Assembly (NCBI RefSeq): GCF_027923405.1
Contig: NZ_BQYI01000001.1
Coordinates: forward strand, 2,210,501 to 2,274,500
Direction of reading: 5' to 3'
DNA from: Paenibacillus sp. YYML68
GTDB lineage: Bacteria > Bacillota > Bacilli > Paenibacillales > NBRC-103111
DNA: 64,000 bases
The position numbers and the translations under genes were made by a program. Below the pieces are notes generated by a model. It saw only the letters and a program-made list of their open reading frames with translations. It made no database searches and was not told where the DNA came from. Each line of letters opens with the position of its first letter. Positions within the stretch are counted from its first letter, which is position 1. Below are positions 1 to 64,000 of this stretch, in pieces.

Positions 1-490
1 AGCCTATCAGTTGATTCAAACGATTCCGGGCATAAGTGAGATTACCGCCGCAGCGATCATTGCCGAAATCGGAGTCGATATGGATCAGTTCCCAACGGCT
101 GATCATCTCGCGTCCTGGGCAGGTGTGGCTCCGGGTAACCATGAGAGCGCGGGTAAAAAAAGTACACGAACACGTAAGGGCAATCCGCATGTGAAAACAG
201 CTTTATGTGAAGCCGCTTGGGCAGCAACGAAGTGCCGAAAATCACAGTTGTCGGTTCGATTTTGGAAAATAGCTGCACGCCGTGGGAAGAACAAAGCCAT
301 TATTGCTCTAGCTCACAAAATGCTCACGATCATCTACATGATGTTAAAGACGAAGTCGACTTATATCGAAGGTGGACCTCCTGTCTCAAAACCTGTAGCT
401 TAACAGTCTAGCCTATTTTAAGACTGATTATACATCACATCTCAAAAACGATGTGCCGGGCATCCTATTGCTATTTTTCAACTTTCTTCC
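1..490 (+). mobile_element. IS110-family element, right part
   Basis: The sequence is nearly identical to the right third of the complete copies starting at 48746 and 61780, so the left part lies before the window. The right end is placed at TTCTTCC because the tandem copies further right switch there to a new left end. It sits inside the left tip of the IS4-superfamily element that follows, as in the copy at 48.7-51.9 kb. Confidence 0.85.
2..403 (+). CDS. IS110-family transposase, C-terminal part (partial)
   Basis: This is the C-terminal domain of a DEDD/serine transposase that acts with a bridge RNA in IS110 elements. The visible part holds the helix-hairpin-helix-like stretch IPGISEITAAAIIAEIG and the conserved APGNHESAGKK segment, whose serine is the expected nucleophile. 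The reading frame is open to a normal stop. The run of A after GGGT is seven bases long here, but nine bases in the copies at 49017 and 62051, which are frameshifted. This copy therefore shows the intact frame. The N-terminal RuvC-like domain is outside the window. Confidence 0.85.
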   Translation, partial: AYQLIQTIPGISEITAAAIIAEIGVDMDQFPTADHLASWAGVAPGNHESAGKKSTRTRKGNPHVKTALCEAAWAATKCRKSQLSVRFWKIAARRGKNKAIIALAHKMLTIIYMMLKTKSTYIEGGPPVSKPVA

Positions 491-2143
491 AGAAAAACGC
501 TATTTCTTAAAGCAACTTCGACGTTCTAATGACACTGCTTTCAATAATCCTTTCACAGAAAAATAACCCAACCTAGCGATTTTACGGTATCCTTAAGGTC
601 TCACTCTAAAAGGATAGAATCGCTGGATGGGTTATAGACAACAGTCTAACCCATTTGCGGGCGATTGACCAGACCTATGCTCCCATACCTCGATAAAATC
701 ATAAATGAATTTCGTTCCTGCTTCTCCAGGCAAGCCACCTTTCACTGGTTTGTCATTACGGTGATCGGCCTGATGGTGCGCTCCGACCAGTTAGGGGTGA
801 CCTCCATTGTACGAGACCTTACGCTGCATCCGCGCTGCTACGAGACGCTGATCCATTTCTTTCGTTCTTCGGCCTGGTCGCTGGAATCCCTTCGATTAAC
901 TTGGCTCCAAGTCGTCCGCAAGGCGGCTCCTTTGATGACCGTTGGTGACCGCGTAGTCCTGGTGGGCGATGGCATGAAGCAGTCCAAGGAAGGCCGTCGA
1001 ATGCCCGGCGTGAAGAAAATGCATCAGGAATCAGAAAATTCGTCCAAAGGTGAATATATCTTTGGCCATCTCTTTGGAGCCGTCGGTGTGTTGGTCGGAG
1101 CGTCGGCCAAATGGTTCTGCTTGCCCCTCTTTATGAATTTGCAAGACGGCGTGAAGACGATTTGGAACTGGGGAGCGTCCGCTCCAGCCGAGCCGAAATC
1201 AGATTCCCATGTGGTGCAAATGATCGGGCAGGGCTTTGCCGCCGCGAAGGTGCTTGGTGACGCCTTGTTCCTGCTGGATCGCTATTTTCTGTCCGTTCCG
1301 GCGCTGATCCGGTGGAAGCAGCAGCAGGCTGCGAGCGGAGTTCGGCTGGACCTCATCACGAAGGCCAAAGTCAACACCACAGCCTATGAATTCCCTGCCG
1401 CCAAAAAACCAGGCCGGGGCCGTCCGCCGAAGAAAGGCGTGAAAGTCAAGCTCAAGGAGCTTTTTCAAACCCGGGCAGCATCGTTTCAAACGGCCAAGGT
1501 GATGCTGTATGGCAAGGAAGAAACGGTTTCCTTTTTGTGCCTGGACCTGTTGTGGGGGCAAAAGCTGTATCAGCCTTTGCGATTTGTCCTGGTGCTGCGT
1601 GGAGACCAGACCTCCATTTTGGTGAGTACGGACCTGACGCTTGCCGGTCCCGAGATCATTTCCTTGTACGGATACCGGTTCAAGATCGAATGTACGTTTC
1701 GGGAAATGAAACAAGTCATCGGCGCCTTCGGCTATCGCTTCTGGAGCAAATCCATGCCGAAGCTCAAGCGGTATCTGCGCAAGACCGAGAACCATCCACT
1801 GGAACAAGTAAAGAACGAACAGGATCAAAAGCGAATACGACAAACACTTGAAGCCATCGAAGGATTCGTCATGTGCAGTTGCATCGCAACCGGCTTAATT
1901 CAGATGGTCGCGTTGACGTTTTCGGCGCGTACGCCGGGCTTGTTCTCGCGCTATTTGCGAACACCATCGAAAGCCATCGTCTCTGAGGCTACCGTGGCGG
2001 TTTATTTGCGCAGATCCATTTTTCGCATGGTTGCCCAGCACCCGGATTTACCCATAACCGAAATAATTCGTTCCAAGCAGGAAAAAACCACGAACAACGT
2101 GGATTTGCTGGCTTCTTAAGCGTTAGAACTTTTCACTGTCCAG
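491..2143 (+). mobile_element. IS4-superfamily element carrying a nested IS110 (right part)
   Basis: The right end AGAACTTTTCACTGTCCAG is the inverted copy of the left end seen at 48723 and 61757 (CTTGACAGTGAAAAGTTCT). The right flank TAAAGGAA matches the DNA just upstream of the intact fosB cassette at 41.4 kb, so the element landed in the fosB leader and separates this fosB copy from its original cassette start. Confidence 0.85.
677..2119 (+). CDS. IS4-superfamily DDE transposase
   Basis: Cut-and-paste transposase of the element around it. A Y-(2)-R-(3)-E-(6)-K signature is visible in YGYRFKIECTFREMK, about residues 330-345, which is diagnostic of the IS4 superfamily; VGDG near residue 95 and LLDRYF near 205 are the likely first and second catalytic aspartates. 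I chose ATG 677 (MLPYLDKI) over the in-frame TTG at 665, although neither has a strong ribosome site. The predicted protein is identical to the copy at 50.4 kb, so both copies are young and probably functional. Confidence 0.85.
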   Translation: MLPYLDKIINEFRSCFSRQATFHWFVITVIGLMVRSDQLGVTSIVRDLTLHPRCYETLIHFFRSSAWSLESLRLTWLQVVRKAAPLMTVGDRVVLVGDGMKQSKEGRRMPGVKKMHQESENSSKGEYIFGHLFGAVGVLVGASAKWFCLPLFMNLQDGVKTIWNWGASAPAEPKSDSHVVQMIGQGFAAAKVLGDALFLLDRYFLSVPALIRWKQQQAASGVRLDLITKAKVNTTAYEFPAAKKPGRGRPPKKGVKVKLKELFQTRAASFQTAKVMLYGKEETVSFLCLDLLWGQKLYQPLRFVLVLRGDQTSILVSTDLTLAGPEIISLYGYRFKIECTFREMKQVIGAFGYRFWSKSMPKLKRYLRKTENHPLEQVKNEQDQKRIRQTLEAIEGFVMCSCIATGLIQMVALTFSARTPGLFSRYLRTPSKAIVSEATVAVYLRRSIFRMVAQHPDLPITEIIRSKQEKTTNNVDLLAS

Positions 2144-2159
2144 TAAAGGAAGAATACTC

Positions 2160-2582
2160 ATGCAAATTCAAGGTATAAGTCACTTATGCTTTTCAGTGTC
2201 TGATTTAACTAAATCTATTATGTTTTATCAGCAAGTTTTTGGAGCAAAGATATTAGTAAAGGGCAGAAAGCTAGCTTATTTTGATTTAAATGGATTATGG
2301 ATAGCTTTAAATGAGGAATCTGAAATTGAAAGAACCGAACAAAATAAATCATATACGCATATAGCATTTTCAATATTAGAAGAAGAATACGAGGCATTCA
2401 AAGATAAATTTAGAGAATTAGATGTCAATATAATATCTGGAAGAGAGCGTGATGAAAGAGACAAGAGGTCCATTTATTTTACAGACCCAGACGGGCACAA
2501 ATTTGAATTACACACAGGACAATTAAATGATAGGATGGAATATTATAGAAATAGTAAAGTGCACATGACATTTTTTAACTAA
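2160..2582 (+). CDS. fosB: FosB-type fosfomycin thiol transferase
   Basis: Cytoplasmic metalloenzyme that opens the fosfomycin epoxide by adding a thiol (bacillithiol in Bacillota). The 140-residue length matches the family. The vicinal-oxygen-chelate fold shows metal ligands His8 (GISHLCF), His67 (YTHIAF) and Glu116 (KFELHTG), plus the FosB-like stretches KGRKLAYFDLNG and ERDERDKRSIYFTDPDG. The start has AAAGGAAG eight bases upstream. It is the gene of cassette 1. The cassette start is missing because an IS4/IS110 composite inserted 17 bp upstream, so expression may now depend on a promoter in the element. An identical gene lies at 41453. The family call is from recognised motifs; resistance is inferred. 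Confidence 0.9.
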   Translation: MQIQGISHLCFSVSDLTKSIMFYQQVFGAKILVKGRKLAYFDLNGLWIALNEESEIERTEQNKSYTHIAFSILEEEYEAFKDKFRELDVNIISGRERDERDKRSIYFTDPDGHKFELHTGQLNDRMEYYRNSKVHMTFFN

Positions 2583-2640
2583 GGATGGAGTAAGACAAGA
2601 AACAGATTGATGTAAGTATCTCTAAGAAGTCAGGGGCATC

Positions 2641-2804
2641 GGATAACACCGTATTCACGCTGCGGTCGCTGACGCTCCCTTGGTCTGCCAGGGGAATTTC
2701 GAGGAAGCGGATTCAGGCAGACAACTCCTGCGAGGCTAAGTCCTTCGGACCCGGCGCTAATGCGCCTTAAGCCTCTCGGGTTCGTGAATACAAGAACGTT
2801 ATAT
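2641..2804 (+). repeat. attC site 1 (long class)
   Basis: 3' end of the fosB cassette. R'' GGATAAC, L boxes GTATTCAC/GTGAATAC, inner branch GAGGCTAAG/CTTAAGCCTC, R' GTTATAT which begins cassette 2. The same R'' GGATAAC pairs with R' GTTATCC of the intact fosB cassette at 41398. Confidence 0.9.
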
Positions 2805-2840
2805 GACATACCGGAAGAACTTGAAAAGGATGAAACAAAA

Positions 2841-3287
2841 ATGATAACTAAATCAATACATCAGTTAGTTTTAAATGATTTTAACAACTTCCCATTTTGG
2901 AGAATTACTGATTATGATGTGAGTAATGGAGTCGATATGCTAGTGACACCCACTGAAGTAGAACTCATAGATCAGAACGAAGACTATTGGGTACGATTCA
3001 AGTGGGAGTTTAATGATGGAACGAGTGGGTATGGAATTGGGGTGTTAGAATTAAAGAATAAATTATTGAAAGGACTTTCGTTTTACATCAATGAAGAGTG
3101 GGAAGTATTCCATTTACCACCAGCTCCAGAATTTGTACTCGAAATAAGCGGCCCGGTGCCATTTAGTGAAAGAATAAAAAAATCACTAAAAGATATATTT
3201 CCAATTACCATAGAATCAGATACACAAAGAAATTATGAAGTAAAGATAATATTAGAACATAAGAGCGATTTGAATGCATCACAATGA
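2841..3287 (+). CDS. Unknown cassette protein, 148 aa
   Basis: Sole gene of cassette 2, on the cassette sense strand. I do not recognise the family. The predicted protein is soluble and acidic, with no signal peptide or membrane segment. It has a central beta-rich part (YWVRFKWEFNDGTSGYGIGVLEL) and a C-terminal stretch PFSERIKKSLKDIFPI. The start is placed at ATG 2841 (MITKSIHQL); an upstream in-frame ATG at 2760 lies inside attC site 1 and is rejected. The AT-rich codon use resembles the fosB and acetyltransferase cassettes and differs from the GC-richer transposases. The stop lies about 14 bases before the attC. Confidence 0.7.
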   Translation: MITKSIHQLVLNDFNNFPFWRITDYDVSNGVDMLVTPTEVELIDQNEDYWVRFKWEFNDGTSGYGIGVLELKNKLLKGLSFYINEEWEVFHLPPAPEFVLEISGPVPFSERIKKSLKDIFPITIESDTQRNYEVKIILEHKSDLNASQ

Positions 3288-3300
3288 AGTCCGGTACGTC

Positions 3301-3457
3301 ATATAACACCGCATTCACGCATCGGGCTCGCGCCCTCGGTCTGCCAGAAGATAACTCGGAGAAGCGGATTCAGGCAGACAACCCTGCGAGGCTAAGTCTT
3401 CGACCCGCCGCTCCGCGGCTTAAGCCTCTCGGGTTCGTGAATGCAAGAACGTTAGGC
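3301..3457 (+). repeat. attC site 2 (long class)
   Basis: R'' ATATAAC pairs with the start of its own cassette (GTTATAT at 2798). L boxes GCATTCAC/GTGAATGC, branch GAGGCTAAG/CTTAAGCCTC with tip CCGCCGCTCCGCGG, R' GTTAGGC. Confidence 0.9.
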
Positions 3458-3476
3458 GAAATTGCTGGGGACAATG

Positions 3477-3508
3477 AAAATAAAAAAGCCTATCAGAGTA
3501 TGATAGAC
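3477..3508 (-). terminator. Rho-independent terminator of the toxin-antitoxin pair
   Basis: On the minus strand GTCTATCA and TGATAGGC form an 8-bp stem (one G-U) with a 5-base loop, followed by TTTTTTATTTT. It lies just after the relE stop. The same structure follows the copies at 8616, 10077, 19392 and 52361. Confidence 0.75.
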
Positions 3509-3513
3509 TTAAT

Positions 3514-3780
3514 TCAGGTCTTATAGACATCACCACGGGAGCCAATTTTTATTACATGGATTACTAATATTTCTTCTTCAACTGTGTAAACAACTCGATA
3601 TGAGCCAACACGCAAACGGAAATCTTGGAATGTTCCTTGCATTCTTTTAATATCAAGTTCAGGATGGAAAGGATCTTCGGCTAATATTTGTAAGTGTTGT
3701 ATAATTCGCGTTCGCATTTTCTTATCTAATTTCTGTAGGTACTTTAGTGCACTTTTATCAATTTCAATTGAGTAAGTCAT
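3514..3780 (-). CDS. RelE/ParE-family toxin (copy 1)
   Basis: Small basic toxin of the RelE/ParE superfamily, 88 residues: an N-terminal helix pair (SALKYLQKLDKKMRTRIIQHLQ) and a beta-sheet core with DIKRMQGTFQDFRLRVGSYRVVYTV, the usual position of active-site arginines. RelE members cut mRNA on the ribosome while ParE members poison gyrase, and the sequence alone does not decide between them. The ATG at 3780 overlaps the antitoxin end by 17 bp, implying coupled translation, and the pair is transcribed against the cassette direction. Identical copies are at 8653, 10114 and 19429. Addiction would select against loss of the array. Confidence 0.88.
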   Translation of the reverse strand: MTYSIEIDKSALKYLQKLDKKMRTRIIQHLQILAEDPFHPELDIKRMQGTFQDFRLRVGSYRVVYTVEEEILVIHVIKIGSRGDVYKT

Positions 3781-4000
3781 CAATAACGTCCTTAAGTTTT
3801 ATGGTTTCACCACGCTTAAATGCTTCTTTTGCTTTTCTAATATCGTCTAGATCCTCCTGAGTTGTAGGTTCATCATCCCAAGGAATAAACCGATGATCAC
3901 TCTTGTGAATTAATTTTTCAAGAAAGTCAGCTGCCATCGGGAGAGCATCCTCAGGTAATTGTTGAATCAACTTATTAAGTTGGTCCTTTGTTACTGCCAT
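3764..4000 (-). CDS. Antitoxin partner of the RelE-type toxin (copy 1)
   Basis: Acidic 78-residue protein directly upstream of and overlapping the toxin gene: MAVTKDQLNKLIQQLPED, then a charged C-terminal helix (TQEDLDDIRKAKEAFKRGETIKL) suited to wrap the toxin. I do not see a clear DNA-binding fold, so autorepression is not proven. The start is ATG 4000, preceded by AGGTGG about nine bases upstream; an in-frame GTG at 4012 is less likely. The length and gene order fit type II antitoxins of RelE systems. Confidence 0.8.
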   Translation of the reverse strand: MAVTKDQLNKLIQQLPEDALPMAADFLEKLIHKSDHRFIPWDDEPTTQEDLDDIRKAKEAFKRGETIKLKDVIDDLLN

Positions 4001-4033
4001 TTCAAGCACCACCTAATCAGGAAAGTTATTTTA

Positions 4034-4039
4034 ATTATA
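4034..4039 (-). promoter_or_regulatory. -10 box of the toxin-antitoxin promoter
   Basis: The minus strand reads GCTATAATTA, a consensus TATAAT, 34 bases before the antitoxin start. A weak -35 (TTCATG) lies 17 bases further upstream. The same bases occur in the copies at 9173, 10634 and 19949. The pair therefore carries its own promoter, as toxin-antitoxin cassettes elsewhere do. Confidence 0.6.
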
Positions 4040-4101
4040 GCATGAAATTAGAAAATCATGAATGGTGTTCTCGTGAGTAACTCGAAGAAGCCAGCAACAT
4101 C

Positions 4102-4220
4102 GCCTAACACAGCATTCACGCATCGGGGCTAACGCCCCTCGGTCCGCGAGAAGTGTTTTCGAGGAAGAGGATTCAGCGGACAACCTCCTGCGGAGGTTCG
4201 TGAATGCAAGAACGTTAGAC
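4102..4220 (+). repeat. attC site 3 (short class)
   Basis: 3' end of the toxin-antitoxin cassette. R'' GCCTAAC matches its own start GTTAGGC at 3451. L boxes GCATTCAC/GTGAATGC. It lacks the GAGGCTAAG branch and has GTCCGC/GCGGAC and CCTCC/GGAGG stems instead. R' GTTAGAC. Confidence 0.9.
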
Positions 4221-4496
4221 GAAACCAACGCTAGAATAAACCAATAACCAAATACGATCATATTAGAGATCTATTGTGACGTGAAGATCGGTTTACTTTA
4301 CCGCGAGTTGTCATGGCTTGTGCTTAGTATGAATTCCGAAAAACCATCAGCGAAGGAAGTTAGTTTGATGTTTGGTTTACATTTGAGTCAGTTGGTCGAC
4401 GTTCCATGATAAGGTAAGCGTCAAATACATCCCACCTTCACCCCATGTATGCATAGATGAGATAATGTCCTCAATATGAATCGAGGAGGACATCCC

Positions 4497-4829
4497 ATGA
4501 ATCGAGCGGAGCGACAACAGGCATGGAGAACTCGCATTGAGAACTATCGAGCGAGCGGTCAAACCATGGTAGTCTGGAGTAAAGCCAATAACCATACCAT
4601 CCATGAGCTGAAGTACTGGCTCAAACAGATCGAAGGCCCCCCCAAATCCAAACGATCAAAGTCCGCATCAACCTTCATCCCCGTTACCGTGACACCTCCT
4701 CCCGCACGTAGCAATCTGCCAACGGGATCCCTACGGATTCATGTTGGAGCGGCTTCTATTGAACTGAGTGAGTCATTCGACTCTACCCAGCTTCGTGAAA
4801 TCGTTAAGGTGCTGAAGGATCTATGTTGA
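4497..4829 (+). CDS. tnpA: IS66 accessory protein TnpA
   Basis: First gene of the three-gene IS66 operon, about 110 residues. The N-terminal helical segment (NRAERQQAWRTRIENYRASGQT) and following HELKYWLKQ are typical of the IS66 Orf1 family, which is needed for transposition but has no known catalytic role. The start ATG 4497 has GAGGAGG seven bases upstream; the in-frame start at 4476 lacks this spacing. It overlaps tnpB by the ATGTTGA arrangement, implying coupled translation. Confidence 0.85.
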   Translation: MNRAERQQAWRTRIENYRASGQTMVVWSKANNHTIHELKYWLKQIEGPPKSKRSKSASTFIPVTVTPPPARSNLPTGSLRIHVGAASIELSESFDSTQLREIVKVLKDLC

Positions 4830-5179
4830 CCATTCCGAGCAGCATTCCCGTGTATTTAGCAAGCGGCAGTACGGACTTACGCAAGTCGATCGATGGCCTG
4901 GCCGCTCTGGTGCAGGAGGTGTATGCACTCAACCCCTTCTCGAGCAGCTTGTTCGTGTTCTGCAATCGACAGCGAGACAAGCTCAAGATTCTGTATTGGG
5001 ATGTAAATGGCTTCTGGCTGTTCTACCGCCGCCTCGAACGCGGCACCTTCCAGTGGCCGACTGACGACAGCCATGCGACCATCGCGCTGACTCGTCGCGA
5101 ATTGAACTGGTTGCTGGACGGACTGTCCATCGAGCAGCAGCAAGCGCATCCTGTGGTTTCCGTTCAAACGGTGGTGTAG
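4823..5179 (+). CDS. tnpB: IS66 accessory protein TnpB
   Basis: 118-residue IS66 Orf2-type protein. The characteristic stretch VYLASGSTDLRKSIDGLAAL is followed by LFVFCNRQRDKLKILYWD and GFWLFYRRLERGTFQWP, all family hallmarks. Its ATG overlaps the tnpA stop. It is required with TnpA for transposition by TnpC in studied members; the biochemical role is unknown. Confidence 0.93.
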   Translation: MLTIPSSIPVYLASGSTDLRKSIDGLAALVQEVYALNPFSSSLFVFCNRQRDKLKILYWDVNGFWLFYRRLERGTFQWPTDDSHATIALTRRELNWLLDGLSIEQQQAHPVVSVQTVV

Positions 5180-5261
5180 GCGCGAGTGACCATCGTGCCT
5201 GCCTCCATCATGTTTACTTGAAAAGCAGGATAAACGTGGTCGTTCAGCGAATACATCCTTC

Positions 5262-6842
5262 ATGACAAAACGTGCGGAATCACCCCAACCCCAAACTCTA
5301 GATGAATACAAAACATATAGCGAAGCGCTCGAGGCAGAGGTAAACAAGCTCAAGAAGCAAGTCCATATGCTGCTGGAGCAATCCAAGCTTGCCCAGCATA
5401 AGCGCTTCGGCTCTTCGAGCGAGAAGACGCATCCAGATCAGCTGTTCCTGTTTAACGAAGCAGAGCAGTCCGCTAGCCCTGCGCTCCCTGAGCCAACTGT
5501 GGAAACCGTGACCCACAAGCGGAAGAAAGTCAAGGGGGATCGCCTGGCGAAGTTTGATCATTTGCCTATAGAAACCGTGGAGTATCGATTGCCCGAGGAA
5601 GAGCAGGTTTGCTCGTGCTGCGATGGGAAACTGCATGAGATGAGCAGCGAAGCGCGCGATGAATTGGTGTTCATGCCTGCCCAGTACAAGATCGTGAGGA
5701 GCATTCGATTCATCTATAGCTGCCGTCACTGCGAGCGTAACGAGGAGAGCACTCCCGTGGTCACTGCTAAGGCACCTGCACCCGCGCATCCTGGAGGCCT
5801 GGCATCGGCTTCTATACTGGCCCATGTGATGCATCAGAAGTATGTCGAAAGCCTGCCGCTCTATCGTCAAGAGCAGCAGTTTCTTCGGCATGGTCTGATG
5901 CTGTCGCGTCAAACACTAGCCAACTGGATGATCTACGCGTCCGAACACTGGCTAGAGCCGCTATTTCATTACATGAAGTCGCACATGCTGCTGCACGACA
6001 TCCTCCATGCGGACGAAACGACGTTTCCCGTGCTGCAGGAACCGGGACGGAAGGCCGAGCAGAAGTCGTACCTCTGGATGTACCGTACCGGACATACGAG
6101 TGAGCCCATCGTCTTGTACGAATACCAGCCGACCCGCAGTGGGGAGCACCCGCGTCAATTTCTAGAAGGCTTCAGCGGCTACCTGCATGCGGATGGATTC
6201 TCAGGCTACCATAAACTCACGGACGTGACACTCTGTGGTTGCTGGAGCCACGCAAGACGCAAGTTCGATGAGGCGCTGAAGGCGCTGCCGGCAGCCCATC
6301 GTACGGCCGAGGTGGCAGCTGGCAAGGGCTTATGGTTCTGCAATGAGCTGTTCGCTGTGGAACGACGGCTGAAGGATGTAAGCCCTGAGGCCCGGCACCA
6401 AGCTCGTCAGGAGCAGAGTGCGCCATTGCTGGAGGCTTGTTTGAAGTGGCTGCAAAACGCGGAAGCTGAGGTGCTGCCCAAAAGCTTGACCGGACAGGCG
6501 ATCACCTACAGCCTGAACCAGTGGGACAAGCTTGTCGCATTTATGCAAGACGGCAGGCTCGAGATTGACAATAACCGAGCGGAGCGTGCCATCAAGCCGG
6601 TTGTGATTGGCCGGAAAAACTGGATGTTTGCCAATACGCCTAAAGGCGCGAAAGCAAGTGCGACGATCTACAGCATTGTGGAATCCGCAAAGGCGAGCGG
6701 GTTAAATCCGTATGCATACTTGAAGTTTTTGTTCGAGCAATTGCCACAGCTTCCGAACCTTCATGATCAGGATGCTTTGAGACAACTGGCTCCGTGGTCA
6801 ACTTCATTGCCGGACTCTTGCCGTGTAGCACCACCGAAGTAA
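5262..6842 (+). CDS. tnpC: IS66 transposase TnpC
   Basis: DDE transposase of 526 residues. The N-terminus is a leucine-zipper-like coiled coil (EALEAEVNKLKKQVHMLLEQSKLAQHKRFG), then a zinc-binding part (CSCCDGKL ... CRHCERN). The catalytic core has HADETTF (near residue 250), HADGFSGYHKL followed by CWSHARRKF (near 310) and DNNRAERAIKPVVIGRKNW (near 440). The length is usual for the family and the frame is intact, so this element looks active. Confidence 0.95.
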   Translation: MTKRAESPQPQTLDEYKTYSEALEAEVNKLKKQVHMLLEQSKLAQHKRFGSSSEKTHPDQLFLFNEAEQSASPALPEPTVETVTHKRKKVKGDRLAKFDHLPIETVEYRLPEEEQVCSCCDGKLHEMSSEARDELVFMPAQYKIVRSIRFIYSCRHCERNEESTPVVTAKAPAPAHPGGLASASILAHVMHQKYVESLPLYRQEQQFLRHGLMLSRQTLANWMIYASEHWLEPLFHYMKSHMLLHDILHADETTFPVLQEPGRKAEQKSYLWMYRTGHTSEPIVLYEYQPTRSGEHPRQFLEGFSGYLHADGFSGYHKLTDVTLCGCWSHARRKFDEALKALPAAHRTAEVAAGKGLWFCNELFAVERRLKDVSPEARHQARQEQSAPLLEACLKWLQNAEAEVLPKSLTGQAITYSLNQWDKLVAFMQDGRLEIDNNRAERAIKPVVIGRKNWMFANTPKGAKASATIYSIVESAKASGLNPYAYLKFLFEQLPQLPNLHDQDALRQLAPWSTSLPDSCRVAPPK

Positions 6843-7060
6843 CACTAGCTTACCTCAGCCCTCGTCTTTTGAATAGGTGTGGGCTATTTGACGCTTACAT
6901 GATAAGTCAGAGTGTACTCGAAACGATGAGTAAAAGGCCGAATCTAAAAGATAATTGAAGAGTTAGCCGCGAAGATCAGTCATAGTGGGTTGAAAGTACG
7001 AGCGCGCGTAAGAAACAGAGCTTGACAAGAAGCCGAAGCTGAAGCACCCTTTGTAATAAT

Positions 7061-7318
7061 GATTTTAAGAGCGATTTTAAGAGCGATTTTAAGAGCGATT
7101 TTAAGAGCGATTTTAAGAGCGATTTTAAGAGCGATTTTAAGAGCGATTTTAAGAGCGATTTTAAGAGCGATTTTAAGAGCGATTTTAAGAGCGATTTTAA
7201 GAGCGATTTTAAGAGCGATTTTAAGAGCGATTTTAAGAGCGATTTTAAGAGCGATTTTAAGAGCGATTTTAAGAGCGATTTTAAGAGCGATTTTAAGAGC
7301 GATTTTAAGAGCGATTTT
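7061..7318 (+). repeat. 12-bp tandem repeat, 21 units
   Basis: Twenty-one exact copies of GATTTTAAGAGC plus a half unit. Sister cassettes carry 17 (28569) and 11 (38891) units. Because 12 is a multiple of 3, several frames stay open by chance, giving AILR on the plus strand and KIAL or LKSL on the minus strand. Replication slippage or unequal exchange explains the copy number differences. Confidence 0.98.
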
Positions 7319-7394
7319 GGAGAGGGTTTTAGGCAGCGAAGTGAATGATGAAGAACCAGTTTGTGGGAGTAGCTCGAAGAGGGCCGTTGGCATC

Positions 7395-7552
7395 GTCTAA
7401 CACCGCATTCACGCATCGGGCTGACGCCCTCGGTCTGCCAGAAGATAATTCGGAGAAGTGGATTCAGGCAGACAACCCTGCGAGGCTAAGTCTTCGACCC
7501 GGCGCTGACGCGCCTTAAGCCTCTCGGGTTCGTGAATGCAAGAACGTTAGAT
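7395..7552 (+). repeat. attC site 4 (long class)
   Basis: R'' GTCTAAC matches its cassette start GTTAGAC at 4214. L boxes GCATTCAC/GTGAATGC, branch GAGGCTAAG/CTTAAGCCTC, tip CCGGCGCTGACGCGCC, R' GTTAGAT. Confidence 0.9.
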
Positions 7553-7735
7553 GAAACTCGCTTAAAGAAATAATGGATTAGTTTAAGTGCCGTCGTGAGC
7601 TGAAGCTCCCGAATCAATGGAGTAATCGTAGCGATCAAGGAAGAAAACTCAAGAAGTGATCTCCTGACGGAGGCCACGATTACTCCATTGATGATGTTAC
7701 TTTAGGAAGCGAGTTCGAAGAAGCCCGCGAGCATC
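7553..7735 (+). other. Cassette 5: minimal ORF-less hairpin cassette
   Basis: Body of only about 180 bp with no gene. It folds on itself: outer pairing GTTAGATGA-aa-CTCGC with GCGAG-ca-TCATCTAAC, a second AACTCGCTT/AAGCGAGTT pairing, and a central ATCAATGGAGTAATCGT/ACGATTACTCCATTGAT stem of 17 bp (7613-7629 and 7677-7693). It is the smallest cassette in the array and a clean example of a cassette that is only structure. Confidence 0.7.
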
Positions 7736-7895
7736 ATCTAACACAGTATTCACGCTGCGGGCCTGACGGCCCTTGGTCTGCCAGAGGAATTTCGGAGAAG
7801 TGGAATCAGGCAGACAACCCTGCGAGGCTAAGTCTTCGACCCAGTCGCTCCGCTCCTTTAAGCCTCTCGGGTTCGTGAATACAACGACGTTATAT
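7736..7895 (+). repeat. attC site 5 (long class)
   Basis: R'' ATCTAAC (own start GTTAGAT at 7546), L boxes GTATTCAC/GTGAATAC, tip CCCAGTCGCTCCGCTCC, R' GTTATAT. Confidence 0.9.
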
Positions 7896-8436
7896 GAAAT
7901 CCGAAGCTGGACAAGGGAGAACCCCTCCGACCTAAGCAATCATGAAGTGATTCACGACTAGCGTTGAGCAGGGAGGAACGAATGAGGACGGAATAGTTAG
8001 TTGGAGCGTGGAGTAATTGTCCTCATTCTAACGGTCGTGAACCACAGATTGCTAGGTCGGCGCATAATTTCTTAATTTTTCAAGGCTCTTGTTCAAGATC
8101 GATTCTAAAAACCGTTCATAATAGTTAGTTGGACAACGTGTTACGTTGTTGTTTTGAAGTTTGTATATGAACGGTTAAGAATCGATTTTTTGATTTCATT
8201 GGCGTGGAAGCTTGGAATTTCATATACAGGAACATAAACAAGTGGCGAGCAGCGATGGTATAATATGGAGTAACCTTCCACGCAAGGGTTGCGTTACTAA
8301 TGTTTACTCCTAAAAGCCTGCCACTTGTTAAACCTGTATATGAAATTCTAAAGAGCAAAGAAGTCAATGAAATCAAAAGATGAACAAGAGCAACGGAAAT
8401 TAAGAAATTATGCTGGGGTTTAATCAGATGGACTTC
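7896..8436 (+). ncRNA. Cassette 6: candidate structured RNA, family B (reference copy)
   Basis: No gene is visible, but there is a nested set of inverted repeats. 7927-7941 pairs with 8047-8060 (CCGACCTA...TAGGTCGG), 7951-7958 with 8034-8041, 7980-7989 with 8019-8028 (GAATGAGGAC/GTCCTCATTC), 8062-8078 with 8397-8413 (17 bp, no mismatch), 8085-8094 with 8382-8391, 8098-8120 with 8166-8186, 8215-8230 with 8333-8348 (16 bp) and 8238-8246 with 8320-8328. The ends pair as GTTATATGAA...TTCATATAAC. The strand is assumed from the cassette direction. Twelve copies occur in the window. I cannot place it in a known RNA family from memory. Confidence 0.6.
8259..8264 (+). promoter_or_regulatory. Possible -10 box inside family B cassette
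   Basis: TATAAT in the context GATGGTATAATATGG is kept in the family B copies, in the loop of the ACAAGTGGC/GCCACTTGT stem. The best -35 (TAAACA, 18 bases upstream) is poor. It could drive the next cassette or be structural only. Confidence 0.3.
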
Positions 8437-8596
8437 ATATAACAACGTATTCACGCGGCGGTCGCTGAAGCTCCCTTGGTCTGCTGGAAGATGGTTCGGG
8501 GAAGTGAATCAGGCAGACAATCCTGCGAGGCTAAGTCTTCGACCCGGCGCTACGCGCCTTAAGCCTCTCGGGTTCGTGAATACAAGAACGTTAGGC
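8437..8596 (+). repeat. attC site 6 (long class)
   Basis: R'' ATATAAC, L boxes GTATTCAC/GTGAATAC, R' GTTAGGC. Ends the first family B cassette and starts the second toxin-antitoxin cassette. Confidence 0.9.
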
Positions 8597-8615
8597 GAAA
8601 TTGCTGGGGACAATG

Positions 8616-8647
8616 AAAATAAAAAAGCCTATCAGAGTATGATAGAC
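8616..8647 (-). terminator. Terminator of toxin-antitoxin copy 2
   Basis: Same stem, loop and U-tract as at 3477, reading out of the minus-strand toxin gene. Confidence 0.75.
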
Positions 8648-8652
8648 TTAAT

Positions 8653-8919
8653 TCAGGTCTTATAGACATCACCACGGGAGCCAATTTTTATTACATGGAT
8701 TACTAATATTTCTTCTTCAACTGTGTAAACAACTCGATATGAGCCAACACGCAAACGGAAATCTTGGAATGTTCCTTGCATTCTTTTAATATCAAGTTCA
8801 GGATGGAAAGGATCTTCGGCTAATATTTGTAAGTGTTGTATAATTCGCGTTCGCATTTTCTTATCTAATTTCTGTAGGTACTTTAGTGCACTTTTATCAA
8901 TTTCAATTGAGTAAGTCAT
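8653..8919 (-). CDS. RelE/ParE-family toxin (copy 2)
   Basis: Predicted protein identical to the toxin at 3514, with the same ATG overlap with its antitoxin and the same terminator. The whole cassette 7 (8591 to 9247) is a duplicate of cassette 3, including the short-class attC. Identity over coding and non-coding bases points to recent copying within the array rather than separate capture. A second copy of the antitoxin makes loss of any one copy harmless, so addiction acts only when all copies go. Confidence 0.88.
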   Translation of the reverse strand: MTYSIEIDKSALKYLQKLDKKMRTRIIQHLQILAEDPFHPELDIKRMQGTFQDFRLRVGSYRVVYTVEEEILVIHVIKIGSRGDVYKT

Positions 8920-9139
8920 CAATAACGTCCTTAAGTTTTATGGTTTCACCACGCTTAAATGCTTCTTTTGCTTTTCTAATATCGTCTAGATCCTCCTGAG
9001 TTGTAGGTTCATCATCCCAAGGAATAAACCGATGATCACTCTTGTGAATTAATTTTTCAAGAAAGTCAGCTGCCATCGGGAGAGCATCCTCAGGTAATTG
9101 TTGAATCAACTTATTAAGTTGGTCCTTTGTTACTGCCAT
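8903..9139 (-). CDS. Antitoxin (copy 2)
   Basis: Identical to the antitoxin at 3764: 78 acidic residues, start ATG with AGGTGG upstream and a TATAAT box at 9173-9178. It overlaps the toxin start by 17 bp. Confidence 0.8.
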   Translation of the reverse strand: MAVTKDQLNKLIQQLPEDALPMAADFLEKLIHKSDHRFIPWDDEPTTQEDLDDIRKAKEAFKRGETIKLKDVIDDLLN

Positions 9140-9240
9140 TTCAAGCACCACCTAATCAGGAAAGTTATTTTAATTATAGCATGAAATTAGAAAATCATGA
9201 ATGGTGTTCTCGTGAGTAACTCGAAGAAGCCAGCAACATC

Positions 9241-9359
9241 GCCTAACACAGCATTCACGCATCGGGGCTGACGCCCCTCGGTCCGCGAGAAGTGTTTTCG
9301 AGGAAGAGGATTCAGCGGACAACCTCCTGCGGAGGTTCGTGAATGCAAGAACGTTATAT
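9241..9359 (+). repeat. attC site 7 (short class)
   Basis: R'' GCCTAAC, L boxes GCATTCAC/GTGAATGC, R' GTTATAT. Nearly identical to site 3 apart from the R' that belongs to the next cassette, as expected for cassette exchange at G/TT. Confidence 0.9.
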
Positions 9360-9901
9360 GAAATCCGAAGCTGGACAAGGGAGAACCCCTCCGACCTAAG
9401 CAATCAAGAAGTAATTCACGACCTGGGTTGAGCAGGGAGGAATGAATGAGGACGGAATAGTTAGTTGGAGCGTGGAGTGAATGTCCTCATTCTAACGGTC
9501 GTGAACCACAGATTGCTAGGTCGGCGCATAATTTCTTAATTTTTCAAGGCTCTTGTTCAAGATCGATTCTAAAAACCGTTCATAATAGTTAGTTGGACAA
9601 CGTGTTACGTTGTTGTTTTGAAGTTTGTATATGAACGGTTAAGAATCGATTATTGATTTCATTGGCGAGGAAGTGTGGAATTTCATATACAGGAACATAA
9701 ACAAGTGGCGAGCAGCGATGGTATAATATGGAGTAACCTTCCACGCAAGGTTTGCGTTATTCTAATGTTTACTCCTAAAAGCCTGCCACTTGTTAAACCT
9801 GTATATGAAATTCTAAAGAGCAAAGAAGTCAATGAAATCAAAAGATGAACAAGAGCAACGAAAATTAAGAAATTATGCTGGGGTTTAATCAGATGGACTT
9901 C
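9360..9901 (+). ncRNA. Cassette 8: candidate structured RNA, family B
   Basis: Close copy of the body at 7896 with the same stems. Small changes fall mostly in loops, such as TAATT to GAATG before GTCCTCATTC. It sits between two toxin-antitoxin cassettes. Confidence 0.6.
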
Positions 9902-10057
9902 ATATAACAACGTATTCACGCGGCGGGCTTGCGCCCTTGGTCTGCCAGAAGATGATTCGGGGAAGTAGATCAGGCAGACAATCCTGCGAGGCTAAGTCTT
10001 CGACCCGCCGCTCTGCGGCTTAAGCCTCTCGGATTCGTGAATACAAGAACGTTAGGC
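9902..10057 (+). repeat. attC site 8 (long class)
   Basis: R'' ATATAAC, L boxes GTATTCAC/GTGAATAC, tip CCGCCGCTCTGCGG, R' GTTAGGC. Confidence 0.9.
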
Positions 10058-10076
10058 GAAATTGCTGGGGACAATG

Positions 10077-10108
10077 AAAATAAAAAAGCCTATCAGAGTA
10101 TGATAGAC
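10077..10108 (-). terminator. Terminator of toxin-antitoxin copy 3
   Basis: Same hairpin and U-tract as at 3477, minus strand. Confidence 0.75.
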
Positions 10109-10113
10109 TTAAT

Positions 10114-10380
10114 TCAGGTCTTATAGACATCACCACGGGAGCCAATTTTTATTACATGGATTACTAATATTTCTTCTTCAACTGTGTAAACAACTCGATA
10201 TGAGCCAACACGCAAACGGAAATCTTGGAATGTTCCTTGCATTCTTTTAATATCAAGTTCAGGATGGAAAGGATCTTCGGCTAATATTTGTAAGTGTTGT
10301 ATAATTCGCGTTCGCATTTTCTTATCTAATTTCTGTAGGTACTTTAGTGCACTTTTATCAATTTCAATTGAGTAAGTCAT
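10114..10380 (-). CDS. RelE/ParE-family toxin (copy 3)
   Basis: Third copy with an identical predicted protein. Together with cassette 8 it repeats the pattern toxin-antitoxin then family B seen just before (cassettes 7-8, then 9-10), so the two-cassette block appears to have been duplicated in tandem. Function and caveats as for the copy at 3514. Confidence 0.88.
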   Translation of the reverse strand: MTYSIEIDKSALKYLQKLDKKMRTRIIQHLQILAEDPFHPELDIKRMQGTFQDFRLRVGSYRVVYTVEEEILVIHVIKIGSRGDVYKT

Positions 10381-10600
10381 CAATAACGTCCTTAAGTTTT
10401 ATGGTTTCACCACGCTTAAATGCTTCTTTTGCTTTTCTAATATCGTCTAGATCCTCCTGAGTTGTAGGTTCATCATCCCAAGGAATAAACCGATGATCAC
10501 TCTTGTGAATTAATTTTTCAAGAAAGTCAGCTGCCATCGGGAGAGCATCCTCAGGTAATTGTTGAATCAACTTATTAAGTTGGTCCTTTGTTACTGCCAT
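10364..10600 (-). CDS. Antitoxin (copy 3)
   Basis: Identical 78-residue antitoxin with its own TATAAT box at 10634-10639, overlapping the toxin gene. Confidence 0.8.
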   Translation of the reverse strand: MAVTKDQLNKLIQQLPEDALPMAADFLEKLIHKSDHRFIPWDDEPTTQEDLDDIRKAKEAFKRGETIKLKDVIDDLLN

Positions 10601-10701
10601 TTCAAGCACCACCTAATCAGGAAAGTTATTTTAATTATAGCATGAAATTAGAAAATCATGAATGGTGTTCTCGTGAGTAACTCGAAGAAGCCAGCAACAT
10701 C

Positions 10702-10820
10702 GCCTAACACAGCATTCACGCATCGGGGCTGACGCCCCTCGGTCCGCGAGAAGTGTTTTCGAGGAAGAGGATTCAGCGGACAACCTCCTGCGGAGGTTCG
10801 TGAATGCAAGAACGTTATAT
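10702..10820 (+). repeat. attC site 9 (short class)
   Basis: R'' GCCTAAC, L boxes GCATTCAC/GTGAATGC, R' GTTATAT. Confidence 0.9.
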
Positions 10821-11362
10821 GAAATCCGAAGCTGGACAAGGGAGAACCCCTCCGACCTAAGCAATCAAGAAGTGATTCACGACAAGGGTTGAGCATGGAG
10901 GAAGGAATGAGGACGGAATAGTTAGTTGGAGCGTGGAGTGAATGTCCTCATTCTAACGGTCGTGAACCACAGATTGCTAGGTCGGCGCATAATTTCTTAA
11001 TTTTTCAAGGCTCTTGTTCAAGATCGATTCTAAAACCGTTCATATTAGTTAGTTGGACAACATGTTACGTTGTTGGTTTTGAAGTTTGCATATGAACGGA
11101 TAAGAATCGATTATTGATTTCATTGGCGAGGAAGTGTGGAATTTCATATACAGGAACATAAACAAGTGGCGAGCAGCGATGGTATAATATGGAGTAACCT
11201 TCCACGCAAGGGTTGCGTTATTCTAATGTTTACTCCTAAAAGCCTGCCACTTGTTAAACCTGTATATGAAATTCTAAAGAGCAAAGAAGAAAATGAAATC
11301 AAAAGATGAACAAGAGCAACGAAAATTAAGAAATTATGCTGGGGTTTAGTCAGATGGACTTC
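10821..11362 (+). ncRNA. Cassette 10: candidate structured RNA, family B
   Basis: Family B body with paired changes relative to the copy at 7896: the CCGTTCATA/TATGAACGG stem is kept while neighbouring loop bases differ (CATATTAGTTAG for CATAATAGTTAG). Confidence 0.6.
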
Positions 11363-11524
11363 ATATAACAACGTATTCACGCAGCGCTCGCTGGCGCTCC
11401 CTTGGTCTGCTGGAAGATGATTCGGAGAAGTGGATTCAGGCAGACAATCCTGCGAGGCTAAGTCTTCGACCCGGCGCTGAAGCGCCTTAAGCCTCTCAGA
11501 TTCGTGAATACGAAGACGTTATCT
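11363..11524 (+). repeat. attC site 10 (long class)
   Basis: R'' ATATAAC, L boxes GTATTCAC/GTGAATAC, tip CCGGCGCTGAAGCGCC, spacer CGAAGAC, R' GTTATCT. Confidence 0.9.
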
Positions 11525-11531
11525 GAAACCC

Positions 11532-12020
11532 ATGCAAAGAAAGGAAGAGAAGCAAATCAATATAAGAGAAGCTTGCTTTAGGGACGCTCCTATCCTATCG
11601 GAACTTGCATTTTTGTCTAAGTCCTTTTGGGGATACGATAAAGAATATCTTGAAAAGGCACGAAAAATGATAATGATTACTGAAAACCAGATTAAGAAAG
11701 ACATTGTATATGTTTTAGAATCCGAAGAAAAAATACTTGGATTTTACCATTTTCAAGAGATGAATGAAGAGGGTCAATCTGAGTTAGTTTGGTTATTTAT
11801 AGATCCTGAGAGTATTGGTACTGGTTACGGAAAGAAGTTGTGGAATCATTTGATGGCTAAAGTAAGAGGAATGGAAATTGATATGTTTGTGATTAAGAGC
11901 GATCCGAACGCAGAGGGGTTTTATTTGAGACAAGGAGCCACAAGGATCGGACAGAAAAGATCAGTCGCAGATGAAAACCATGTATTACCTGTACTAGAAT
12001 ATTGGTTGAACGATGATTGA
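11532..12020 (+). CDS. GNAT-family N-acetyltransferase (cassette 11)
   Basis: 162-residue acetyl-CoA-dependent transferase. N-terminal INIREACFRDAPILSELAFLSKSFWGYDKEYL, core strand ILGFYHFQE, then the acetyl-CoA binding region ELVWLFIDPESIGTGYGKKLWNHLM, which carries the GxGxG-like SIGTGYGK pyrophosphate loop, and a C-terminal AEGFYLRQGATRIG. The substrate cannot be told from sequence; small-molecule targets are common in cassettes. The start ATG 11532 lies 14 bp after the recombination point with no clear ribosome site. Cassette ends pair as GTTATCTGA-aa-CCCATGC with GCATGGG-ca-TCAGATAAC. Confidence 0.85.
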   Translation: MQRKEEKQINIREACFRDAPILSELAFLSKSFWGYDKEYLEKARKMIMITENQIKKDIVYVLESEEKILGFYHFQEMNEEGQSELVWLFIDPESIGTGYGKKLWNHLMAKVRGMEIDMFVIKSDPNAEGFYLRQGATRIGQKRSVADENHVLPVLEYWLNDD

Positions 12021-12047
12021 GGGTAATTCAAAGAGGGCATGGGCATC

Positions 12048-12207
12048 AGATAACACCGCATTCACGCATCGGGTCTGACGCCCCTCGGTCTGCCAGGAGA
12101 TCATTCGGAGAAGCGGAATCAGGCAGACAACCCTGCGAGGCTAAGTCTTCGACCCAGCGCTGGCGCGCCTTAAGCCTCTCGGGTTCGTGAATGCAAGAAC
12201 GTTAAGT
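12048..12207 (+). repeat. attC site 11 (long class)
   Basis: R'' AGATAAC (own start GTTATCT), L boxes GCATTCAC/GTGAATGC, tip CCCAGCGCTGGCGCGCC, R' GTTAAGT. Confidence 0.9.
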
Positions 12208-12746
12208 GAAAGCCAGCCCGAAGTAAATCATGAAGAAAATCCCAACCCAATCCATCAAGAGGTTGATCCCGACCTGGGAGAAGCGAGGAAGTGTGAATCA
12301 GGACAAGTTAGTTTGATCGATGAAACACGATCAGTCCTGCTTCTAGATGTCGGGAACAACCGGATGGATTGAGTTGGGGCATAATTCCTTAATTTCTAAT
12401 GCCCTTGTTCGATCAATTCAGATTCATTCCTAATAGTTAGTTGACAACCAATTCTCGGTGTTGTCTTGGAACTATTATTAGGAATGAAGGAATTGATCTA
12501 GGATTTTGATTTCTTAGGCAGTGGAGTGAGGAACTTAGATACAGGATTGTTAACAAGTGACAGCCAGTAGGATGGATCATACGAGTAACCTGCCACGCCA
12601 AGATTGTCGTGCTAATGTTTACTCTAGAGGAGGCTGTCACTTGTAAAACCTGTATCTAAGTTCCAAAACACAAAGAAGTGAATGAAATCAAAATCGAACA
12701 AGGGCAAGGAAATTAAGGAATTATGCGGGTAGCTCAGCTGGCCATC
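12208..12746 (+). ncRNA. Cassette 12: candidate structured RNA, family A2
   Basis: ORF-less body with ends pairing as GTTAAGTGA-aa-GCCAGC with GCTGGC-ca-TCACTTAAC. It contains the same ladder of stems as the reference copy at 12904. One stem strand differs (GGGAACAACC for GGGATCAACC), leaving a single mismatch. Confidence 0.6.
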
Positions 12747-12903
12747 ACTTAACACCGTATTCACGCATCGGGCTGACGCCCTTGGTCTGCCAGGAGATAA
12801 TTCAGCGAAGTAAATTCAGGCAGACAACCCTGCGAGGCTAAGTCTTCGACCCGGCGCTACGCGCCTTAAGCCTCTCGGGTTCGTGAATACAAGAACGTTA
12901 AGT
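12747..12903 (+). repeat. attC site 12 (long class)
   Basis: R'' ACTTAAC, L boxes GTATTCAC/GTGAATAC, R' GTTAAGT. Joins two A2 cassettes, so here R'' and R' are fully complementary within the array. Confidence 0.9.
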
Positions 12904-13439
12904 GAAAGCCAGCCCGAAGTAAATCATGAAGAAGATCCCAACCCAATCCATCAAGAGGTTGATCCCGACCATAGAGAAGTGAGGAAGTGTGAATCAGGAC
13001 AAGTTAGTTTGATCGATGAAACTCGATCAGTCCTGCTTCTAAATGTCGGGATCAACCGGATGGATTGAGTTGGGGCATAATTCCTTAATTTCGAATGCCC
13101 TAGTTCGATCAATTCAGATTCATTCCTAATAGTTAGTTGACAACCAATTCTCGGCGTTGTCTTGGACCTATTAGGAATGAAGGAATTGATCGAGGACTTT
13201 GATTTCATAGGCAGGGGAGCGAGGAACTTAGATACAGGATAGTTAACAAGTGACAGTCAGTAGGATGGATCATACGAGTAACCTGCCACGCCAAGATTGT
13301 CGTGCTAATGTTTACTCTAGAGGAGGCTGTCACTTGTAAAACCTGTATCTAAGTTCCAAAACTCAAAGAGGTGAATGAAATCAAAATCGAACAAGGGCAA
13401 GGGAATTAAGGAATTATGCGGGTAGCTCAGCTGGCCATC
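12904..13439 (+). ncRNA. Cassette 13: candidate structured RNA, family A2 (reference copy)
   Basis: Stems seen: 12957-12969 with 13045-13057 (GGTTGATCCCGAC/GTCGGGATCAACC, 13 bp), AATCCATC with GATGGATT just outside it, 12995-13000 with 13030-13035 (CAGGAC/GTCCTG) enclosing GATCG/CGATC, about 13075-13090 with 13404-13419 (16 bp), 13223-13238 with 13342-13357 (GGAACTTAGATACAGG and its complement, 16 bp), and ACAAGTGACAG with CTGTCACTTGT. The order of stems matches family B, but most stem sequences differ. Confidence 0.6.
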
Positions 13440-13596
13440 ACTTAACACCGTATTCACGCATCGGGGCTGCGCCCCTCGGTCTACCAGAGGATTTTTCGGA
13501 GTAGCGGATTCAGCAGACAACCCTGCGAGGCTAAGTCTTCGACCCGGCGCTACGCGCCTTAAGCCTCTCGGGTTCGTGAATACATGAACGTTATAA
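13440..13596 (+). repeat. attC site 13 (long class)
   Basis: R'' ACTTAAC, L boxes GTATTCAC/GTGAATAC, spacer ATGAAC, R' GTTATAA. Confidence 0.9.
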
Positions 13597-13648
13597 GAAA
13601 TCCCCGCAATGTTTTTTTAAGACCTAATGTTATTGGTAGGTGATTAAC

Positions 13649-14098
13649 ATGGTATCAATTCAAAAAGCGAATAAAGAAGATAGTCACATTGTAGCGGGTA
13701 TGGTTGCAAGGTTATTGAGTGAACTAACTGCTAAAGAACTCGAAAAAGCTACATATATAAAAACATGTGAAGAATTATTTGAAGTTCCAGATATATATAG
13801 TTGTTATATTGCGTTAGATAATCAAGAGTGTGTAGGTACAGTTGCAGTTTCTGAGTCATGTTCAATATATGCCGGAGGGCGGTTTGGAATTATACAAGAG
13901 CTATATGTACTACCAGAATATCGTTCAAAGAATATCGGACATTTATTGATTGATAATATAGTTGAACTGGCAAAAGTTCGAGGCTGGAAGAGAATAGAAG
14001 TTGGAACGCCAGACCCAGTAATATGGAATCGAACAATTGAATTTTATAAGAGAGAAGGATTTAGCGAGGTAGGTTTAAAGCTTAAGATGGTATTTTGA
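13649..14098 (+). CDS. GNAT-family N-acetyltransferase (cassette 14)
   Basis: 149-residue acetyltransferase. N-terminal VSIQKANKEDSHIVAGMVARLL, central strand CVGTVAVSES, acetyl-CoA motif IIQELYVLPEYRSKNIGHLLIDNIVELA, and the late motif VIWNRTIEFYKREGFSEVG typical of GNAT C-termini. Substrate unknown. The start ATG 13649 follows TAGGTG by seven bases; a GTG at 13640 is in frame but badly placed. Cassette ends pair as GTTATAAGA-aa-TCCCCGC with GCGGGGA-ca-TCTTATAAC. Confidence 0.87.
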   Translation: MVSIQKANKEDSHIVAGMVARLLSELTAKELEKATYIKTCEELFEVPDIYSCYIALDNQECVGTVAVSESCSIYAGGRFGIIQELYVLPEYRSKNIGHLLIDNIVELAKVRGWKRIEVGTPDPVIWNRTIEFYKREGFSEVGLKLKMVF

Positions 14099-14141
14099 GA
14101 TACAAGAACCGTGAAGGTAGGCCTTCGAAGGCGGGGACATC

Positions 14142-14300
14142 TTATAACACCGCATTCACGCATCGGGCTAGCGCCCTCGGTCTGCTAGGAGATCATTCAG
14201 AGAAGTGGATTCAGGCAGACAACCCTGCGAGGCTAAGTCTTCGACCCAGTCGCTCCGCTCCTTTAAGCCTCTCGGGTTCGTGAATGCAAGAACGTTATAG
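14142..14300 (+). repeat. attC site 14 (long class)
   Basis: R'' TTATAAC (own start GTTATAA), L boxes GCATTCAC/GTGAATGC, tip CCCAGTCGCTCCGCTCC, R' GTTATAG. Confidence 0.9.
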
Positions 14301-14594
14301 GAAATCAGCGTAAATTAATAAAAATATGGAGAAAATCAAAGAATGTCAAAATCAATACATATTAACCGAATTAAAAATAGACTTGGTTCAAAAGATGTTA
14401 ACACAGTCTTTTTAAAGCAAAAAGAAATTAAGATCATAGTAAAAGAAGAATTGGGTCACTTACTTTTAATCGACGCGGCCGATTGTGACGAAATGTTTCT
14501 TTTGGCAAGTTTATTCAATCATTCAATGAAAAGTCACGATGTAATTTATTTAGAAAGAGAAGATACAAGATATACAGATTTATTTATATTTAAT

Positions 14595-16067
14595 CAGTAG
14601 CGTTGCATAAAAACTAACACGCGAACAGATTGGACAAATTGTGCTATTATTGTAATAAATAGGTCGTACTCTGTAACAAAAAACTCCTAAAATTAGGGTA
14701 ACAGGTAGCCCTGTCCAAATCCCTAACTTAGGAGATACGCATGGACAAGGATACACTATTTTCTGCATTTGGTAAATGGGTTGCACCAATAAATCCAAAC
14801 ATCATCCCGAATTGGCAAAGCACGACTACGCTCGACCGTTATGTGAAAAAGCTCGACACCTTAGTCTTTCTGTACATCTTCATCGAAGCACAGTTAGAGA
14901 AGCGAAAGGGTCTTCGTTCCATCATGCGAAAGCTGGAGCACGACGAGGAATTTCAAAAGCAACTCGGCATTGCTTCGATCAGTGCATCCCAGTTGTCCCG
15001 TAAAAATAATCAACTGGACCCAGAAGTACTTCAAGCCATCCTTTGTAATCTCATTACACAGTTGCATCGAGATGCTAGGCCGATATCAGGGCGCATCGGA
15101 ACGGTCAAGATTATAGACTCTTCTACGATCAGCGTTTGCCTACAGCGGTATAAATGGGCGACTTTCCGAAAAACGAAAGCAGGCGTGAAACTGCACCTGC
15201 GAGTGGCATTTGCTGACCCCGACCATGTTTATCCGGATAAGGCAGTGGTTACGCCTGCAAGGCCCGCAGACCGCAGCCAAATGGACGTCCTGATCGATGA
15301 GTCGGACGTCACGTATCTGATGGACCGCGGGTATCTGGACTACGGCAAATACGACAGTTACTGCGAGCGTGGCATTCGATTCGTATCACGATTAAAGGAC
15401 AATGCTGTTGTCGAAGAAGTGGAAGAACTTTCGGTGAACACAGATTCAGACATCATCCGCGATGTCAAAGTCGTGCTAGGCAAAGCTCACAAGCGCATGC
15501 AGCACCCCTTCGTATGATCGTCACCACAGACGGTCGCGGTAATGAGGTCCGTATCATTACGAATCGGTTCGACCTGACGGCAGAAGAGCTTGGTGACCTG
15601 TATCGTAGCCGCTGGCAGATCGAGATGTTCTTCCGGTGGGTCAAGCAGAACCTGAAGCTAACCTGTTTTTACGGTGACAGCGAGAACGCAGTGATGAATC
15701 AGATTTGGATCTGTTTAATTGCATACTGCTTGCTGCTGCTTATGAAGCTAGAACTGGGAACGAGTCGAACGTTAACGGAACTCATTGAGGCTTTGAAAGA
15801 ACTCATGTGGCAACCGTGGCTGAGGATGGTCGCAGCAGTAGAGCGAAAACCAAGTCGAACTTCGAGAGGGCGACAGAAGAAACAGAAAGACCAGTAAGTC
15901 GCCTAAGTCGAAAAAAACCAATCATCAACTTGAAAAGGATGAATATTACAAATGGACAGCAACTGCCTGTTTCAGGGGTACCCCGTAAGTTTTTGGCCCT
16001 TGGAATTTGAAAACTAATTTCTGAATATTCCACCATTTTAGATGTCATGATTTATGCAACGCTACTG
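14595..16067 (+). mobile_element. IS4-superfamily element (type 2, frameshifted transposase)
   Basis: 1473 bp with ends CAGTAGCGTTGCATAAA and its inverse, and a 9-bp duplication ATATTTAAT at 14586-14594 and 16068-16076. Related to the element at 44889. Confidence 0.9.
14741..15897 (+). pseudogene. IS4-superfamily transposase with a frameshift
   Basis: The first frame (14741-15517, starting MDKDTLFSAFGKW) and the second (15514-15897, IVTTDGRGNEVRIITNRFDLTAEEL) together align along the 380-residue homologue at 45018. The first carries IIDSSTI and YLMDRGYLDYGK, with the first two catalytic aspartates. The second carries YRSRWQIEMFFRWVKQ, the Y-(2)-R-(3)-E-(6)-K signature. Loss of one C in the run near 15505 explains the break. 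The element is probably inactive unless helped by a related copy. Confidence 0.85.
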
Positions 16068-16439
16068 ATATTTAATGGAGCCATTAACCCATTAACACAA
16101 AAAGAATTAAGAATGATCAAATACTCAATTGATTATTCTAAACCCATTACATATAAACTTGCTTTAATAAACACACATGATGAAACCGTTTGGGATACAT
16201 GGAAACATTGGAAGTATGACGAAGAACTTAGAATAAAGGCAGATAAAGATATGGCAATAATTAATTCATCACAACTCGGATTTGAACTGTTAGTTCATAG
16301 TTGTTCATATCTAGCTACTTCATATTCAGGGCATTCCCATTTTGATTGTCATTCTACAAAATCGTCACCAGAATTAATCATAAGAAATATAGCCAGAAAT
16401 TAAGTGATTTGTAAGTATTTCAAAGAGGACGCTGACATC

Positions 16440-16601
16440 CTATAACACCGTATTCACGCGGCGGGCCTGAAGGCCCTTGGTCTGCAGAGGCATTTTCCAA
16501 GAAGTTGATTCAGCAGACAACCCTGCGAGGCTAAGTGGCAGAGCCACCCGGCCCTTGCGGGCCTTAAGCCTCTCGGATTCGTGAATACGAAGACGTTATA
16601 T
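16440..16601 (+). repeat. attC site 15 (long class, variant tip)
   Basis: R'' CTATAAC (own start GTTATAG), L boxes GTATTCAC/GTGAATAC. The tip differs: GTGGCAGAGCCAC then CCGGCCCTTGCGGGCC, each self-complementary. R' GTTATAT. Confidence 0.9.
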
Positions 16602-17143
16602 GAAATCCGAAGCTGGACAAGGGAGAACCCCTCCGACCTGAGCAATCATGAAGTGATTCACGACTAGGGATGAGCAGGGAGGAACGAATGAGGACGAGTA
16701 GTTAGTTGGAGCGTGGAGTGATTGTCCTCATTCTATCGGTCGTGAACCACAGATTGCTAGGTCGGCGCATAATTTCTTAATTTTTCAAGGCTCTTGTTCA
16801 AGATCGATTCTAAAAACCGTTCATAATAGTTAGTTGGACAACGTGTTACGTTGTTGTTTTGAAGTTTGTATATGAACGGTTAAGAATCGATTTTTTGATT
16901 TCATTGGCGAGGAAGCGTGGAATTTCATATACAGGAACATAAACAAGTGGCGAGCAGCGATGGTATAATATGGAGTAACCTTCCACGCATGGGTTGCGTT
17001 ATTCTAATGTTTACTCCTAAAAGCCTGCCACTTGTTAAACCTGTATATAAAATTCCAAAGAGCAAAGAAGAAAATGAAATCAAAAGATGAACAAGAGCAA
17101 CGAAAATTAAGAAATTATGCTGGGGTTTAATCAGGTGGACTTC
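16602..17143 (+). ncRNA. Cassette 16: candidate structured RNA, family B
   Basis: Family B body. Relative to 7896 it has GAATGAGGACGAGTAGTTAG and CATTCTATCGG, changes outside the paired bases. The end GGTGGACTTCATATAAC pairs with the start. Confidence 0.6.
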
Positions 17144-17300
17144 ATATAACAACGTATTCACGCGGCGGGCTTGCGCCCTTGGTCTGCCAGAAGATAACTC
17201 GGAGAAGTGGACTCAGGCAGACAACCCTGCGAGGCTAAGTCTTCGACCCGGCGCTACGCGCCTTAAGCCTCTCGGGTTCGTGAATACGAAGACGTTATAT
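17144..17300 (+). repeat. attC site 16 (long class)
   Basis: R'' ATATAAC, L boxes GTATTCAC/GTGAATAC, R' GTTATAT; joins two family B cassettes. Confidence 0.9.
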
Positions 17301-17840
17301 GAAATCCGAAGCTGGACAAGGGAGAACCCCTCCGACCTAAGCAATCAAGAAGTGATTCACGACAAGGGTTGAGCATGAAGGAAGGAATGAGGACGAATAG
17401 TTAGTTGGAGCGTGGGGTGATTGTCCTCATTCTATCGGTCGTGAACCACAGATTGCTAGGTCGGCGCATAATTTCTTAATTTTTCAAGGCTCTTGTTCAA
17501 GATCGATTCTAAAAACCGTTCATAATAGTTAGTTGGACAACGTGTTACGTTGTTGTTTTGAAGTTTGTATATGAACGGTTAAGAATCGATTTTTTGATTT
17601 CATTGGCGAGGAAGCTTGGAATTTCATATACAGGAATGTAAACAAGTGGCGAGCATGGATGGTATAATATGTAGTAACCTTTAACGCAAGGGTTGCGTTA
17701 CTAATGTTTACTCCTAAAAGCCTGCCACTTGTTAAACCTGTATATGAAATTCCAAAGCGCAAAGAAGTAAATGAAATCAAAAGATGAACAAGAGCAACGA
17801 AAATTAAGAAATTATGCTGGGGTTTAGTCAGATGGACTTC
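17301..17840 (+). ncRNA. Cassette 17: candidate structured RNA, family B
   Basis: Subvariant with ACAGGAATGTAAACAAGTGGCG and GTAGTAACCTTTAACGC, also seen at 21536 and partly at 34657. All main stems are preserved. Confidence 0.6.
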
Positions 17841-17998
17841 ATATAACAACGTATTCACGCATCGGGGCTGCGCCCCTCGGTCTGCCGGAAGATGATTCGG
17901 AGAAGTGGATTCAGGCAGACAACCCTGCGAGGCTAAGTCTTCGACCCGGCGCTACGCGCCTTAAGCCTCTCGGGTTCGTGAATACAAGAACGTTATGT
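17841..17998 (+). repeat. attC site 17 (long class)
   Basis: R'' ATATAAC, L boxes GTATTCAC/GTGAATAC, R' GTTATGT. Confidence 0.9.
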
Positions 17999-18535
17999 GA
18001 AAGTCAACACGAAGTGTATCAAGAAGAAAGACCCAACCCAATCCATTGAGGTGAATATTCCCGACAAGCGAGAAGCGAGGAAGTGTGAATCAGGACAAGT
18101 TTGTTGTATCGGTGCTACTCGATAGGTCCTGCTTCTAGAGGTCGGGAACATTCGAATGGATTGGGTTGGTGCATAATTCCTTAATTTCTAATGCCCATGT
18201 TCGATCGAAAGAAGTTCATTCCTAATAGTTTGTTGACTAACGAGAATCGTTATTTATTGGTAGTATTAGGAATGAAGGGACGATCGAATCGATTTTGATT
18301 TCATAGGCAGGGAAGGGAGGAACTTTGATACAGGACGGTTGACAAGTGACAGCCAGTAGATGGGATCATGCGAGTAACCTGCCGCGCCAAGAATGGCGTG
18401 CTAATGTTTACTCTGGAGGAGGCTGTCACTTGTAAAACCTGTATCTAAGTTCCAAAACCCAAAGAAGCGAATGAAATCAAAATCGAACAAGGGCAAGAGA
18501 ATTAAGGAATTATGCGGGTAGCTCAGTTGACCATC
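17999..18535 (+). ncRNA. Cassette 18: candidate structured RNA, family A1
   Basis: First A1 body. Ends pair as GTTATGTGA-aa-GTCAAC with GTTGAC-ca-TCACATAAC. It keeps the A2 layout with other bases: AATCCATT/AATGGATT for AATCCATC/GATGGATT, and GAATATTCCCGAC/GTCGGGAACATTC for the 13-bp A2 stem. It carries TTGACA in GGTTGACAAGTGACAG where other copies have TTAACA. Confidence 0.6.
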
Positions 18536-18696
18536 ACATAACACCGTATTCACGCATCGGTCGCTGAAGCTCCCTCGGTCTGCCAGTAGATGATTCAGGG
18601 AAGTGGATTCAGGCAGACAATCCTGCGAGGCTAAGTCTCCGACCCGCCGCTCCGCGGCTTAAGCCTCTCGGATTCGTGAATACGAAGACGTTATCG
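18536..18696 (+). repeat. attC site 18 (long class)
   Basis: R'' ACATAAC, L boxes GTATTCAC/GTGAATAC, tip CCGCCGCTCCGCGG, spacer CGAAGAC, R' GTTATCG. Confidence 0.9.
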
Positions 18697-18722
18697 GAAA
18701 TTAATGTAAAGAGAAGATGAGT

Positions 18723-19178
18723 ATGATATTCCAGAGAAGTCTTTTCGTAAAGATTTTGTTTACTGCAATATTTATAGGATCAACATTATTATTGTATTTG
18801 TTTTTAAACCAAAATTTAGTAACCTTAATCATAGCAACCATTTTTTTGACTGTATTGACTTTAATAATTGGAATTAACTACAGAGTAAAAGACAATAAAG
18901 TTAGCAGATGTTTTTTTAGAATTGCTATTTCTGAAGTTAATATTAATGATATAAATTATATTGAGTTCTATAGAGAGGATAAGGTCGGACATTTTAGAAT
19001 TACAATAGCTAGTCCAGAAGAGGATGAATATAGAATTTGTTTTAATGATGGGAGTATAATTGTGATACCTTCCTATTATATGAACGGGAGTATGAGCATA
19101 GGAGACTTTCTGTGCAATAAATATAAGACCCCAAAGAAAATAACAACACGGACAAAATATTTTTCTGGAAACCCTTGA
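18723..19178 (+). CDS. Small membrane protein, unknown family (cassette 19)
   Basis: 151 residues. Two hydrophobic helices lie at the N-terminus (VKILFTAIFIGSTLLLYLF and LVTLIIATIFLTVLTLIIG), followed by a soluble, beta-rich domain of about 90 residues (YIEFYREDKVGHFRITIAS, YRICFNDGSIIVIPSYYM). This layout resembles bacterial membrane-anchored PH-like domains, but I cannot confirm the family. I chose ATG 18723, which has AGAGAAG about seven bases upstream; ATG 18717 abuts that motif. Cassette ends pair as GTTATCGGA ... TCCGATAAC with TTAATGT/ACATTAA inside. Confidence 0.65.
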   Translation: MIFQRSLFVKILFTAIFIGSTLLLYLFLNQNLVTLIIATIFLTVLTLIIGINYRVKDNKVSRCFFRIAISEVNINDINYIEFYREDKVGHFRITIASPEEDEYRICFNDGSIIVIPSYYMNGSMSIGDFLCNKYKTPKKITTRTKYFSGNP

Positions 19179-19214
19179 CTGACTAGCAAGTAACTCGAAG
19201 AGGACATTAACTTC

Positions 19215-19372
19215 CGATAACACCGCATTCACGCGGCGGGCTAGCGCCCTTGGTCTGCCAGGAGATAACTCGGGGAAGCGGAATCAGGCAGACAACCCTG
19301 CGAGGCTAAGTCTTCGACCCGGCGCTGACGCGCCTTAAGCCTCTCGGGTTCGTGAATGCAAGAACGTTAGGC
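19215..19372 (+). repeat. attC site 19 (long class)
   Basis: R'' CGATAAC (own start GTTATCG), L boxes GCATTCAC/GTGAATGC, R' GTTAGGC. Confidence 0.9.
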
Positions 19373-19391
19373 GAAATTGCTAGGGACAATG

Positions 19392-19423
19392 AAAATAAAA
19401 AAGCCTATCAGAGTATGATAGAC
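19392..19423 (-). terminator. Terminator of toxin-antitoxin copy 4
   Basis: Same hairpin and U-tract as at 3477, minus strand. Confidence 0.75.
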
Positions 19424-19428
19424 TTAAT

Positions 19429-19695
19429 TCAGGTCTTATAGACATCACCACGGGAGCCAATTTTTATTACATGGATTACTAATATTTCTTCTTCAACTGT
19501 GTAAACAACTCGATATGAGCCAACACGCAAACGGAAATCTTGGAATGTTCCTTGCATTCTTTTAATATCAAGTTCAGGATGGAAAGGATCTTCGGCTAAT
19601 ATTTGTAAGTGTTGTATAATTCGCGTTCGCATTTTCTTATCTAATTTCTGTAGGTACTTTAGTGCACTTTTATCAATTTCAATTGAGTAAGTCAT
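19429..19695 (-). CDS. RelE/ParE-family toxin (copy 4)
   Basis: Identical predicted toxin, about 9 kb away from the first three copies, again in a cassette with the short-class attC and again followed by a family B cassette. The cassette starts GTTAGGCGA-aa-TTGCT and ends CCAGCAA-ca-TCGCCTAAC; a single base differs at the start (TTGCTAGGG for TTGCTGGGG), the only change I noticed against copy 1. Role as for the copy at 3514. Confidence 0.88.
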   Translation of the reverse strand: MTYSIEIDKSALKYLQKLDKKMRTRIIQHLQILAEDPFHPELDIKRMQGTFQDFRLRVGSYRVVYTVEEEILVIHVIKIGSRGDVYKT

Positions 19696-19915
19696 CAATA
19701 ACGTCCTTAAGTTTTATGGTTTCACCACGCTTAAATGCTTCTTTTGCTTTTCTAATATCGTCTAGATCCTCCTGAGTTGTAGGTTCATCATCCCAAGGAA
19801 TAAACCGATGATCACTCTTGTGAATTAATTTTTCAAGAAAGTCAGCTGCCATCGGGAGAGCATCCTCAGGTAATTGTTGAATCAACTTATTAAGTTGGTC
19901 CTTTGTTACTGCCAT
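19679..19915 (-). CDS. Antitoxin (copy 4)
   Basis: Identical 78-residue antitoxin with TATAAT at 19949-19954 and a 17-bp overlap with the toxin. Confidence 0.8.
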   Translation of the reverse strand: MAVTKDQLNKLIQQLPEDALPMAADFLEKLIHKSDHRFIPWDDEPTTQEDLDDIRKAKEAFKRGETIKLKDVIDDLLN

Positions 19916-20016
19916 TTCAAGCACCACCTAATCAGGAAAGTTATTTTAATTATAGCATGAAATTAGAAAATCATGAATGGTGTTCTCGTGAGTAACTCGA
20001 AGAAGCCAGCAACATC

Positions 20017-20135
20017 GCCTAACACAGCATTCACGCATCGGGGCTGACGCCCCTCGGTCCGCGAGAAGTGTTTTCGAGGAAGAGGATTCAGCGGACAACC
20101 TCCTGCGGAGGTTCGTGAATGCAAGAACGTTATAT
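20017..20135 (+). repeat. attC site 20 (short class)
   Basis: R'' GCCTAAC, L boxes GCATTCAC/GTGAATGC, R' GTTATAT. Confidence 0.9.
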
Positions 20136-20676
20136 GAAATCCGAAGCTGGACAAGGGAGACCCCTCCGACCTGAGCAATCATGAAGTGATTCACGACTAG
20201 GGTTGAGCATGGAGGAAGGAATGAGGACGGAATAGTTAGTTGGAGCGTGGAGTGAATGTCCTCATTCTAACGGTCGTGAACCACAGATTGCTAGGTCGGC
20301 GCATAATTTCTTAATTTTTCAAGGCTCTTGTTCAAGATCGATTCTAAAACCGTTCATATTAGTTAGTTGGACAACGTGTTACGTTGTTGGTTTTGAAGTT
20401 TGCATATGAACGGATAAGAATCGATTATTGATTTCATTGGCGAGGAAGTGTGGAATTTCATATACAGGAACATAAACAAGTGGCGAGCAGCGATGGTATA
20501 ATATGGAGTAACCTTCCACGCAAGGGTTGCGTTATTCTAATGTTTACTCCTAAAAGCCTGCCACTTGTTAAACCTGTATATGAAATTCTAAAGAGCAAAG
20601 AAGAAAATGAAATCAAAAGATGAACAAGAGCAACGAAAATTAAGAAATTATGCTGGGGTTTAGTCAGATGGACTTC
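20136..20676 (+). ncRNA. Cassette 21: candidate structured RNA, family B
   Basis: Family B body, closest to the copy at 10821 (CATATTAGTTAG, GTTGGTTTTGAAG). Stems intact. Confidence 0.6.
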
Positions 20677-20835
20677 ATATAACACCGCATTCACGCTGCG
20701 GGCTGGCGCCCTTGGTCTGCTAGGAGATCATTCGGGGAAGCGGATTCAGGCAGACAACCCTGCGAGGCTAAGTCTGGCGACCCGGCGCTAACGCGCCTTA
20801 AGCCTCTCGGGTTCGTGAATGCAAGAACGTTATGT
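20677..20835 (+). repeat. attC site 21 (long class)
   Basis: R'' ATATAAC, L boxes GCATTCAC/GTGAATGC (not the GTATTCAC form usual after family B), branch tip GGCGACCCGGCGCTAACGCGCC, R' GTTATGT. Confidence 0.9.
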
Positions 20836-21374
20836 GAAAGTCAACACGAAGTGTATCAAGAAGAAAGACCCAACCCAATCCATTGAGGTGAATATTCCCG
20901 ACAAGCGAGAAGCGAGGAAGCATGAATCAGGACAAGTTTGTTGTATCGGTGCTACTCGATAGGTCCTGCTTCTAGAGGTCGGGAACATTCGAATGGATTG
21001 GGTTGGTGCATAATTCCTTAATTTCTAATGCCCTTGTTCGATCGAAAGAAGTTCATTCCTAATAGTTTGTTGACTAACGAGAATCGTTATGATTTGGTAG
21101 TATTAGGAATGAAGGGAACGATCGAATCGATTTTGATTTCATAGGCAGGGAAGCGAGGAACTTTGATACAGGATGGTTAACAAGTGACAGCCAGTGGATT
21201 GGATCATACGAGTAACCTGCCACGCCAAGAATGGCGTGCTAATGTTTACTCTGGAGGAGGCTGTCACTTGTAAAACCTGTATCTAAGTTCCAAAAACTCA
21301 AAGAAGCGAATGAAATCAAAATCGAACAAGGGCAAGGAAATTAAGGAATTATGCGGGTAGCTCAGTTGACCATC
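20836..21374 (+). ncRNA. Cassette 22: candidate structured RNA, family A1 (reference copy)
   Basis: Stems: AATCCATT/AATGGATT, GAATATTCCCGAC/GTCGGGAACATTC (one mismatch), CAGGAC/GTCCTG, CTATCGAGT-like pairing around GTATCGGTGCTACTCGATA, GCATAATTCCTTAATTTC with its complement before the 3' end, TCATTCCTAATA/TATTAGGAATGA, GGAACTTTGATACAGG with CCTGTATCTAAGTTCC (one mismatch) and ACAAGTGACAGCC/GGCTGTCACTTGT. No gene. Confidence 0.6.
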
Positions 21375-21535
21375 ACATAACACCGTATTCACGCATCGGT
21401 CGCTGAAGCTCCCTCGGTCTGCCGGTAGATGATTCAGGGAAGTGGATTCAGGCAGACAATCCTGCGAGGCTAAGTCTCCGACCCGCCGCTACGCGGCTTA
21501 AGCCTCTCGGATTCGTGAATACGAAGACGTTATAT
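21375..21535 (+). repeat. attC site 22 (long class)
   Basis: R'' ACATAAC, L boxes GTATTCAC/GTGAATAC, tip CCGCCGCTACGCGG, R' GTTATAT. Confidence 0.9.
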
Positions 21536-22075
21536 GAAATCCGAAGCTGGACAAGGGAGAACCCCTCCGACCTAAGCAATCAAGAAGTGATTCACGACAA
21601 GGGTTGAGCATGAAGGAAGGAATGAGGACGAATAGTTAGTTGGAGCGTGGAGTGACTGTCCTCATTCTAACGGTCGTGAACCACAGATTGCTAGGTCGGC
21701 GCATAATTTCTTAATTTTTCAAGGCTCTTGTTCAAGATCGATTCTAAAAACCGTTCATAATAGTTAGTTGGCCAACGTGTTACGTTGTTGATTTTGAGGT
21801 TTGTATATGAACGGTTAGGAATCGATTTTTGATTTCATTGGCGAGGAAGCGTGGAATTTCATATACAGGAATGTAAACAAGTGGCGAGCATGGATGGTAT
21901 AATATGTAGTAACCTTTAACGCAAGGGTTGCGTTACTAATGTTTACTCCTAAAAGCCTGCCACTTGTTAAACCTGTATATGAAATTCCAAAGCGCAAAGA
22001 AGTAAATGAAATCAAAAGATGAACAAGAGCAACGAAAATTAAGAAATTATGCTGGGGTTTAGTCAGATGGACTTC
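21536..22075 (+). ncRNA. Cassette 23: candidate structured RNA, family B
   Basis: Same subvariant as 17301, with TTGGCCAACGTG in place of TTGGACAACGTG and GTTAGGAATCGAT in the downstream strand of the CCGTTCATA stem region. Confidence 0.6.
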
Positions 22076-22233
22076 ATATAACAACGTATTCACGCATCGG
22101 GGCTGCGCCCCTCGGTCTGCCGGAAGATGATTCGGAGAAGTGGATTCAGGCAGACAACCCTGCGAGGCTAAGTCTTCGACCCGGCGCTACGCGCCTTAAG
22201 CCTCTCGGGTTCGTGAATACAAGAACGTTAGGT
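22076..22233 (+). repeat. attC site 23 (long class)
   Basis: R'' ATATAAC, L boxes GTATTCAC/GTGAATAC, R' GTTAGGT. Confidence 0.9.
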
Positions 22234-22271
22234 GAAATTCCTGTTGAATAATAAATATCTAAAGCACAAGA

Positions 22272-22299
22272 AAATAAAAAAGGCACTTAGAGGAGTGCC
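22272..22299 (-). terminator. Rho-independent terminator (cassette 24)
   Basis: On the minus strand GGCACTCCTCTAAGTGCC is followed by TTTTTTATTTTC, just after the stop of the gene that reads leftward. Confidence 0.8.
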
Positions 22300-22308
22300 A
22301 GGATGAAA

Positions 22309-22569
22309 CTAACTGTTGGGACTTTGTAATTTTTCAACAATAGATTCATGTTCAATAGATCTTAAGGCTAATTTTTCAAGAATGCTTTCGTGTCGATCTT
22401 GTCCATCTTGTAAAGCCTTAATATGTCCAATTACTTTATGAAGATCCATTGACATTGCATCTATTTTTGCGTCTGATTCGTCAACTCGATTTCTTACTGC
22501 AGTCATTAATGAGTTTAGTTCTTTTAATTGTTCAAGTATTAGGTCAAGTTTATCCACATAATTCACCAC
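22309..22569 (-). CDS. Small coiled-coil protein, unknown family (cassette 24)
   Basis: 86 residues, almost entirely helical with heptad-like spacing of hydrophobics (LDLILEQLKELNSLMTAVRNRVDESDAKIDAMSMDLHKVIGHIKALQ), so probably a homo-oligomeric coiled coil. No membrane segment or enzyme motif. It reads against the cassette direction and has its own terminator, so it probably also has its own promoter. The start is a GTG after a GGGTGG stretch; an inner ATG is possible. Cassette ends pair as GTTAGGTGA-aa-TTCCTG with CAGGAA-ca-TCACCTAAC. Confidence 0.7.
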   Translation of the reverse strand: MVNYVDKLDLILEQLKELNSLMTAVRNRVDESDAKIDAMSMDLHKVIGHIKALQDGQDRHESILEKLALRSIEHESIVEKLQSPNS

Positions 22570-22831
22570 CCAGAAATATTAAGAACATTATAACAGAGGA
22601 TATACAAATCATAAAGAAAGAAAGTTTAAGGCTCAACACAATAATCAGTGCTAGACAGCTCGAAGCAAAGAATTACATCACAGAACTTTTTATGAAAATC
22701 GATTTCATCTCTAACATTATGGGGTAACTAAAGGAAGGTTCACGTCAAGCGATGATTTCGAGCTGGAGTCAAGTTTATATGAAGAGATAAAACAAAGCAT
22801 ATGCAGTTGACTCGAAGAAGTCAGGAACATC

Positions 22832-22990
22832 ACCTAACACCGCATTCACGCTTCGGGCTGACGCCCTCGGTCTGCCAGAAGATAATTCGGGGAAGTTGAT
22901 TCAAGCAGACAACCCTGCGAGGCTAAGTCTGGCGACCCGGCGCTGACGCGCCTTAAGCCTCTCGGGTTCGTGAATGCAAGAACGTTATGT
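22832..22990 (+). repeat. attC site 24 (long class)
   Basis: R'' ACCTAAC (own start GTTAGGT), L boxes GCATTCAC/GTGAATGC, R' GTTATGT. Confidence 0.9.
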
Positions 22991-23180
22991 GAAAGTCAAC
23001 ACGAAGTGTATCAAGAAGAAAGACCCAACCCAATCCATTGAGGTGAATATTCCCGACAAGCGAGAAGCGAGGAAGCATGAATCAGGACAAGTTTGTTGTA
23101 TCGGTGCTACTCGATAGGTCCTGCTTCTCGGTGTTTGTCAATATAGTTGTCGTGAATCTTTGAAAATTAAATAGAGTCAA

Positions 23181-24251
23181 TCAGGCTTGTGTCGCCGTTG
23201 TTGTAGCTATGGAGTGCTGGACTTTCTCGGGATTAAGATACACTCGTTCGTCTAGACTCCAGTTCCTTATCTTCCCGGACCACCGCCTTGGGTTGTCCTG
23301 TCTAGCTTGTTCGTACACTCGCTTTCTCTTCTCAAAAATCTGTTCAGCAAGTCCCTTATGCCTTTGGTTAGGGGTCAGGAAATTAAGCCCGCTGTGGTGA
23401 TGCTCAGTGTTATACCAATGGACGAACTTCCGTACCCATTCACGGGCTTCTGTCGTCGACTTAAATCCATGTAACGGGTAGCTGGGGCGGTATTTGCAGG
23501 TGCGAAACACCGACTCGGCGTAAGGGTTATCGTTGCTGACACGCGGCCTGCTTTTGGAGGGCGTGATTCCTAGGCTGTATAACGTTTCAAGTAGAGTGGC
23601 ACCCTTCATCGGACTCCCGTTATCCGAATGCAGGACCAGCGGCTCCTTGCGCACAACACACTGTTCGCTCAGGACCGTTCGACGAACCAATGTGCTCGCA
23701 TGCTCCGCGGATTCTTCATTCCATACCTCCCAGCCTACGATTTTTCGGCTGAATAGATCCAGGATGAGATAGAGGTAGTAGAATAAACCCTTCACAGGAC
23801 CAGGCAGCCAGGTGATGTCCCACATCCACACTTGGTTGGCCGCCACAGCACAATGGCTCGTTAACGGCTTCGAAACAGGCTTCTTACTGCGACCTCGATG
23901 GTGCTGCTGTCCATGAGCATGCATTACGCGATAGAATGTCGATTCGGACGCCATGTAGACACCCTCATCAGCCAGTCGTGGTACGATTTGGCTAGGTGGA
24001 AGGCTCTTGTATGCCGGCTGATTCACGACCTCGATAATCTGTTGTCGTTCCACTTCACTTAGCTTGTGGGATGGGGCAGGCCTTACCGCATGCGGCCGTT
24101 GATCCTCTTGCGGTGCGCCCTCTTTGCGCCACCGCTGCAAGGTCCGCTGCGTTAATCCGATCTCTTGGCATGCCGCCTCTTCTTTGGCTCCAGCATCTAC
24201 TGCTTCTTGGATCAGTTCCATGGCCATTCGTCGATCTGAGGCACTGATCAT
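23181..24251 (-). CDS. IS3-family transposase OrfB (DDE integrase core)
   Basis: 356-residue catalytic subunit. An N-terminal helix-turn-helix-like part (CQEIGLTQRTLQRWRKEG) is followed by the rve-type core: VWMWDITWLPGP with the first aspartate, LHSDNGSPMKG with the second, and DNPYAESVFRTCKYRP with the glutamate; then WYNTEHHHSGLNFLTPNQRHKG, common in the family. It overlaps orfA by four bases (ATGA), so it may be made by coupling or by the frameshift used in other IS3 elements. Confidence 0.93.
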   Translation of the reverse strand: MISASDRRMAMELIQEAVDAGAKEEAACQEIGLTQRTLQRWRKEGAPQEDQRPHAVRPAPSHKLSEVERQQIIEVVNQPAYKSLPPSQIVPRLADEGVYMASESTFYRVMHAHGQQHHRGRSKKPVSKPLTSHCAVAANQVWMWDITWLPGPVKGLFYYLYLILDLFSRKIVGWEVWNEESAEHASTLVRRTVLSEQCVVRKEPLVLHSDNGSPMKGATLLETLYSLGITPSKSRPRVSNDNPYAESVFRTCKYRPSYPLHGFKSTTEAREWVRKFVHWYNTEHHHSGLNFLTPNQRHKGLAEQIFEKRKRVYEQARQDNPRRWSGKIRNWSLDERVYLNPEKVQHSIATTTATQA

Positions 24252-24745
24252 GCGTCCTCTTGGTCCCCCCAGATCGACTGTGCCTTTTTTCGCAGCACGA
24301 GAAGCGCTGCCGTTTCGGCTAGAGCAGCTTCCTTTCGTTTTAACTCCCGAGTGAGCGTCTTCATTTCTCGCTCTTTAGTTCGGAGTTCTTTTTGCAGCTG
24401 GGATGCCTGTTGGGCGAGTCCACCATTGGCTTGCATACAAGCATCCCGCCAAGCTTCAATCTGTTCTGCGTAGAGTCCTTTGGCACGACAGTATTCGGCC
24501 AGTTCGACTTCGCTCAACGTAGCGGTTTCCAGCACAATCGAAAACTTATCCCGACTACTCCATTTCTCGGGCTCTGCTCCGCCACCTGGAACGACAGCGC
24601 CGTTCGCTCGGGCTTCTTTTTGCCACTTGTACAGCGTCCCTTCGGACAGGCCGCTGTCTCTTGCAATCTGACTCACAGATTCATTATGCGGGGGGATCAT
24701 TCGTAGTTGTATGTTGCGTTTCAATTCCTCACTGTATCTAGCCAT
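24248..24745 (-). CDS. IS3-family OrfA (DNA-binding subunit)
   Basis: 165-residue helix-turn-helix protein: SVSQIARDSGLSEGTLYKWQKEARANG binds the element ends. A second helix-turn-helix-like segment follows, then a long charged coiled coil (LQKELRTKEREMKTLTRELKRKEAAL) that would mediate pairing with OrfB. Intact here, whereas the sister copy at 42282 has an early stop. Confidence 0.9.
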   Translation of the reverse strand: MARYSEELKRNIQLRMIPPHNESVSQIARDSGLSEGTLYKWQKEARANGAVVPGGGAEPEKWSSRDKFSIVLETATLSEVELAEYCRAKGLYAEQIEAWRDACMQANGGLAQQASQLQKELRTKEREMKTLTRELKRKEAALAETAALLVLRKKAQSIWGDQEDA

Positions 24746-25224
24746 CGTCCGTCACCTCTGCCTCTCTGGTTCTACTATACTTTTTATCGAGGGGTACGAC
24801 AACTATTGTGACACAGGGGGTTCTAGAGGTCGGGAACATTCGAATGGATTGGGTTGGTGCATAATTCCTTAATTTCTAATGCCCTTGTTCGATCGATAGA
24901 AATTCATTCCTAATAGTTTGTTGACTAACGAGAATCGTTATGTTTTGGTAGTATTAGGAATGAAGGGGGCGATCGAATCGATTTTGATTTCATAGGCAGG
25001 GAAGCGAGGAACTTAGATACAGGACGGTTAACAAGCGACAGCCAGTGGATTGTATCATACGAGTAACCTGCCACGCCAAGAATGGCGTGCTAATGTTTAC
25101 TCTGGAGGAGGCTGTCACTTGTAAAACCTGTATCTAAGTTCCAAAACTCAAAGAAGCGAATGAAATCAAAATCGAACAAGGGCAAAGGAATTAAGGAATT
25201 ATGCGGGTAGCTCAGTTGACCATC

Positions 25225-25387
25225 ACATAACACCGTATTCACGCATCGGTCGCTGAAGCTCCCTCGGTCTGCCGGTAGATGATTCAGGGAAGTGGATTCA
25301 GGCAGACAACCCTGCGAGGCTAAGTCTTCGACCCAGTCGCTCCGCTCCTTTAAGCCTCTCGGGTTCGTGAATACAAGAACGTTAAGT
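25225..25387 (+). repeat. attC site 25 (long class)
   Basis: R'' ACATAAC (own start GTTATGT at 22984, across the IS3), L boxes GTATTCAC/GTGAATAC, R' GTTAAGT. Confidence 0.9.
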
Positions 25388-25923
25388 GAAAGCCAGCCCG
25401 AAGTAAATCATGAAGAAGATCCCAACCCAATCCATCAAGAGGTTGATCCCGACCTGGGAGAAGCGAGTAAGTGTGAATCAGGACAAGTTAGTTTGATCGA
25501 TGCAATTCGATCAATCCTGCTTCTAGAAGTCGGGATCAACCGGATGGATTGAGTTGGGGCATAATTCCTTAATTTCTAATGCCCTTGTTCGATCGATTCA
25601 GTTTCATTCCTAATAGTTAGTTGACACCCGATTCTCGATGTTGTGTTGGAGGTATGAGGAATGAAGGAATCGATCGAGGATTTTGATTTCATAGGCAGTG
25701 GAGCGAGGAACTTAGATACAGGATGGTTAACAAGTGACAGTCAGTAGGATGGATCATACGAGTAACCTGCCACGCCAAGAATGTCGTGCTAATGTTTACT
25801 CTGGAGGAGTCTGTCACTTGTAAAACCTGTATCTAAGTTCCCAAACGCAAAGAAGTGAATGAAATCAAAATCGAACAAGGGCAAGGAAATTAAGGAATTA
25901 TGCGGGTAGCTCAGCTGGCCATC
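25388..25923 (+). ncRNA. Cassette 26: candidate structured RNA, family A2
   Basis: A2 body with GTTGATCCCGAC/GTCGGGATCAAC perfect and the inner stem strand changed to GATCGATGCAATTCGATC. CTGTGTTGGAGG replaces the usual loop. Stems intact. Confidence 0.6.
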
Positions 25924-26086
25924 ACTTAACACCGTATTCACGCATCGGGGCTGCGCCCCTCGGTCTGCCGGAAGATTTTTCGAAGTAGCGGATTCAGCAG
26001 ACAACCCTGCACTGGCTAAGTCTGACGACCCGCTCGCTAACGCTCACTTAAGCCAGTGAGGGTTCGTGAATACAAGAACGTTATAT
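25924..26086 (+). repeat. attC site 26 (long class, variant branch)
   Basis: R'' ACTTAAC, L boxes GTATTCAC/GTGAATAC. The branch stem is CACTGGCTAAG/CTTAAGCCAGTG instead of GAGGCTAAG/CTTAAGCCTC, with both strands changed together. R' GTTATAT. Confidence 0.9.
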
Positions 26087-26628
26087 GAAATCCGAAGCTG
26101 GACAAGGGAGAACCCCTCCGACCTGAGCAATCATGAAGTGATTCACGACTATGGTTGAGCATGGAGGAAGGAATGAGGACGGAATAGTTAGTTGGAGCGT
26201 GGAGTGATTGTCCTCATTCTAACGGTCGTGAACCACAGATTGCTAGGTCGGCGCATAATTTCTTAATTTTTCAAGGCTCTTGTTCAAGATCGATTCTAAA
26301 ACCGTTCATATTAGTTAGTTGGACAACGTGTTACGTTGTTGGTTTTGAAGTTTGTATATGAACGGAGAAGAATCGATTATTTATTTCATTGGCGAGGAAG
26401 TGTGGAATTTCATATACAGGAACATAAACAAGTGGCGAGCAGCGATGGTATAATATGGAGTAACCTTCCACGCAAGGGTTGCGTTATTCTAATGTTTACT
26501 CCTAAAAGCATGCCACTTGTTAAACCTGTATATGAAATTCTAAAGAGCAAAGAAGAAAATGAAATCAAAAGATGAACAAGAGCAACGAAAATTAAGAAAT
26601 TATGCTGGGGTTTAGTCAGATGGACTTC
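26087..26628 (+). ncRNA. Cassette 27: candidate structured RNA, family B
   Basis: Family B body. Differences from 7896 include GAACGGAGAAGAATCG and AAAGCATGCCACTTG, with the 16- and 17-bp stems unchanged. Confidence 0.6.
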
Positions 26629-26787
26629 ATATAACACCGCATTCACGCTGCGGGCTGGCGCCCTTGGTCTGCTAGGAGATCATTCGGGGAAGCGGATTCA
26701 GGCAGACAACCCTGCGAGGCTAAGTCTGGCGACCCGGCGCTAACGCGCCTTAAGCCTCTCGGGTTCGTGAATGCAAGAACGTTAGGC
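26629..26787 (+). repeat. attC site 27 (long class)
   Basis: R'' ATATAAC, L boxes GCATTCAC/GTGAATGC, R' GTTAGGC. Confidence 0.9.
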
Positions 26788-26818
26788 GTAATTTCCGAAA
26801 CCAATAGGAGGAAGATCA

Positions 26819-27328
26819 ATGATGGAATATAAAGCAGTCGAGTTGATAGTCGATGAAGATTTGATTAATGCAAATGATATTATGAAGATTATTGAACCTT
26901 TATGGTGGAGTGTAAGCATTCATGAAGGGGAAGAAAAGTATATAAAAGACTTATCGAACTTTTCAGAAGAACAGAAATATATACTTGCAATTGAATGGTA
27001 TATAGCGGAAGTAAATAATGGAGGTCATGATCAATTTTTCTTCAATTCAACAGGAATAGTGTGGGAGGATGCACTGAAGGGATTTGAAATAATTGGTTCC
27101 AAAGAATATTACGAGATATTAAAAGAATCTACATTAAGACTTGGAGGCTTCCCGAGTAAGGATAGATTTACCCGTCAAGATCAACTAGACGAGTACGAAG
27201 CAGATTTCGATGACCTCGATGAAAAATTATATAATTCTGAAGAAGATTACTTTGGGTTAGTTATGAACTATATTCGAACAAATGCAAATAAGTTCCTTTT
27301 TAGAGGATATGTTAATATACCTGAATGA
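26819..27328 (+). CDS. DMP19/DUF4375-family protein (cassette 28)
   Basis: 169 residues, soluble. The family hallmark is visible in the middle: WYIAEVNNGGHDQFFFNSTGIVWEDALKGFEIIGSKEYYEIL, followed by FDDLDEKLYNSEEDYFGLVMNYIRTNANKFLF. In Neisseria, DMP19 is a DNA mimic that binds the NHTF repressor, but that role cannot be assumed for this distant member; the negative charge here is compatible. Start ATG 26819 follows AGGAGG by seven bases. Cassette ends pair as GTTAGGCGT-aa-TTTCCGA with TCGGAAA-ct-ACGCCTAAC. Confidence 0.8.
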   Translation: MMEYKAVELIVDEDLINANDIMKIIEPLWWSVSIHEGEEKYIKDLSNFSEEQKYILAIEWYIAEVNNGGHDQFFFNSTGIVWEDALKGFEIIGSKEYYEILKESTLRLGGFPSKDRFTRQDQLDEYEADFDDLDEKLYNSEEDYFGLVMNYIRTNANKFLFRGYVNIPE

Positions 27329-27362
27329 AAATGTACTGTAACTCGAAGGAGTCGGAAACTAC

Positions 27363-27520
27363 GCCTAACACCGCATTCACGCATCGGGCTGACGCCCTCG
27401 GTCTGCCAGGAGATAACTCGGGGAAGTGGATTCAGGCAGACAACCCTGCGAGGCTAAGTCTTCGACCCGGCGCTGACGCGCCTTAAGCCTCTCGGGTTCG
27501 TGAATGCAAGAACGTTATGT
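27363..27520 (+). repeat. attC site 28 (long class)
   Basis: R'' GCCTAAC (own start GTTAGGC), L boxes GCATTCAC/GTGAATGC, R' GTTATGT. Confidence 0.9.
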
Positions 27521-28058
27521 GAAAGTCAACACGAAGTGTATCAAGAAGAAAGACCCAACCCAATCCATTGAGGTGAATATTCCCGACAAGCGAGAAGCGA
27601 GGAAGCATGAATCAGGACAAGTTTGTTGTATCGGTGCTACTCGATAGGTCCTGCTTCTAGAGGTCGGGAACATTCGAATGGATTGGGTTGGTGCATAATT
27701 CCTTAATTTCTAATGCCCTTGTTCGATCGATAGAAATTCATTCCTAATAGTTTGTTGACTAACGAGAATCGTTATGTTTTGGTAGTATTAGGAATGAAGG
27801 GGGCGATCGAATCGATTTTGATTTCATAGGCAGGGAAGCGAGGAACTTAGATACAGGACGGTTAACAAGCGACAGCCAGTGGATTGTATCATACGAGTAA
27901 CCTGCCACGCCAAGAATGGCGTGCTAATGTTTACTCTGGAGGAGGCTGTCACTTGTAAAACCTGTATCTAAGTTCCAAAACTCAAAGAAGCGAATGAAAT
28001 CAAAATCGAACAAGGGCAAAGGAATTAAGGAATTATGCGGGTAGCTCAGTTGACCATC
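27521..28058 (+). ncRNA. Cassette 29: candidate structured RNA, family A1
   Basis: A1 body, the empty-site twin of cassette 25 (both share GATCGATAGAAATTCATTCC and AACAAGCGACAGCC, which weakens one stem by a mismatch). Confidence 0.6.
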
Positions 28059-28221
28059 ACATAACACCGTATTCACGCATCGGTCGCTGAAGCTCCCTCG
28101 GTCTGCCGGTAGATGATTCAGGGAAGTGGATTCAGGCAGACAACCCTGCGAGGCTAAGTCTTCGACCCAGTCGCTCCGCTCCTTTAAGCCTCTCGGGTTC
28201 GTGAATACAAGAACGTTAGAC
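28059..28221 (+). repeat. attC site 29 (long class)
   Basis: R'' ACATAAC, L boxes GTATTCAC/GTGAATAC, tip CCCAGTCGCTCCGCTCC, R' GTTAGAC. Confidence 0.9.
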
Positions 28222-28854
28222 GAAACCAACGCTAGAATAAACCAATAACCAAATACGATCATATTTGAGATCTATTGTGACGTCAAGATCGGTTTACTTT
28301 ACCGCGAGTTGTTATGGCTTGTGTTCAATATGAATTCCGAAAAAACATCAGTGGAGGAAGTTAGTTTGATGTTTGGTTTACATTTGAGTCAGTTGGTCGA
28401 GGTTCCATGATAAGTCAGAGTGTACTCGAAACGATGAGTAAAAGGCCGAATCTAAAAGATAATTGAAGAGTTAGCCGCGAAGATCAGTCATAGTGGGTTG
28501 AAAGTACGAGCGCGCGTAAGAAACAGAGCTTGACAAGAAACCGAAGCTGAAGCACCCTTTGTAATAATGATTTTAAGAGCGATTTTAAGAGCGATTTTAA
28601 GAGCGATTTTAAGAGCGATTTTAAGAGCGATTTTAAGAGCGATTTTAAGAGCGATTTTAAGAGCGATTTTAAGAGCGATTTTAAGAGCGATTTTAAGAGC
28701 GATTTTAAGAGCGATTTTAAGAGCGATTTTAAGAGCGATTTTAAGAGCGATTTTAAGAGCGATTTTAAGAGCGATTTTGGAGAGGGTTTTAGGCAGCGAA
28801 GTGAATGATGAAGAACCAGTTTGTGGGAGTAGCTCGAAGAGGGCCGTTGGCATC
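28222..28854 (+). other. Cassette 30: ORF-less 12-bp-repeat cassette
   Basis: Uninterrupted copy of cassette 4. It shows the IS66 empty site and differs by scattered substitutions (GTGTTCAATATG for GTGCTTAGTATG). No ribosome site precedes the repeat-encoded frames. Confidence 0.75.
28569..28778 (+). repeat. 12-bp tandem repeat, 17 units
   Basis: Seventeen exact GATTTTAAGAGC units plus a half unit. Confidence 0.98.
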
Positions 28855-29013
28855 GTCTAACACCGCATTCACGCATCGGGCTGACGCCCTCGGTCTGCCA
28901 GAAGATAATTCGGGGAAGTGGATTCAAGCAGACAACCCTGTGAGGCTAAGTCTGGCGACCCGGCGCTGACGCGCCTTAAGCCTCTCGGGTTCGTGAATGC
29001 AAGAACGTTATAA
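28855..29013 (+). repeat. attC site 30 (long class)
   Basis: R'' GTCTAAC, L boxes GCATTCAC/GTGAATGC, branch with one change (TGAGGCTAAG), R' GTTATAA. Confidence 0.9.
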
Positions 29014-29634
29014 GAAAGTCGGGCTAGACAAAACAAGAGCAATTTAAAATCTTGAATGAGTAAATTGATTCTTATAGAACCAACAGTACAGCAAGTAGAG
29101 CATTTCTAAAAAAGTTAGTCTAACATGAATACTAAGACTTCAACAGAAGCGAAGCGTTGCGAGTATCCTTCGAGACTGATGCACAACGCGGCCGCCGTAA
29201 AAAACATAACATGTAGGTTCGTCAAGAAGGTAATGCTTGGCTTATGTTAATTTTGATCAAACAGCGATTTGAAATGAGCAATAATGTTAGATAAGTTACG
29301 TAGTGAGGATTTCGCGAACCAGTACAAAAGTTAGGGATGATGAATCGAGTTTGAAGAATTTGGAGTAGGTTGCTACGTGAATCGATTTGGTAGCTAGTAA
29401 GCAGGTCGAGTAAAGTCGAAAGCAGGATTGAAAACGAAAATTAGTTAGTTAGCCAGACTTCGACTGAAGTGGAACGTTGCGATGATCGGAAGTCTGGACA
29501 GTTACAGCTCGACCGCCGAAATAAAGAAAATCAAGAGCTTGAGGTGTTAGAAGGAATGTACGAGCATGAATCTGAAATATATTAATGAGAAGCAGCAAGA
29601 GATATGAAGGTAACTCAAAGAAGGCCCGACCATC
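29014..29634 (+). ncRNA. Cassette 31: candidate structured RNA, family D
   Basis: ORF-less 620-bp body unlike A or B. Ends pair as GTTATAAGA-aa-GTCGGGC with GCCCGAC-ca-TCTTATAAC. It has an internal duplication: two segments each run from an AACGTTGCGA- or AAGCGTTGCGA-like motif to a (GG/TC)CCGCCG motif, near 29150-29200 and 29470-29520. CAGACTTC/GAAGTCTG (29454-29461, 29502-29509) forms a clear stem. It contains AAATTAGTTAGTTAGCC. Confidence 0.5.
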
Positions 29635-29753
29635 TTATAACACCGCATTCACGCATCGGGGCTGGCGCCCCTCGGTCCGCAAGAAGAGTTTTCGAGGAAG
29701 TAGATTCGGCGGACAACCTCCTGCGGAGGTTCGTGAATGCAAGAACGTTATGT
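29635..29753 (+). repeat. attC site 31 (short class)
   Basis: R'' TTATAAC (own start GTTATAA), L boxes GCATTCAC/GTGAATGC, stems GTCCGC/GCGGAC and CCTCC/GGAGG, R' GTTATGT. Confidence 0.9.
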
Positions 29754-30292
29754 GAAAGTCAACACGAAGTGTATCAAGAAGAAAGACCCAACCCAATCCA
29801 TTGAGGTGAATATTCCCGACAAGCGAGAAGCGAGGAAGCATGAATCAGGACAAGTTTGTTGTATCGGTGCTACTCGATAGGTCCTGCTTCTAGAGGTCGG
29901 GAACATTCGAATGGATTGGGTTGGTGCATAATTCCTTAATTTCTAATGCCCTTGTTCGATCGAAAGAAGTTCATTCCTAATAGTTTGTTGACTAACGAGA
30001 ATCGTTATGATTTGGTAGTATTAGGAATGAAGGGAACGATCGAATCGATTTTGATTTCATAGGCAGGGAAGCGAGGAACTTTGATACAGGATGGTTAACA
30101 AGTGACAGCCAGTGGATTGGATCATACGAGTAACCTGCCACGCCAAGAATGGCGTGCTAATGTTTACTCTGGAGGAGGTTGTCACTTGTAAAACCTGTAT
30201 CTAAGTTCCAAAAACTCAAAGAAGCGAATGAAATCAAAATCGAACAAGGGCAAGGAAATTAAGGAATTATGCGGGTAGCTCAGTTGACCATC
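29754..30292 (+). ncRNA. Cassette 32: candidate structured RNA, family A1
   Basis: A1 body nearly identical to the one at 20836; GGAGGTTGTCACTTG gives a G-T wobble position in the ACAAGTGACAGCC stem. Confidence 0.6.
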
Positions 30293-30453
30293 ACATAACA
30301 CCGTATTCACGCATCGGTCGCTGAAGCTCCCTCGGTCTGCCGGTAGATGATTCAGGGAAGTGGATTCAGGCAGACAACCCTGCGAGGCTAAGTCTCCGAC
30401 CCGCCGCTACGCGGCTTAAGCCTCTCTGATTCGTGAATACAAGAACGTTATAT
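30293..30453 (+). repeat. attC site 32 (long class)
   Basis: R'' ACATAAC, L boxes GTATTCAC/GTGAATAC, tip CCGCCGCTACGCGG, R' GTTATAT. Confidence 0.9.
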
Positions 30454-30996
30454 GAAATCCGAAGCTGGACAAGGGAGAACCCCTCCGACCTAAGCAATCA
30501 TGAAGTGATTCACGACTAGGGTTGAGCAGGGAGGAACGAATGAGGACGGAATAGTTAGTTGGAGCGTGGAGTAATTGTCCTCATTCTAACGGTCGTGAAC
30601 CACAGATTGCTAGGTCGGCGCATAATTTCTTAATTTTTCAAGGCTCTTGTTCAAGATCGATTCTAAAAACCGTTCATATTAGTTAGTAGGACAACGTGTT
30701 ACGTTGTTGATTTTGAAGTTTGTATATGAACGGATAAGAATCGATTATTGATTTCATTGGCGAGGAAGTGTGGAATTTCATATACAGGAACATAAACAAG
30801 TGGCGAGCAGCGATGGTATAATATGGAGTAACCTTCCACGCAAGGTTTGCGTTATTCTAATGTTTACTCCTAAAAGCCTGCCACTTGTTAAACCTGTATA
30901 TGAAATTCTAAAGAGCAAAGAAGTCAATGAAATCAAAAGATGAACAAGAGCAACGAAAATTAAGAAATTATGCTGGGGTTTAATCAGATGGACTTC
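30454..30996 (+). ncRNA. Cassette 33: candidate structured RNA, family B
   Basis: Family B body with TTAGTAGGACAACG; shared almost base for base with the copy at 40700. Confidence 0.6.
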
Positions 30997-31158
30997 ATAT
31001 AACAACGTATTCACGCAGCGCTCGCTGGCGCTCCCTTGGTCTGCTGGAAGATGATTCGGAGAAGTGGATTCAGGCAGACAATCCTGCGAGGCTAAGTCTT
31101 CGACCCGGCGCTGAAGCGCCTTAAGCCTCTCGGATTCGTGAATACGAAGACGTTATAA
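30997..31158 (+). repeat. attC site 33 (long class)
   Basis: R'' ATATAAC, L boxes GTATTCAC/GTGAATAC, tip CCGGCGCTGAAGCGCC, R' GTTATAA. Confidence 0.9.
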
Positions 31159-31781
31159 GAAAGTCGGGCTAGACAAAACAAGAGCAATTTAAAATCTTGA
31201 ATGAGTAAATTGATTCTTATAGAACCAACAGTACAGCAAGTAGAGCATTTCTAAAAAAGTTAGTCTAACATGAATACTAAGACTTCAACAGAAGCGAAGC
31301 GTTGCGAGTATCCTTCGAGATTGATGCACAACGCGGCCGCCGTAAAAAGCAAAACATGTAGGTTCGTCAAGAAGATAGCGCTTGGTTTATGTTAATTTTG
31401 ATCAAACAGCGATTTGAAATGAGCAATGATATTAGACAAGTTACGTAGTGAGGATTTCGCGAACCAGTACTAAAGTTAGTGATGATGAATCGAGTTTGAA
31501 GAAATTGGATAAGGTTGCTACGTGAATCGATTTGGTAGCTAGTAGTGAGCAGTTGAGTGAAGTCGAAAGCAGGATTGAAACCGAAAATTAGTTAGTTAGC
31601 CAGACTTCGACTAAAGTGGAACGTTGCGATGGTCGGAAGTCTGGACAGCTACAGCGCGGCCGCCGAAATAAAGAAAATCAAGAGCTTGAGGTGTTAGAAG
31701 GAATGTAAGCAGCATGAACCCGAAGTATAACGATGAAAGCAGCAAGAAATATGAAGGTAACTCAAAGAAGGCCCGACCATC
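31159..31781 (+). ncRNA. Cassette 34: candidate structured RNA, family D
   Basis: Second family D body, about 95% like the one at 29014. Changes sit mainly outside the CAGACTTC/GAAGTCTG stem and the terminal pairing, and the GCGGCCGCCG motif is present twice. Confidence 0.5.
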
Positions 31782-31900
31782 TTATAACACCGCATTCACG
31801 CATCGGGGCTGGCGCCCCTCGGTCCGCAAGAAGAGTTTTCGAGGAAGTGGATTCGGCGGACAACCTCCTGCGGAGGTTCGTGAATGCAAGAACGTTAACT
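31782..31900 (+). repeat. attC site 34 (short class)
   Basis: R'' TTATAAC, L boxes GCATTCAC/GTGAATGC, R' GTTAACT. Confidence 0.9.
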
Positions 31901-32070
31901 GAAAGATAGGCATAGAATTACTGTTTGATAGTATGACGATGAAGTAGTTAAGACTATAACTATCCGATGATGAAGTGGTATTCGAAGCAATATTAAAGCG
32001 ATTTGAGTCACGAGAGTAATATGATGCTCTAAAGTCATTGGAAAACCAACATTGAATTGAAAAGCAAAAA

Positions 32071-32538
32071 ATGTTGAAGATCAAAGACGGTTTGAAGATC
32101 AAGAACGAATTGAAGACCAAGAGCGAATTTAAGAATAAGAATGATTTGAAGGCCAAGAGCGGATTTAAGACCAGGAACGAATTGAAGACCAAGAGCGGAA
32201 TTAAGACCGAGAACGAATTGAAGACCAAGAGCGGAATTAAGACCAAGAACGAATTGAAGATCAAGAGCGGATTTAAGATCATGAACGAATTGAAGAACAA
32301 CAACGGATTAAGAGATCAAGAACGAATTGAAGATCAAGAGCGAATGGAATATCAAGGACATATTGAGTTTATTCGAAGATGGCCTATCCATCAGTTAACA
32401 CCGCATTCACGCATCGGGGCTGGCGCCCCTCGGTCTGCCAGGAGATCATTCGGGGAAGCGGAATCAGGCAGACAACCCTGCAAGGCTAAGTGGCGGAGCC
32501 ACCCGGCGCTGCGCGCCTTAAGCCTTTCGGGTTCGTGA
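32071..32538 (+). CDS. Possible lysine-rich hexapeptide-repeat protein (cassette 35)
   Basis: The only sizeable frame in cassette 35. It starts at ATG 32071 without a clear ribosome site and reads through an 18-bp repeat, giving a repeated KTKNEL/KTKSGI hexapeptide that is strongly basic and probably helical, then runs into attC site 35 before stopping. Coding status is doubtful because an 18-bp repeat keeps frames open by itself and the C-terminus is attC sequence. Confidence 0.3.
   Translation: MLKIKDGLKIKNELKTKSEFKNKNDLKAKSGFKTRNELKTKSGIKTENELKTKSGIKTKNELKIKSGFKIMNELKNNNGLRDQERIEDQERMEYQGHIEFIRRWPIHQLTPHSRIGAGAPRSARRSFGEAESGRQPCKAKWRSHPALRALSLSGS
32077..32348 (+). repeat. Degenerate 18-bp tandem repeat (about 15 units)
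   Basis: Units follow AAGACCAAGARCGRAWTK, with alternation of AAC- and AGC-type units giving a 36-bp higher-order period. Twelve clean units span 32077-32292, then three degenerate ones. Confidence 0.9.
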
Positions 32539-32555
32539 ATGCAAGAACGTTAAGT
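32393..32555 (+). repeat. attC site 35 (long class, variant branch)
   Basis: R'' AGTTAAC (own start GTTAACT), L boxes GCATTCAC/GTGAATGC. Branch AAGGCTAAG/CTTAAGCCTT, with both strands changed. Tip GTGGCGGAGCCAC then CCGGCGCTGCGCGCC. R' GTTAAGT. Confidence 0.9.
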
Positions 32556-33094
32556 GAAAGCCAGCCCGAAGTAAATCATGAAGAAAATCCCAACCCAATC
32601 CATCAAGAGGTTGATCCCGACCTGGGAGAAGCGAGGAAGTGTGAATCAGGACAAGTTAGTTTGATCGATGAAACACGATCAGTCCTGCTTCTAGATGTCG
32701 GGAACAACCGGATGGATTGAGTTGGTGCATAATTCCTTAATTTCGAATGCCCTAGTTCGATCAATTCAGATTCATTCCTAATAGTTAGTTGACAACCAAT
32801 TCTCGGTGTTGTCTTGGAACTATTATTAGGAATGAAGGAATTGATCTAGGATTTTGATTTCAAAGGCAGTGGAGCGAGGAACTTAGATACAGGATGGTTA
32901 ACAAGTGACAGCCAGTAGGATGGATCATACGAGTAACCTGCCACGCCAAGATTGTCGTGCTAATGTTTACTCTAGAGGAGGCTGTCACTTGTAAAACCTG
33001 TATCTAAGTTCCAAAACACAAAGAAGTGAATGAAATCAAAATCGAACAAGGGCAAGGAAATTAAGGAATTATGCGGGTAGCTCAGCTGGCCATC
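32556..33094 (+). ncRNA. Cassette 36: candidate structured RNA, family A2
   Basis: A2 body, nearest to the one at 12208; stems as in the reference copy at 12904. Confidence 0.6.
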
Positions 33095-33257
33095 ACTTAA
33101 CACCGTATTCACGCATCGGGTCTGCGCCCCTCGGTCTGCAGGAAGATTTTTCGAAGTAGCGGATTCAGCAGACAACCCTGCACTGGCTAAGTCTGACGAC
33201 CCGCTCGCTAACGCTCACTTAAGCCAGTGAGGGTTCGTGAATACAAGAACGTTATGT
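33095..33257 (+). repeat. attC site 36 (long class, variant branch)
   Basis: R'' ACTTAAC, L boxes GTATTCAC/GTGAATAC, branch CACTGGCTAAG/CTTAAGCCAGTG like site 26, R' GTTATGT. Confidence 0.9.
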
Positions 33258-33796
33258 GAAAGTCAACACGAAGTGTATCAAGAAGAAAGACCCAACCCAA
33301 TCCATTGAGGTGAATATTCCCGACAAGCGAGAAGCGAGGAAGCATGAATCAGGACAAGTTTGTTGTATCGGTGCAACTCGATAGGTCCTGCTTCTAGAGG
33401 TCGGGAACATTCGAATGGATTGGGTTGGTGCATAATTCCTTAATTTCTAATGCCCTTGTTCGATCGAAAGAAGTTCATTCCTAATAGTTTGTTGACTAAC
33501 GAGAATCGTTATGATTTGGTAGTATTAGGAATGAAGGGAACGATCGAATCGATTTTGATTTCATAGGCAGGGAAGCGAGGAACTTTGATACAGGATGGTT
33601 AACAAGTGACAGCCAGTGGATTGGATCATACGAGTAACCTGCCACGCCAAGAATGGCGTGCTAATGTTTACTCTGGAGGAGGTTGTCACTTGTAAAACCT
33701 GTATCTAAGTTCCAAAAACTCAAAGAAGCGAATGAAATCAAAATCGAACAAGGGCAAGGAAATTAAGGAATTATGCGGGTAGCTCAGTTGACCATC
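33258..33796 (+). ncRNA. Cassette 37: candidate structured RNA, family A1
   Basis: A1 body directly followed by a near-identical copy. It differs by GGTGCAACTCGATA for GGTGCTACTCGATA in a loop. Confidence 0.6.
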
Positions 33797-33957
33797 ACAT
33801 AACACCGTATTCACGCATCGGTCGCTGAAGCTCCCTCGGTCTGCCGGTAGATGATTCAGGGAAGTGGATTCAGGCAGACAATCCTGCGAGGCTAAGTCTC
33901 CGACCCGCCGCTACGCGGCTTAAGCCTCTCGGATTCGTGAATACGAAGACGTTATGT
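33797..33957 (+). repeat. attC site 37 (long class)
   Basis: R'' ACATAAC, L boxes GTATTCAC/GTGAATAC, R' GTTATGT, joining the tandem A1 cassettes. Confidence 0.9.
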
Positions 33958-34496
33958 GAAAGTCAACACGAAGTGTATCAAGAAGCAAGACCCAACCCAA
34001 TCCATTGAGGTGAATATTCCCGACAAGCGAGAAGCGAGGAAGCATGAATCAGGACAAGTTTGTTGTATCGGTGCTACTCGATAGGTCCTGCTTCTAGAGG
34101 TCGGGAACATTCGAATGGATTGGGTTGGTGCATAATTCCTTAATTTCTAATGCCCTTGTTCGATCGAAAGAAGTTCATTCCTAATAGTTTGTTGACTAAC
34201 GAGAATCGTTATGATTTGGTAGTATTAGGAATGAAGGGAACGATCGAATCGATTTTGATTTCATAGGCAGGGAAGCGAGGAACTTTGATACAGGATGGTT
34301 AACAAGTGACAGCCAGTGGATTGGATCATACGAGTAACCTGCCACGCCAAGAATGGCGTGCTAATGTTTACTCTGGAGGAGGTTGTCACTTGTAAAACCT
34401 GTATCTAAGTTCCAAAAACTCAAAGAAGCGAATGAAATCAAAATCGAACAAGGGCAAGGAAATTAAGGAATTATGCGGGTAGCTCAGTTGACCATC
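33958..34496 (+). ncRNA. Cassette 38: candidate structured RNA, family A1
   Basis: Tandem duplicate of cassette 37; very few differences, so the duplication is recent. Confidence 0.6.
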
Positions 34497-34656
34497 ACAT
34501 AACACCGTATTCACGCATCGGTCGCTGAAGCTCCCTCGGTCTGCCGTAGATGATTCAGGGAAGCGGATTCAGGCAGACAATCCTGCGAGGCTAAGTCTCC
34601 GACCCGCCGCTACGCGGCTTAAGCCTCTCGGATTCGTGAATACGAAGACGTTATAT
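34497..34656 (+). repeat. attC site 38 (long class)
   Basis: R'' ACATAAC, L boxes GTATTCAC/GTGAATAC, R' GTTATAT. Confidence 0.9.
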
Positions 34657-35197
34657 GAAATCCGAAGCTGGACAAGGGAGAACCCCTCCGACCTGAGCAA
34701 TCATGAAGTGATTCACGACTAGGGTTGAGCATGGAGGAAGGAATGAGGACGGAATAGTTAGTTGGAGCGTGGAGTGATTGTCCTCATTCTAACGGTCGTG
34801 AACCACAGATTGCTAGGTCGGCGCATAATTTCTTAATTTTTCAAGGCTCTTGTTCAAGATCGATTCTAAAAACCGTTCATATTAGTTAGTTGGCCAACGT
34901 GTTACGTTGTTGGTTTTAAAGTTTATATATGAACGGATAAGAATCGATTTTTGATTTCATTGGCGAGGAAGCGTGGAATTTCATATACAGGAATGTAAAC
35001 AAGTGGCGAGCATGGATGGTATAATATGGAGTAACCTTTAACGCAAGGGTTGCGTTACTAATGTTTACTCCTAAAAGCCTGCCACTTGTTAAACCTGTAT
35101 ATGAAATTCCAAAGCGCAAAGAAGTAAATGAAATCAAAAGATGAACAAGAGCAACGAAAATTAAGAAATTATGCTGGGGTTTAGTCAGATGGACTTC
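34657..35197 (+). ncRNA. Cassette 39: candidate structured RNA, family B
   Basis: Family B body of mixed subvariant (ATGTAAACAAGTGG and GGAGTAACCTTTAACGC). Its attC is the one hit by the transposon. Confidence 0.6.
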
Positions 35198-35429
35198 ATA
35201 TAACACCGCATTCACGCTGCGGGTGTCGCCGCTCACTTCCAATGTCGGAAGATGGGCGGCTATTTCTCATATACGCTGACGGTACAGCAAGGATATAATT
35301 GGCGGAGGGGCAGCCTGAATGTGCCGACAATCATAAGGAGTTAAGGCGATTGACAAAAAAAACAGGGAGACGTCAAGGTTTGGCGGCCTCGTCTCCCTGT
35401 TCACCACAGCTTTCGCCTCTATTATCGTA

Positions 35430-36035
35430 GTGGATTGGGACATCGATGTAAAGAGCTATTTATTACGATGCGAGGACGGCTTGCCGGAAGCCGACCGGCC
35501 TGTCGGATGCAAGCACTGTCACTCCGAGCGCAAGCCGCATCGGCACGGGAAGTTTACGCGTATGCTGTACACGCTGGAGGAGGCGCTCTCCATCCCTATA
35601 TTCCGTTTTCGATGTCCAGACTGCGAGCGTGCGATTAGCATCGTGCCTTCTTTCGTGGAGCGGCATCATCAGGCAGCGGTCGATGTCAAGGAGACCGTCG
35701 TCCTCGCGGGAGAGGATGGCTTGAGCTTGTCTGAGATCGCAGCAGAAAGCCAGGCGTATGCGGGCGGACCCTACGCCGAGAAGACGCTATGGCGATGGCG
35801 TCGATGCTGGGAGCAGCGTCGAATTGCGCAAGAAGCTCGGGTGTGGGCAACGCTTTTTCATGAAGGCATGGATGCGGCCTTACCTCGCGAACGCCGCTCT
35901 GCCTGGAAGGCGCTGTGGGCCGCTTGGCGTCAGCTTGAACGCCCGGGCAGGCTCCTTTCTGTCTTCTTGCGAATGGAACGCTCATTTCAGGTGACGGTAG
36001 GCCCACTTCATCCCACAAAAGCTGGGTATGGCTGA
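35430..36035 (+). CDS. Zinc-ribbon/HTH transposon protein (DUF6431-like)
   Basis: 201 residues. A zinc-ribbon pattern CKHCHSERKPHRHGKF ... FRCPDCERAISIVP precedes a helix-turn-helix-like region (EDGLSLSEIAAESQAYAGGPYAEKTLWRWRR). It opens a three-gene unit with the integrase-like transposase and the ATPase, an order I associate with DUF6431 proteins in Bacillota transposons. The likely role is DNA recognition or regulation, inferred from the domains. The start may lie a few codons downstream, since no strong ribosome site is visible at 35430. Confidence 0.7.
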   Translation: MDWDIDVKSYLLRCEDGLPEADRPVGCKHCHSERKPHRHGKFTRMLYTLEEALSIPIFRFRCPDCERAISIVPSFVERHHQAAVDVKETVVLAGEDGLSLSEIAAESQAYAGGPYAEKTLWRWRRCWEQRRIAQEARVWATLFHEGMDAALPRERRSAWKALWAAWRQLERPGRLLSVFLRMERSFQVTVGPLHPTKAGYG

Positions 36036-36106
36036 GGGTGCCTCTTTCCCCTCACAATGGACGGAGGATACCCTGTACCCATGAACATGCTGAAGGAGGA
36101 TGAACC

Positions 36107-37492
36107 ATGTCTCATCAGATTACAAAGGAACAGATTGCCCTAGCGCGGTATGCGCTTATTGCCCCCATCGTCAGCCGTCAAACCCCGCTTGCGCCGGGGG
36201 AGCTGGGAGCGTGGCTTCGCGAAACCGCAAGCCGCATGTACGAGCTTCCCGGAAGTCGTCGTCAGCAGGTCAGCGTTCGGACGCTGGAACGGTACCTGGA
36301 AGCGTACCGCAAGGGGGGATGGGAGGCGCTGATGCCGCGCGAGCGAGCAACAGACGGACGTACCCGGCTGGCTCCAAGCTTACTGCAGCAAGCCATTGAG
36401 CTGCGACGGCAACGGCCAGCTCGCAGCGTGGAGCAGCTGATCTTCCTGCTCGAAGAGAGCGGAGCAGCCGCCCCGGGCCAAATCGCCGTTAGCACATTAG
36501 CCAGGCACCTCAGACGAGCTGGCGTCAGCCGCGGACAAGTCATAGAAGCGACTTCGGCTCAGACGTTTCGCCGCTTTGAGGCGGAAGATATATTAGAGCT
36601 GCTGCAGGCAGACTTCAAGCACTTCGTCTACTTGCCTGATCCGAAGGAGCCGAAGAAGAAGCGAAAGACCATTCTGCTGGCCATCCTCGATGACTACAGC
36701 CGATACGTGGTGCAGGCTCAAATCTATTGGGACGAGCAACTGCCTCGGCTAGAGGACAGCTTGAAAAAAGCAATCCTCCGTCACGGCATTCCGGAGATGT
36801 TCTATTGTGACAACGGCTCCGCTTTCTCGGCTCACCATTTAGCCCGTATTTGCGGGCGGCTCGGTATTGAGCTTCGGCATAGTAGACCTTACCGGCCTCA
36901 AGGTCGTGGGAAGGTAGAGCGTCTGTTCCAGTTTGTCGATAGCAGCTTCCGCCCCGAGGTGCAGGCGCTCATCGACCGGGGAGAAGTGACGACGCTGGAG
37001 GACGTAAACAAAGCGCTTCGCAGCTGGCTGGATGGTTACTACCATCTCCGCGTGCACAGCAGCACGAAACAGACGCCGCATGAACGCTTCGAGGCAAGCA
37101 CGAAGGCGCGCAAGCGCAGGCCGCTTACCGAGTTGAATGAGATGTTCCTATGGGAAGAGGAGCGCACCGTAGACAAAACCGGCTGTATCCAGCTGTCCGG
37201 TAACACCTATGAGGTCGACAGCGAGCTTGCCCGTAAGCGAATCGCGCTTCGATACGATCCGTACGACTTGACAGAGCTGCAGGTCTGGTTCGAGGGCAAG
37301 CGATACGCCGATGCGGTGCCGATCGATCTGAAAAAGCGTCGCAAGCGCAAGCCGGATGAAGTGAAGCCTGTAGAGGTCGAGACGTCGGCGGAGACATTGT
37401 CGTTCGTTGAGCTTGCCGAGAAGAAGCGTCAGGCGCAGTGGGAGCAAGATGAAGTGAGCTATGCACAGCGTCAAGGTGGTGAGGTGCGATGA
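36107..37492 (+). CDS. DDE transposase with integrase core
   Basis: 461 residues. Two N-terminal helix-turn-helix segments are followed by the integrase (rve) core with LLQADFKHFVYL (first aspartate near residue 168), FYCDNGSAFSAHH (second near 235) and RPYRPQGRGKVERLF (glutamate near 270), and by a Mu-type C-terminal beta-barrel region (KTGCIQLSGNTYEVDSELA). GGAGGATGAACC precedes ATG 36107. It overlaps the ATPase gene by four bases, as TniA/TniB-like pairs often do. Confidence 0.9.
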   Translation: MSHQITKEQIALARYALIAPIVSRQTPLAPGELGAWLRETASRMYELPGSRRQQVSVRTLERYLEAYRKGGWEALMPRERATDGRTRLAPSLLQQAIELRRQRPARSVEQLIFLLEESGAAAPGQIAVSTLARHLRRAGVSRGQVIEATSAQTFRRFEAEDILELLQADFKHFVYLPDPKEPKKKRKTILLAILDDYSRYVVQAQIYWDEQLPRLEDSLKKAILRHGIPEMFYCDNGSAFSAHHLARICGRLGIELRHSRPYRPQGRGKVERLFQFVDSSFRPEVQALIDRGEVTTLEDVNKALRSWLDGYYHLRVHSSTKQTPHERFEASTKARKRRPLTELNEMFLWEEERTVDKTGCIQLSGNTYEVDSELARKRIALRYDPYDLTELQVWFEGKRYADAVPIDLKKRRKRKPDEVKPVEVETSAETLSFVELAEKKRQAQWEQDEVSYAQRQGGEVR

Positions 37493-38280
37493 CACGACGT
37501 CCCTTTACGCGCGAGGTGGAGCCGTGCTACGAGTTTCAAGGACACCGGGAAGCGTACGCCCGACTAAGCATGGCGGTCGAGAACCGGCTGCTCGGTGTCT
37601 TGACCGGTGAAGTGGGCAGCGGAAAATCCGCTCTATTGCGGCGTTTATTCCGATCGCTGGACACGATGCGCACGCATCCGATCTACATCAGCATGGCGGA
37701 CCTGAAGCCAAGAGACTTTTACGGACAGCTTCTGGCGCACGTCGATGAAGAGGCCCCTTACTCCGTCGCGAAGGCGCGTCGGTTGTGGGGCGAGGTGATG
37801 TCTCGGCGGGAGGCGCAGGGAGAGCGCAACATTCTCGTCGTCATCGACGAAGCGCACGAAATGAACGAAGCGATGCTGCTGGAGCTGCGCTTTGTGATGA
37901 GTCACCAGATGGATGCGAGGTCGCTATTCCCTGTACTGCTTGCGGGTCAGCCGGAGCTACGGAAGAAGCTACGCTTGAAGAAGTATGAGTCGATTAGCCA
38001 GCGCATCGGCATCCAGTACCATCTAAGCGGGATGAGCCGTGAGGAGACGGCGGGCTACGTCCGTCATCATATGGGAGCGGCTGAGCTGCAGCGGCCTGTG
38101 TTTTCCGACAGTGCGATCCAGATGCTGCACGCAGCAAGCCAAGGCATCCCACGAGTGGTGAACCAAATTTGCAGCCAAGCGCTCTATGACGTCGAGCGTT
38201 CGGACGCCGAAGTAGTCGAGGATGGGCACATTGGGCGTGTGCTGTCTGATATGGACCGACAGCGAGGGACGGCGGGATAA
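37489..38280 (+). CDS. AAA+ ATPase of the ExeA/TniB type
   Basis: 263 residues. Walker A GEVGSGKSALL near residue 43, Walker B ILVVIDEAHEM near 120, a sensor-like VLLAGQPEL, and a C-terminal helical lid. Such ATPases choose the target and activate the DDE transposase in Mu, Tn7 and Tn552-type elements. Translation is coupled to the transposase (ATGA overlap). Confidence 0.9.
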   Translation: MTRRPFTREVEPCYEFQGHREAYARLSMAVENRLLGVLTGEVGSGKSALLRRLFRSLDTMRTHPIYISMADLKPRDFYGQLLAHVDEEAPYSVAKARRLWGEVMSRREAQGERNILVVIDEAHEMNEAMLLELRFVMSHQMDARSLFPVLLAGQPELRKKLRLKKYESISQRIGIQYHLSGMSREETAGYVRHHMGAAELQRPVFSDSAIQMLHAASQGIPRVVNQICSQALYDVERSDAEVVEDGHIGRVLSDMDRQRGTAG

Positions 38281-38543
38281 CCGCCGTTTTTCCGCTACTG
38301 CGATAATTGGCGTTAGCATTCTCAATGGAGTGACGTGGCTGACGCACAAACGCTCACGTCATTGGCGGTGATGATTGCACCGACAAATTACGTGAGCGTT
38401 GACATGCGGGCTGGCGCCCTTGGTCTGCTAGGAGATCATTCGGGGAAGCGGATTCAGGCAGACAACCCTGCGTGGCTAAGTCTGGCGACCCGGCGCTAAC
38501 GCGCCTTAAGCCTCTCGGGTTCGTGAATGCAAGAACGTTAGAC

Positions 38544-39104
38544 GAAACCAACGCTAGAATAAACCAATAACCAAATACGATCATATTAGAGATCTATTGT
38601 GACGTGAAGATCGGTTTACTTTACCGCGAGTTGTCATGGCTTGTGCTTAGTATGAATTCCGAAAAACCATCAGCGAAGGAAGTTAGTTTGATGTTTGGTT
38701 TACATTTGAGTCAGTTGGTCGAGGTTCCATGATAAGTCAGAGTGTACTCGAAACGATGAGTAAAAGGCCGAATCTAAAAGATAATTGAAGAGTTAGCCGC
38801 GAAGATCAGTCATAGTGGGTTGAAAGTACGAGCGCGCGTAAGAAACAGAGATTGACAAGAAACCGAAGCTGAAGCACCCTTTGTAATAATGATTTTAAGA
38901 GCGATTTTAAGAGCGATTTTAAGAGCGATTTTAAGAGCGATTTTAAGAGCGATTTTAAGAGCGATTTTAAGAGCGATTTTAAGAGCGATTTTAAGAGCGA
39001 TTTTAAGAGCGATTTTAAGAGCGATTTTGGAGAGGGTTTTAGGCAGCGAAGTCAATGATGAAGAACCAGTTTGTGGGAGTAGCTCGAAGAGGGCCGTTGG
39101 CATC
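38544..39104 (+). other. Cassette 40: ORF-less 12-bp-repeat cassette
   Basis: Third copy of the cassette 4 family, with the shortest repeat. It matches cassette 4 more closely than cassette 30 before the repeat (GTGCTTAGTATG). No gene. Confidence 0.75.
38891..39028 (+). repeat. 12-bp tandem repeat, 11 units
   Basis: Eleven exact GATTTTAAGAGC units plus a half unit. Confidence 0.98.
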
Positions 39105-39262
39105 GTCTAACACCGCATTCACGCATCGGGCTGACGCCCTCGGTCTGCCAGAAGATAATTCGGAGAAGTGGATTCAGGCAGACAACCCTGCGAGGCTAAG
39201 TCTTCGACCCGGCGCTGACGCGCCTTAAGCCTCTCGGGTTCGTGAATGCAAGAACGTTATAT
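39105..39262 (+). repeat. attC site 40 (long class)
   Basis: R'' GTCTAAC (own start GTTAGAC at 38537), L boxes GCATTCAC/GTGAATGC, R' GTTATAT. Confidence 0.9.
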
Positions 39263-39804
39263 GAAATCCGAAGCTGGACAAGGGAGAACCCCTCCGACCT
39301 AAGCAATCAAGAAGTGATTCACGACCTGGGTTGAGCAGGGAGGAACGAATGAGGACGGAATAGTTAGTTGGAGCGTGGAGTGAATGTCCTCATTCTAACG
39401 GTCGTGAACCACAGATTGCTAGGTCGGCGCATAATTTCTTAATTTTTCAAGGCTCTTGTTCAAGATCGATTCTAAAACCGTTCATATTAGTTAGTTGGAC
39501 AACGTGTTACGTTGTTGGTTTTGAAGTTTGCATATGAACGGATAAGAATCGATTATTGATTTCATTGGCGAGGAAGTGTGGAATTTCATATACAGGAACA
39601 TAAACAAGTGGCAAGTAGCGATGGTATAATATGGAGTAACCTTCCACGCAAGGGTTGCGTTTTTCTAATGTTTACTCCTAAAAGCCTGCCACTTGTTAAA
39701 CCTGTATATGAAATTCCAAAGCGCAAAGAAGTAAATGAAATCAAAAGATGAACAAGAGCAACGAAAATTAAGAAATTATGCTGGGGTTTAGTCAGATGGA
39801 CTTC
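39263..39804 (+). ncRNA. Cassette 41: candidate structured RNA, family B
   Basis: Family B body with AAGTGGCAAGTAGCG in the loop and GTTTTTCTAATG; it combines the 5' part of one subvariant with the 3' part (CCAAAGCGCAAAG) of another, suggesting recombination between copies. Confidence 0.6.
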
Positions 39805-39961
39805 ATATAACACCGCATTCACGCTGCGGGCTGGCGCCCTTGGTCTGCTAGGAGATCATTCGGGGAAGCGGATTCAGGCAGACAACCCTGCGAGGCTAAG
39901 TCTTCGACCCGGCGCTACGCGCCTTAAGCCTCTCGGGTTCGTGAATGCAAGAACGTTATGC
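39805..39961 (+). repeat. attC site 41 (long class)
   Basis: R'' ATATAAC, L boxes GCATTCAC/GTGAATGC, R' GTTATGC. Confidence 0.9.
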
Positions 39962-40004
39962 GAAACCTCGGAAAATAATGAAAACATATTAAAGGACATT
40001 AATC

Positions 40005-40559
40005 ATGAATCAATTTGAACTGAGGATTTTAAATCAGCATTTTTTAACAAATGAGCTCGCAGAACCCTGCTCACATGGACAGATCTTACTTAAAGTAAAT
40101 ACAACTATTATTTCTGATGAAGATGATGGCGATTGGGTTATTAATGAGGCTGCTCTCTCTTTGTTGAGAACTGTAAGGTATGGGTTTCCTGATCCGAATG
40201 TTGCGCCACCAAGATATTATTCAGAAGGCATACAAGAAGAAACATTAATTAATTGTTGCGGTGCGTACATGCTGTTCTGCTCATCAAATATTAAATGGGA
40301 AGTTCGATTATTAGGTCAAGTAGTTAGATTAGCAAGATTTATTAAAGATGATCATTTGGATTACGGAGATCTCCAAGTGACTTTAAAAACGGTTGATTAT
40401 GCAAAAATTGTCTACGAGTTTGCAGACCAATCCTTGAATTTTTATAACGGCAAGAATGTTGATGTGTCAGGCTGGGAACAGTTTGAGGGGCAATACATAG
40501 AATTCTGGAATGAGTATAAGGAACATATGGAATACATTAAAGCCAAATACCTTATGTAG
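40005..40559 (+). CDS. Unknown cassette protein, 184 aa (cassette 42)
   Basis: Soluble, acidic protein of unrecognised family, possibly of the kind found in immunity-like or uncharacterised gene cassettes. Visible features: SDEDDGDWVINEAALSLLRTVRYGFPD, two neighbouring cysteines (INCCGAYMLFC), and a C-terminal helical stretch WEQFEGQYIEFWNEYKEHMEYI. No signal peptide or membrane segment. ATG 40005 follows AAGGACATTAATC. Cassette ends pair as GTTATGCGA-aa-CCTCGG with CCGAGG-ca-TCGCATAAC. Confidence 0.7.
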   Translation: MNQFELRILNQHFLTNELAEPCSHGQILLKVNTTIISDEDDGDWVINEAALSLLRTVRYGFPDPNVAPPRYYSEGIQEETLINCCGAYMLFCSSNIKWEVRLLGQVVRLARFIKDDHLDYGDLQVTLKTVDYAKIVYEFADQSLNFYNGKNVDVSGWEQFEGQYIEFWNEYKEHMEYIKAKYLM

Positions 40560-40584
40560 CACATCCAAAGGAGCCCGAGGCATC

Positions 40585-40699
40585 GCATAACACCGCATTC
40601 ACGCATCGGGCTGACGCCCTCGGTCGCAGACGTAGATTCGAAGAAGTGGTTGCTGCGACAACCTCCTCCGGAGGTTCGTGAATGCGAGAGACGTTATAT
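40585..40699 (+). repeat. attC site 42 (short class, variant)
   Basis: R'' GCATAAC (own start GTTATGC), L boxes GCATTCAC/GTGAATGC, stem GTCGCAG/CTGCGAC in place of GTCCGC/GCGGAC, CCTCCGGAGG tip, spacer GAGAGAC, R' GTTATAT. Confidence 0.88.
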
Positions 40700-41242
40700 G
40701 AAATCCGAAGCTGGACAAGGGAGAACCCCTCCGACCTAAGCAATCATGAAGTGATTCACGACTAGGGTTGAGCAGGGAGGAACGAATGAGGACGGAATAG
40801 TTAGTTGGAGCGTGGAGTAATTGTCCTCATTCTAACGGTCGTGAACCACAGATTGCTAGGTCGGCGCATAATTTCTTAATTTTTCAAGGCTCTTGTTCAA
40901 GATCGATTCTAAAAACCGTTCATATTAGTTAGTAGGACAACGTGTTACGTTGTTGATTTTGAAGTTTGTATATGAACGGATAAGAATCGATTATTGATTT
41001 CATTGGCGAGGAAGTGTGGAATTTCATATACAGGAACATAAACAAGTGGCGAGCAGCGATGGTATAATATGGAGTAACCTTCCACGCAAGGTTTGCGTTA
41101 TTCTAATGTTTACTCCTAAAAGCCTGCCACTTGTTAAACCTGTATATGAAATTCTAAAGAGCAAAGAAGTCAATGAAATCAAAAGATGAACAAGAGCAAC
41201 GAAAATTAAGAAATTATGCTGGGGTTTAATCAGATGGACTTC
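40700..41242 (+). ncRNA. Cassette 43: candidate structured RNA, family B
   Basis: Family B body, near twin of the one at 30454 including TTAGTAGGACAACG. Confidence 0.6.
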
Positions 41243-41404
41243 ATATAACAACGTATTCACGCAGCGCTCGCTGGCGCTCCCTTGGTCTGCTGGAAGATGA
41301 TTCGGAGAAGTGGATTCAGGCAGACAATCCTGCGAGGCTAAGTCTTCGACCCGGCGCTGAAGCGCCTTAAGCCTCTCGGATTCGTGAATACGAAGACGTT
41401 ATCC
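41243..41404 (+). repeat. attC site 43 (long class)
   Basis: R'' ATATAAC, L boxes GTATTCAC/GTGAATAC, tip CCGGCGCTGAAGCGCC, R' GTTATCC. Confidence 0.9.
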
Positions 41405-41452
41405 GAAACCCCTGAAAAGCAATATATTATAAAACCTAAAGGAAGAATACTC

Positions 41453-41875
41453 ATGCAAATTCAAGGTATAAGTCACTTATGCTTTTCAGTGTCTGATTTA
41501 ACTAAATCTATTATGTTTTATCAGCAAGTTTTTGGAGCAAAGATATTAGTAAAGGGCAGAAAGCTAGCTTATTTTGATTTAAATGGATTATGGATAGCTT
41601 TAAATGAGGAATCTGAAATTGAAAGAACCGAACAAAATAAATCATATACGCATATAGCATTTTCAATATTAGAAGAAGAATACGAGGCATTCAAAGATAA
41701 ATTTAGAGAATTAGATGTCAATATAATATCTGGAAGAGAGCGTGATGAAAGAGACAAGAGGTCCATTTATTTTACAGACCCAGACGGGCACAAATTTGAA
41801 TTACACACAGGACAATTAAATGATAGGATGGAATATTATAGAAATAGTAAAGTGCACATGACATTTTTTAACTAA
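41453..41875 (+). CDS. fosB: FosB-type fosfomycin thiol transferase (cassette 44, intact)
   Basis: Same 140-residue protein as at 2160, here inside a complete cassette. GTTATCCGA-aa-CCCCTGA at the start pairs with TCAGGGG-ca-TCGGATAAC at the end. The leader of about 50 bp contains AAAGGAAG before the ATG and no obvious promoter, so expression would rely on upstream transcription. Metal ligands His8, His67 and Glu116 are present. Substrate (fosfomycin) and co-substrate (bacillithiol) are inferred from family. Confidence 0.92.
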   Translation: MQIQGISHLCFSVSDLTKSIMFYQQVFGAKILVKGRKLAYFDLNGLWIALNEESEIERTEQNKSYTHIAFSILEEEYEAFKDKFRELDVNIISGRERDERDKRSIYFTDPDGHKFELHTGQLNDRMEYYRNSKVHMTFFN

Positions 41876-41933
41876 GGATGGAGTAAGACAAGAAACAGAT
41901 TGATGTAAGTAACTCTAAGTAGTCAGGGGCATC

Positions 41934-42097
41934 GGATAACACCGTATTCACGCTGCGGTCGCTGACGCTCCCTTGGTCTGCCAGGGGAATTTCGAGGAAG
42001 CGGATTCAGGCAGACAACTCCTGCGAGGCTAAGTCCTTCGGACCCGGCGCTAACGCGCCTTAAGCCTCTCGGGTTCGTGAATACAAGAACGTTATAA
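41934..42097 (+). repeat. attC site 44 (long class)
   Basis: R'' GGATAAC, L boxes GTATTCAC/GTGAATAC, R' GTTATAA. Nearly identical to site 1. Confidence 0.9.
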
Positions 42098-42206
42098 GAA
42101 AGTCGGGCTAGACAAAACAAGAGCAATTTAAAATCTTGAATGAGTAAATTGATTCTTATAGAACCAACAGTACAGCAAGTAGAGCATTTCTAAAAAAGTT
42201 AGTCTA
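42098..42206 (+). ncRNA. Cassette 45 left part: fragment of family D
   Basis: First 109 bp of a family D body (as at 29014), cut at AAAAGTTAGTCTA by an IS3 element. The rest of family D is missing. Confidence 0.6.
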
Positions 42207-42281
42207 CCCCCTGTGTCACAATAGTTGTCGTACCCCTCGATAAAAAGTATAGTAGAACCAGAGAGGCAGAGGTGACGGACG

Positions 42282-42779
42282 ATGGCTAGATACAGTGAGG
42301 AATTGAAACGCAACATACAACTACGAATGATCCCCCCGCATAATGAATCTGTGAGTCAGATTGCAAGAGACAGCGGCCTGTCCGAAGGGACGCTGTACAA
42401 GTGGCAAAAAGAAGCCCGAGCGAACGGCGCTGTCGTTCCAGGTGGCGGAGCAGAGCCCGACAAATGGAGTAGTCGGGATAAGTTTTCGATTGTGCTGGAA
42501 ACCGCTACGTTGAGCGAAGTCGAACTGGCCGAATACTGTCGTGCATAAGGACTCTACGCAGAACAGATTGAAGCTTGGCGGGATGCTTGTATGCAAGCCA
42601 ATGGTGGACTCGCCCAACAGGCATCCCAGCTGCAAAAAGAACTCCGAACTAAAGAGCGAGAAATGAAAACGCTCACTCGGGAGTTAAAACGAAAGGAAGC
42701 TGCTCTAGCCGAAACGGCAGCGCTTCTCGTGCTGCGAAAAAAGGCACAGTCGATCTGGGGGGACCAAGAGGACGCATGA
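42282..42779 (+). pseudogene. IS3 orfA with premature stop
   Basis: Matches the 165-residue OrfA at 24248, but codon 89 is TAA: the copy reads GTGCATAAGG where the intact one reads GTGCCAAAGG, two adjacent substitutions. Residues 1-88 keep the first helix-turn-helix; the coiled-coil part continues in frame from about 42549. This copy probably needs OrfA from copy 1 to move. Confidence 0.88.
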
Positions 42780-43846
42780 TCAGTGCCTCAGATCGACGAA
42801 TGGCCATGGAACTGATCCAAGAAGCAGTAGATGCTGGAGCCAAAGAAGAGGTGGCATGCCAAGATATCGGATTAACGCAGCGGACCTTGCAGCGGTGGCG
42901 CAAAGAGGGCGCACCGCAAGAGGATCAACGGCCGCATGCGGTAAGGCCTGCCCCATCCCACAAGCTAAGTGAAGTGGAACGACAACAGATTATCGAGGTC
43001 GTGAATCAGCCGGCATACAAGAGCCTTCCACCTAGCCAAATCGTACCACGACTGGCTGATGAGGGTGTCTACATGGCGTCCGAATCGACATTCTATCGCG
43101 TAATGCATGCTCATGGACAGCAGCACCATCGAGGTCGCAGTAAGAAGCCTGTTTCGAAGCCGTTAACGAGCCATTGTGCTGTGGCGGCCAACCAAGTGTG
43201 GATGTGGGACATCACCTGGCTACCTGGTCCTGTGAAGGGTTTATTCTACTACCTCTATCTCATCCTGGATCTATTCAGCCGAAAAATCGTAGGCTGGGAG
43301 GTATGGAATGAAGAATCCGCGGAGCATGCGAGCACATTGGTTCGTCGAACGGTCCTGAGCGAACAGTGCGTTGTGCGCAAGGAGCCGCTGGTCCTGCATT
43401 CGGATAACGGGAGTCCGATGAAGGGTGCCACTCTACTTGAAACGTTATACAGCCTAGGAATCACGCCCTCCAAAAGCAGGCCGCGTGTCAGCAACGATAA
43501 CCCTTACGCCGAGTCGGTGTTTCGCACCTGCAAATACCGCCCCAGCTACCCGTTACATGGATTTAAGTCGACGACAGAAGCCCGTGAATGGGTACGGAAG
43601 TTCGTCCATTGGTATAACACTGAGCATCACCACAGCGGGCTTAATTTCCTGACCCCTAACCAAAGGCATAAGGGACTTGCTGAACAGATTTTTGAGAAGA
43701 GAAAGCGAGTGTACGAACAAGCTAGACAGGACAACCCAAGGCGGTGGTCCGGGAAGATAAGGAACTGGAGTCTAGACGAACGAGTGTATCTTAATCCCGA
43801 GAAAGTCCAGCACTCCATAGCTACAACAACGGCGACACAAGCCTGA
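42776..43846 (+). CDS. IS3-family transposase OrfB (copy 2)
   Basis: 356 residues, the same protein as at 23181 except for two substitutions near residues 26-29 (EEVACQDIG for EEAACQEIG). All catalytic motifs (WDITWLPGP, LHSDNGSP, NPYAESVFR) are kept. It overlaps the broken orfA by ATGA. Confidence 0.92.
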   Translation: MISASDRRMAMELIQEAVDAGAKEEVACQDIGLTQRTLQRWRKEGAPQEDQRPHAVRPAPSHKLSEVERQQIIEVVNQPAYKSLPPSQIVPRLADEGVYMASESTFYRVMHAHGQQHHRGRSKKPVSKPLTSHCAVAANQVWMWDITWLPGPVKGLFYYLYLILDLFSRKIVGWEVWNEESAEHASTLVRRTVLSEQCVVRKEPLVLHSDNGSPMKGATLLETLYSLGITPSKSRPRVSNDNPYAESVFRTCKYRPSYPLHGFKSTTEAREWVRKFVHWYNTEHHHSGLNFLTPNQRHKGLAEQIFEKRKRVYEQARQDNPRRWSGKIRNWSLDERVYLNPEKVQHSIATTTATQA

Positions 43847-43898
43847 TTGACTCTATTTAATTTTCAAAGATTCACGACAACTATATTGACAAACACCG

Positions 43899-44215
43899 TT
43901 CCTAATAGTTTGTTGACTAACGAGAATCGTTATTTGTTGGTAGTATTAGGAATGAAGGGACGATCGAATCGATTTTGATTTCTTAGGCAGGGAAGGGAGG
44001 AACTTTGATACAGGACGGTTGACAAGTGACAGCCAGTAGATGGGATCATACGAGTAACCTTCCACGCCAAGAATGGCGTGCTAATGTTTACTCTGGAGGA
44101 GGCTGTCACTTGTAAAACCTGTATCTAAGTTCCAAAACTCAAAGAAGCGAATGAAATCAAAATCGAACAAGGGCAAGGAAATTAAGGAATTATGCGGGTA
44201 GCTCAGTTGACCATC
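43899..44215 (+). ncRNA. Cassette 45 right part: fragment of family A1
   Basis: The last 317 bp of an A1 body, starting at TTCCTAATAGTTTGTTGAC, including the GGAACTTTGATACAGG and ACAAGTGACAGCC stems. Its 5' half is missing, so the outer stems cannot form. Confidence 0.6.
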
Positions 44216-44375
44216 ACATAACACCGTATTCACGCATCGGTCGCTGAAGCTCCCTCGGTCTGCCGGTAGATGATTCGAAGAAGTGGATTCAGCAGACAAT
44301 CCTGCGAGGCTAAGTCTTCGACCCGCCGCTCCGCGGCTTAAGCCTCTCGGATTCGTGAATACGAAGACGTTAGGT
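44216..44375 (+). repeat. attC site 45 (long class)
   Basis: R'' ACATAAC, which does not match the cassette start GTTATAA at 42091. L boxes GTATTCAC/GTGAATAC, R' GTTAGGT. Confidence 0.88.
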
Positions 44376-44410
44376 GAAATTACCGAAAGAATAAAAAATG
44401 AGGCAAAGTG

Positions 44411-44884
44411 ATGAACGATCATTATCAAATCATTAATGACCCTTCCCAGGAAATATACAAGAAATTAGATGAACATATTAATACTTTTTGGGATTGGTCT
44501 AAAACTCAAGAACAAAAAATGGAATGGGAGACCAATTATTTAGATTGGTCATTAATCTGTACTATAACAGAGAGATTGTTTGAAACGACTGATCATACAG
44601 ATTGGGCCCGAAGAACTGTTAATAATTTACTTTACATAATAGCTCGTGATAATGAGTGCGAAATAATAATAGGGCAACTTACAAAAAATCCATCAAGTTT
44701 TTTGTTTCTTGCTAAAGAGGCTTTATTTTATTCTGATTACGATGCGAGATGGCAGTTTGCGCATTATTTGACGAGAATCCTGTATAAGTGTCCAGATGCG
44801 ATGGAGGTACTGCTTAGATACACAGAGGATAATGTTGAATATGTTAGAAGAAGAGCAATAGAAGCGATGAAAACTATTAATTAA
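44411..44884 (+). CDS. HEAT-repeat-like unknown protein (cassette 46)
   Basis: 157 residues, helical throughout. The C-terminal half (LAKEALFYSDYDARWQFAHYLTRILYK, LLRYTEDNVEYVRRRAIEAMK) looks like two HEAT-type repeats, which usually bind proteins; the N-terminal half is rich in tryptophan (FWDWSKTQ, NYLDWSL, DHTDWARR). No function can be given. I chose ATG 44411 over GTG 44408. The stop lies just before an IS element. Confidence 0.65.
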   Translation: MNDHYQIINDPSQEIYKKLDEHINTFWDWSKTQEQKMEWETNYLDWSLICTITERLFETTDHTDWARRTVNNLLYIIARDNECEIIIGQLTKNPSSFLFLAKEALFYSDYDARWQFAHYLTRILYKCPDAMEVLLRYTEDNVEYVRRRAIEAMKTIN

Positions 44885-44888
44885 TAAT

Positions 44889-46309
44889 CACTAGCGTTGC
44901 ATTAATGTTCTCAGAATCATCATAATATTCACTCTAATTGTTCCGCAGACATGAAAAAATCCTTTACAATGGAATGGCAGGTAGTACCTGTCCATAATCC
45001 ACTGAAAAGGATCAGCCATGGACAAGGATACCCTATTTTCTTCATTTGGTAAATGGATTTCTCCAATTTGTGCGAAGACGTTCACAGATCGTTTTCGTGA
45101 AATGGAACAAGATAAATATGTGAAGAAGCTTACAACATTGTCGTACCTTAAATTGTTCTTGCATGCGCAAATTCAGCAGCGAGACGGGCTTCGTGAAATA
45201 GCTGCCGATGTGCTTTGTGAAAACTTTCAAAGGGAACTCGGAATCCAATCGATCTCCGCCTCCCAGTTAAGCCGGAAGCATAATCAAGTCGACTCTTCCT
45301 TGCTGGAACAAGTATTCCAGTCGCTGGTGCAGCACATTCGCCGAAGCGAAGCTCCTCCTTCCCTTCGAAAAGATTTTAAGATCATCGACTCTACGACCAT
45401 CGGACTTTGCCTGCAAAAATACAAATGGGCTGAGTTCCGGAAAACGAAAGCTGGAATCAAGCTACACTTTCGCCTGGCGTATATGGATGATGAAACTGCT
45501 GTTCCCGAGAAGGTCAACATGACACCTGCCAAGAAGAGTGATCGCAGTCAGTTGGATGACCTGGTCGACGAAGTGGGTTGCACCTACGTGTTTGATCGCG
45601 GCTATATCGACTACGCCAAGTTTGACGACTACTGCGACCGTGGCATTTTCTTTGTGACTCGGACGAAAAAGAATACCGCCATCCGTCAGATTGAGTCGTT
45701 TAAACTGCCAGCTGATGCTCGTGTGAAATCGGATGAAATGGTGTACATCGGAACACCGCAGAAGCGAATGGAAAACGTCTTGCGATTGATCCAAACGGAA
45801 GATACCGAAGGCAATCCGATTACCATTCTCACGAACCGCTTCGACTTAGAGGCGGATGAAATCGGACAAATCTACCGGGAACGCTGGGCGATTGAAACGT
45901 TTTTCAAATGGATGAAGCAGCACGTACGCATCAAGACATTTTATGGAACCAGTGAGCAAGCCGTTATGAATCAGGTGTGGATGGCACTCATCGCCTTTTG
46001 TCTGCTCGTGCTGGTGAAGATGGAAACGGGCACCAAACACAGTCTTCTGGATCTATACCGGTGGCTAAAGGTCTTGCTATGGAATTCAGCAGAAATCTGG
46101 ATGGAACGTATTCATTACAAACCCAGTCGAACATCTGCAGGTAGGCGAAAGAGAGTTTAGTGCAATTGACAAAACATTGATCATATTACATATAATTACC
46201 AAATGGACAGGTTACCTTTATATGGGGGTCGACCTTTTGGCTGATTGACCCAGAATAAATGACTGAATTTTTTGTTATTAGTGATGATGAGTTTTATGCA
46301 ACGCTAGTG
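44889..46309 (+). mobile_element. IS4-superfamily element (type 2, intact)
   Basis: 1421 bp, ends CACTAGCGTTGCAT and its inverse, related to the element at 14595. No clear target duplication (left flank ATTAATAAT, right flank AAAAAATAT), so a deletion next to the element is likely. Confidence 0.85.
45018..46160 (+). CDS. IS4-superfamily transposase (type 2)
   Basis: 380 residues, full length. FKIIDSTTIGLCL with the first aspartate, CTYVFDRGYIDYAKFD with the second, and YRERWAIETFFKWMKQ with the Y-(2)-R-(3)-E-(6)-K signature and catalytic glutamate. ATG 45018 follows AAAAGGATCAGCC. It shares the start MDKDTLFSxFGKW with the frameshifted copy at 14741, so it may act on both elements if end sequences are compatible. 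Confidence 0.92.
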   Translation: MDKDTLFSSFGKWISPICAKTFTDRFREMEQDKYVKKLTTLSYLKLFLHAQIQQRDGLREIAADVLCENFQRELGIQSISASQLSRKHNQVDSSLLEQVFQSLVQHIRRSEAPPSLRKDFKIIDSTTIGLCLQKYKWAEFRKTKAGIKLHFRLAYMDDETAVPEKVNMTPAKKSDRSQLDDLVDEVGCTYVFDRGYIDYAKFDDYCDRGIFFVTRTKKNTAIRQIESFKLPADARVKSDEMVYIGTPQKRMENVLRLIQTEDTEGNPITILTNRFDLEADEIGQIYRERWAIETFFKWMKQHVRIKTFYGTSEQAVMNQVWMALIAFCLLVLVKMETGTKHSLLDLYRWLKVLLWNSAEIWMERIHYKPSRTSAGRRKRV

Positions 46310-46645
46310 AAAAAATATAAATTAAGCCGAAAGTCCTCCAAACAGTCAGAGTTTGATAAAATGATAAAATTCATTGATGTTAATATATATAAGTTTAACG
46401 AAAGCGATCACCAAACTATTAAATTAATTGAAGAACATATAAGAAAGACAAGAAATGATGGGATTCATGAACCCTACGAAAGCATAGGGAATGAGGTGAA
46501 GAATGCAATCTTAATAAATGACAATAATGTTGATGGAAGACTAAGAGTTGTCTATTCTCTTTTCGAAGATAATATTAATGCCTTATATAAAGTGGCTGAA
46601 GATTATAAAACTATTTTGCTAAAGATGTTACCTGATAAAGGATGA
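46310..46645 (+). pseudogene. C-terminal part of an unknown cassette gene
   Basis: Open frame entering from the IS end: KKYKLSRKSSKQSEFDKMIKFIDVNIYKF ... LLKMLPDKG, about 111 codons. The native start is lost or replaced by IS sequence, and the current frame begins at 46259 inside the element. Helical, charged, no recognised domain. It lies upstream of attC site 46, so it was a cassette gene, perhaps the second gene of the same cassette as 44411. Confidence 0.6.
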
Positions 46646-46685
46646 AAAATCATATTGTTAGCAGCTCAAAGAAGGCGGTAACATC

Positions 46686-46854
46686 ACATAACACCGCATT
46701 CACGCTGCGGGCCGCTGTCGCGTCCCTTGGTCCGCCCGAGGATTTTCGAAGAAGTGGAGTCAGGCGGACAACCCTGCACTGCCTAACCGCATCGCGGCCG
46801 CTCCCTTTCGGTCGCTTAAGGCAGTGAGGGTTCGTGAATGCAAGAACGTTATGT
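46686..46854 (+). repeat. attC site 46 (long class, variant branch)
   Basis: R'' ACATAAC, L boxes GCATTCAC/GTGAATGC, branch CACTGCCTAA/TTAAGGCAGTG with a tip CGGCCGCTCCCTTTCGGTCG unlike other sites, R' GTTATGT. Confidence 0.88.
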
Positions 46855-46960
46855 GAAATTCTCGCAAAAATCTTAAAGGCGGAAAATCATGGATGATCAG
46901 ATTGCCATACGAATAAAGGGAAGAAGACAGTTGTTGATAATTGGCAATAACTATTATTTT

Positions 46961-48596
46961 CATGACCTATGCACTTCGTGGTAAGGTCTGGTAGTTTATC
47001 GGATGATGCGCAACCCAAAGAACCATCCGATAATGCTCCGGCCAAAATAAATCAATAAGTCTTGCAAACTGCTGTACATGTGTGTCACAATCGATGTAGA
47101 TTCGCTGTTGCCCTTTGTGGTGTGACATGCGGACCTGACAACGAGTGTGGAAGAGGCCACGAACCATTTCGCCGTGGGTGTAGCCTTCATCACTCGTTTT
47201 TTCTTTGTTTAATTCGTATAGAGCAACGGACAGCAACGTTTCGGCCGTAAACAATAATTCGAAGTGTGCATGGTGATGGGCTTCAGTTTCGGAATGACAC
47301 TTCTCCAAGGCTAGCTCCTGCTTGGCCGTACGGAAAAACACCTCGATCCGCCAACGCTTCACGTAAGTACGCAAGGCTTCTTCAGGCGCATCGAAGCGGT
47401 TGCTGATGAGCAGGTAGGCACCCTTGTAAGTCGCGGGGGCTTCCTCCTCCGTCTCGAGCAACTCGGAATCATCTTCCTTTAAGCGCATGGCGGCTACAGC
47501 GGCAATTTGTACATAGCGCTGCTTGTTGACTTGCTTGCCTCTGCGGTTCGTTACAGGATGAGGCTGTTTCATGTAGATGTCAGGAATCGCAAGTGAAACC
47601 AGTCCTGACGTACCCTCGGCAACCAACTGGCCGTACACTTCCCGAATGAGCATGATCGGGGTCACAGGAACGTACCGCTCCCTGCCCGTGCAAGGCTCGA
47701 TGACCTTACGAAATAATGCCGTGTTGCGTTTAGCCTTCGTTACCCAGTCAAATTGATGCTTTTCGAGAAAGGCAAAGAAGCCTTTACACAAGTACCAGCG
47801 GTCCATCGCAACCCAAAGACGGCAGGTCGCCGATTCGCGCAGCATCAAGAGCATTTGCTTAGCCAAATCGATCTTCGACAAGCCTTCGTTCTTCTGCTCA
47901 GACTTGTGCCATACGCGGTAAAACAACGGATATTCAAGTCCGCCTTGAAGTACGGCCTGAACAACGACCACATTCATCGCCCACACATAAGTCTTCTTAG
48001 ACGAATCATACAACCAGCTCAAAAAAGGAAGCTGCTTGGCATAAGGATGAGCTAGATGCGTATCATCCAGATTGATCACATCCCCATCCTGCAGACGAGT
48101 GACTTTATCCTGCTGAAGCCGCGCTACTCGCTTTTTGCCAAAGGTAGTCCATGCGAAGGAGTTGGAGAGAAACCGACTCATCGTGTACTGAGCGAGCTTC
48201 CATGGCTGAAACATCACTTTAAGAAGCGCATCCTGCTCGGCCAGTCTCGCCATCTGAACGACAGACGAGCAGTTACTGACAAGGCCGATCACATAGAGAA
48301 AGCAGATGAGCCAGGACGGAGTACCACTTCGTTTCATCATACCGGATTGTGTGAGCAGCAGGGAAAGGTCAAACCGCTCCCACAAGCTTTTTAGTATGGG
48401 TGCGCCTGCGCACTCTCCATGGTTTAATTGTTTGAATCTCGGTTTTTGTAACGCTGACATTGGAAAACCACCTGTTATCTAGAAGATATACCTCGTAAAA
48501 AGGTATTCTTCGCAATTATTTGGCCGTTTTTCAAAAGTCAAGTGTTTTTTTGGATTGAGATGCTACCAGTAAATTACTTCAACTGCATAGGTCATG
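46961..48596 (-). mobile_element. IS4-superfamily element (type 3), copy 1
   Basis: 1636 bp, ends CATGACCTATGCA/TGCATAGGTCATG (13 bp), target duplication TATTTT (46955-46960, 48597-48602). Confidence 0.92.
46967..48460 (-). CDS. IS4-superfamily transposase (type 3), copy 1
   Basis: 497 residues, intact. VINLDDTHLAHPYAK and WVAMDRWYLCKGFFAF carry the likely first two aspartates; YVKRWRIEVFFRTAKQEL carries the Y-(2)-R-(3)-E-(6)-K signature. The C-terminus reaches almost to the end of the element. It differs from the copy at 52600 by a few residues (such as QQDKVTRL against QQDEVTRL). Confidence 0.9.
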   Translation of the reverse strand: MSALQKPRFKQLNHGECAGAPILKSLWERFDLSLLLTQSGMMKRSGTPSWLICFLYVIGLVSNCSSVVQMARLAEQDALLKVMFQPWKLAQYTMSRFLSNSFAWTTFGKKRVARLQQDKVTRLQDGDVINLDDTHLAHPYAKQLPFLSWLYDSSKKTYVWAMNVVVVQAVLQGGLEYPLFYRVWHKSEQKNEGLSKIDLAKQMLLMLRESATCRLWVAMDRWYLCKGFFAFLEKHQFDWVTKAKRNTALFRKVIEPCTGRERYVPVTPIMLIREVYGQLVAEGTSGLVSLAIPDIYMKQPHPVTNRRGKQVNKQRYVQIAAVAAMRLKEDDSELLETEEEAPATYKGAYLLISNRFDAPEEALRTYVKRWRIEVFFRTAKQELALEKCHSETEAHHHAHFELLFTAETLLSVALYELNKEKTSDEGYTHGEMVRGLFHTRCQVRMSHHKGQQRIYIDCDTHVQQFARLIDLFWPEHYRMVLWVAHHPINYQTLPRSA

Positions 48597-48789
48597 TATT
48601 TTGAATTTAAAGATACTGATGAGACATCTTTTCATAAGCTCCGTTCGAAAGTTATGGATATACATTGGAAAGATGCAGATAGCGGTAAGACATTTTTCTT
48701 TATTTATGTACATGAACAAAATCTTGACAGTGAAAAGTTCTCGATAGAAAACAATCATGGCTTCCTCGCCACATCCCCGATATGAAAGT

Positions 48790-49016
48790 TGGGTTTAGCG
48801 TGACTGCCTAGTCCCCATACTGAGTAATACTGCGATTGGACAGAAATACGTGGCTCTTTTTGGTGGTTCGACCCTGTCTAGAAAACTGTGAGCATTCGTT
48901 ATGTGAGCAACCCCGTGCTGGCTTCGGTACAAGAAGACCGAATGACCGCGGACAGAAAAATGGAGACTTCTAACGAATGCGCCAATCGTCAGTATCATTC
49001 GATTGGAGGTAGTTAA
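48790..49016 (+). ncRNA. Candidate bridge RNA region of IS110
   Basis: The 270-bp leader before the transposase holds no gene but a clear stem, GCATTCGTTA (48892-48901) with TAACGAATGC (48971-48980), enclosing a smaller hairpin. In IS110-group elements the left non-coding end encodes the bridge RNA that guides target choice. Exact ends and loops are not determined. The same sequence precedes the copies at 62051 and 63566. Confidence 0.5.
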
Positions 49017-50173
49017 ATGGAGATGTTAATTGCTCGGTGTGCCGGACTGGATGTGCATCAAGAAACCATTGTAGCTTGTGTCTTGACTGGCGAAGCGGAT
49101 GAAGCACCACGCGCTGAAACACGCACTTTCCCTACGATGACTCGTGATTTGTTCTCCTTGATGACATGGCTCGAGTCCGAAGGTGTGACGCATATTGCCA
49201 TGGAGAGTACAGGGATCTACTGGAAACCAGTGTACAACATATTGGAAGGGTACTTCGACATCGCCCTTGCCAATGCACAACGGATTAAGAATGTTTCTGG
49301 ACGCAAAACGGATGTCAGCGATGCGGAGTGGATCGCTAAACTTTTGCGCGTAGGATTAATCGAGAAGAGCTTCGTGCCTACCGAGGATCTCCGAGAATTA
49401 CGTGATTTAACACGTTTACGTAAGAAACGGGTTGGAAACTTGACCGCAGAGAAAAACCGCATTCAAAAAATGCTGGAAGCCTCCAACATCAAGTTGGGAA
49501 CGGTTATTTCAGATGTGTTCGGCGTATCCGGACGCAATTTGCTGGAACGACTGGTCATGCAGGGCTACGTCGATCCGGATGATATTGAAGCCCGAGTACA
49601 TGGCAACGTAAAACGTAATGTCGCTCGGGTGGCCGAGTCGCTCTTCGGAACGTTAAACAAGCACCAAATCTTGATGATTCGCAATTGCTGGGAGCATATT
49701 ACCTTCCTCGAGCAATCCATCGCGTTGCTAGATGCAGAAATTGAGGTGCATCTTCAGTCCTATCAGGAAGCCTATCAGTTGATTCAAACGATTCCGGGCA
49801 TAAGTGAGATTACCGCCGCAGCGATCATTGCCGAAATCGGAGTCGATATGGATCAGTTCCCAACGGCTGATCATCTCGCGTCCTGGGCAGGTGTGGCTCC
49901 GGGTAACCATGAGAGCGCGGGTAAAAAAAAAGTACACGAACACGTAAGGGCAATCCGCATGTGAAAACAGCTTTATGTGAAGCCGCTTGGGCAGCAACGA
50001 AGTGCCGAAAATCACAGTTGTCGGTTCGATTTTGGAAAATAGCTGCACGCCGTGGGAAGAACAAAGCCATTATTGCTCTAGCTCACAAAATGCTCACGAT
50101 CATCTACATGATGTTAAAGACGAAGTCGACTTATATCGAAGGTGGACCTCCTGTCTCAAAACCTGTAGCTTAA
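49017..50173 (+). pseudogene. IS110 transposase with a frameshift in a poly-A run
   Basis: The first frame (49017-49964, 315 residues) contains the RuvC-like DEDD domain: GLDVHQETIVACVL, MESTGIYWKPVYNIL and KTDVSDAEWIAKLL, then the coiled linker and the start of the serine domain APGNHESAGKK. A run of nine A at 49923-49931 shifts the frame and it ends after KVHEHVRAIRM; the C-terminus continues at 49961-50173. The copy at the window start has seven A and an open frame. Slippage on the A run could restore some full-length protein. Confidence 0.85.
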
Positions 50174-50447
50174 CAGTCTAGCCTATTTTAAGACTGATTA
50201 TACATCACATCTCAAAAACGATGTGCCGGGCATCCTATTGCTATTTTTCAACTTTCTTCCAGAAAAAACGCTATTTCTTAAAGCAACTTCGACGTTCTAA
50301 TGACACTGCTTTCAATAATCCTTTCACAGAAAAATAACCCAACCTAGCGATTTTACGGTATCCTTAAGGTCTCACTCTAAAAGGATAGAATCGCTGGATG
50401 GGTTATAGACAACAGTCTAACCCATTTGCGGGCGATTGACCAGACCT

Positions 50448-51890
50448 ATGCTCCCATACCTCGATAAAATCATAAATGAATTTCGTTCCTGCTTCTCCAG
50501 GCAAGCCACCTTTCACTGGTTTGTCATTACGGTGATCGGCCTGATGGTGCGCTCCGACCAGTTAGGGGTGACCTCCATTGTACGAGACCTTACGCTGCAT
50601 CCGCGCTGCTACGAGACGCTGATCCATTTCTTTCGTTCTTCGGCCTGGTCGCTGGAATCCCTTCGATTAACTTGGCTCCAAGTCGTCCGCAAGGCGGCTC
50701 CTTTGATGACCGTTGGTGACCGCGTAGTCCTGGTGGGCGATGGCATGAAGCAGTCCAAGGAAGGCCGTCGAATGCCCGGCGTGAAGAAAATGCATCAGGA
50801 ATCAGAAAATTCGTCCAAAGGTGAATATATCTTTGGCCATCTCTTTGGAGCCGTCGGTGTGTTGGTCGGAGCGTCGGCCAAATGGTTCTGCTTGCCCCTC
50901 TTTATGAATTTGCAAGACGGCGTGAAGACGATTTGGAACTGGGGAGCGTCCGCTCCAGCCGAGCCGAAATCAGATTCCCATGTGGTGCAAATGATCGGGC
51001 AGGGCTTTGCCGCCGCGAAGGTGCTTGGTGACGCCTTGTTCCTGCTGGATCGCTATTTTCTGTCCGTTCCGGCGCTGATCCGGTGGAAGCAGCAGCAGGC
51101 TGCGAGCGGAGTTCGGCTGGACCTCATCACGAAGGCCAAAGTCAACACCACAGCCTATGAATTCCCTGCCGCCAAAAAACCAGGCCGGGGCCGTCCGCCG
51201 AAGAAAGGCGTGAAAGTCAAGCTCAAGGAGCTTTTTCAAACCCGGGCAGCATCGTTTCAAACGGCCAAGGTGATGCTGTATGGCAAGGAAGAAACGGTTT
51301 CCTTTTTGTGCCTGGACCTGTTGTGGGGGCAAAAGCTGTATCAGCCTTTGCGATTTGTCCTGGTGCTGCGTGGAGACCAGACCTCCATTTTGGTGAGTAC
51401 GGACCTGACGCTTGCCGGTCCCGAGATCATTTCCTTGTACGGATACCGGTTCAAGATCGAATGTACGTTTCGGGAAATGAAACAAGTCATCGGCGCCTTC
51501 GGCTATCGCTTCTGGAGCAAATCCATGCCGAAGCTCAAGCGGTATCTGCGCAAGACCGAGAACCATCCACTGGAACAAGTAAAGAACGAACAGGATCAAA
51601 AGCGAATACGACAAACACTTGAAGCCATCGAAGGATTCGTCATGTGCAGTTGCATCGCAACCGGCTTAATTCAGATGGTCGCGTTGACGTTTTCGGCGCG
51701 TACGCCGGGCTTGTTCTCGCGCTATTTGCGAACACCATCGAAAGCCATCGTCTCTGAGGCTACCGTGGCGGTTTATTTGCGCAGATCCATTTTTCGCATG
51801 GTTGCCCAGCACCCGGATTTACCCATAACCGAAATAATTCGTTCCAAGCAGGAAAAAACCACGAACAACGTGGATTTGCTGGCTTCTTAA
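50448..51890 (+). CDS. IS4-superfamily DDE transposase (type 1), copy 2
   Basis: Same protein as at 677, with YGYRFKIECTFREMK as the Y-(2)-R-(3)-E-(6)-K signature and a proline/lysine-rich insertion (KKPGRGRPPKKGVKVK) that may bind DNA. Transcription from the left would have to cross the nested IS110. Start choice as for the first copy. Confidence 0.85.
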   Translation: MLPYLDKIINEFRSCFSRQATFHWFVITVIGLMVRSDQLGVTSIVRDLTLHPRCYETLIHFFRSSAWSLESLRLTWLQVVRKAAPLMTVGDRVVLVGDGMKQSKEGRRMPGVKKMHQESENSSKGEYIFGHLFGAVGVLVGASAKWFCLPLFMNLQDGVKTIWNWGASAPAEPKSDSHVVQMIGQGFAAAKVLGDALFLLDRYFLSVPALIRWKQQQAASGVRLDLITKAKVNTTAYEFPAAKKPGRGRPPKKGVKVKLKELFQTRAASFQTAKVMLYGKEETVSFLCLDLLWGQKLYQPLRFVLVLRGDQTSILVSTDLTLAGPEIISLYGYRFKIECTFREMKQVIGAFGYRFWSKSMPKLKRYLRKTENHPLEQVKNEQDQKRIRQTLEAIEGFVMCSCIATGLIQMVALTFSARTPGLFSRYLRTPSKAIVSEATVAVYLRRSIFRMVAQHPDLPITEIIRSKQEKTTNNVDLLAS

Positions 51891-52184
51891 GCGTTAGAAC
51901 TTTTCACTGTCCAGAACAAAATGAAGATTATTTAATAAGTGATGAAGAGATTATTACTGCTAAATTGGCTGATTTAGTTGTGGGCAAGTTTTACAGATTT
52001 ATTATGGACAATGGGTTTACAATTACTGGTGAATACCTTGAATTAAAAAAGATAGGTGAAATAATACACTCAGTATGGATTGATATAGGGCGGCAACCTG
52101 TCTATTTAGACTATAGGGAAATTGCTGAGATTATTGAACTAAATATTGATTAGTTGTAAGCATCTCGAAGAAGGCGAGAACATC

Positions 52185-52341
52185 ACATAACACCGTATTC
52201 ACGCATCGGGCTGACGCCCTTGGTCTGCCAGGAGATAATTCAGCGAAGTAGATTCAGGCAGACAATCCTGCGAGGCTAAGTCTTCGACCCGCCGCTCCGC
52301 GGCTTAAGCCTCTCGGATTCGTGAATACGAAGACGTTAGGC
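52185..52341 (+). repeat. attC site 47 (long class, last recognisable complete site)
   Basis: R'' ACATAAC (own start GTTATGT at 46848), L boxes GTATTCAC/GTGAATAC, tip CCGCCGCTCCGCGG, R' GTTAGGC, the start of the truncated toxin cassette. Confidence 0.9.
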
Positions 52342-52360
52342 GAAATTGCTGGGGACAATG

Positions 52361-52392
52361 AAAATAAAAAAGCCTATCAGAGTATGATAGAC
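52361..52392 (-). terminator. Terminator of truncated toxin copy 5
   Basis: Same hairpin and U-tract as at 3477, minus strand. Confidence 0.7.
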
Positions 52393-52397
52393 TTAAT

Positions 52398-52593
52398 TCA
52401 GGTCTTATAGACATCACCACGGGAGCCAATTTTTATTACATGGATTACTAATATTTCTTCTTCAACTGTGTAAACAACTCGATATGAGCCAACACGCAAA
52501 CGGAAATCTTGGAATGTTCCTTGCATTCTTTTAATATCAAGTTCAGGATGGAAAGGATCTTCGGCTAATATTTGTAAGTGTTGTATAATTCGC
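52398..52593 (-). pseudogene. RelE/ParE toxin fragment (copy 5)
   Basis: Only the C-terminal two thirds remain (from IIQHLQILAEDPFHPEL to SRGDVYKT). The N-terminus, the antitoxin and the attC of cassette 48 were removed by the IS4-type element that abuts it. The first residues of the present frame come from the IS. Without the first helices the toxin is unlikely to be active, which fits the absence of its antitoxin. Confidence 0.9.
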
Positions 52594-54228
52594 CATGACC
52601 TATGCACTTCGTGGTAAGGTCTGGTAGTTTATCGGATGATGCGCAACCCAAAGAACCATCCGATAATGCTCCGGCCAAAATAAATCAATAAGTCTTGCAA
52701 ACTGCTGTACATGTGTGTCACAATCGATGTAGATTCGCTGTTGCCCTTTGTGGTGTGACATGCGGACCTGACAACGAGTGTGGAAGAGGCCACGAACCAT
52801 TTCGCCGTGGGTGTAGCCTTCATCACTCGTTTTTTCTTTGTTTAATTCGTATAGAGCAACGGACAGCAACGTTTCGGCCGTAAACAATAATTCGAAGTGT
52901 GCATGGTGATGGGCTTCAGTTTCGGAATGACACTTCTCCAAGGCGAGCTCCTGCTTGGCCGTTCGGAAAAACACCTCGATCCGCCAACGCTTCACGTAAG
53001 TACGCAAGGCTTCTTCAGGCGCATCGAAGCGGTTGCTGATGAGCAGGTAGGCACCCTTGTAAGTCGCGGGGGCTTCCTCCTCCGTCTCGAGCAACTCGGA
53101 ATCATCTTCCTTTAAGCGCATGGCGGCTACAGCGGCAATTTGTACATAGCGCTGCTTGTTGACTTGCTTGCCTCTGCGGTTCGTTACAGGATGAGGCTGC
53201 TTCATGTAGATGTCAGGAATCGCAAGCGAAACCAGTCCTGACGCACCCTCGGCAACCAACTGGCCGTACACTTCCCGAATGAGCATGATCGGGGTCACAG
53301 GAACGTACCGCTCCCTGCCCGTGTAAGGCTCGATGACCTTACGAAATAATGCCGTGTTGCGTTTAGCCTTCGTTACCCAGTCAAATTGATGCTTTTCGAG
53401 AAAGGCGAAAAAGCCTTTACACAAGTACCAGCGGTCCATCGCAACCCAAAGACGGCAGGTCGCCGATTCGCGCAGCATCAAGAGCATTTGCTTAGCCAAA
53501 TCGATCTTCGACAAGCCTTCGTTCTTCTGCTCAGACTTGTGCCATACGCGGTAAAACAACGGATATTCAAGTCCGCCTTGAAGTACGGCCTGAACAACGA
53601 CCACATTCATCGCCCACACATAAGTCTTCTTAGACGAATCATACAACCAGCTCAAAAAAGGAAGCTGCTTGGCATAAGGATGAGCTAGATGCGTATCATC
53701 CAGATTGATCACATCCCCATCCTGCAGACGAGTGACTTCATCCTGCTGAAGCCGCGCTACTCGCTTTTTGCCAAAGGTAGTCCATGCGAAGGAGTTGGAG
53801 AGAAACCGACTCATCGTGTACTGAGCGAGCTTCCATGGCTGAAACATCACTTTAAGAAGCGCATCCTGCTCGGCCAGTCTCGCCATCTGAACGACAGACG
53901 AGCAGTTACTGACAAGGCCGATCACATAGAGAAAGCAGATGAGCCAGGACGGAGTACCACTTCGTTTCATCATACCGGATTGTGTGAGCAGCAGGGAAAG
54001 GTCAAACCGCTCCCACAAGCTTTTTAGTATGGGTGCGCCTGCGCACTCTCCATGGTTTAATTGTTTGAATCTCGGTTTTTGTAACGCTGACATTGGAAAA
54101 CCACCTGTTATCTAGAAGATATACCTCGTGAAAAGGTATTCTTCGCAATTATTAGGCCGTTTTTCAAAAGTCAAGTTTTTTTTGGATTGGGATGCTACCA
54201 GTTAATTACTTCAACTGCATAGGTCATG
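52594..54228 (-). mobile_element. IS4-superfamily element (type 3), copy 2
   Basis: 1635 bp with the same 13-bp ends as at 46961. Left flank is the toxin gene, right flank is unrelated chromosome, and there is no target duplication. It therefore marks a deletion or recombination joint that ends the array. Confidence 0.9.
52600..54093 (-). CDS. IS4-superfamily transposase (type 3), copy 2
   Basis: 497 residues, intact, with the same aspartate motifs (VINLDDTHL, WVAMDRWYL) and YVKRWRIEVFFRTAKQ signature as copy 1. A handful of amino-acid differences from copy 1 (GASGLV for GTSGLV, EPYTGRE for EPCTGRE) show that the two copies have diverged slightly, unlike the type 1 copies. Confidence 0.9.
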   Translation of the reverse strand: MSALQKPRFKQLNHGECAGAPILKSLWERFDLSLLLTQSGMMKRSGTPSWLICFLYVIGLVSNCSSVVQMARLAEQDALLKVMFQPWKLAQYTMSRFLSNSFAWTTFGKKRVARLQQDEVTRLQDGDVINLDDTHLAHPYAKQLPFLSWLYDSSKKTYVWAMNVVVVQAVLQGGLEYPLFYRVWHKSEQKNEGLSKIDLAKQMLLMLRESATCRLWVAMDRWYLCKGFFAFLEKHQFDWVTKAKRNTALFRKVIEPYTGRERYVPVTPIMLIREVYGQLVAEGASGLVSLAIPDIYMKQPHPVTNRRGKQVNKQRYVQIAAVAAMRLKEDDSELLETEEEAPATYKGAYLLISNRFDAPEEALRTYVKRWRIEVFFRTAKQELALEKCHSETEAHHHAHFELLFTAETLLSVALYELNKEKTSDEGYTHGEMVRGLFHTRCQVRMSHHKGQQRIYIDCDTHVQQFARLIDLFWPEHYRMVLWVAHHPINYQTLPRSA

Positions 54229-54614
54229 ATTATTACGCTGATGCTCCTAGCGGCTGCTATTATGGGCAGATATCGTCAAGAGAAGATGTAATTGGAACAG
54301 TAGCTTGAAAAAGATTACTATAGAAATAGATCTTGGAAATACTCGGCGATTGCAATATAATAATGACACACAAGGAGTTACCAAGTACGGTTTCTATTTT
54401 CCGTTTAGGTTAGTGAATGTGGTAGCCTTTTTTATGAGGTCGCTTCTTTCGAATCAAGTTCTGTGGTGGAATTGATTCTAACGGAATCGAGACCTTTTTT
54501 AATGTTTTTTTCTTGTTTGGATTAATCAACAGACGTGTCTATATATCTATAATAAGTTGGGAGTGCTTAATGCAAAGGGTTGAATCGTTATTCTTCACCA
54601 AGGGAGTGCGTCGA
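54229..54614 (+). other. Chromosomal joint with a truncated gene end
   Basis: The first 65 bp continue an open frame from the IS joint (LMLLAAAIMGRYRQEKM then stop), probably the C-terminus of a membrane protein cut by the element. The remainder is AT-rich with no gene or clear signal; the T-rich stretch around 54495-54512 has no convincing stem. Confidence 0.5.
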
Positions 54615-55085
54615 TTGATTGTTGTTAAAACTGAGATCGTAGTAAATGCTCCAATTGAACTATGTTTTAATCTTTCTCGTGATATTGAACTACACACCAG
54701 AACAGTTTGGAAGCATACAAGTGAAAAAGCGATAGACGGGGTAACATCAGGAAAAATTGGCCTTGGCGAATTCGTAACCTTTCAGGCAACTCATTTGGGC
54801 ATAAGACAGAAATTAACCTCCCAAATTGTAGAGTACGAAAGACCGAAAAAATTTGTAGATCAGATGGTTCGAGGCGCCTTCAAGAGTATGAGACACATAC
54901 ACGAGTTTGAGGCTCGAGAGGATCAGACTGTAATGAAGGATACGTTAATATTTGAGGCGCCTCTAGGAATATTAGGACTGATAGTAGAACGGCTGATCTT
55001 AAAGAAATATATGCGAAGATTTCTAGATGACCGAAACGAGGGGTTAAAGCAAATCGCTGAAAGCCTAGGACTTCAACAATTGTAG
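54615..55085 (+). CDS. SRPBCC/START-like ligand-binding protein
   Basis: 156 residues of the SRPBCC helix-grip fold: VKTEIVVNAPIELCFNLSRDIELHTRTVW at the N-terminus, then LGEFVTFQATHLGIRQKLTSQIVEYERPKKFVDQMVRGAF, and FRFLDDRNEGLKQIAESL-like C-terminal helix. Members bind hydrophobic ligands or act as cyclase or coenzyme-binding proteins; the ligand is unknown. I placed the start at TTG 54615, with GGGAG eight bases upstream, because the fold begins there; the longer frame back to 54513 has no homology-like content. A relic of an attC-like site follows directly. Confidence 0.8.
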   Translation: MIVVKTEIVVNAPIELCFNLSRDIELHTRTVWKHTSEKAIDGVTSGKIGLGEFVTFQATHLGIRQKLTSQIVEYERPKKFVDQMVRGAFKSMRHIHEFEAREDQTVMKDTLIFEAPLGILGLIVERLILKKYMRRFLDDRNEGLKQIAESLGLQQL

Positions 55086-55145
55086 AGTAACATTTAAGCA
55101 TCGAGGGTGTCGCCCCTCGGTTCGAGAGAAGTAATGATATGAAAG
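55086..55145 (+). other. Possible degenerate attC remnant
   Basis: GAGTAACATTTAAGCATCGA followed by GGGTGTCGCCCCTCGGTTCG and AGAGAAGTAATG resembles the left half of the short-class attC (TAACACAGCATTCACGCATCGGGG...CCCCTCGGTCCGCGAGAAGTG). The GGGG/CCCC-type hairpin is kept; the L box and right half are gone. Confidence 0.4.
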
Positions 55146-55198
55146 TGGCCTCAGAAGACAAATTTAAACTGATATAATAATGTTTTGAGGGTGATTCG

Positions 55199-56062
55199 AT
55201 GATGAAAGATCAGAGTGTGATACAGCTTGTACAATCAAGTGGCCTTAACAGGATTGAATCCCTATTAATTAGCCTTACTCTGGAATCCATAAGACTATGG
55301 ACTGATGTTGAACGAGAAGAGATTATCCCCATTGGCTCTTCAAAGTTAGGCGGTAAACCAGATCTTCCTATAAATCACGAATGGCCACAGAATCAAGGTG
55401 GGTTTCTTCAATTTATTGCGCAGATTAATCTTGGACAGATCGCTTCTCTAGAAACGACGATGCTTCCCTCTGAAGGGCTATTAAGCTTTTTTTACGATGC
55501 ATTAGAGCAACCATGGGGATTTGATCCGAAAGATAAAGGGAGCTGGAAAGTATTATACTTTCAGGATATGAATGAATTCGAAAGAAAAGTAGAACCGTTC
55601 GAAATACAAGAAGAAGGAAGCTTCGGTACAGCGAGGATTTCCTTCGAGACACAGACTAGTGTACCTTCTTCCGAATCGATGTCTGTTGAGCGCCTTGAAT
55701 TATCTCAGGATGACTGTGATCGTTACTGGGAATTGTACGATAAGATTCAGGAACATAATCGTTCAAATGGCATTACACATAAGTTATTGGGCCATCCGGA
55801 TAACATTCAAGGTGATATGCAATTAGAATGTCAGCTGGTCAGCAACGGCTTGTACTGCGGAGATTCTTCAGGTTACGGTGACCCTCGGAGAACATGGTTA
55901 GAGCATGGGGCAGCTTCATGGAGGCTGCTACTTCAAGTTGATTCTGAGGATGAGATTGGAATGATGTGGGGGGACGCAGGGAGACTTTATTTTTGGATCC
56001 GGGAAGAAGATCTCCGCGAGAGGAATTTTGACAATGTATGGGTGATCTTGCAATGTGGTTAA
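55199..56062 (+). CDS. YwqG/DUF1963-family protein
   Basis: 287-residue cytoplasmic protein of the DUF1963 (YwqG-like) family. Typical family features are the early SSKLGGKPDLPINHEWPQNQGGFLQFIAQINLGQI, the middle GLLSFFYDA, the late HKLLGHPDNIQGDMQLECQL, and the end WRLLLQVDSEDEIGMMWGDAGRLYFWIREEDLRERNFDNVWVILQCG. Function is unknown; in Bacillus subtilis ywqG lies in a locus with toxin and cell-surface genes. ATG 55199 follows GAGGGTG. It looks intact, the best preserved gene of the flank. Confidence 0.88.
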   Translation: MMKDQSVIQLVQSSGLNRIESLLISLTLESIRLWTDVEREEIIPIGSSKLGGKPDLPINHEWPQNQGGFLQFIAQINLGQIASLETTMLPSEGLLSFFYDALEQPWGFDPKDKGSWKVLYFQDMNEFERKVEPFEIQEEGSFGTARISFETQTSVPSSESMSVERLELSQDDCDRYWELYDKIQEHNRSNGITHKLLGHPDNIQGDMQLECQLVSNGLYCGDSSGYGDPRRTWLEHGAASWRLLLQVDSEDEIGMMWGDAGRLYFWIREEDLRERNFDNVWVILQCG

Positions 56063-56185
56063 GAAAGTAAGAATGTGGTCCAAAAATGATGTCATATACA
56101 AAGTACGATAATGAATGAGTAATGGTATGAGGCGATTCTTAAGAGGAAGCATACTTCGAATGCTACCCATCTATCTGAGAAGGGA

Positions 56186-56512
56186 ATGTCAAACAGTATG
56201 ATGAATCGAGCAATTAGTTCTAAAAGCATCGTAATCATTTTATATTTAATATCTATGTTGTTTTTTGGGGTTCTATGCGTTCCATTCTATGAGGTATGGG
56301 GGCCTGCCAAAGAAGTTGCAGGATACTTGTATAAGCCACTCATCTCAACAATCAATAGTAGTCACACGATTAACGGTTACCATAGATTTTATCAAATTGA
56401 TATTATTAAACAAACATATACCTTAGGAATTATCACAATCATGTTTGTGTTAGTCTGGATTTTACTTTTGCAATGGGAAGTAGAGGATAACAAGAAGCAA
56501 CAGCAGGATTAA
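56186..56512 (+). CDS. Small two-helix membrane protein, unknown
   Basis: 108 residues. Hydrophobic segments at about 13-33 (SIVIILYLISMLFFGVLCV) and 78-95 (LGIITIMFVLVWILLL) suggest two membrane spans with a polar loop of about 45 residues between them and a charged C-terminal tail. No known family recognised. ATG 56186 is preceded by AGAAGGGA but very close; ATG 56198 is an alternative. Confidence 0.6.
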   Translation: MSNSMMNRAISSKSIVIILYLISMLFFGVLCVPFYEVWGPAKEVAGYLYKPLISTINSSHTINGYHRFYQIDIIKQTYTLGIITIMFVLVWILLLQWEVEDNKKQQQD

Positions 56513-56786
56513 CATTATGTTCTACAGCGGATACATCTTCGGGGCATTACAGTTCAAGCTGATCCAACGAATGCAACAAGGCTCAGCGAAGGACCCGAAA
56601 GAAAGGATGCTCGAAGAGGTGGATTACTTATGAAATTAAGTGTATAGGTTGTTCTGGTTACATGAAATACCTGAGAGGATTGTACTTATTGAGGAACAGT
56701 ATGTCCCATAGACGAAGATGAGATTTTTGTTGCAGGGCTGGGAGACGGGGGCATGGAGTGGCTATCATCATGAGAGGAGGCTTGAA
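56513..56786 (+). other. Gene-free stretch
   Basis: No intact gene. Short open pieces (a frame beginning MFYSGYIFGALQFKLIQRM and others) and the sequence GAGAGGAGGCTTGAA just before the next start suggest decayed genes and a kept ribosome site. No hairpin or repeat stands out. Confidence 0.4.
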
Positions 56787-56972
56787 ATGAACAGTCTATA
56801 CGTATTGTTCGCTGTAGTGTTGTAAATCGTATCCATATTTACCGGTGAGGTCGTCACGTTTATCGTTTTAGGATTCATACTCATGGCACTCAACAATATT
56901 TTAGTCGTGCTGAAAGACATTTCGAATAAAATGGGCACGAATAAAGCAAGAAGCATCGAGAAGAACCAATAG
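56787..56972 (+). pseudogene. Small membrane protein gene with an in-frame stop
   Basis: With AGGAGG upstream, the frame starts MNSLYVLFAVVL, meets TAA at 56823, then continues in the same frame IVSIFTGEVVTFIVLGFILMALNNILVVLKDISNKMG to a TAG at 56970. One nonsense mutation explains the break. The layout, a membrane helix then a charged tail, resembles the intact 53-residue gene at 58633. Confidence 0.6.
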
Positions 56973-57036
56973 AAGGATTGGAGTAGGAACAAAAGGCTCT
57001 GAGAGATTAGACGACTTACTGAGGTGATACTTGCTA

Positions 57037-57321
57037 ATGAGCGATATATTATTCTTTCTGATCGTGATTGCTATTTTTCTGACTCCGATCCTCACTAGAG
57101 TGTTCTTCGAGTTTTTTCAAGTATTATTCGGAATAGCTTGTATCATTGCTATAGTGTTCTATCCTGAATTCACTTTTAGCAATAGACCCGTCTTACCTGT
57201 CTTATTCTTCGTGATGTGGGTGATCGGGTCATTATATGCGCTGGGCATGCGGAGCAGAGAGCTCGCAATAGATTTGAAACGTGAGCACGAGTACGAGTAT
57301 CATTCAAAAGGTAACTCATGA
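57037..57321 (+). CDS. Small membrane protein, unknown
   Basis: 94 residues with three hydrophobic segments (ILFFLIVIAIFLTPIL, VLFGIACIIAIVFY, VLPVLFFVMWVIGSLYAL) and a charged C-terminus. ATG 57037 has GAGGTG ten bases upstream; an in-frame TTG at 57031 is also possible. No family recognised. It lies in a run of small same-strand membrane genes that may be one transcription unit. Confidence 0.6.
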   Translation: MSDILFFLIVIAIFLTPILTRVFFEFFQVLFGIACIIAIVFYPEFTFSNRPVLPVLFFVMWVIGSLYALGMRSRELAIDLKREHEYEYHSKGNS

Positions 57322-57344
57322 AATGACAGGTAAGGTGAACTGTG

Positions 57345-57812
57345 ATGAGCTTATATCGTTTCATCGTAAGTGAAACTCCGCTAGAAGAGGCTGATTACAG
57401 CGGCTTCATCTTGTTGAAGGTGAAGGACCTGTTGAAGCTCCCTCAATTACCTACAGGAGCAATTCCTTGGGAAGAACTCGATGGAGAATTAGAAGTGTTG
57501 TATGCAGAAGACGAAGATGCTGCTGACGGTCTGTGCATTACATTATGCCACAACCCACCCTATGGCTTGCACAATTATGTCGGCAGTAAACATATATACT
57601 GGCTTGAGGGCCGTGTGAACACGAAGTGGGCCACTCAACTGTATGATTACATGAAGAAACATGTGCCTGAAGGTATAAAGGTTGAGCTTTGGTCCATTTG
57701 GTTCGGAGCATACATTCAACCAATAACCTCTATATGTATGGAAAGAACACAATTACAAATAGAAGATTTGCTCATTTTGAGTGAGATGAACAAATGCATC
57801 GTAGTTGAATAA
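57345..57812 (+). CDS. Unknown soluble protein, 155 aa
   Basis: Acidic protein starting SLYRFIVSETPLEEADYSGFILLKVKDLL, with GLCITLCHNPPYGLHNYVGSKHIYWLEGRV in the middle and a region WATQLYDYMKKHVPEGIKVELWSIWFG. This looks like the uncharacterised Bacillota proteins found beside polymorphic-toxin or immunity genes, but I cannot name the family. ATG 57345 is chosen; GTG 57342 is adjacent. Confidence 0.65.
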   Translation: MSLYRFIVSETPLEEADYSGFILLKVKDLLKLPQLPTGAIPWEELDGELEVLYAEDEDAADGLCITLCHNPPYGLHNYVGSKHIYWLEGRVNTKWATQLYDYMKKHVPEGIKVELWSIWFGAYIQPITSICMERTQLQIEDLLILSEMNKCIVVE

Positions 57813-57893
57813 CGAACAGGAGTCTTTGATTTCAAGAGGAGTTCAACGCGATGCCATATTATCAGATCACAAGACCATTTATCGGGGGTTAGC

Positions 57894-58610
57894 ATGATCC
57901 AACCTAATTCTACTCCGTTTCCTCAGAAGCTTGCGATCTTGCTCGCTCTAGGAGTGTTGACGTTAATCTGCATGCTGAATATATACGGTATTCGGCAGCC
58001 GAACGGAGACCGAACTTATCTGTTTATTAGATGGGATACGTTTTTAGCATGGGTGCCCGTCTGGATTGCGCTCAAGCTTGATTTCGTATATCTCATGAAA
58101 AATCGAACGACTCGGTTCGTGCTCTTACTGCTGCTTGGCGCTATCTGGTTATTTTTCTATCCAAATTCTTCGTATCTCGTGACTGAGCTGCTACACGTGT
58201 TCGTTCGATATAGCTTCGATCCGGCTCAACGCTTCTGGGTAAATATGGAGTTCTGGGAGCATCTACTCACGCTAACCTCGATAGCGATTCTAGGCTTGCT
58301 GCTCGCGGCATATTCCTTGTATACCGTTCAGGAGCTGGTCAGAAGATCGTACGGGTTGCTCGTTAGCTGGATCTTCGCACTCCTCGTTCTTATGCTGAGC
58401 AGCTTTGGCGTATATATCGGTCGATTCGTAAGGTGGAATAGCTGGGATGTCATGACCAGACCGGGCTATATTATTGGTCAAACGTATGAGATGCTGACGG
58501 ACAGCAGTCAGCTCGGCCCCATCATGATGTTTTGTAAATATTTTTTCATCGTACTGCTGCTAGGCTACATACCAATCTATTTGATGACTCGTATAAGAAG
58601 GGAAAGTTGA
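57894..58610 (+). CDS. DUF1361 membrane protein
   Basis: 238 residues with six or seven membrane spans. Family hallmarks: FIRWDTFLAWVPVWIAL near residue 47, LLLLLGAIWLFFYPNSSYLVTELLHV near 80-105, and SSFGVYIGRFVRWNSWDVM near 180. Function unknown. ATG 57894 follows GGGGG seven bases upstream. Followed at 22 bp by a small gene on the same strand. Confidence 0.88.
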   Translation: MIQPNSTPFPQKLAILLALGVLTLICMLNIYGIRQPNGDRTYLFIRWDTFLAWVPVWIALKLDFVYLMKNRTTRFVLLLLLGAIWLFFYPNSSYLVTELLHVFVRYSFDPAQRFWVNMEFWEHLLTLTSIAILGLLLAAYSLYTVQELVRRSYGLLVSWIFALLVLMLSSFGVYIGRFVRWNSWDVMTRPGYIIGQTYEMLTDSSQLGPIMMFCKYFFIVLLLGYIPIYLMTRIRRES

Positions 58611-58632
58611 ATGGAGGGGGATTGCGGAGCGG

Positions 58633-58794
58633 ATGGAGGCTCTAATCATCGTGGGGTTCCTTGTTATATTAGTTAGAATTGAGATGAACACGAAGAAAAA
58701 GCTGGACAACGACGAACGAATCATCGCACGTCTCGATCTACTCATCAACGATATTAGAAAATATAACGAAGAACGAGAGGAGGGCTCGAAATAA
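58633..58794 (+). CDS. Small membrane-anchored peptide, 53 aa
   Basis: MEALIIVGFLVILVRIEM forms one membrane helix, followed by a charged helical tail (TKKKLDNDERIIARLDLLINDIRKYNEEREEGSK). The start has GGGGGATTGCGGAGCGG upstream. The C-terminus overlaps the likely start of the next, broken gene, so the two were probably co-translated. Confidence 0.55.
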   Translation: MEALIIVGFLVILVRIEMNTKKKLDNDERIIARLDLLINDIRKYNEEREEGSK

Positions 58795-59282
58795 GGAAAA
58801 AGCGCACGGTAATCCTTCTGTTGTTCTCGATTGCTGCAAATATCGTACTGGCATTCCTCTTATATGTGTAGAGTGAGTCTAATATTCGCGCACTTGATAG
58901 CATCCTGACTTATGGAGTACAGAGCAATCTCGTACAGCTTGAGGGGGCTATTACATTTCAGGAGCAGATGAATTGGTCACAAGCTCATCATGTGACGGAG
59001 AAGCTGGATGATGTGATGGAATCAGTCTCCATTGCAATTGTGGTTGCCAGCAGGACAGGTCAGCTCGAGGATGAGGTTGGAGCTGCTCTGGACAATCTGT
59101 ATTCATATCTATCACCATACAAGAAAGATTCAGGCTATCCGAACACGGTATTAAGCGATTCTGAGCGTGATGAATTTGTAGAGCTGGCCAAGAGACTGCG
59201 TGAAGCAGGTTGGGGAATGAAGCAAGGATATCATTCTGGTTTTGATAGTTTTATAGAAAAAGTAGGAGGCTTGCTGCAATGA
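58791..59282 (+). pseudogene. Membrane-anchored protein gene with lost start and in-frame stop
   Basis: A single frame from ATA at 58791 reads RKKRTVILLLFSIAANIVLAFLLYV, hits TAG, then continues SESNIRALDSILTYGVQSNLVQLEGAITFQEQMNWSQ to the stop at 59282. The ATA sits where an ATG overlapping the upstream stop would be expected. The piece from ATG 58968 (104 residues, helical) could still be made. No family recognised. Confidence 0.6.
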
Positions 59283-59347
59283 TTGAACTCCCTGTGTCCA
59301 ATCTGAAGGCTTCCCACGATTAGATAAAAGTGTCCAAGGAGAAGGCT

Positions 59348-59564
59348 ATGAAGGTCATCGGGATTAGTCACGTCACGATTAAAGTGACTGATTTGAACAG
59401 GTCCATCGATTTTTATTGTCGTGTACTTCAGATGGACTTACGGCACAGAGGCAACAAGGATGCTTACTTGGAGTGGGGGAGCAGTTAGGTTTGTTTAATA
59501 CAAAGTGAGCACAGAACTCGAATTGCATACCTCGAATCTGGAGGAGCGACTGTTGGTGTGGTAG
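59348..59564 (+). pseudogene. Vicinal-oxygen-chelate (glyoxalase-type) protein remnant
   Basis: The start MKVIGISHVTIKVTDLNRSIDFYCRVLQM is a typical VOC N-terminus with His8, and a later frame reads STELELHTSNLEERLLVW, the usual C-terminal end with the metal-binding ELHT. The middle of the gene is deleted and the frame is broken (WGSS then stop). Related in fold to FosB, but not a copy of the cassette gene. Confidence 0.75.
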
Positions 59565-59588
59565 CAGACAGACTTGGAGGTGTCGATA

Positions 59589-60092
59589 TTGAGAAGGAAG
59601 TACAAGATCATGTTCATTACGATCGTATTCATCCTAATGGCTCCGGTCCTGTATTCTTATGTATCTTATTTGCAAATCAGAGTGAGCAATGAGCATGACG
59701 CTGAATTTTCGACCCGATTGGAGAGTACGGTGCTTGAAGGCCAGCCTTTCAAGATGACGGACGTCACGATGTTTGAATGGGACAAGATGTATGCCTTCGG
59801 TCCATATACGCCAAAAGAGTATGTATTCGAAAACGTAGGAAAAAAGTGGACGACTGTGGATTCATTTAATGAATATCTAATCTCCGAGCACATCGGTTTA
59901 GGTAGTGACCCGTTGATCCATGAAAGCAACAATCAACTTGTTTTTATAAAGGGTGACGATGTCATATTGGATGTGATATTCACTCGAGATCAGGTGGATC
60001 TGACGGAAATAAAATCAGTCATTACTGCAGATGATTCTGCATTTCAAATCAAGAAACCAAGTGTGATCTTGCATACTCCGGCTTCAAAGTAA
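59589..60092 (+). CDS. Membrane-anchored extracytoplasmic protein, unknown
   Basis: 167 residues. The basic N-terminus RRKYKIMFITIVFILMAPVLYSYVSYL is a membrane anchor or uncleaved signal; no lipobox cysteine. The rest is a soluble domain (MTDVTMFEWDKMYAFGPYTPKEYVFENVG, FIKGDDVILDVIF) of a type common in small Bacillota cell-surface proteins. Start TTG 59589 is chosen because GGAGG lies eight bases upstream; the longer frame begins at TTG 59574 inside the ribosome site. Confidence 0.7.
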   Translation: MRRKYKIMFITIVFILMAPVLYSYVSYLQIRVSNEHDAEFSTRLESTVLEGQPFKMTDVTMFEWDKMYAFGPYTPKEYVFENVGKKWTTVDSFNEYLISEHIGLGSDPLIHESNNQLVFIKGDDVILDVIFTRDQVDLTEIKSVITADDSAFQIKKPSVILHTPASK

Positions 60093-60470
60093 GTGTCGGT
60101 GCTCAGACTTGAGGATGAGGTAAGCTATAGAGCAGTAATTGAAGGTGTAGGGTTTGAGCTGAGAAGCGAAAATCCGGACAAGACGAAGCGGTACTTCCGC
60201 GAAATTCCCGGAACTCGTAGAACACATCTCCATGTGAAGGAAGCGGGGAGCTTCGCGGAGCAGGCGACCTTGCTGCTCAGAGATTATTTGCGGGAGCATG
60301 TGGATGATTGCCGTAGGTGTGCACTCGAGAAGCACCGTCTGATGAAGCTCTATGCCGATCAAAGACCGAGGTATGTGGAAGGCAAAGCGCCGATCGTGTG
60401 GGAAATCCTGCATCGAGCGCATGTATGGGCACAAGAGACTGGCTGGCGGCCTGGTCAGAGCGACGCTTAG
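60093..60470 (+). pseudogene. GrpB/UPF0157-family protein, N-terminus missing
   Basis: The frame matches the C-terminal half of GrpB-family (nucleotidyltransferase-like) proteins: YRAVIEGVGFELRSENPDKTKRYFREIPGTRRTHLHVKEAGS, then LLLRDYLREHVDDCRRCALEKHRLM. The N-terminal part, which normally carries the EHIGSTSV active-site motif, is absent. The frame opens directly after the stop of the previous gene, without a ribosome site. Most likely a deletion remnant. Confidence 0.75.
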
Positions 60471-60532
60471 TCGGAAACTCGAGCCAGTAAGCCAGTATTC
60501 AATCAAGCAAGAGTAAAGGAGTGTTGAAGATA

Positions 60533-60784
60533 ATGATAGCTATGAAGCTGCCACGAGAGCAAAAAGAACAGCTCATTGAAAGTGTACAAGCTTACTTCGA
60601 GCGAGAACGATCTGAAGAAATCGGCGAGCTCGCCGCGGAGCAGCTGATTGATTATATGCTGCAGGAGCTGGGGCCGCACATCTACAACAAGGCGATCGCA
60701 GATGCGAGAGCGCTGGTCCAAGAGAAGGCGATGCAGATCGAGGATGAGCTGTACGCGCTGGAGAAGCCGTTAAGCAGTCGTTAA
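60533..60784 (+). CDS. DUF2164-family protein
   Basis: 83 residues: MKLPREQKEQLIESVQAYFERERSEEIGELAAEQLIDYMLQELGPHIYNKAIADARAL is the DUF2164 pattern. Small cytoplasmic helical protein of unknown function. AAAGGAG lies upstream; ATG 60533 and ATG 60542 are both possible, and the family alignment favours starting close to MKLPREQK. Confidence 0.85.
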   Translation: MIAMKLPREQKEQLIESVQAYFERERSEEIGELAAEQLIDYMLQELGPHIYNKAIADARALVQEKAMQIEDELYALEKPLSSR

Positions 60785-60827
60785 TGGTTCGACATGAATG
60801 AAGATGATCCATACTGGAGGCGACTCG

Positions 60828-61031
60828 ATGCCATACATCAATCTACAGATTACAGCCGGTGCGACACGCGAGCAGAAGGCTCGGATTGTGCAAGAGTTCA
60901 CGCAGACACTGGTTCATGTGCTCGGCAAGAAGCCGGAGCATATTCATATTGTGATTCAAGACATCGAGGAGCACAACTGGGGCTACTCCGGTATGCTGAC
61001 CGATGACTACCGTAAGCAGGGTGAGAGCTAA
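60828..61031 (+). CDS. 4-oxalocrotonate tautomerase-family enzyme
   Basis: 67 residues of the tautomerase superfamily. After removal of Met the chain starts with the catalytic proline (PYINLQITAGATREQKARIVQEFTQTL), followed by LGKKPEHIHIVIQDIEEHNWGYSG. Members form hexamers and move protons between keto and enol forms. The substrate here is unknown; such stand-alone copies are common in Bacillota. ATG 60828 is fixed by GGAGG seven bases upstream. Confidence 0.92.
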   Translation: MPYINLQITAGATREQKARIVQEFTQTLVHVLGKKPEHIHIVIQDIEEHNWGYSGMLTDDYRKQGES

Positions 61032-61346
61032 GCGATCTTATGAATCGCATGAGTTCAATGCTCCAGCCCGCAGCACATCAATGCGGTCGTTCGCACGTCT
61101 GGAGCCGTCGTTGACGAACGGGACGTCGGACTTGTCACCGGCTGAGAACGCCCCGAAGCCGGCTATGAAGTGAACCTCACGCTCAGTCGATAAGCGGGAA
61201 GCATGTGATGAATAATCGACGGCAGCTCACAGGTTAAGTAGGGCTTGCTGAACCAACTCAAAACCCTTAATCCACAAGGATTTTGACGACTTTTCGTCGA
61301 ATTCATCTGCAAGGATAACACAGGAAAACGGCAAAAAACCTTGCAG
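61032..61346. other. Gene-free stretch with remnants and IS left end
   Basis: The first 180 bp are GC-rich and look like the end of a decayed minus-strand gene (frame reading GFGAFSAGDKSDVPFVNDG), which I cannot assign. The last 100 bp are the non-coding left side of the following IS remnant. Confidence 0.4.
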
Positions 61347-61552
61347 ATGGAGTATGAGAAAATGTTCATGCAGAATCGAGTTATGACGGATTTGTTGAAG
61401 GACTTCTATTTACCCTTCGGCGGGAAGCTCAATCCAACCAATCGTTGGTTGGGTGCAGCTCTCGGCGATCATCCCGTGGGATATGGTAGAGGAGAGGTAT
61501 GTCAAGTCCCTTCAATCCCTGCACATCGGACAGAAGGCGTATACGTCGCTAC
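61347..61552 (+). pseudogene. N-terminal remnant of an IS5-type transposase
   Basis: EYEKMFMQNRVMTDLLKDFYLPFGGKLNPTNRW is followed after a frameshift by PWDMVEERYVKSLQSLHIGQKAYTSL, together the usual N-terminus of IS5-type transposases (YLPFGGKLNPENRW...IPWE). Everything after this point, including the DDE core, is missing. Confidence 0.7.
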
Positions 61553-61598
61553 TATACAGGGATTCCCTTATACTCATTTAGGAAGGAGAAAAAACTCA

Positions 61599-61756
61599 AT
61601 GGGAAGAACCATCGGCTATATTATTTTGTTAGTTCTGGCCAGCTTTATATCTTTCCTTGTAATAGATTATTCGATTCCCAGGGCAAATTTTACGGAAGTA
61701 ATAGTAATTTTGATTTCAGTTCAAAACTCTGTAATTTTAGCACTACTTCTTAGTAA
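61599..61756 (+). pseudogene. Small membrane protein gene cut by an IS element
   Basis: MGRTIGYIILLVLASFISFLVI then DYSIPRANFTEVIVILISVQNSVILALLLSN: two membrane helices. AGGAAGGAG lies ten bases before ATG 61599. The frame is broken at the IS4-type element, whose right end is outside the window, so the C-terminus cannot be read. Confidence 0.6.
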
Positions 61757-61779
61757 CTTGACAGTGAAAAGTTCTCGAT

Positions 61780-63294
61780 AGAAAACAATCATGGCTTCCT
61801 CGCCACATCCCCGATATGAAAGTTGGGTTTAGCGTGACTGCCTAGTCCCCATACTGAGTAATACTGCGATTGGACAGAAATACGTGGCTCTTTTTGGTGG
61901 TTCGACCCTGTCTAGAAAACTGTGAGCATTCGTTATGTGAGCAACCCCGTGCTGGCTTCGGTACAAGAAGACCGAATGACCGCGGACAGAAAAATGGAGA
62001 CTTCTAACGAATGCGCCAATCGTCAGTATCATTCGATTGGAGGTAGTTAAATGGAGATGTTAATTGCTCGGTGTGCCGGACTGGATGTGCATCAAGAAAC
62101 CATTGTAGCTTGTGTCTTGACTGGCGAAGCGGATGAAGCACCACGCGCTGAAACACGCACTTTCCCTACGATGACTCGTGATTTGTTCTCCTTGATGACA
62201 TGGCTCGAGTCCGAAGGTGTGACGCATATTGCCATGGAGAGTACAGGGATCTACTGGAAACCAGTGTACAACATATTGGAAGGGTACTTCGACATCGCCC
62301 TTGCCAATGCACAACGGATTAAGAATGTTTCTGGACGCAAAACGGATGTCAGCGATGCGGAGTGGATCGCTAAACTTTTGCGCGTAGGATTAATCGAGAA
62401 GAGCTTCGTGCCTACCGAGGATCTCCGAGAATTACGTGATTTAACACGTTTACGTAAGAAACGGGTTGGAAACTTGACCGCAGAGAAAAACCGCATTCAA
62501 AAAATGCTGGAAGCCTCCAACATCAAGTTGGGAACGGTTATTTCAGATGTGTTCGGCGTATCCGGACGCAATTTGCTGGAACGACTGGTCATGCAGGGCT
62601 ACGTCGATCCGGATGATATTGAAGCCCGAGTACATGGCAACGTAAAACGTAATGTCGCTCGGGTGGCCGAGTCGCTCTTCGGAACGTTAAACAAGCACCA
62701 AATCTTGATGATTCGCAATTGCTGGGAGCATATTACCTTCCTCGAGCAATCCATCGCGTTGCTAGATGCAGAAATTGAGGTGCATCTTCAGTCCTATCAG
62801 GAAGCCTATCAGTTGATTCAAACGATTCCGGGCATAAGTGAGATTACCGCCGCAGCGATCATTGCCGAAATCGGAGTCGATATGGATCAGTTCCCAACGG
62901 CTGATCATCTCGCGTCCTGGGCAGGTGTGGCTCCGGGTAACCATGAGAGCGCGGGTAAAAAAAAAGTACACGAACACGTAAGGGCAATCCGCATGTGAAA
63001 ACAGCTTTATGTGAAGCCGCTTGGGCAGCAACGAAGTGCCGAAAATCACAGTTGTCGGTTCGATTTTGGAAAATAGCTGCACGCCGTGGGAAGAACAAAG
63101 CCATTATTGCTCTAGCTCACAAAATGCTCACGATCATCTACATGATGTTAAAGACGAAGTCGACTTATATCGAAGGTGGACCTCCTGTCTCAAAACCTGT
63201 AGCTTAACAGTCTAGCCTATTTTAAGACTGATTATACATCACATCTCAAAAACGATGTGTCGGGCATCCTATTGCTATTTTTCAACTTTCTTCC
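61780..63294 (+). mobile_element. IS110-family element, tandem copy 1
   Basis: 1515 bp, nearly identical to 48746-50260 (one visible change, GATGTGTCGGGC for GATGTGCCGGGC near the right end). Joined directly to a second copy by TTCTTCC-AGAAAAC. Confidence 0.88.
62051..63207 (+). pseudogene. IS110 transposase with a frameshift (tandem copy 1)
   Basis: Carries the same nine-A run as the copy at 49017: 315 residues ending KVHEHVRAIRM, the C-terminus in another frame at 62995-63207. The DEDD domain (GLDVHQETIVACVL, KTDVSDAEWIAKLL) is intact. The shared frameshift shows that both copies descend from one shifted parent, which implies that the shifted form has been moved since. Confidence 0.85.
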
Positions 63295-64000
63295 AGAAAA
63301 CAATCATGGCTTCCTCGCCACATCCCCGATATGAAAGTTGGGTTTAGCGTGACTGCCTAGTCCCCATACTGAGTAATACTGCGATTGGACAGAAATACGT
63401 GGCTCTTTTTGGTGGTTCGACCCTGTCTAGAAAACTGTGAGCATTCGTTATGTGAGCAACCCCGTGCTGGCTTCGGTACAAGAAGACCGAATGACCGCGG
63501 ACAGAAAAATGGAGACTTCTAACGAATGCGCCAATCGTCAGTATCATTCGATTGGAGGTAGTTAAATGGAGATGTTAATTGCTCGGTGTGCCGGACTGGA
63601 TGTGCATCAAGAAACCATTGTAGCTTGTGTCTTGACTGGCGAAGCGGATGAAGCACCACGCGCTGAAACACGCACTTTCCCTACGATGACTCGTGATTTG
63701 TTCTCCTTGATGACATGGCTCGAGTCCGAAGGTGTGACGCATATTGCCATGGAGAGTACAGGGATCTACTGGAAACCAGTGTACAACATATTGGAAGGGT
63801 ACTTCGACATCGCCCTTGCCAATGCACAACGGATTAAGAATGTTTCTGGACGCAAAACGGATGTCAGCGATGCGGAGTGGATCGCTAAACTTTTGCGCGT
63901 AGGATTAATCGAGAAGAGCTTCGTGCCTACCGAGGATCTCCGAGAATTACGTGATTTAACACGTTTACGTAAGAAACGGGTTGGAAACTTGACCGCAGAG
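63295..64000 (+). mobile_element. IS110-family element, tandem copy 2 (runs out of window)
   Basis: Left end AGAAAACAATCATGG directly after the right end of copy 1, then the leader with the GCATTCGTTA/TAACGAATGC stem. Confidence 0.88.
63566..64000 (+). CDS. IS110 transposase, N-terminal part (partial)
   Basis: Frame from ATG 63566, with GGAGG nine bases upstream, to the window end, 145 codons: the DEDD RuvC-like domain with GLDVHQETIVACVL, MESTGIYWKPVYNIL and KTDVSDAEWIAKLL. Whether this copy has seven or nine A in the later run cannot be seen. Confidence 0.88.
   Translation, partial: MEMLIARCAGLDVHQETIVACVLTGEADEAPRAETRTFPTMTRDLFSLMTWLESEGVTHIAMESTGIYWKPVYNILEGYFDIALANAQRIKNVSGRKTDVSDAEWIAKLLRVGLIEKSFVPTEDLRELRDLTRLRKKRVGNLTAE

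Follow-up and report, generated by a model that had tools for sequence, protein, structure and literature searches.

The chromosome of Paenibacillus sp. YYML68 carries a cassette array in which gene-less bodies predicted to fold end to end into a rod recur in many copies, and comparison of these copies suggests that selection keeps their folded shape, not a protein. We favour, at a probability of roughly 45%, the reading that the rods are a cis-acting single-stranded-DNA structure through which an excised cassette would become a closed dumbbell whose capture is favoured. The stretch of DNA analysed, termed the window, comprises 64,000 nt (GCF_027923405.1, NZ_BQYI01000001.1:2,210,501-2,274,500, forward strand; GTDB lineage Bacteria; Bacillota; Bacilli; Paenibacillales; NBRC-103111). 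Its genome is labelled G000, and other G-numbers denote the other genomes compared.

Rod cassettes in the window

The window sits in a chromosomal integron-like array of 73 cassettes that starts approximately 23 kb upstream of it. A first-pass annotation had counted about two dozen gene-less bodies; indeed, 23 rod bodies start in the window (12 of family A, four of B1 and seven of B2) and the tail of an additional B2 body is present, complete copies being 550-560 nt long. The whole array holds 36 rod bodies in three families (A 14, B1 11, B2 11), 34 of them complete, and rods make up about half of it. When a B2 body was searched against its own genome for copies of the scattered kind that a MITE or IS-derived element may have, all matches fell within 2187098-2254999, inside the array. 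Like integron gene cassettes, the rod copies have attC-type sites, complete with R''/R' boxes, at their boundaries, and the gene-less bodies are a class of integron cassettes, not an isolated system of the window.

All rods of the window lie on the plus strand. Family A bodies occur at 7889..8443 (cassette 7890-8590), 9353..9908, 10814..11369, 16595..17150, 17294..17847, 20129..20683, 21529..22082, 26080..26635, 30447..31003, 34650..35204, 39256..39811 and 40693..41249, and B1 bodies at 12201..12753, 12897..13446, 25381..25930 and 32549..33101. The B2 bodies were located at 17992..18542, 20829..21381, 27514..28065, 29747..30299, 33251..33803, 33951..34503 and, split by an IS (transposase ORFs 23181-24251 and 24248-24745, both on the minus strand), 22984..25231. 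The B2 tail (43899..44218) is a 3' part behind another IS (transposase 42776-43846), and its host cassette begins as another gene-less cassette. The arms were mapped in the A copy at 16595. Arm I (16633..16765; CCGACCTGAGCAATC ... GATTGCTAGGTCGG) carries TAGTTAGTTGGA in its apical loop. Arm II (16767..17120) is closed by a 19-bp helix (GCATAATTTCTTAATTTTT ... AAAATTAAGAAATTATGC) and divides into branch IIa (16802..16892), with TAGTTAGTTGGA again in the apical loop, and branch IIb (16895..17083), whose outermost pairing is TTGATTTCATT ... AATGAAATCAA. The attC site of this cassette, given as an example, spans 148 bp (17147..17294, plus strand).

Fold and constraint

The rod fold consists of one 19-20-bp helix and many helices of 7-18 bp whose order is constant across copies, in agreement with the long stems in fixed order noted earlier, and all 34 complete copies fold far beyond shuffles, which the gene-bearing cassettes tested do not. 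With RNA parameters and true dinucleotide shuffles, z was -12.98 for an A copy and -15.11 for a B2 copy, and none of 100 shuffles was as good. Array-wide z-scores were crude, being based on two-base block shuffles with 6-15 repeats, as were the first-position values below. At eight shuffles per sequence, the 34 complete rods (MFE -209 to -246 kcal/mol) gave z -9.3 to -29.9, and 30 other array cassettes with bodies of up to 900 nt gave -0.3 to -6.2, the three lowest of the latter representing one 197-nt gene-less hairpin body; nine of the 73 cassettes, including two split B2 copies, were too long for this test. When bottom strands were folded as circular DNA, 33 rods reached -0.19 to -0.24 kcal/nt and 30 other cassettes -0.08 to -0.19; this set is without the A copy at 34651, after which no short attC follows. 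Another gene-less cassette of the array (29008, 31153) had z -1.06 in one test and -2.5 to -3.7 with crude block shuffles.

The earlier statement that stem sequences differ between families while pairing is kept was borne out. A and B1 are approximately 64% identical and maintain pairing: 122 aligned pairs contain 19 double and 5 single changes, compared to 3.8 and 35.4 expected if the two sides changed independently, with the reservation that these pairs were chosen as paired in both folds, which favours an excess of double changes. Nine of the 19 double changes are transversions that have no wobble intermediate. Within families, 61 of 1108 paired columns are variable versus 82 of 555 unpaired ones (Fisher p 8e-10), so that variation is about 2.7 times rarer in paired columns, and recent changes comprise 64 pair-breaking versus 2 double ones. 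Identity was higher among bodies than among the attC sites that accompany them (0.963 v 0.904, 0.965 v 0.915 and 0.981 v 0.962). The heptamer GTTAGTT occurs twice per copy in 11 of 14 A and 11 of 11 B1 bodies, and GTTTGTT twice per copy in nine of nine B2 bodies.

Coding capacity, Rfam families and promoter-like sites

No ORF of at least 30 aa is common to all of 14 A copies (best 11/14) or 11 B1 copies (best 8/11). Three ORFs of 42-52 aa occur in nine of nine B2 copies, and none of their stop columns recurs in at least 70% of A or B1. As no ORF is shared by all copies, a protein-coding reading of the rods was rejected.

The annotation had matched the bodies to no known large RNA class and proposed an Rfam search, which returned no family. 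Rfam, taken to include OLE, GOLLD, ROOL, HEARO and introns, gave no covariance-model match over the gathering cut-off in the window or in the family D loci L081, L040 and L046 (a searched set without L082 and L083), and a permissive run on 2161 bases returned miRNA/snoRNA noise only. The annotation is to be corrected in that the bodies are integron cassettes whose outermost helix is the attC R''/R' pairing. Promoter-like sites in the 2.1 kb scanned numbered 3, versus 3.2 in shuffles. Both A copies within these 2.1 kb carry a TATAAT directly behind a TG, a site that matches a promoter at 10 of 12 positions and that the one B2 copy scanned lacks.

Integrase and cassette ends

The gene at the head of the array encodes a 377-aa tyrosine recombinase and ends 103 bp before the first cassette. 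The protein scored above the cut-off of NCBIfam NF040815 (tyrosine recombinase/integron integrase) and, at 213.9, below that of TIGR02249 (integron integrase; 265). It has an N-terminal extension and lacks the IntI-specific I2 insertion (21 residues versus 63 in V. cholerae IntI4), and none of 7 aligned relatives has a longer segment at this position. Because I2 is absent, single-strand attC recombination is only putative here. In G290, G021 and G044 the integrase gene is split or interrupted by stops, and no close integrase gene is present in G340; rods are still present in all of them.

In all three families the rod closing helix is the attC R''/R' pair. The start box is the complement of the cassette's own R' in three of three rod families and in 23 of 24 distinct other cassettes. 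Beyond the R box, start and end are complementary over a run of at least 6 bp in 21 of 24 distinct other cassettes versus 22 of 552 crossed pairs. The corresponding counts were 15/24 v 23/552 in G044, 5/6 v 0/30 in G021, 3/3 v 0/6 in G056 and 0/4 v 0/12 in G105; among the rods, B1 and B2 show such complementarity and A does not. This pairing beside attC exists only once the cassette ends are joined.

In arrays with rods and an adjoining integrase, the first cassette is a rod in G000, G021 and G290 (z -11.3, -13.2 and -17.4), and the G044 array starts with a weaker gene-less fold of another type (z -5.5). The first bodies of eight other arrays (G135, G056, G047, G117, G105, G057, G009 and G038) gave z 0.6 to -3.2 and included no rod. 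In G117 and G038 no start box could be located, and the fold was computed on the sequence that follows the integrase; the body measured in G105 lies 557 bp after the integrase match, and those 557 bp had z -2.1; the first bodies of G056 and G057 are 1317 and 979 nt long. The set is without G041 (unusable z of -79) and G050 (contig ends).

Family D and distribution

A further 16 gene-less cassettes, family D, have a layout similar to that of A and B and a different sequence; they occur in G021, G044, G290 and G340 with up to 10 copies per array, which brings rod-type cassettes to five species of one order in total. Double changes that keep pairing were found at 50 of 121 D pairs, versus 24.0±2.8 in shuffled alignments and at most 18 in slid ones, scored on structures predicted from the same alignments. 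Covariation above these column and slide controls is equally expected of a structured RNA and of a DNA structure. Wobble intermediates lie on the bottom strand (e.g. columns 10/545, CG:7 UG:5 UA:2), and the arm II loop carries GTTAG or GTTAC in 13 of 16 copies. The lower variability of paired columns, the compensatory changes between A and B and the covariation in D together argue for selection on a folded single strand.

The D arm I loop resembles the attC apical loop: all four of the 16 bodies compared scored above shuffles (24-32 versus a maximum of 20-25). The motif was not above shuffles in A, B1 or B2 bodies, and an attC-derived origin of A and B is unsupported. The comparison as a whole drew on 25 of 44 G000 attC sites and on 6 shuffles each. 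A D model (R1) run over 28 sources recovered the 16 D copies and no A or B copy; D is tied to A and B by layout only.

Searched against 99 relatives, an A body matched its own genome and, weakly and over a single short stretch, G066, and a B2 body searched against 392 genomes of the order matched its own genome only. A D body gave matches in 16 of 392 genomes of the order at E ≤0.01, among them the four D genomes; in the remaining 12 they were short (E 8e-4 or worse), and G360, the one of these inspected, contains no D body and has gene-bearing cassettes with a similar 3' end. Among 394 genomes of its family, a G290 D body matched G290 and G340 only. R1 found nothing in 398 genomes of the class, a result of little weight as this sample holds no known positive. 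Exact-pattern scans gave 0 matches in viral contigs, in both cases, and two in genome contigs that proved unrelated on inspection; the scanned set may omit the window's own genome.

Strand preference

Integrons recombine the bottom strand. D column pairs include 16 A.C versus 5 G.T (p 0.027), which places the wobble on the bottom strand; in these strand and wobble counts four G290 bodies were 10 bases short, having ended at a wrong TAAC. A later alignment had three of the four at full length and dropped one of its 16 rows because the G290 copy at 8996 nearly repeats the one at 8364. Shared descent inflates a mismatch count of 42:2, which is not read as a probability; counting by column is more independent. 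In A/B, column pairs were 6 A.C v 4 G.T, and changes within families (20 G.T v 12 A.C) ran in the opposite direction to D, so that the A/B strand signal is weak or contrary. The A top strand folds better than the bottom strand with RNA parameters (-215 v -200), and DNA parameters give mostly small differences between the strands. The G-U share is 10.6% on the top and 2.7% on the bottom strand of A, 2.6-4.8% on either strand of B1 and B2, and 7-8% on the bottom and 3-4% on the top strand of D. The attC stems, used as a single-strand-DNA control, gave 29 A.C v 22 G.T when pooled, with 15 v 4 in G021 and G290, as in D, and 9 v 17 in G000 and G044.

Of the selection on a folded RNA or single-stranded DNA proposed in the first-pass annotation, the folded single strand is upheld by constraint and covariation. 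The fold described there was that of the top strand; in D, where the strand can be told, the wobble lies on the bottom one. Since that wobble falls on the strand that integrons recombine, a role at the DNA level is at least as likely as one at the RNA level.

Discussion

The cis-acting DNA structure that we favour would work as follows. The bottom strand of the cassette would fold into a two-armed rod. One and the same R''/R' pairing closes this rod on one side and the attC hairpin on the other. Because this pair is shared, attC hairpin and body rod would stand back to back in an excised circle or incoming single strand and join into one largely paired dumbbell. The dumbbell may protect the single strand and hold attC folded for capture at attI, and rod cassettes could thus spread as passengers that need no gene. 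It is our inference that DNA is what folds, that the folded form is present in the cell and that folding raises integration. In favour of this, none of the 34 complete copies has lost the fold, although 36 copies of a product acting in trans would be superfluous; paired columns vary less than unpaired ones, and bodies are more alike than their attC sites; the rod is closed by the R box pair, and other cassettes also have complementary starts and ends; rods form stronger circular bottom-strand DNA folds than other cassettes; D shows covariation and bottom-strand wobble and an arm I loop resembling the attC apical loop; and a rod is frequently first beside the integrase gene. Against it count the wobble bias, clear only in D and reversed in changes within A/B families, the better fold and 10.6% G-U of the A top strand, the mixed attC-stem control, the integrase without I2 and its damaged or missing genes where rods remain, and the lack of the attC motif in A, B1 and B2, which only layout ties to D. 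More tentatively, the rods may be a new mobile element, a cassette with a single-strand shape as its sole content, in an unusual integron lineage (its integrase has an N-terminal extension and no I2, and its attC stem reaches further on the cassette side) where the dumbbell would be preferentially captured at attI. A gene-less class that dominates two arrays and is selected for folding alone would mean either that integrons harbour passengers favoured for their mobility through DNA shape or that a large undescribed RNA is spread by them; on either reading the role of single-stranded cassette DNA becomes directly testable.

The main alternative, somewhat less probable, is that the cassette encodes a structured non-coding RNA of large size (420-560 nt) that acts in trans through GTTAGTT-type apical loops and is made from the bottom strand in D and possibly the top strand in A. 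Covariation far over shuffles and slides, the bottom-strand wobble intermediates in D and the recurring apical-loop heptamer (GTTAGTT/GTTTGTT; GTTAG or GTTAC in D) fit such an RNA, and the first cassette beside the integrase is the copy that a Pc-like promoter would transcribe. However, large RNAs are usually richer in G-U pairs than the rods, the A top strand excepted; promoter-like sites did not exceed shuffles in the 2.1 kb scanned; the fold occupies the body from R'' to R' and leaves only attC for a bottom-strand promoter; and constraint on 34 redundant copies is unexpected of a trans-acting RNA. Alternatively, a rod within the array could zip closed as far as its R''/R' stem and thereby withdraw the R boxes from the attC sites on both sides, which would make excision rarer and the array more stable. 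This would agree with a closing helix that takes the boundary R'' and its own R', but leaves 36 copies and the first position unexplained and is improbable. Slightly less credible still are promoter cassettes that drive downstream genes, as gene-less cassettes do in Vibrio and Treponema. Vibrio gene-less cassettes are mostly promoter-active on the sense strand, and a section heading of that study states that their promoters cannot be identified in silico (PMC11014356, in the parts on these cassettes); the TG-TATAAT of both scanned A copies would fit. Against this, the site is missing from the scanned B2 copy, site numbers equal those of shuffles, and a promoter has no need of 500 nt of kept pairing. 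A rod without function, in which template switching at quasi-palindromes during replication copies arm onto arm and so mimics compensation, is the most improbable of all: long near-perfect helices and transversions in 9 of 19 A-B1 double changes are as it predicts, but the 64 pair-breaking versus 2 double recent changes imply that such copying is infrequent, and paired columns are less variable, not just covarying.

Integron cassettes are usually seen as gene carriers and gene-less ones as promoter carriers. OLE, GOLLD, ROOL and HEARO RNAs are several hundred nt long with many conserved helices and no ORF; rods share length, helices and the lack of an ORF, and differ in having no Rfam match, very long perfect helices, few G-U pairs and a bond to integron cassettes. 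Gene-less group II introns exist as well. Rods have no Rfam intron match and form the entire cassette body, R'' through R', unlike the integron-associated group II introns, with which they share an association with cassettes (PMC7923331). In the relevant parts of PMC11014356 and PMC6557892, the gene-less ("promoter" or ORF-less) cassettes of Vibrionaceae and those of Treponema integrons likewise have no gene, are bounded by attC and lie in an array. The Vibrio cassettes were characterised by promoter activity, and the main text of PMC11014356 uses neither the term "secondary structure" nor "non-coding RNA", whereas rods are marked by an end-to-end covarying fold and have been amplified to half of one array. 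Compared to attC sites, rods are 3-4 times longer, lie on the cassette side of the R stem and yielded no R/L box pair of their own. As in attC sites, it is the single-strand fold that is selected while the sequence is free to change, the R''/R' stem is shared, and D arm I carries the attC apical-loop motif.

Gene-less cassette bodies with a conserved fold

In the whole array, 36 cassettes start with a body of one of three gene-less families, termed A (14), B1 (11) and B2 (11). Complete bodies (34 of 36) span 550-560 nt and the other two are B2 bodies split by IS elements; the window contains 23 bodies and one B2 tail. Identity was 0.93-1.0 within a family, 0.84 between B1 and B2 and about 0.64 between A and B, and a B2 body had no match in its own genome beyond the array. 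All three families are predicted to fold into a common layout, a rod in which a closing helix of the R boxes is followed by an A-rich lead, arm I and arm II, the latter consisting of a 19-20-bp closing helix and the branches IIa and IIb. An A copy folded on both strands. The heptamer GTTAGTT recurs in the apical loops of arm I and arm IIa, occurring twice in 11/14 A and 11/11 B1 bodies; the B2 version, GTTTGTT, occurs twice in 9/9 copies, both loops being changed alike. An IS with an integrase-core transposase (356 aa, rve) interrupts one B2 body (22985-25231). A second copy, at about 42206-43896, links the start of another cassette to the B2 tail (43899-44218), as if two IS copies had recombined.

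The first-pass annotation had described gene-less folded bodies in the window. These are real, and the case is stronger than stated. The fold was kept in all 34 complete copies. Within families, variable columns were rarer at paired (61/1108) than at unpaired positions (82/555; Fisher p = 8e-10). The further claim that pairing is kept while the sequence differs was borne out by A and B1: 122 aligned pairs, a set biased towards this outcome by being chosen as paired in either family's fold alike, showed 19 double and 5 single changes, where independence predicts 3.8 and 35.4. All five single changes include a G.T pair of the top-strand fold of A. We concluded that self-folding gene-less cassettes of this sort form a class that recurs, on a platform of known kind. 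As far as searched, this class is new: among the matches listed for open-access PMC full text, taken by titles and abstract starts and with most subscription papers and all preprints outside the scope, nothing concerned structured gene-less cassettes.

Array and integrase

The window covers positions 2210501-2274500 of a genome that is one contig of 5.09 Mb. Upstream of the array lie genes that we read as coding for an Xaa-Pro peptidase and for elongation factor P, which would fit a host of Bacilli type. They are followed by the gene for a 377-aa tyrosine recombinase (L018:9360-10493, upstream of the window); the array starts 103 bp beyond. By R'' boxes the whole array comprises 73 cassettes (on recount, 72 R'' intervals plus the first cassette at 2187098), some carrying IS insertions, and its attC sites are about 105-160 bp long. 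It lies at 2.19-2.26 Mb in + orientation, and dnaA is located at 251 kb. Given a replication origin close to dnaA, the attC bottom strands would be on the leading-strand template, the orientation described for sedentary chromosomal integrons (PMC11023631).

At its N terminus the integrase is extended by about 85 aa, which include an RRW..W.xP-type motif and gave no Pfam match. We assume the motif to be HARP-like. The IntI-specific I2 insertion is absent, and none of 7 aligned relatives has a longer segment at its place; according to PMC7790495, integron integrases shifted to single-strand recombination by acquiring the I2 helix. Array and integrase possibly represent a distinct integron-like lineage. 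Among the matches listed in the same open-access full-text search, with the same limit of scope, nothing concerned integrons in this kind of host.

A similar family in other genomes and the folded strand

Of 104 genomes of the family, 13, the own one among them, gave a match to the integrase at E 1e-60 or better. Arrays of two integrase-bearing genomes contain a gene-less family of similar layout and other sequence, termed D, and a DNA search yielded further D cassettes in two genomes that belong to a different family within the order. The 16 copies are distributed over G044 (2), G021 (3), G340 (1) and G290 (10), where 9 of 13 bounded cassettes, and also the first cassette, are D. Fifteen copies had a z (fold energy against shuffles) of -8.7 or lower; the G340 copy reached -3.9 on the top strand, its bottom strand being better by 41 kcal/mol. 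Arm II is unbranched in D and branched in A and B. Homology between D and A/B lacks sequence support, since a D covariance model found none of the A/B copies. G044 carries an additional, weaker fold type (z -5.5 to -7.1). The integrase gene next to three D-bearing arrays (G290, G021, G044) has stops or is split.

In an alignment of 15 D rows, the bottom-strand structure showed kept double changes at 50/121 pairs (shuffled 24.0, sd 2.8, 0/500 as good; slides 7-18) and the top-strand structure at 38/107 (shuffled 19.6, sd 2.2, 0/500; slides 5-13), the structures being favoured over slides by prediction from the same alignments and 10/16 sequences being near relatives. For the top-strand structure, 7/500 shuffles matched the pair-type count. 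Watson-Crick-only folds of 19 sequences (3 consensus, 16 D) had 42 A.C, 2 G.T and 44 other small internal mismatches on the top strand, and 40 G.T and 5 A.C on the reverse complement. As these rows are largely related, column pairs were counted instead, giving 16 A.C versus 5 G.T in D (p 0.027) and 6 versus 4 in A/B (pooled p 0.029). The D consensus also folded better on the bottom strand (-92.4 versus -89.8), whereas B1 and B2 were almost strand-neutral, A folded better on the top strand, and changes inside the A/B families (20 G.T, 12 A.C) ran contrary to a bottom-strand bias. The folded strand is therefore likely the bottom strand in D, a claim limited to that family. With DNA parameters the strands were mostly little apart. 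Attachment-site stems, used as a single-strand-DNA control (124 distinct sites), gave 29 A.C, 22 G.T and 103 other mismatches, unevenly spread (A.C versus G.T: G021 and G290, 15 to 4; G056, 5 to 1; G000, the own genome, and G044, 9 to 17).

DNA or RNA

The bodies may work as cis-acting DNA or as RNA. We tentatively favour a cis-acting DNA structure, at a probability of about 0.45, because the rod closes via the attC R''/R' stem. In non-rod cassettes, starts and ends were complementary past the R box (run of 6 or more) in 21/24 distinct cases versus 22/552 crossed pairs, for example over 6-7 bp in cassettes 8591-9353 and 18691-19366, and a AAYTCGAAGAAG-like motif usually precedes the complementary stretch at the cassette 3' end. 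These ends are an extended attC stem formed only once the ends are joined; having meaning only then, they too argue for DNA. So do the circles of rod cassettes, with a predicted stability per base roughly double that of other cassette circles, the keeping of the fold by all complete copies despite redundancy, and the conservation of the bodies, which exceeds that of the attC sites of the same cassettes. Among the four arrays with such cassettes and an adjoining integrase gene, three had a rod first and the fourth a weaker gene-less fold, while 8 other arrays measured had neither; this position likewise points to DNA, as does the arm I loop of D, which repeats the attC apical loop in 4/4 bodies tested. 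A cassette standing first in the array would, however, equally be the one expressed, which would suit cassettes encoding a large structured RNA, as would the wobble intermediates in D and the recurring GTTAGTT-type loop. We consider such an RNA the less likely of the two readings; the low G-U share, except on the top strand of A, and the lack of a promoter signal weakly oppose it.

Other cassettes

A 763-bp cassette is repeated at 3452-4214, 8591-9353, 10052-10814 and 19367-20129; on its bottom strand (8653-9151, -) lie a gene for a ParE-type toxin and, upstream of it, a small gene with a weak DUF2281 match. A gene-less 343-bp cassette, with three copies in the array (7547-7889 and window positions -6890 and -2812), has a 197-nt body that contains a long hairpin and scores z -5.3 to -6.2. 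Another gene-less cassette, of about 630 nt (29008-29747, 31153-31894), contains GTTAGT repeats and folds little above shuffles (z -1.06; block shuffles -2.5, -3.7). One repeated cassette kind has tandem 12-bp repeats (GATTTTAAGAGC; 7061-7312, 28569-28772, 38891-39022). In G056, one of the other array-bearing genomes, a cassette encoding a 31-aa Hol_Tox (holin-like toxin) peptide (L038:6327-6834) has a strong fold (z -15) and resembles a type I toxin-like unit within an integron.
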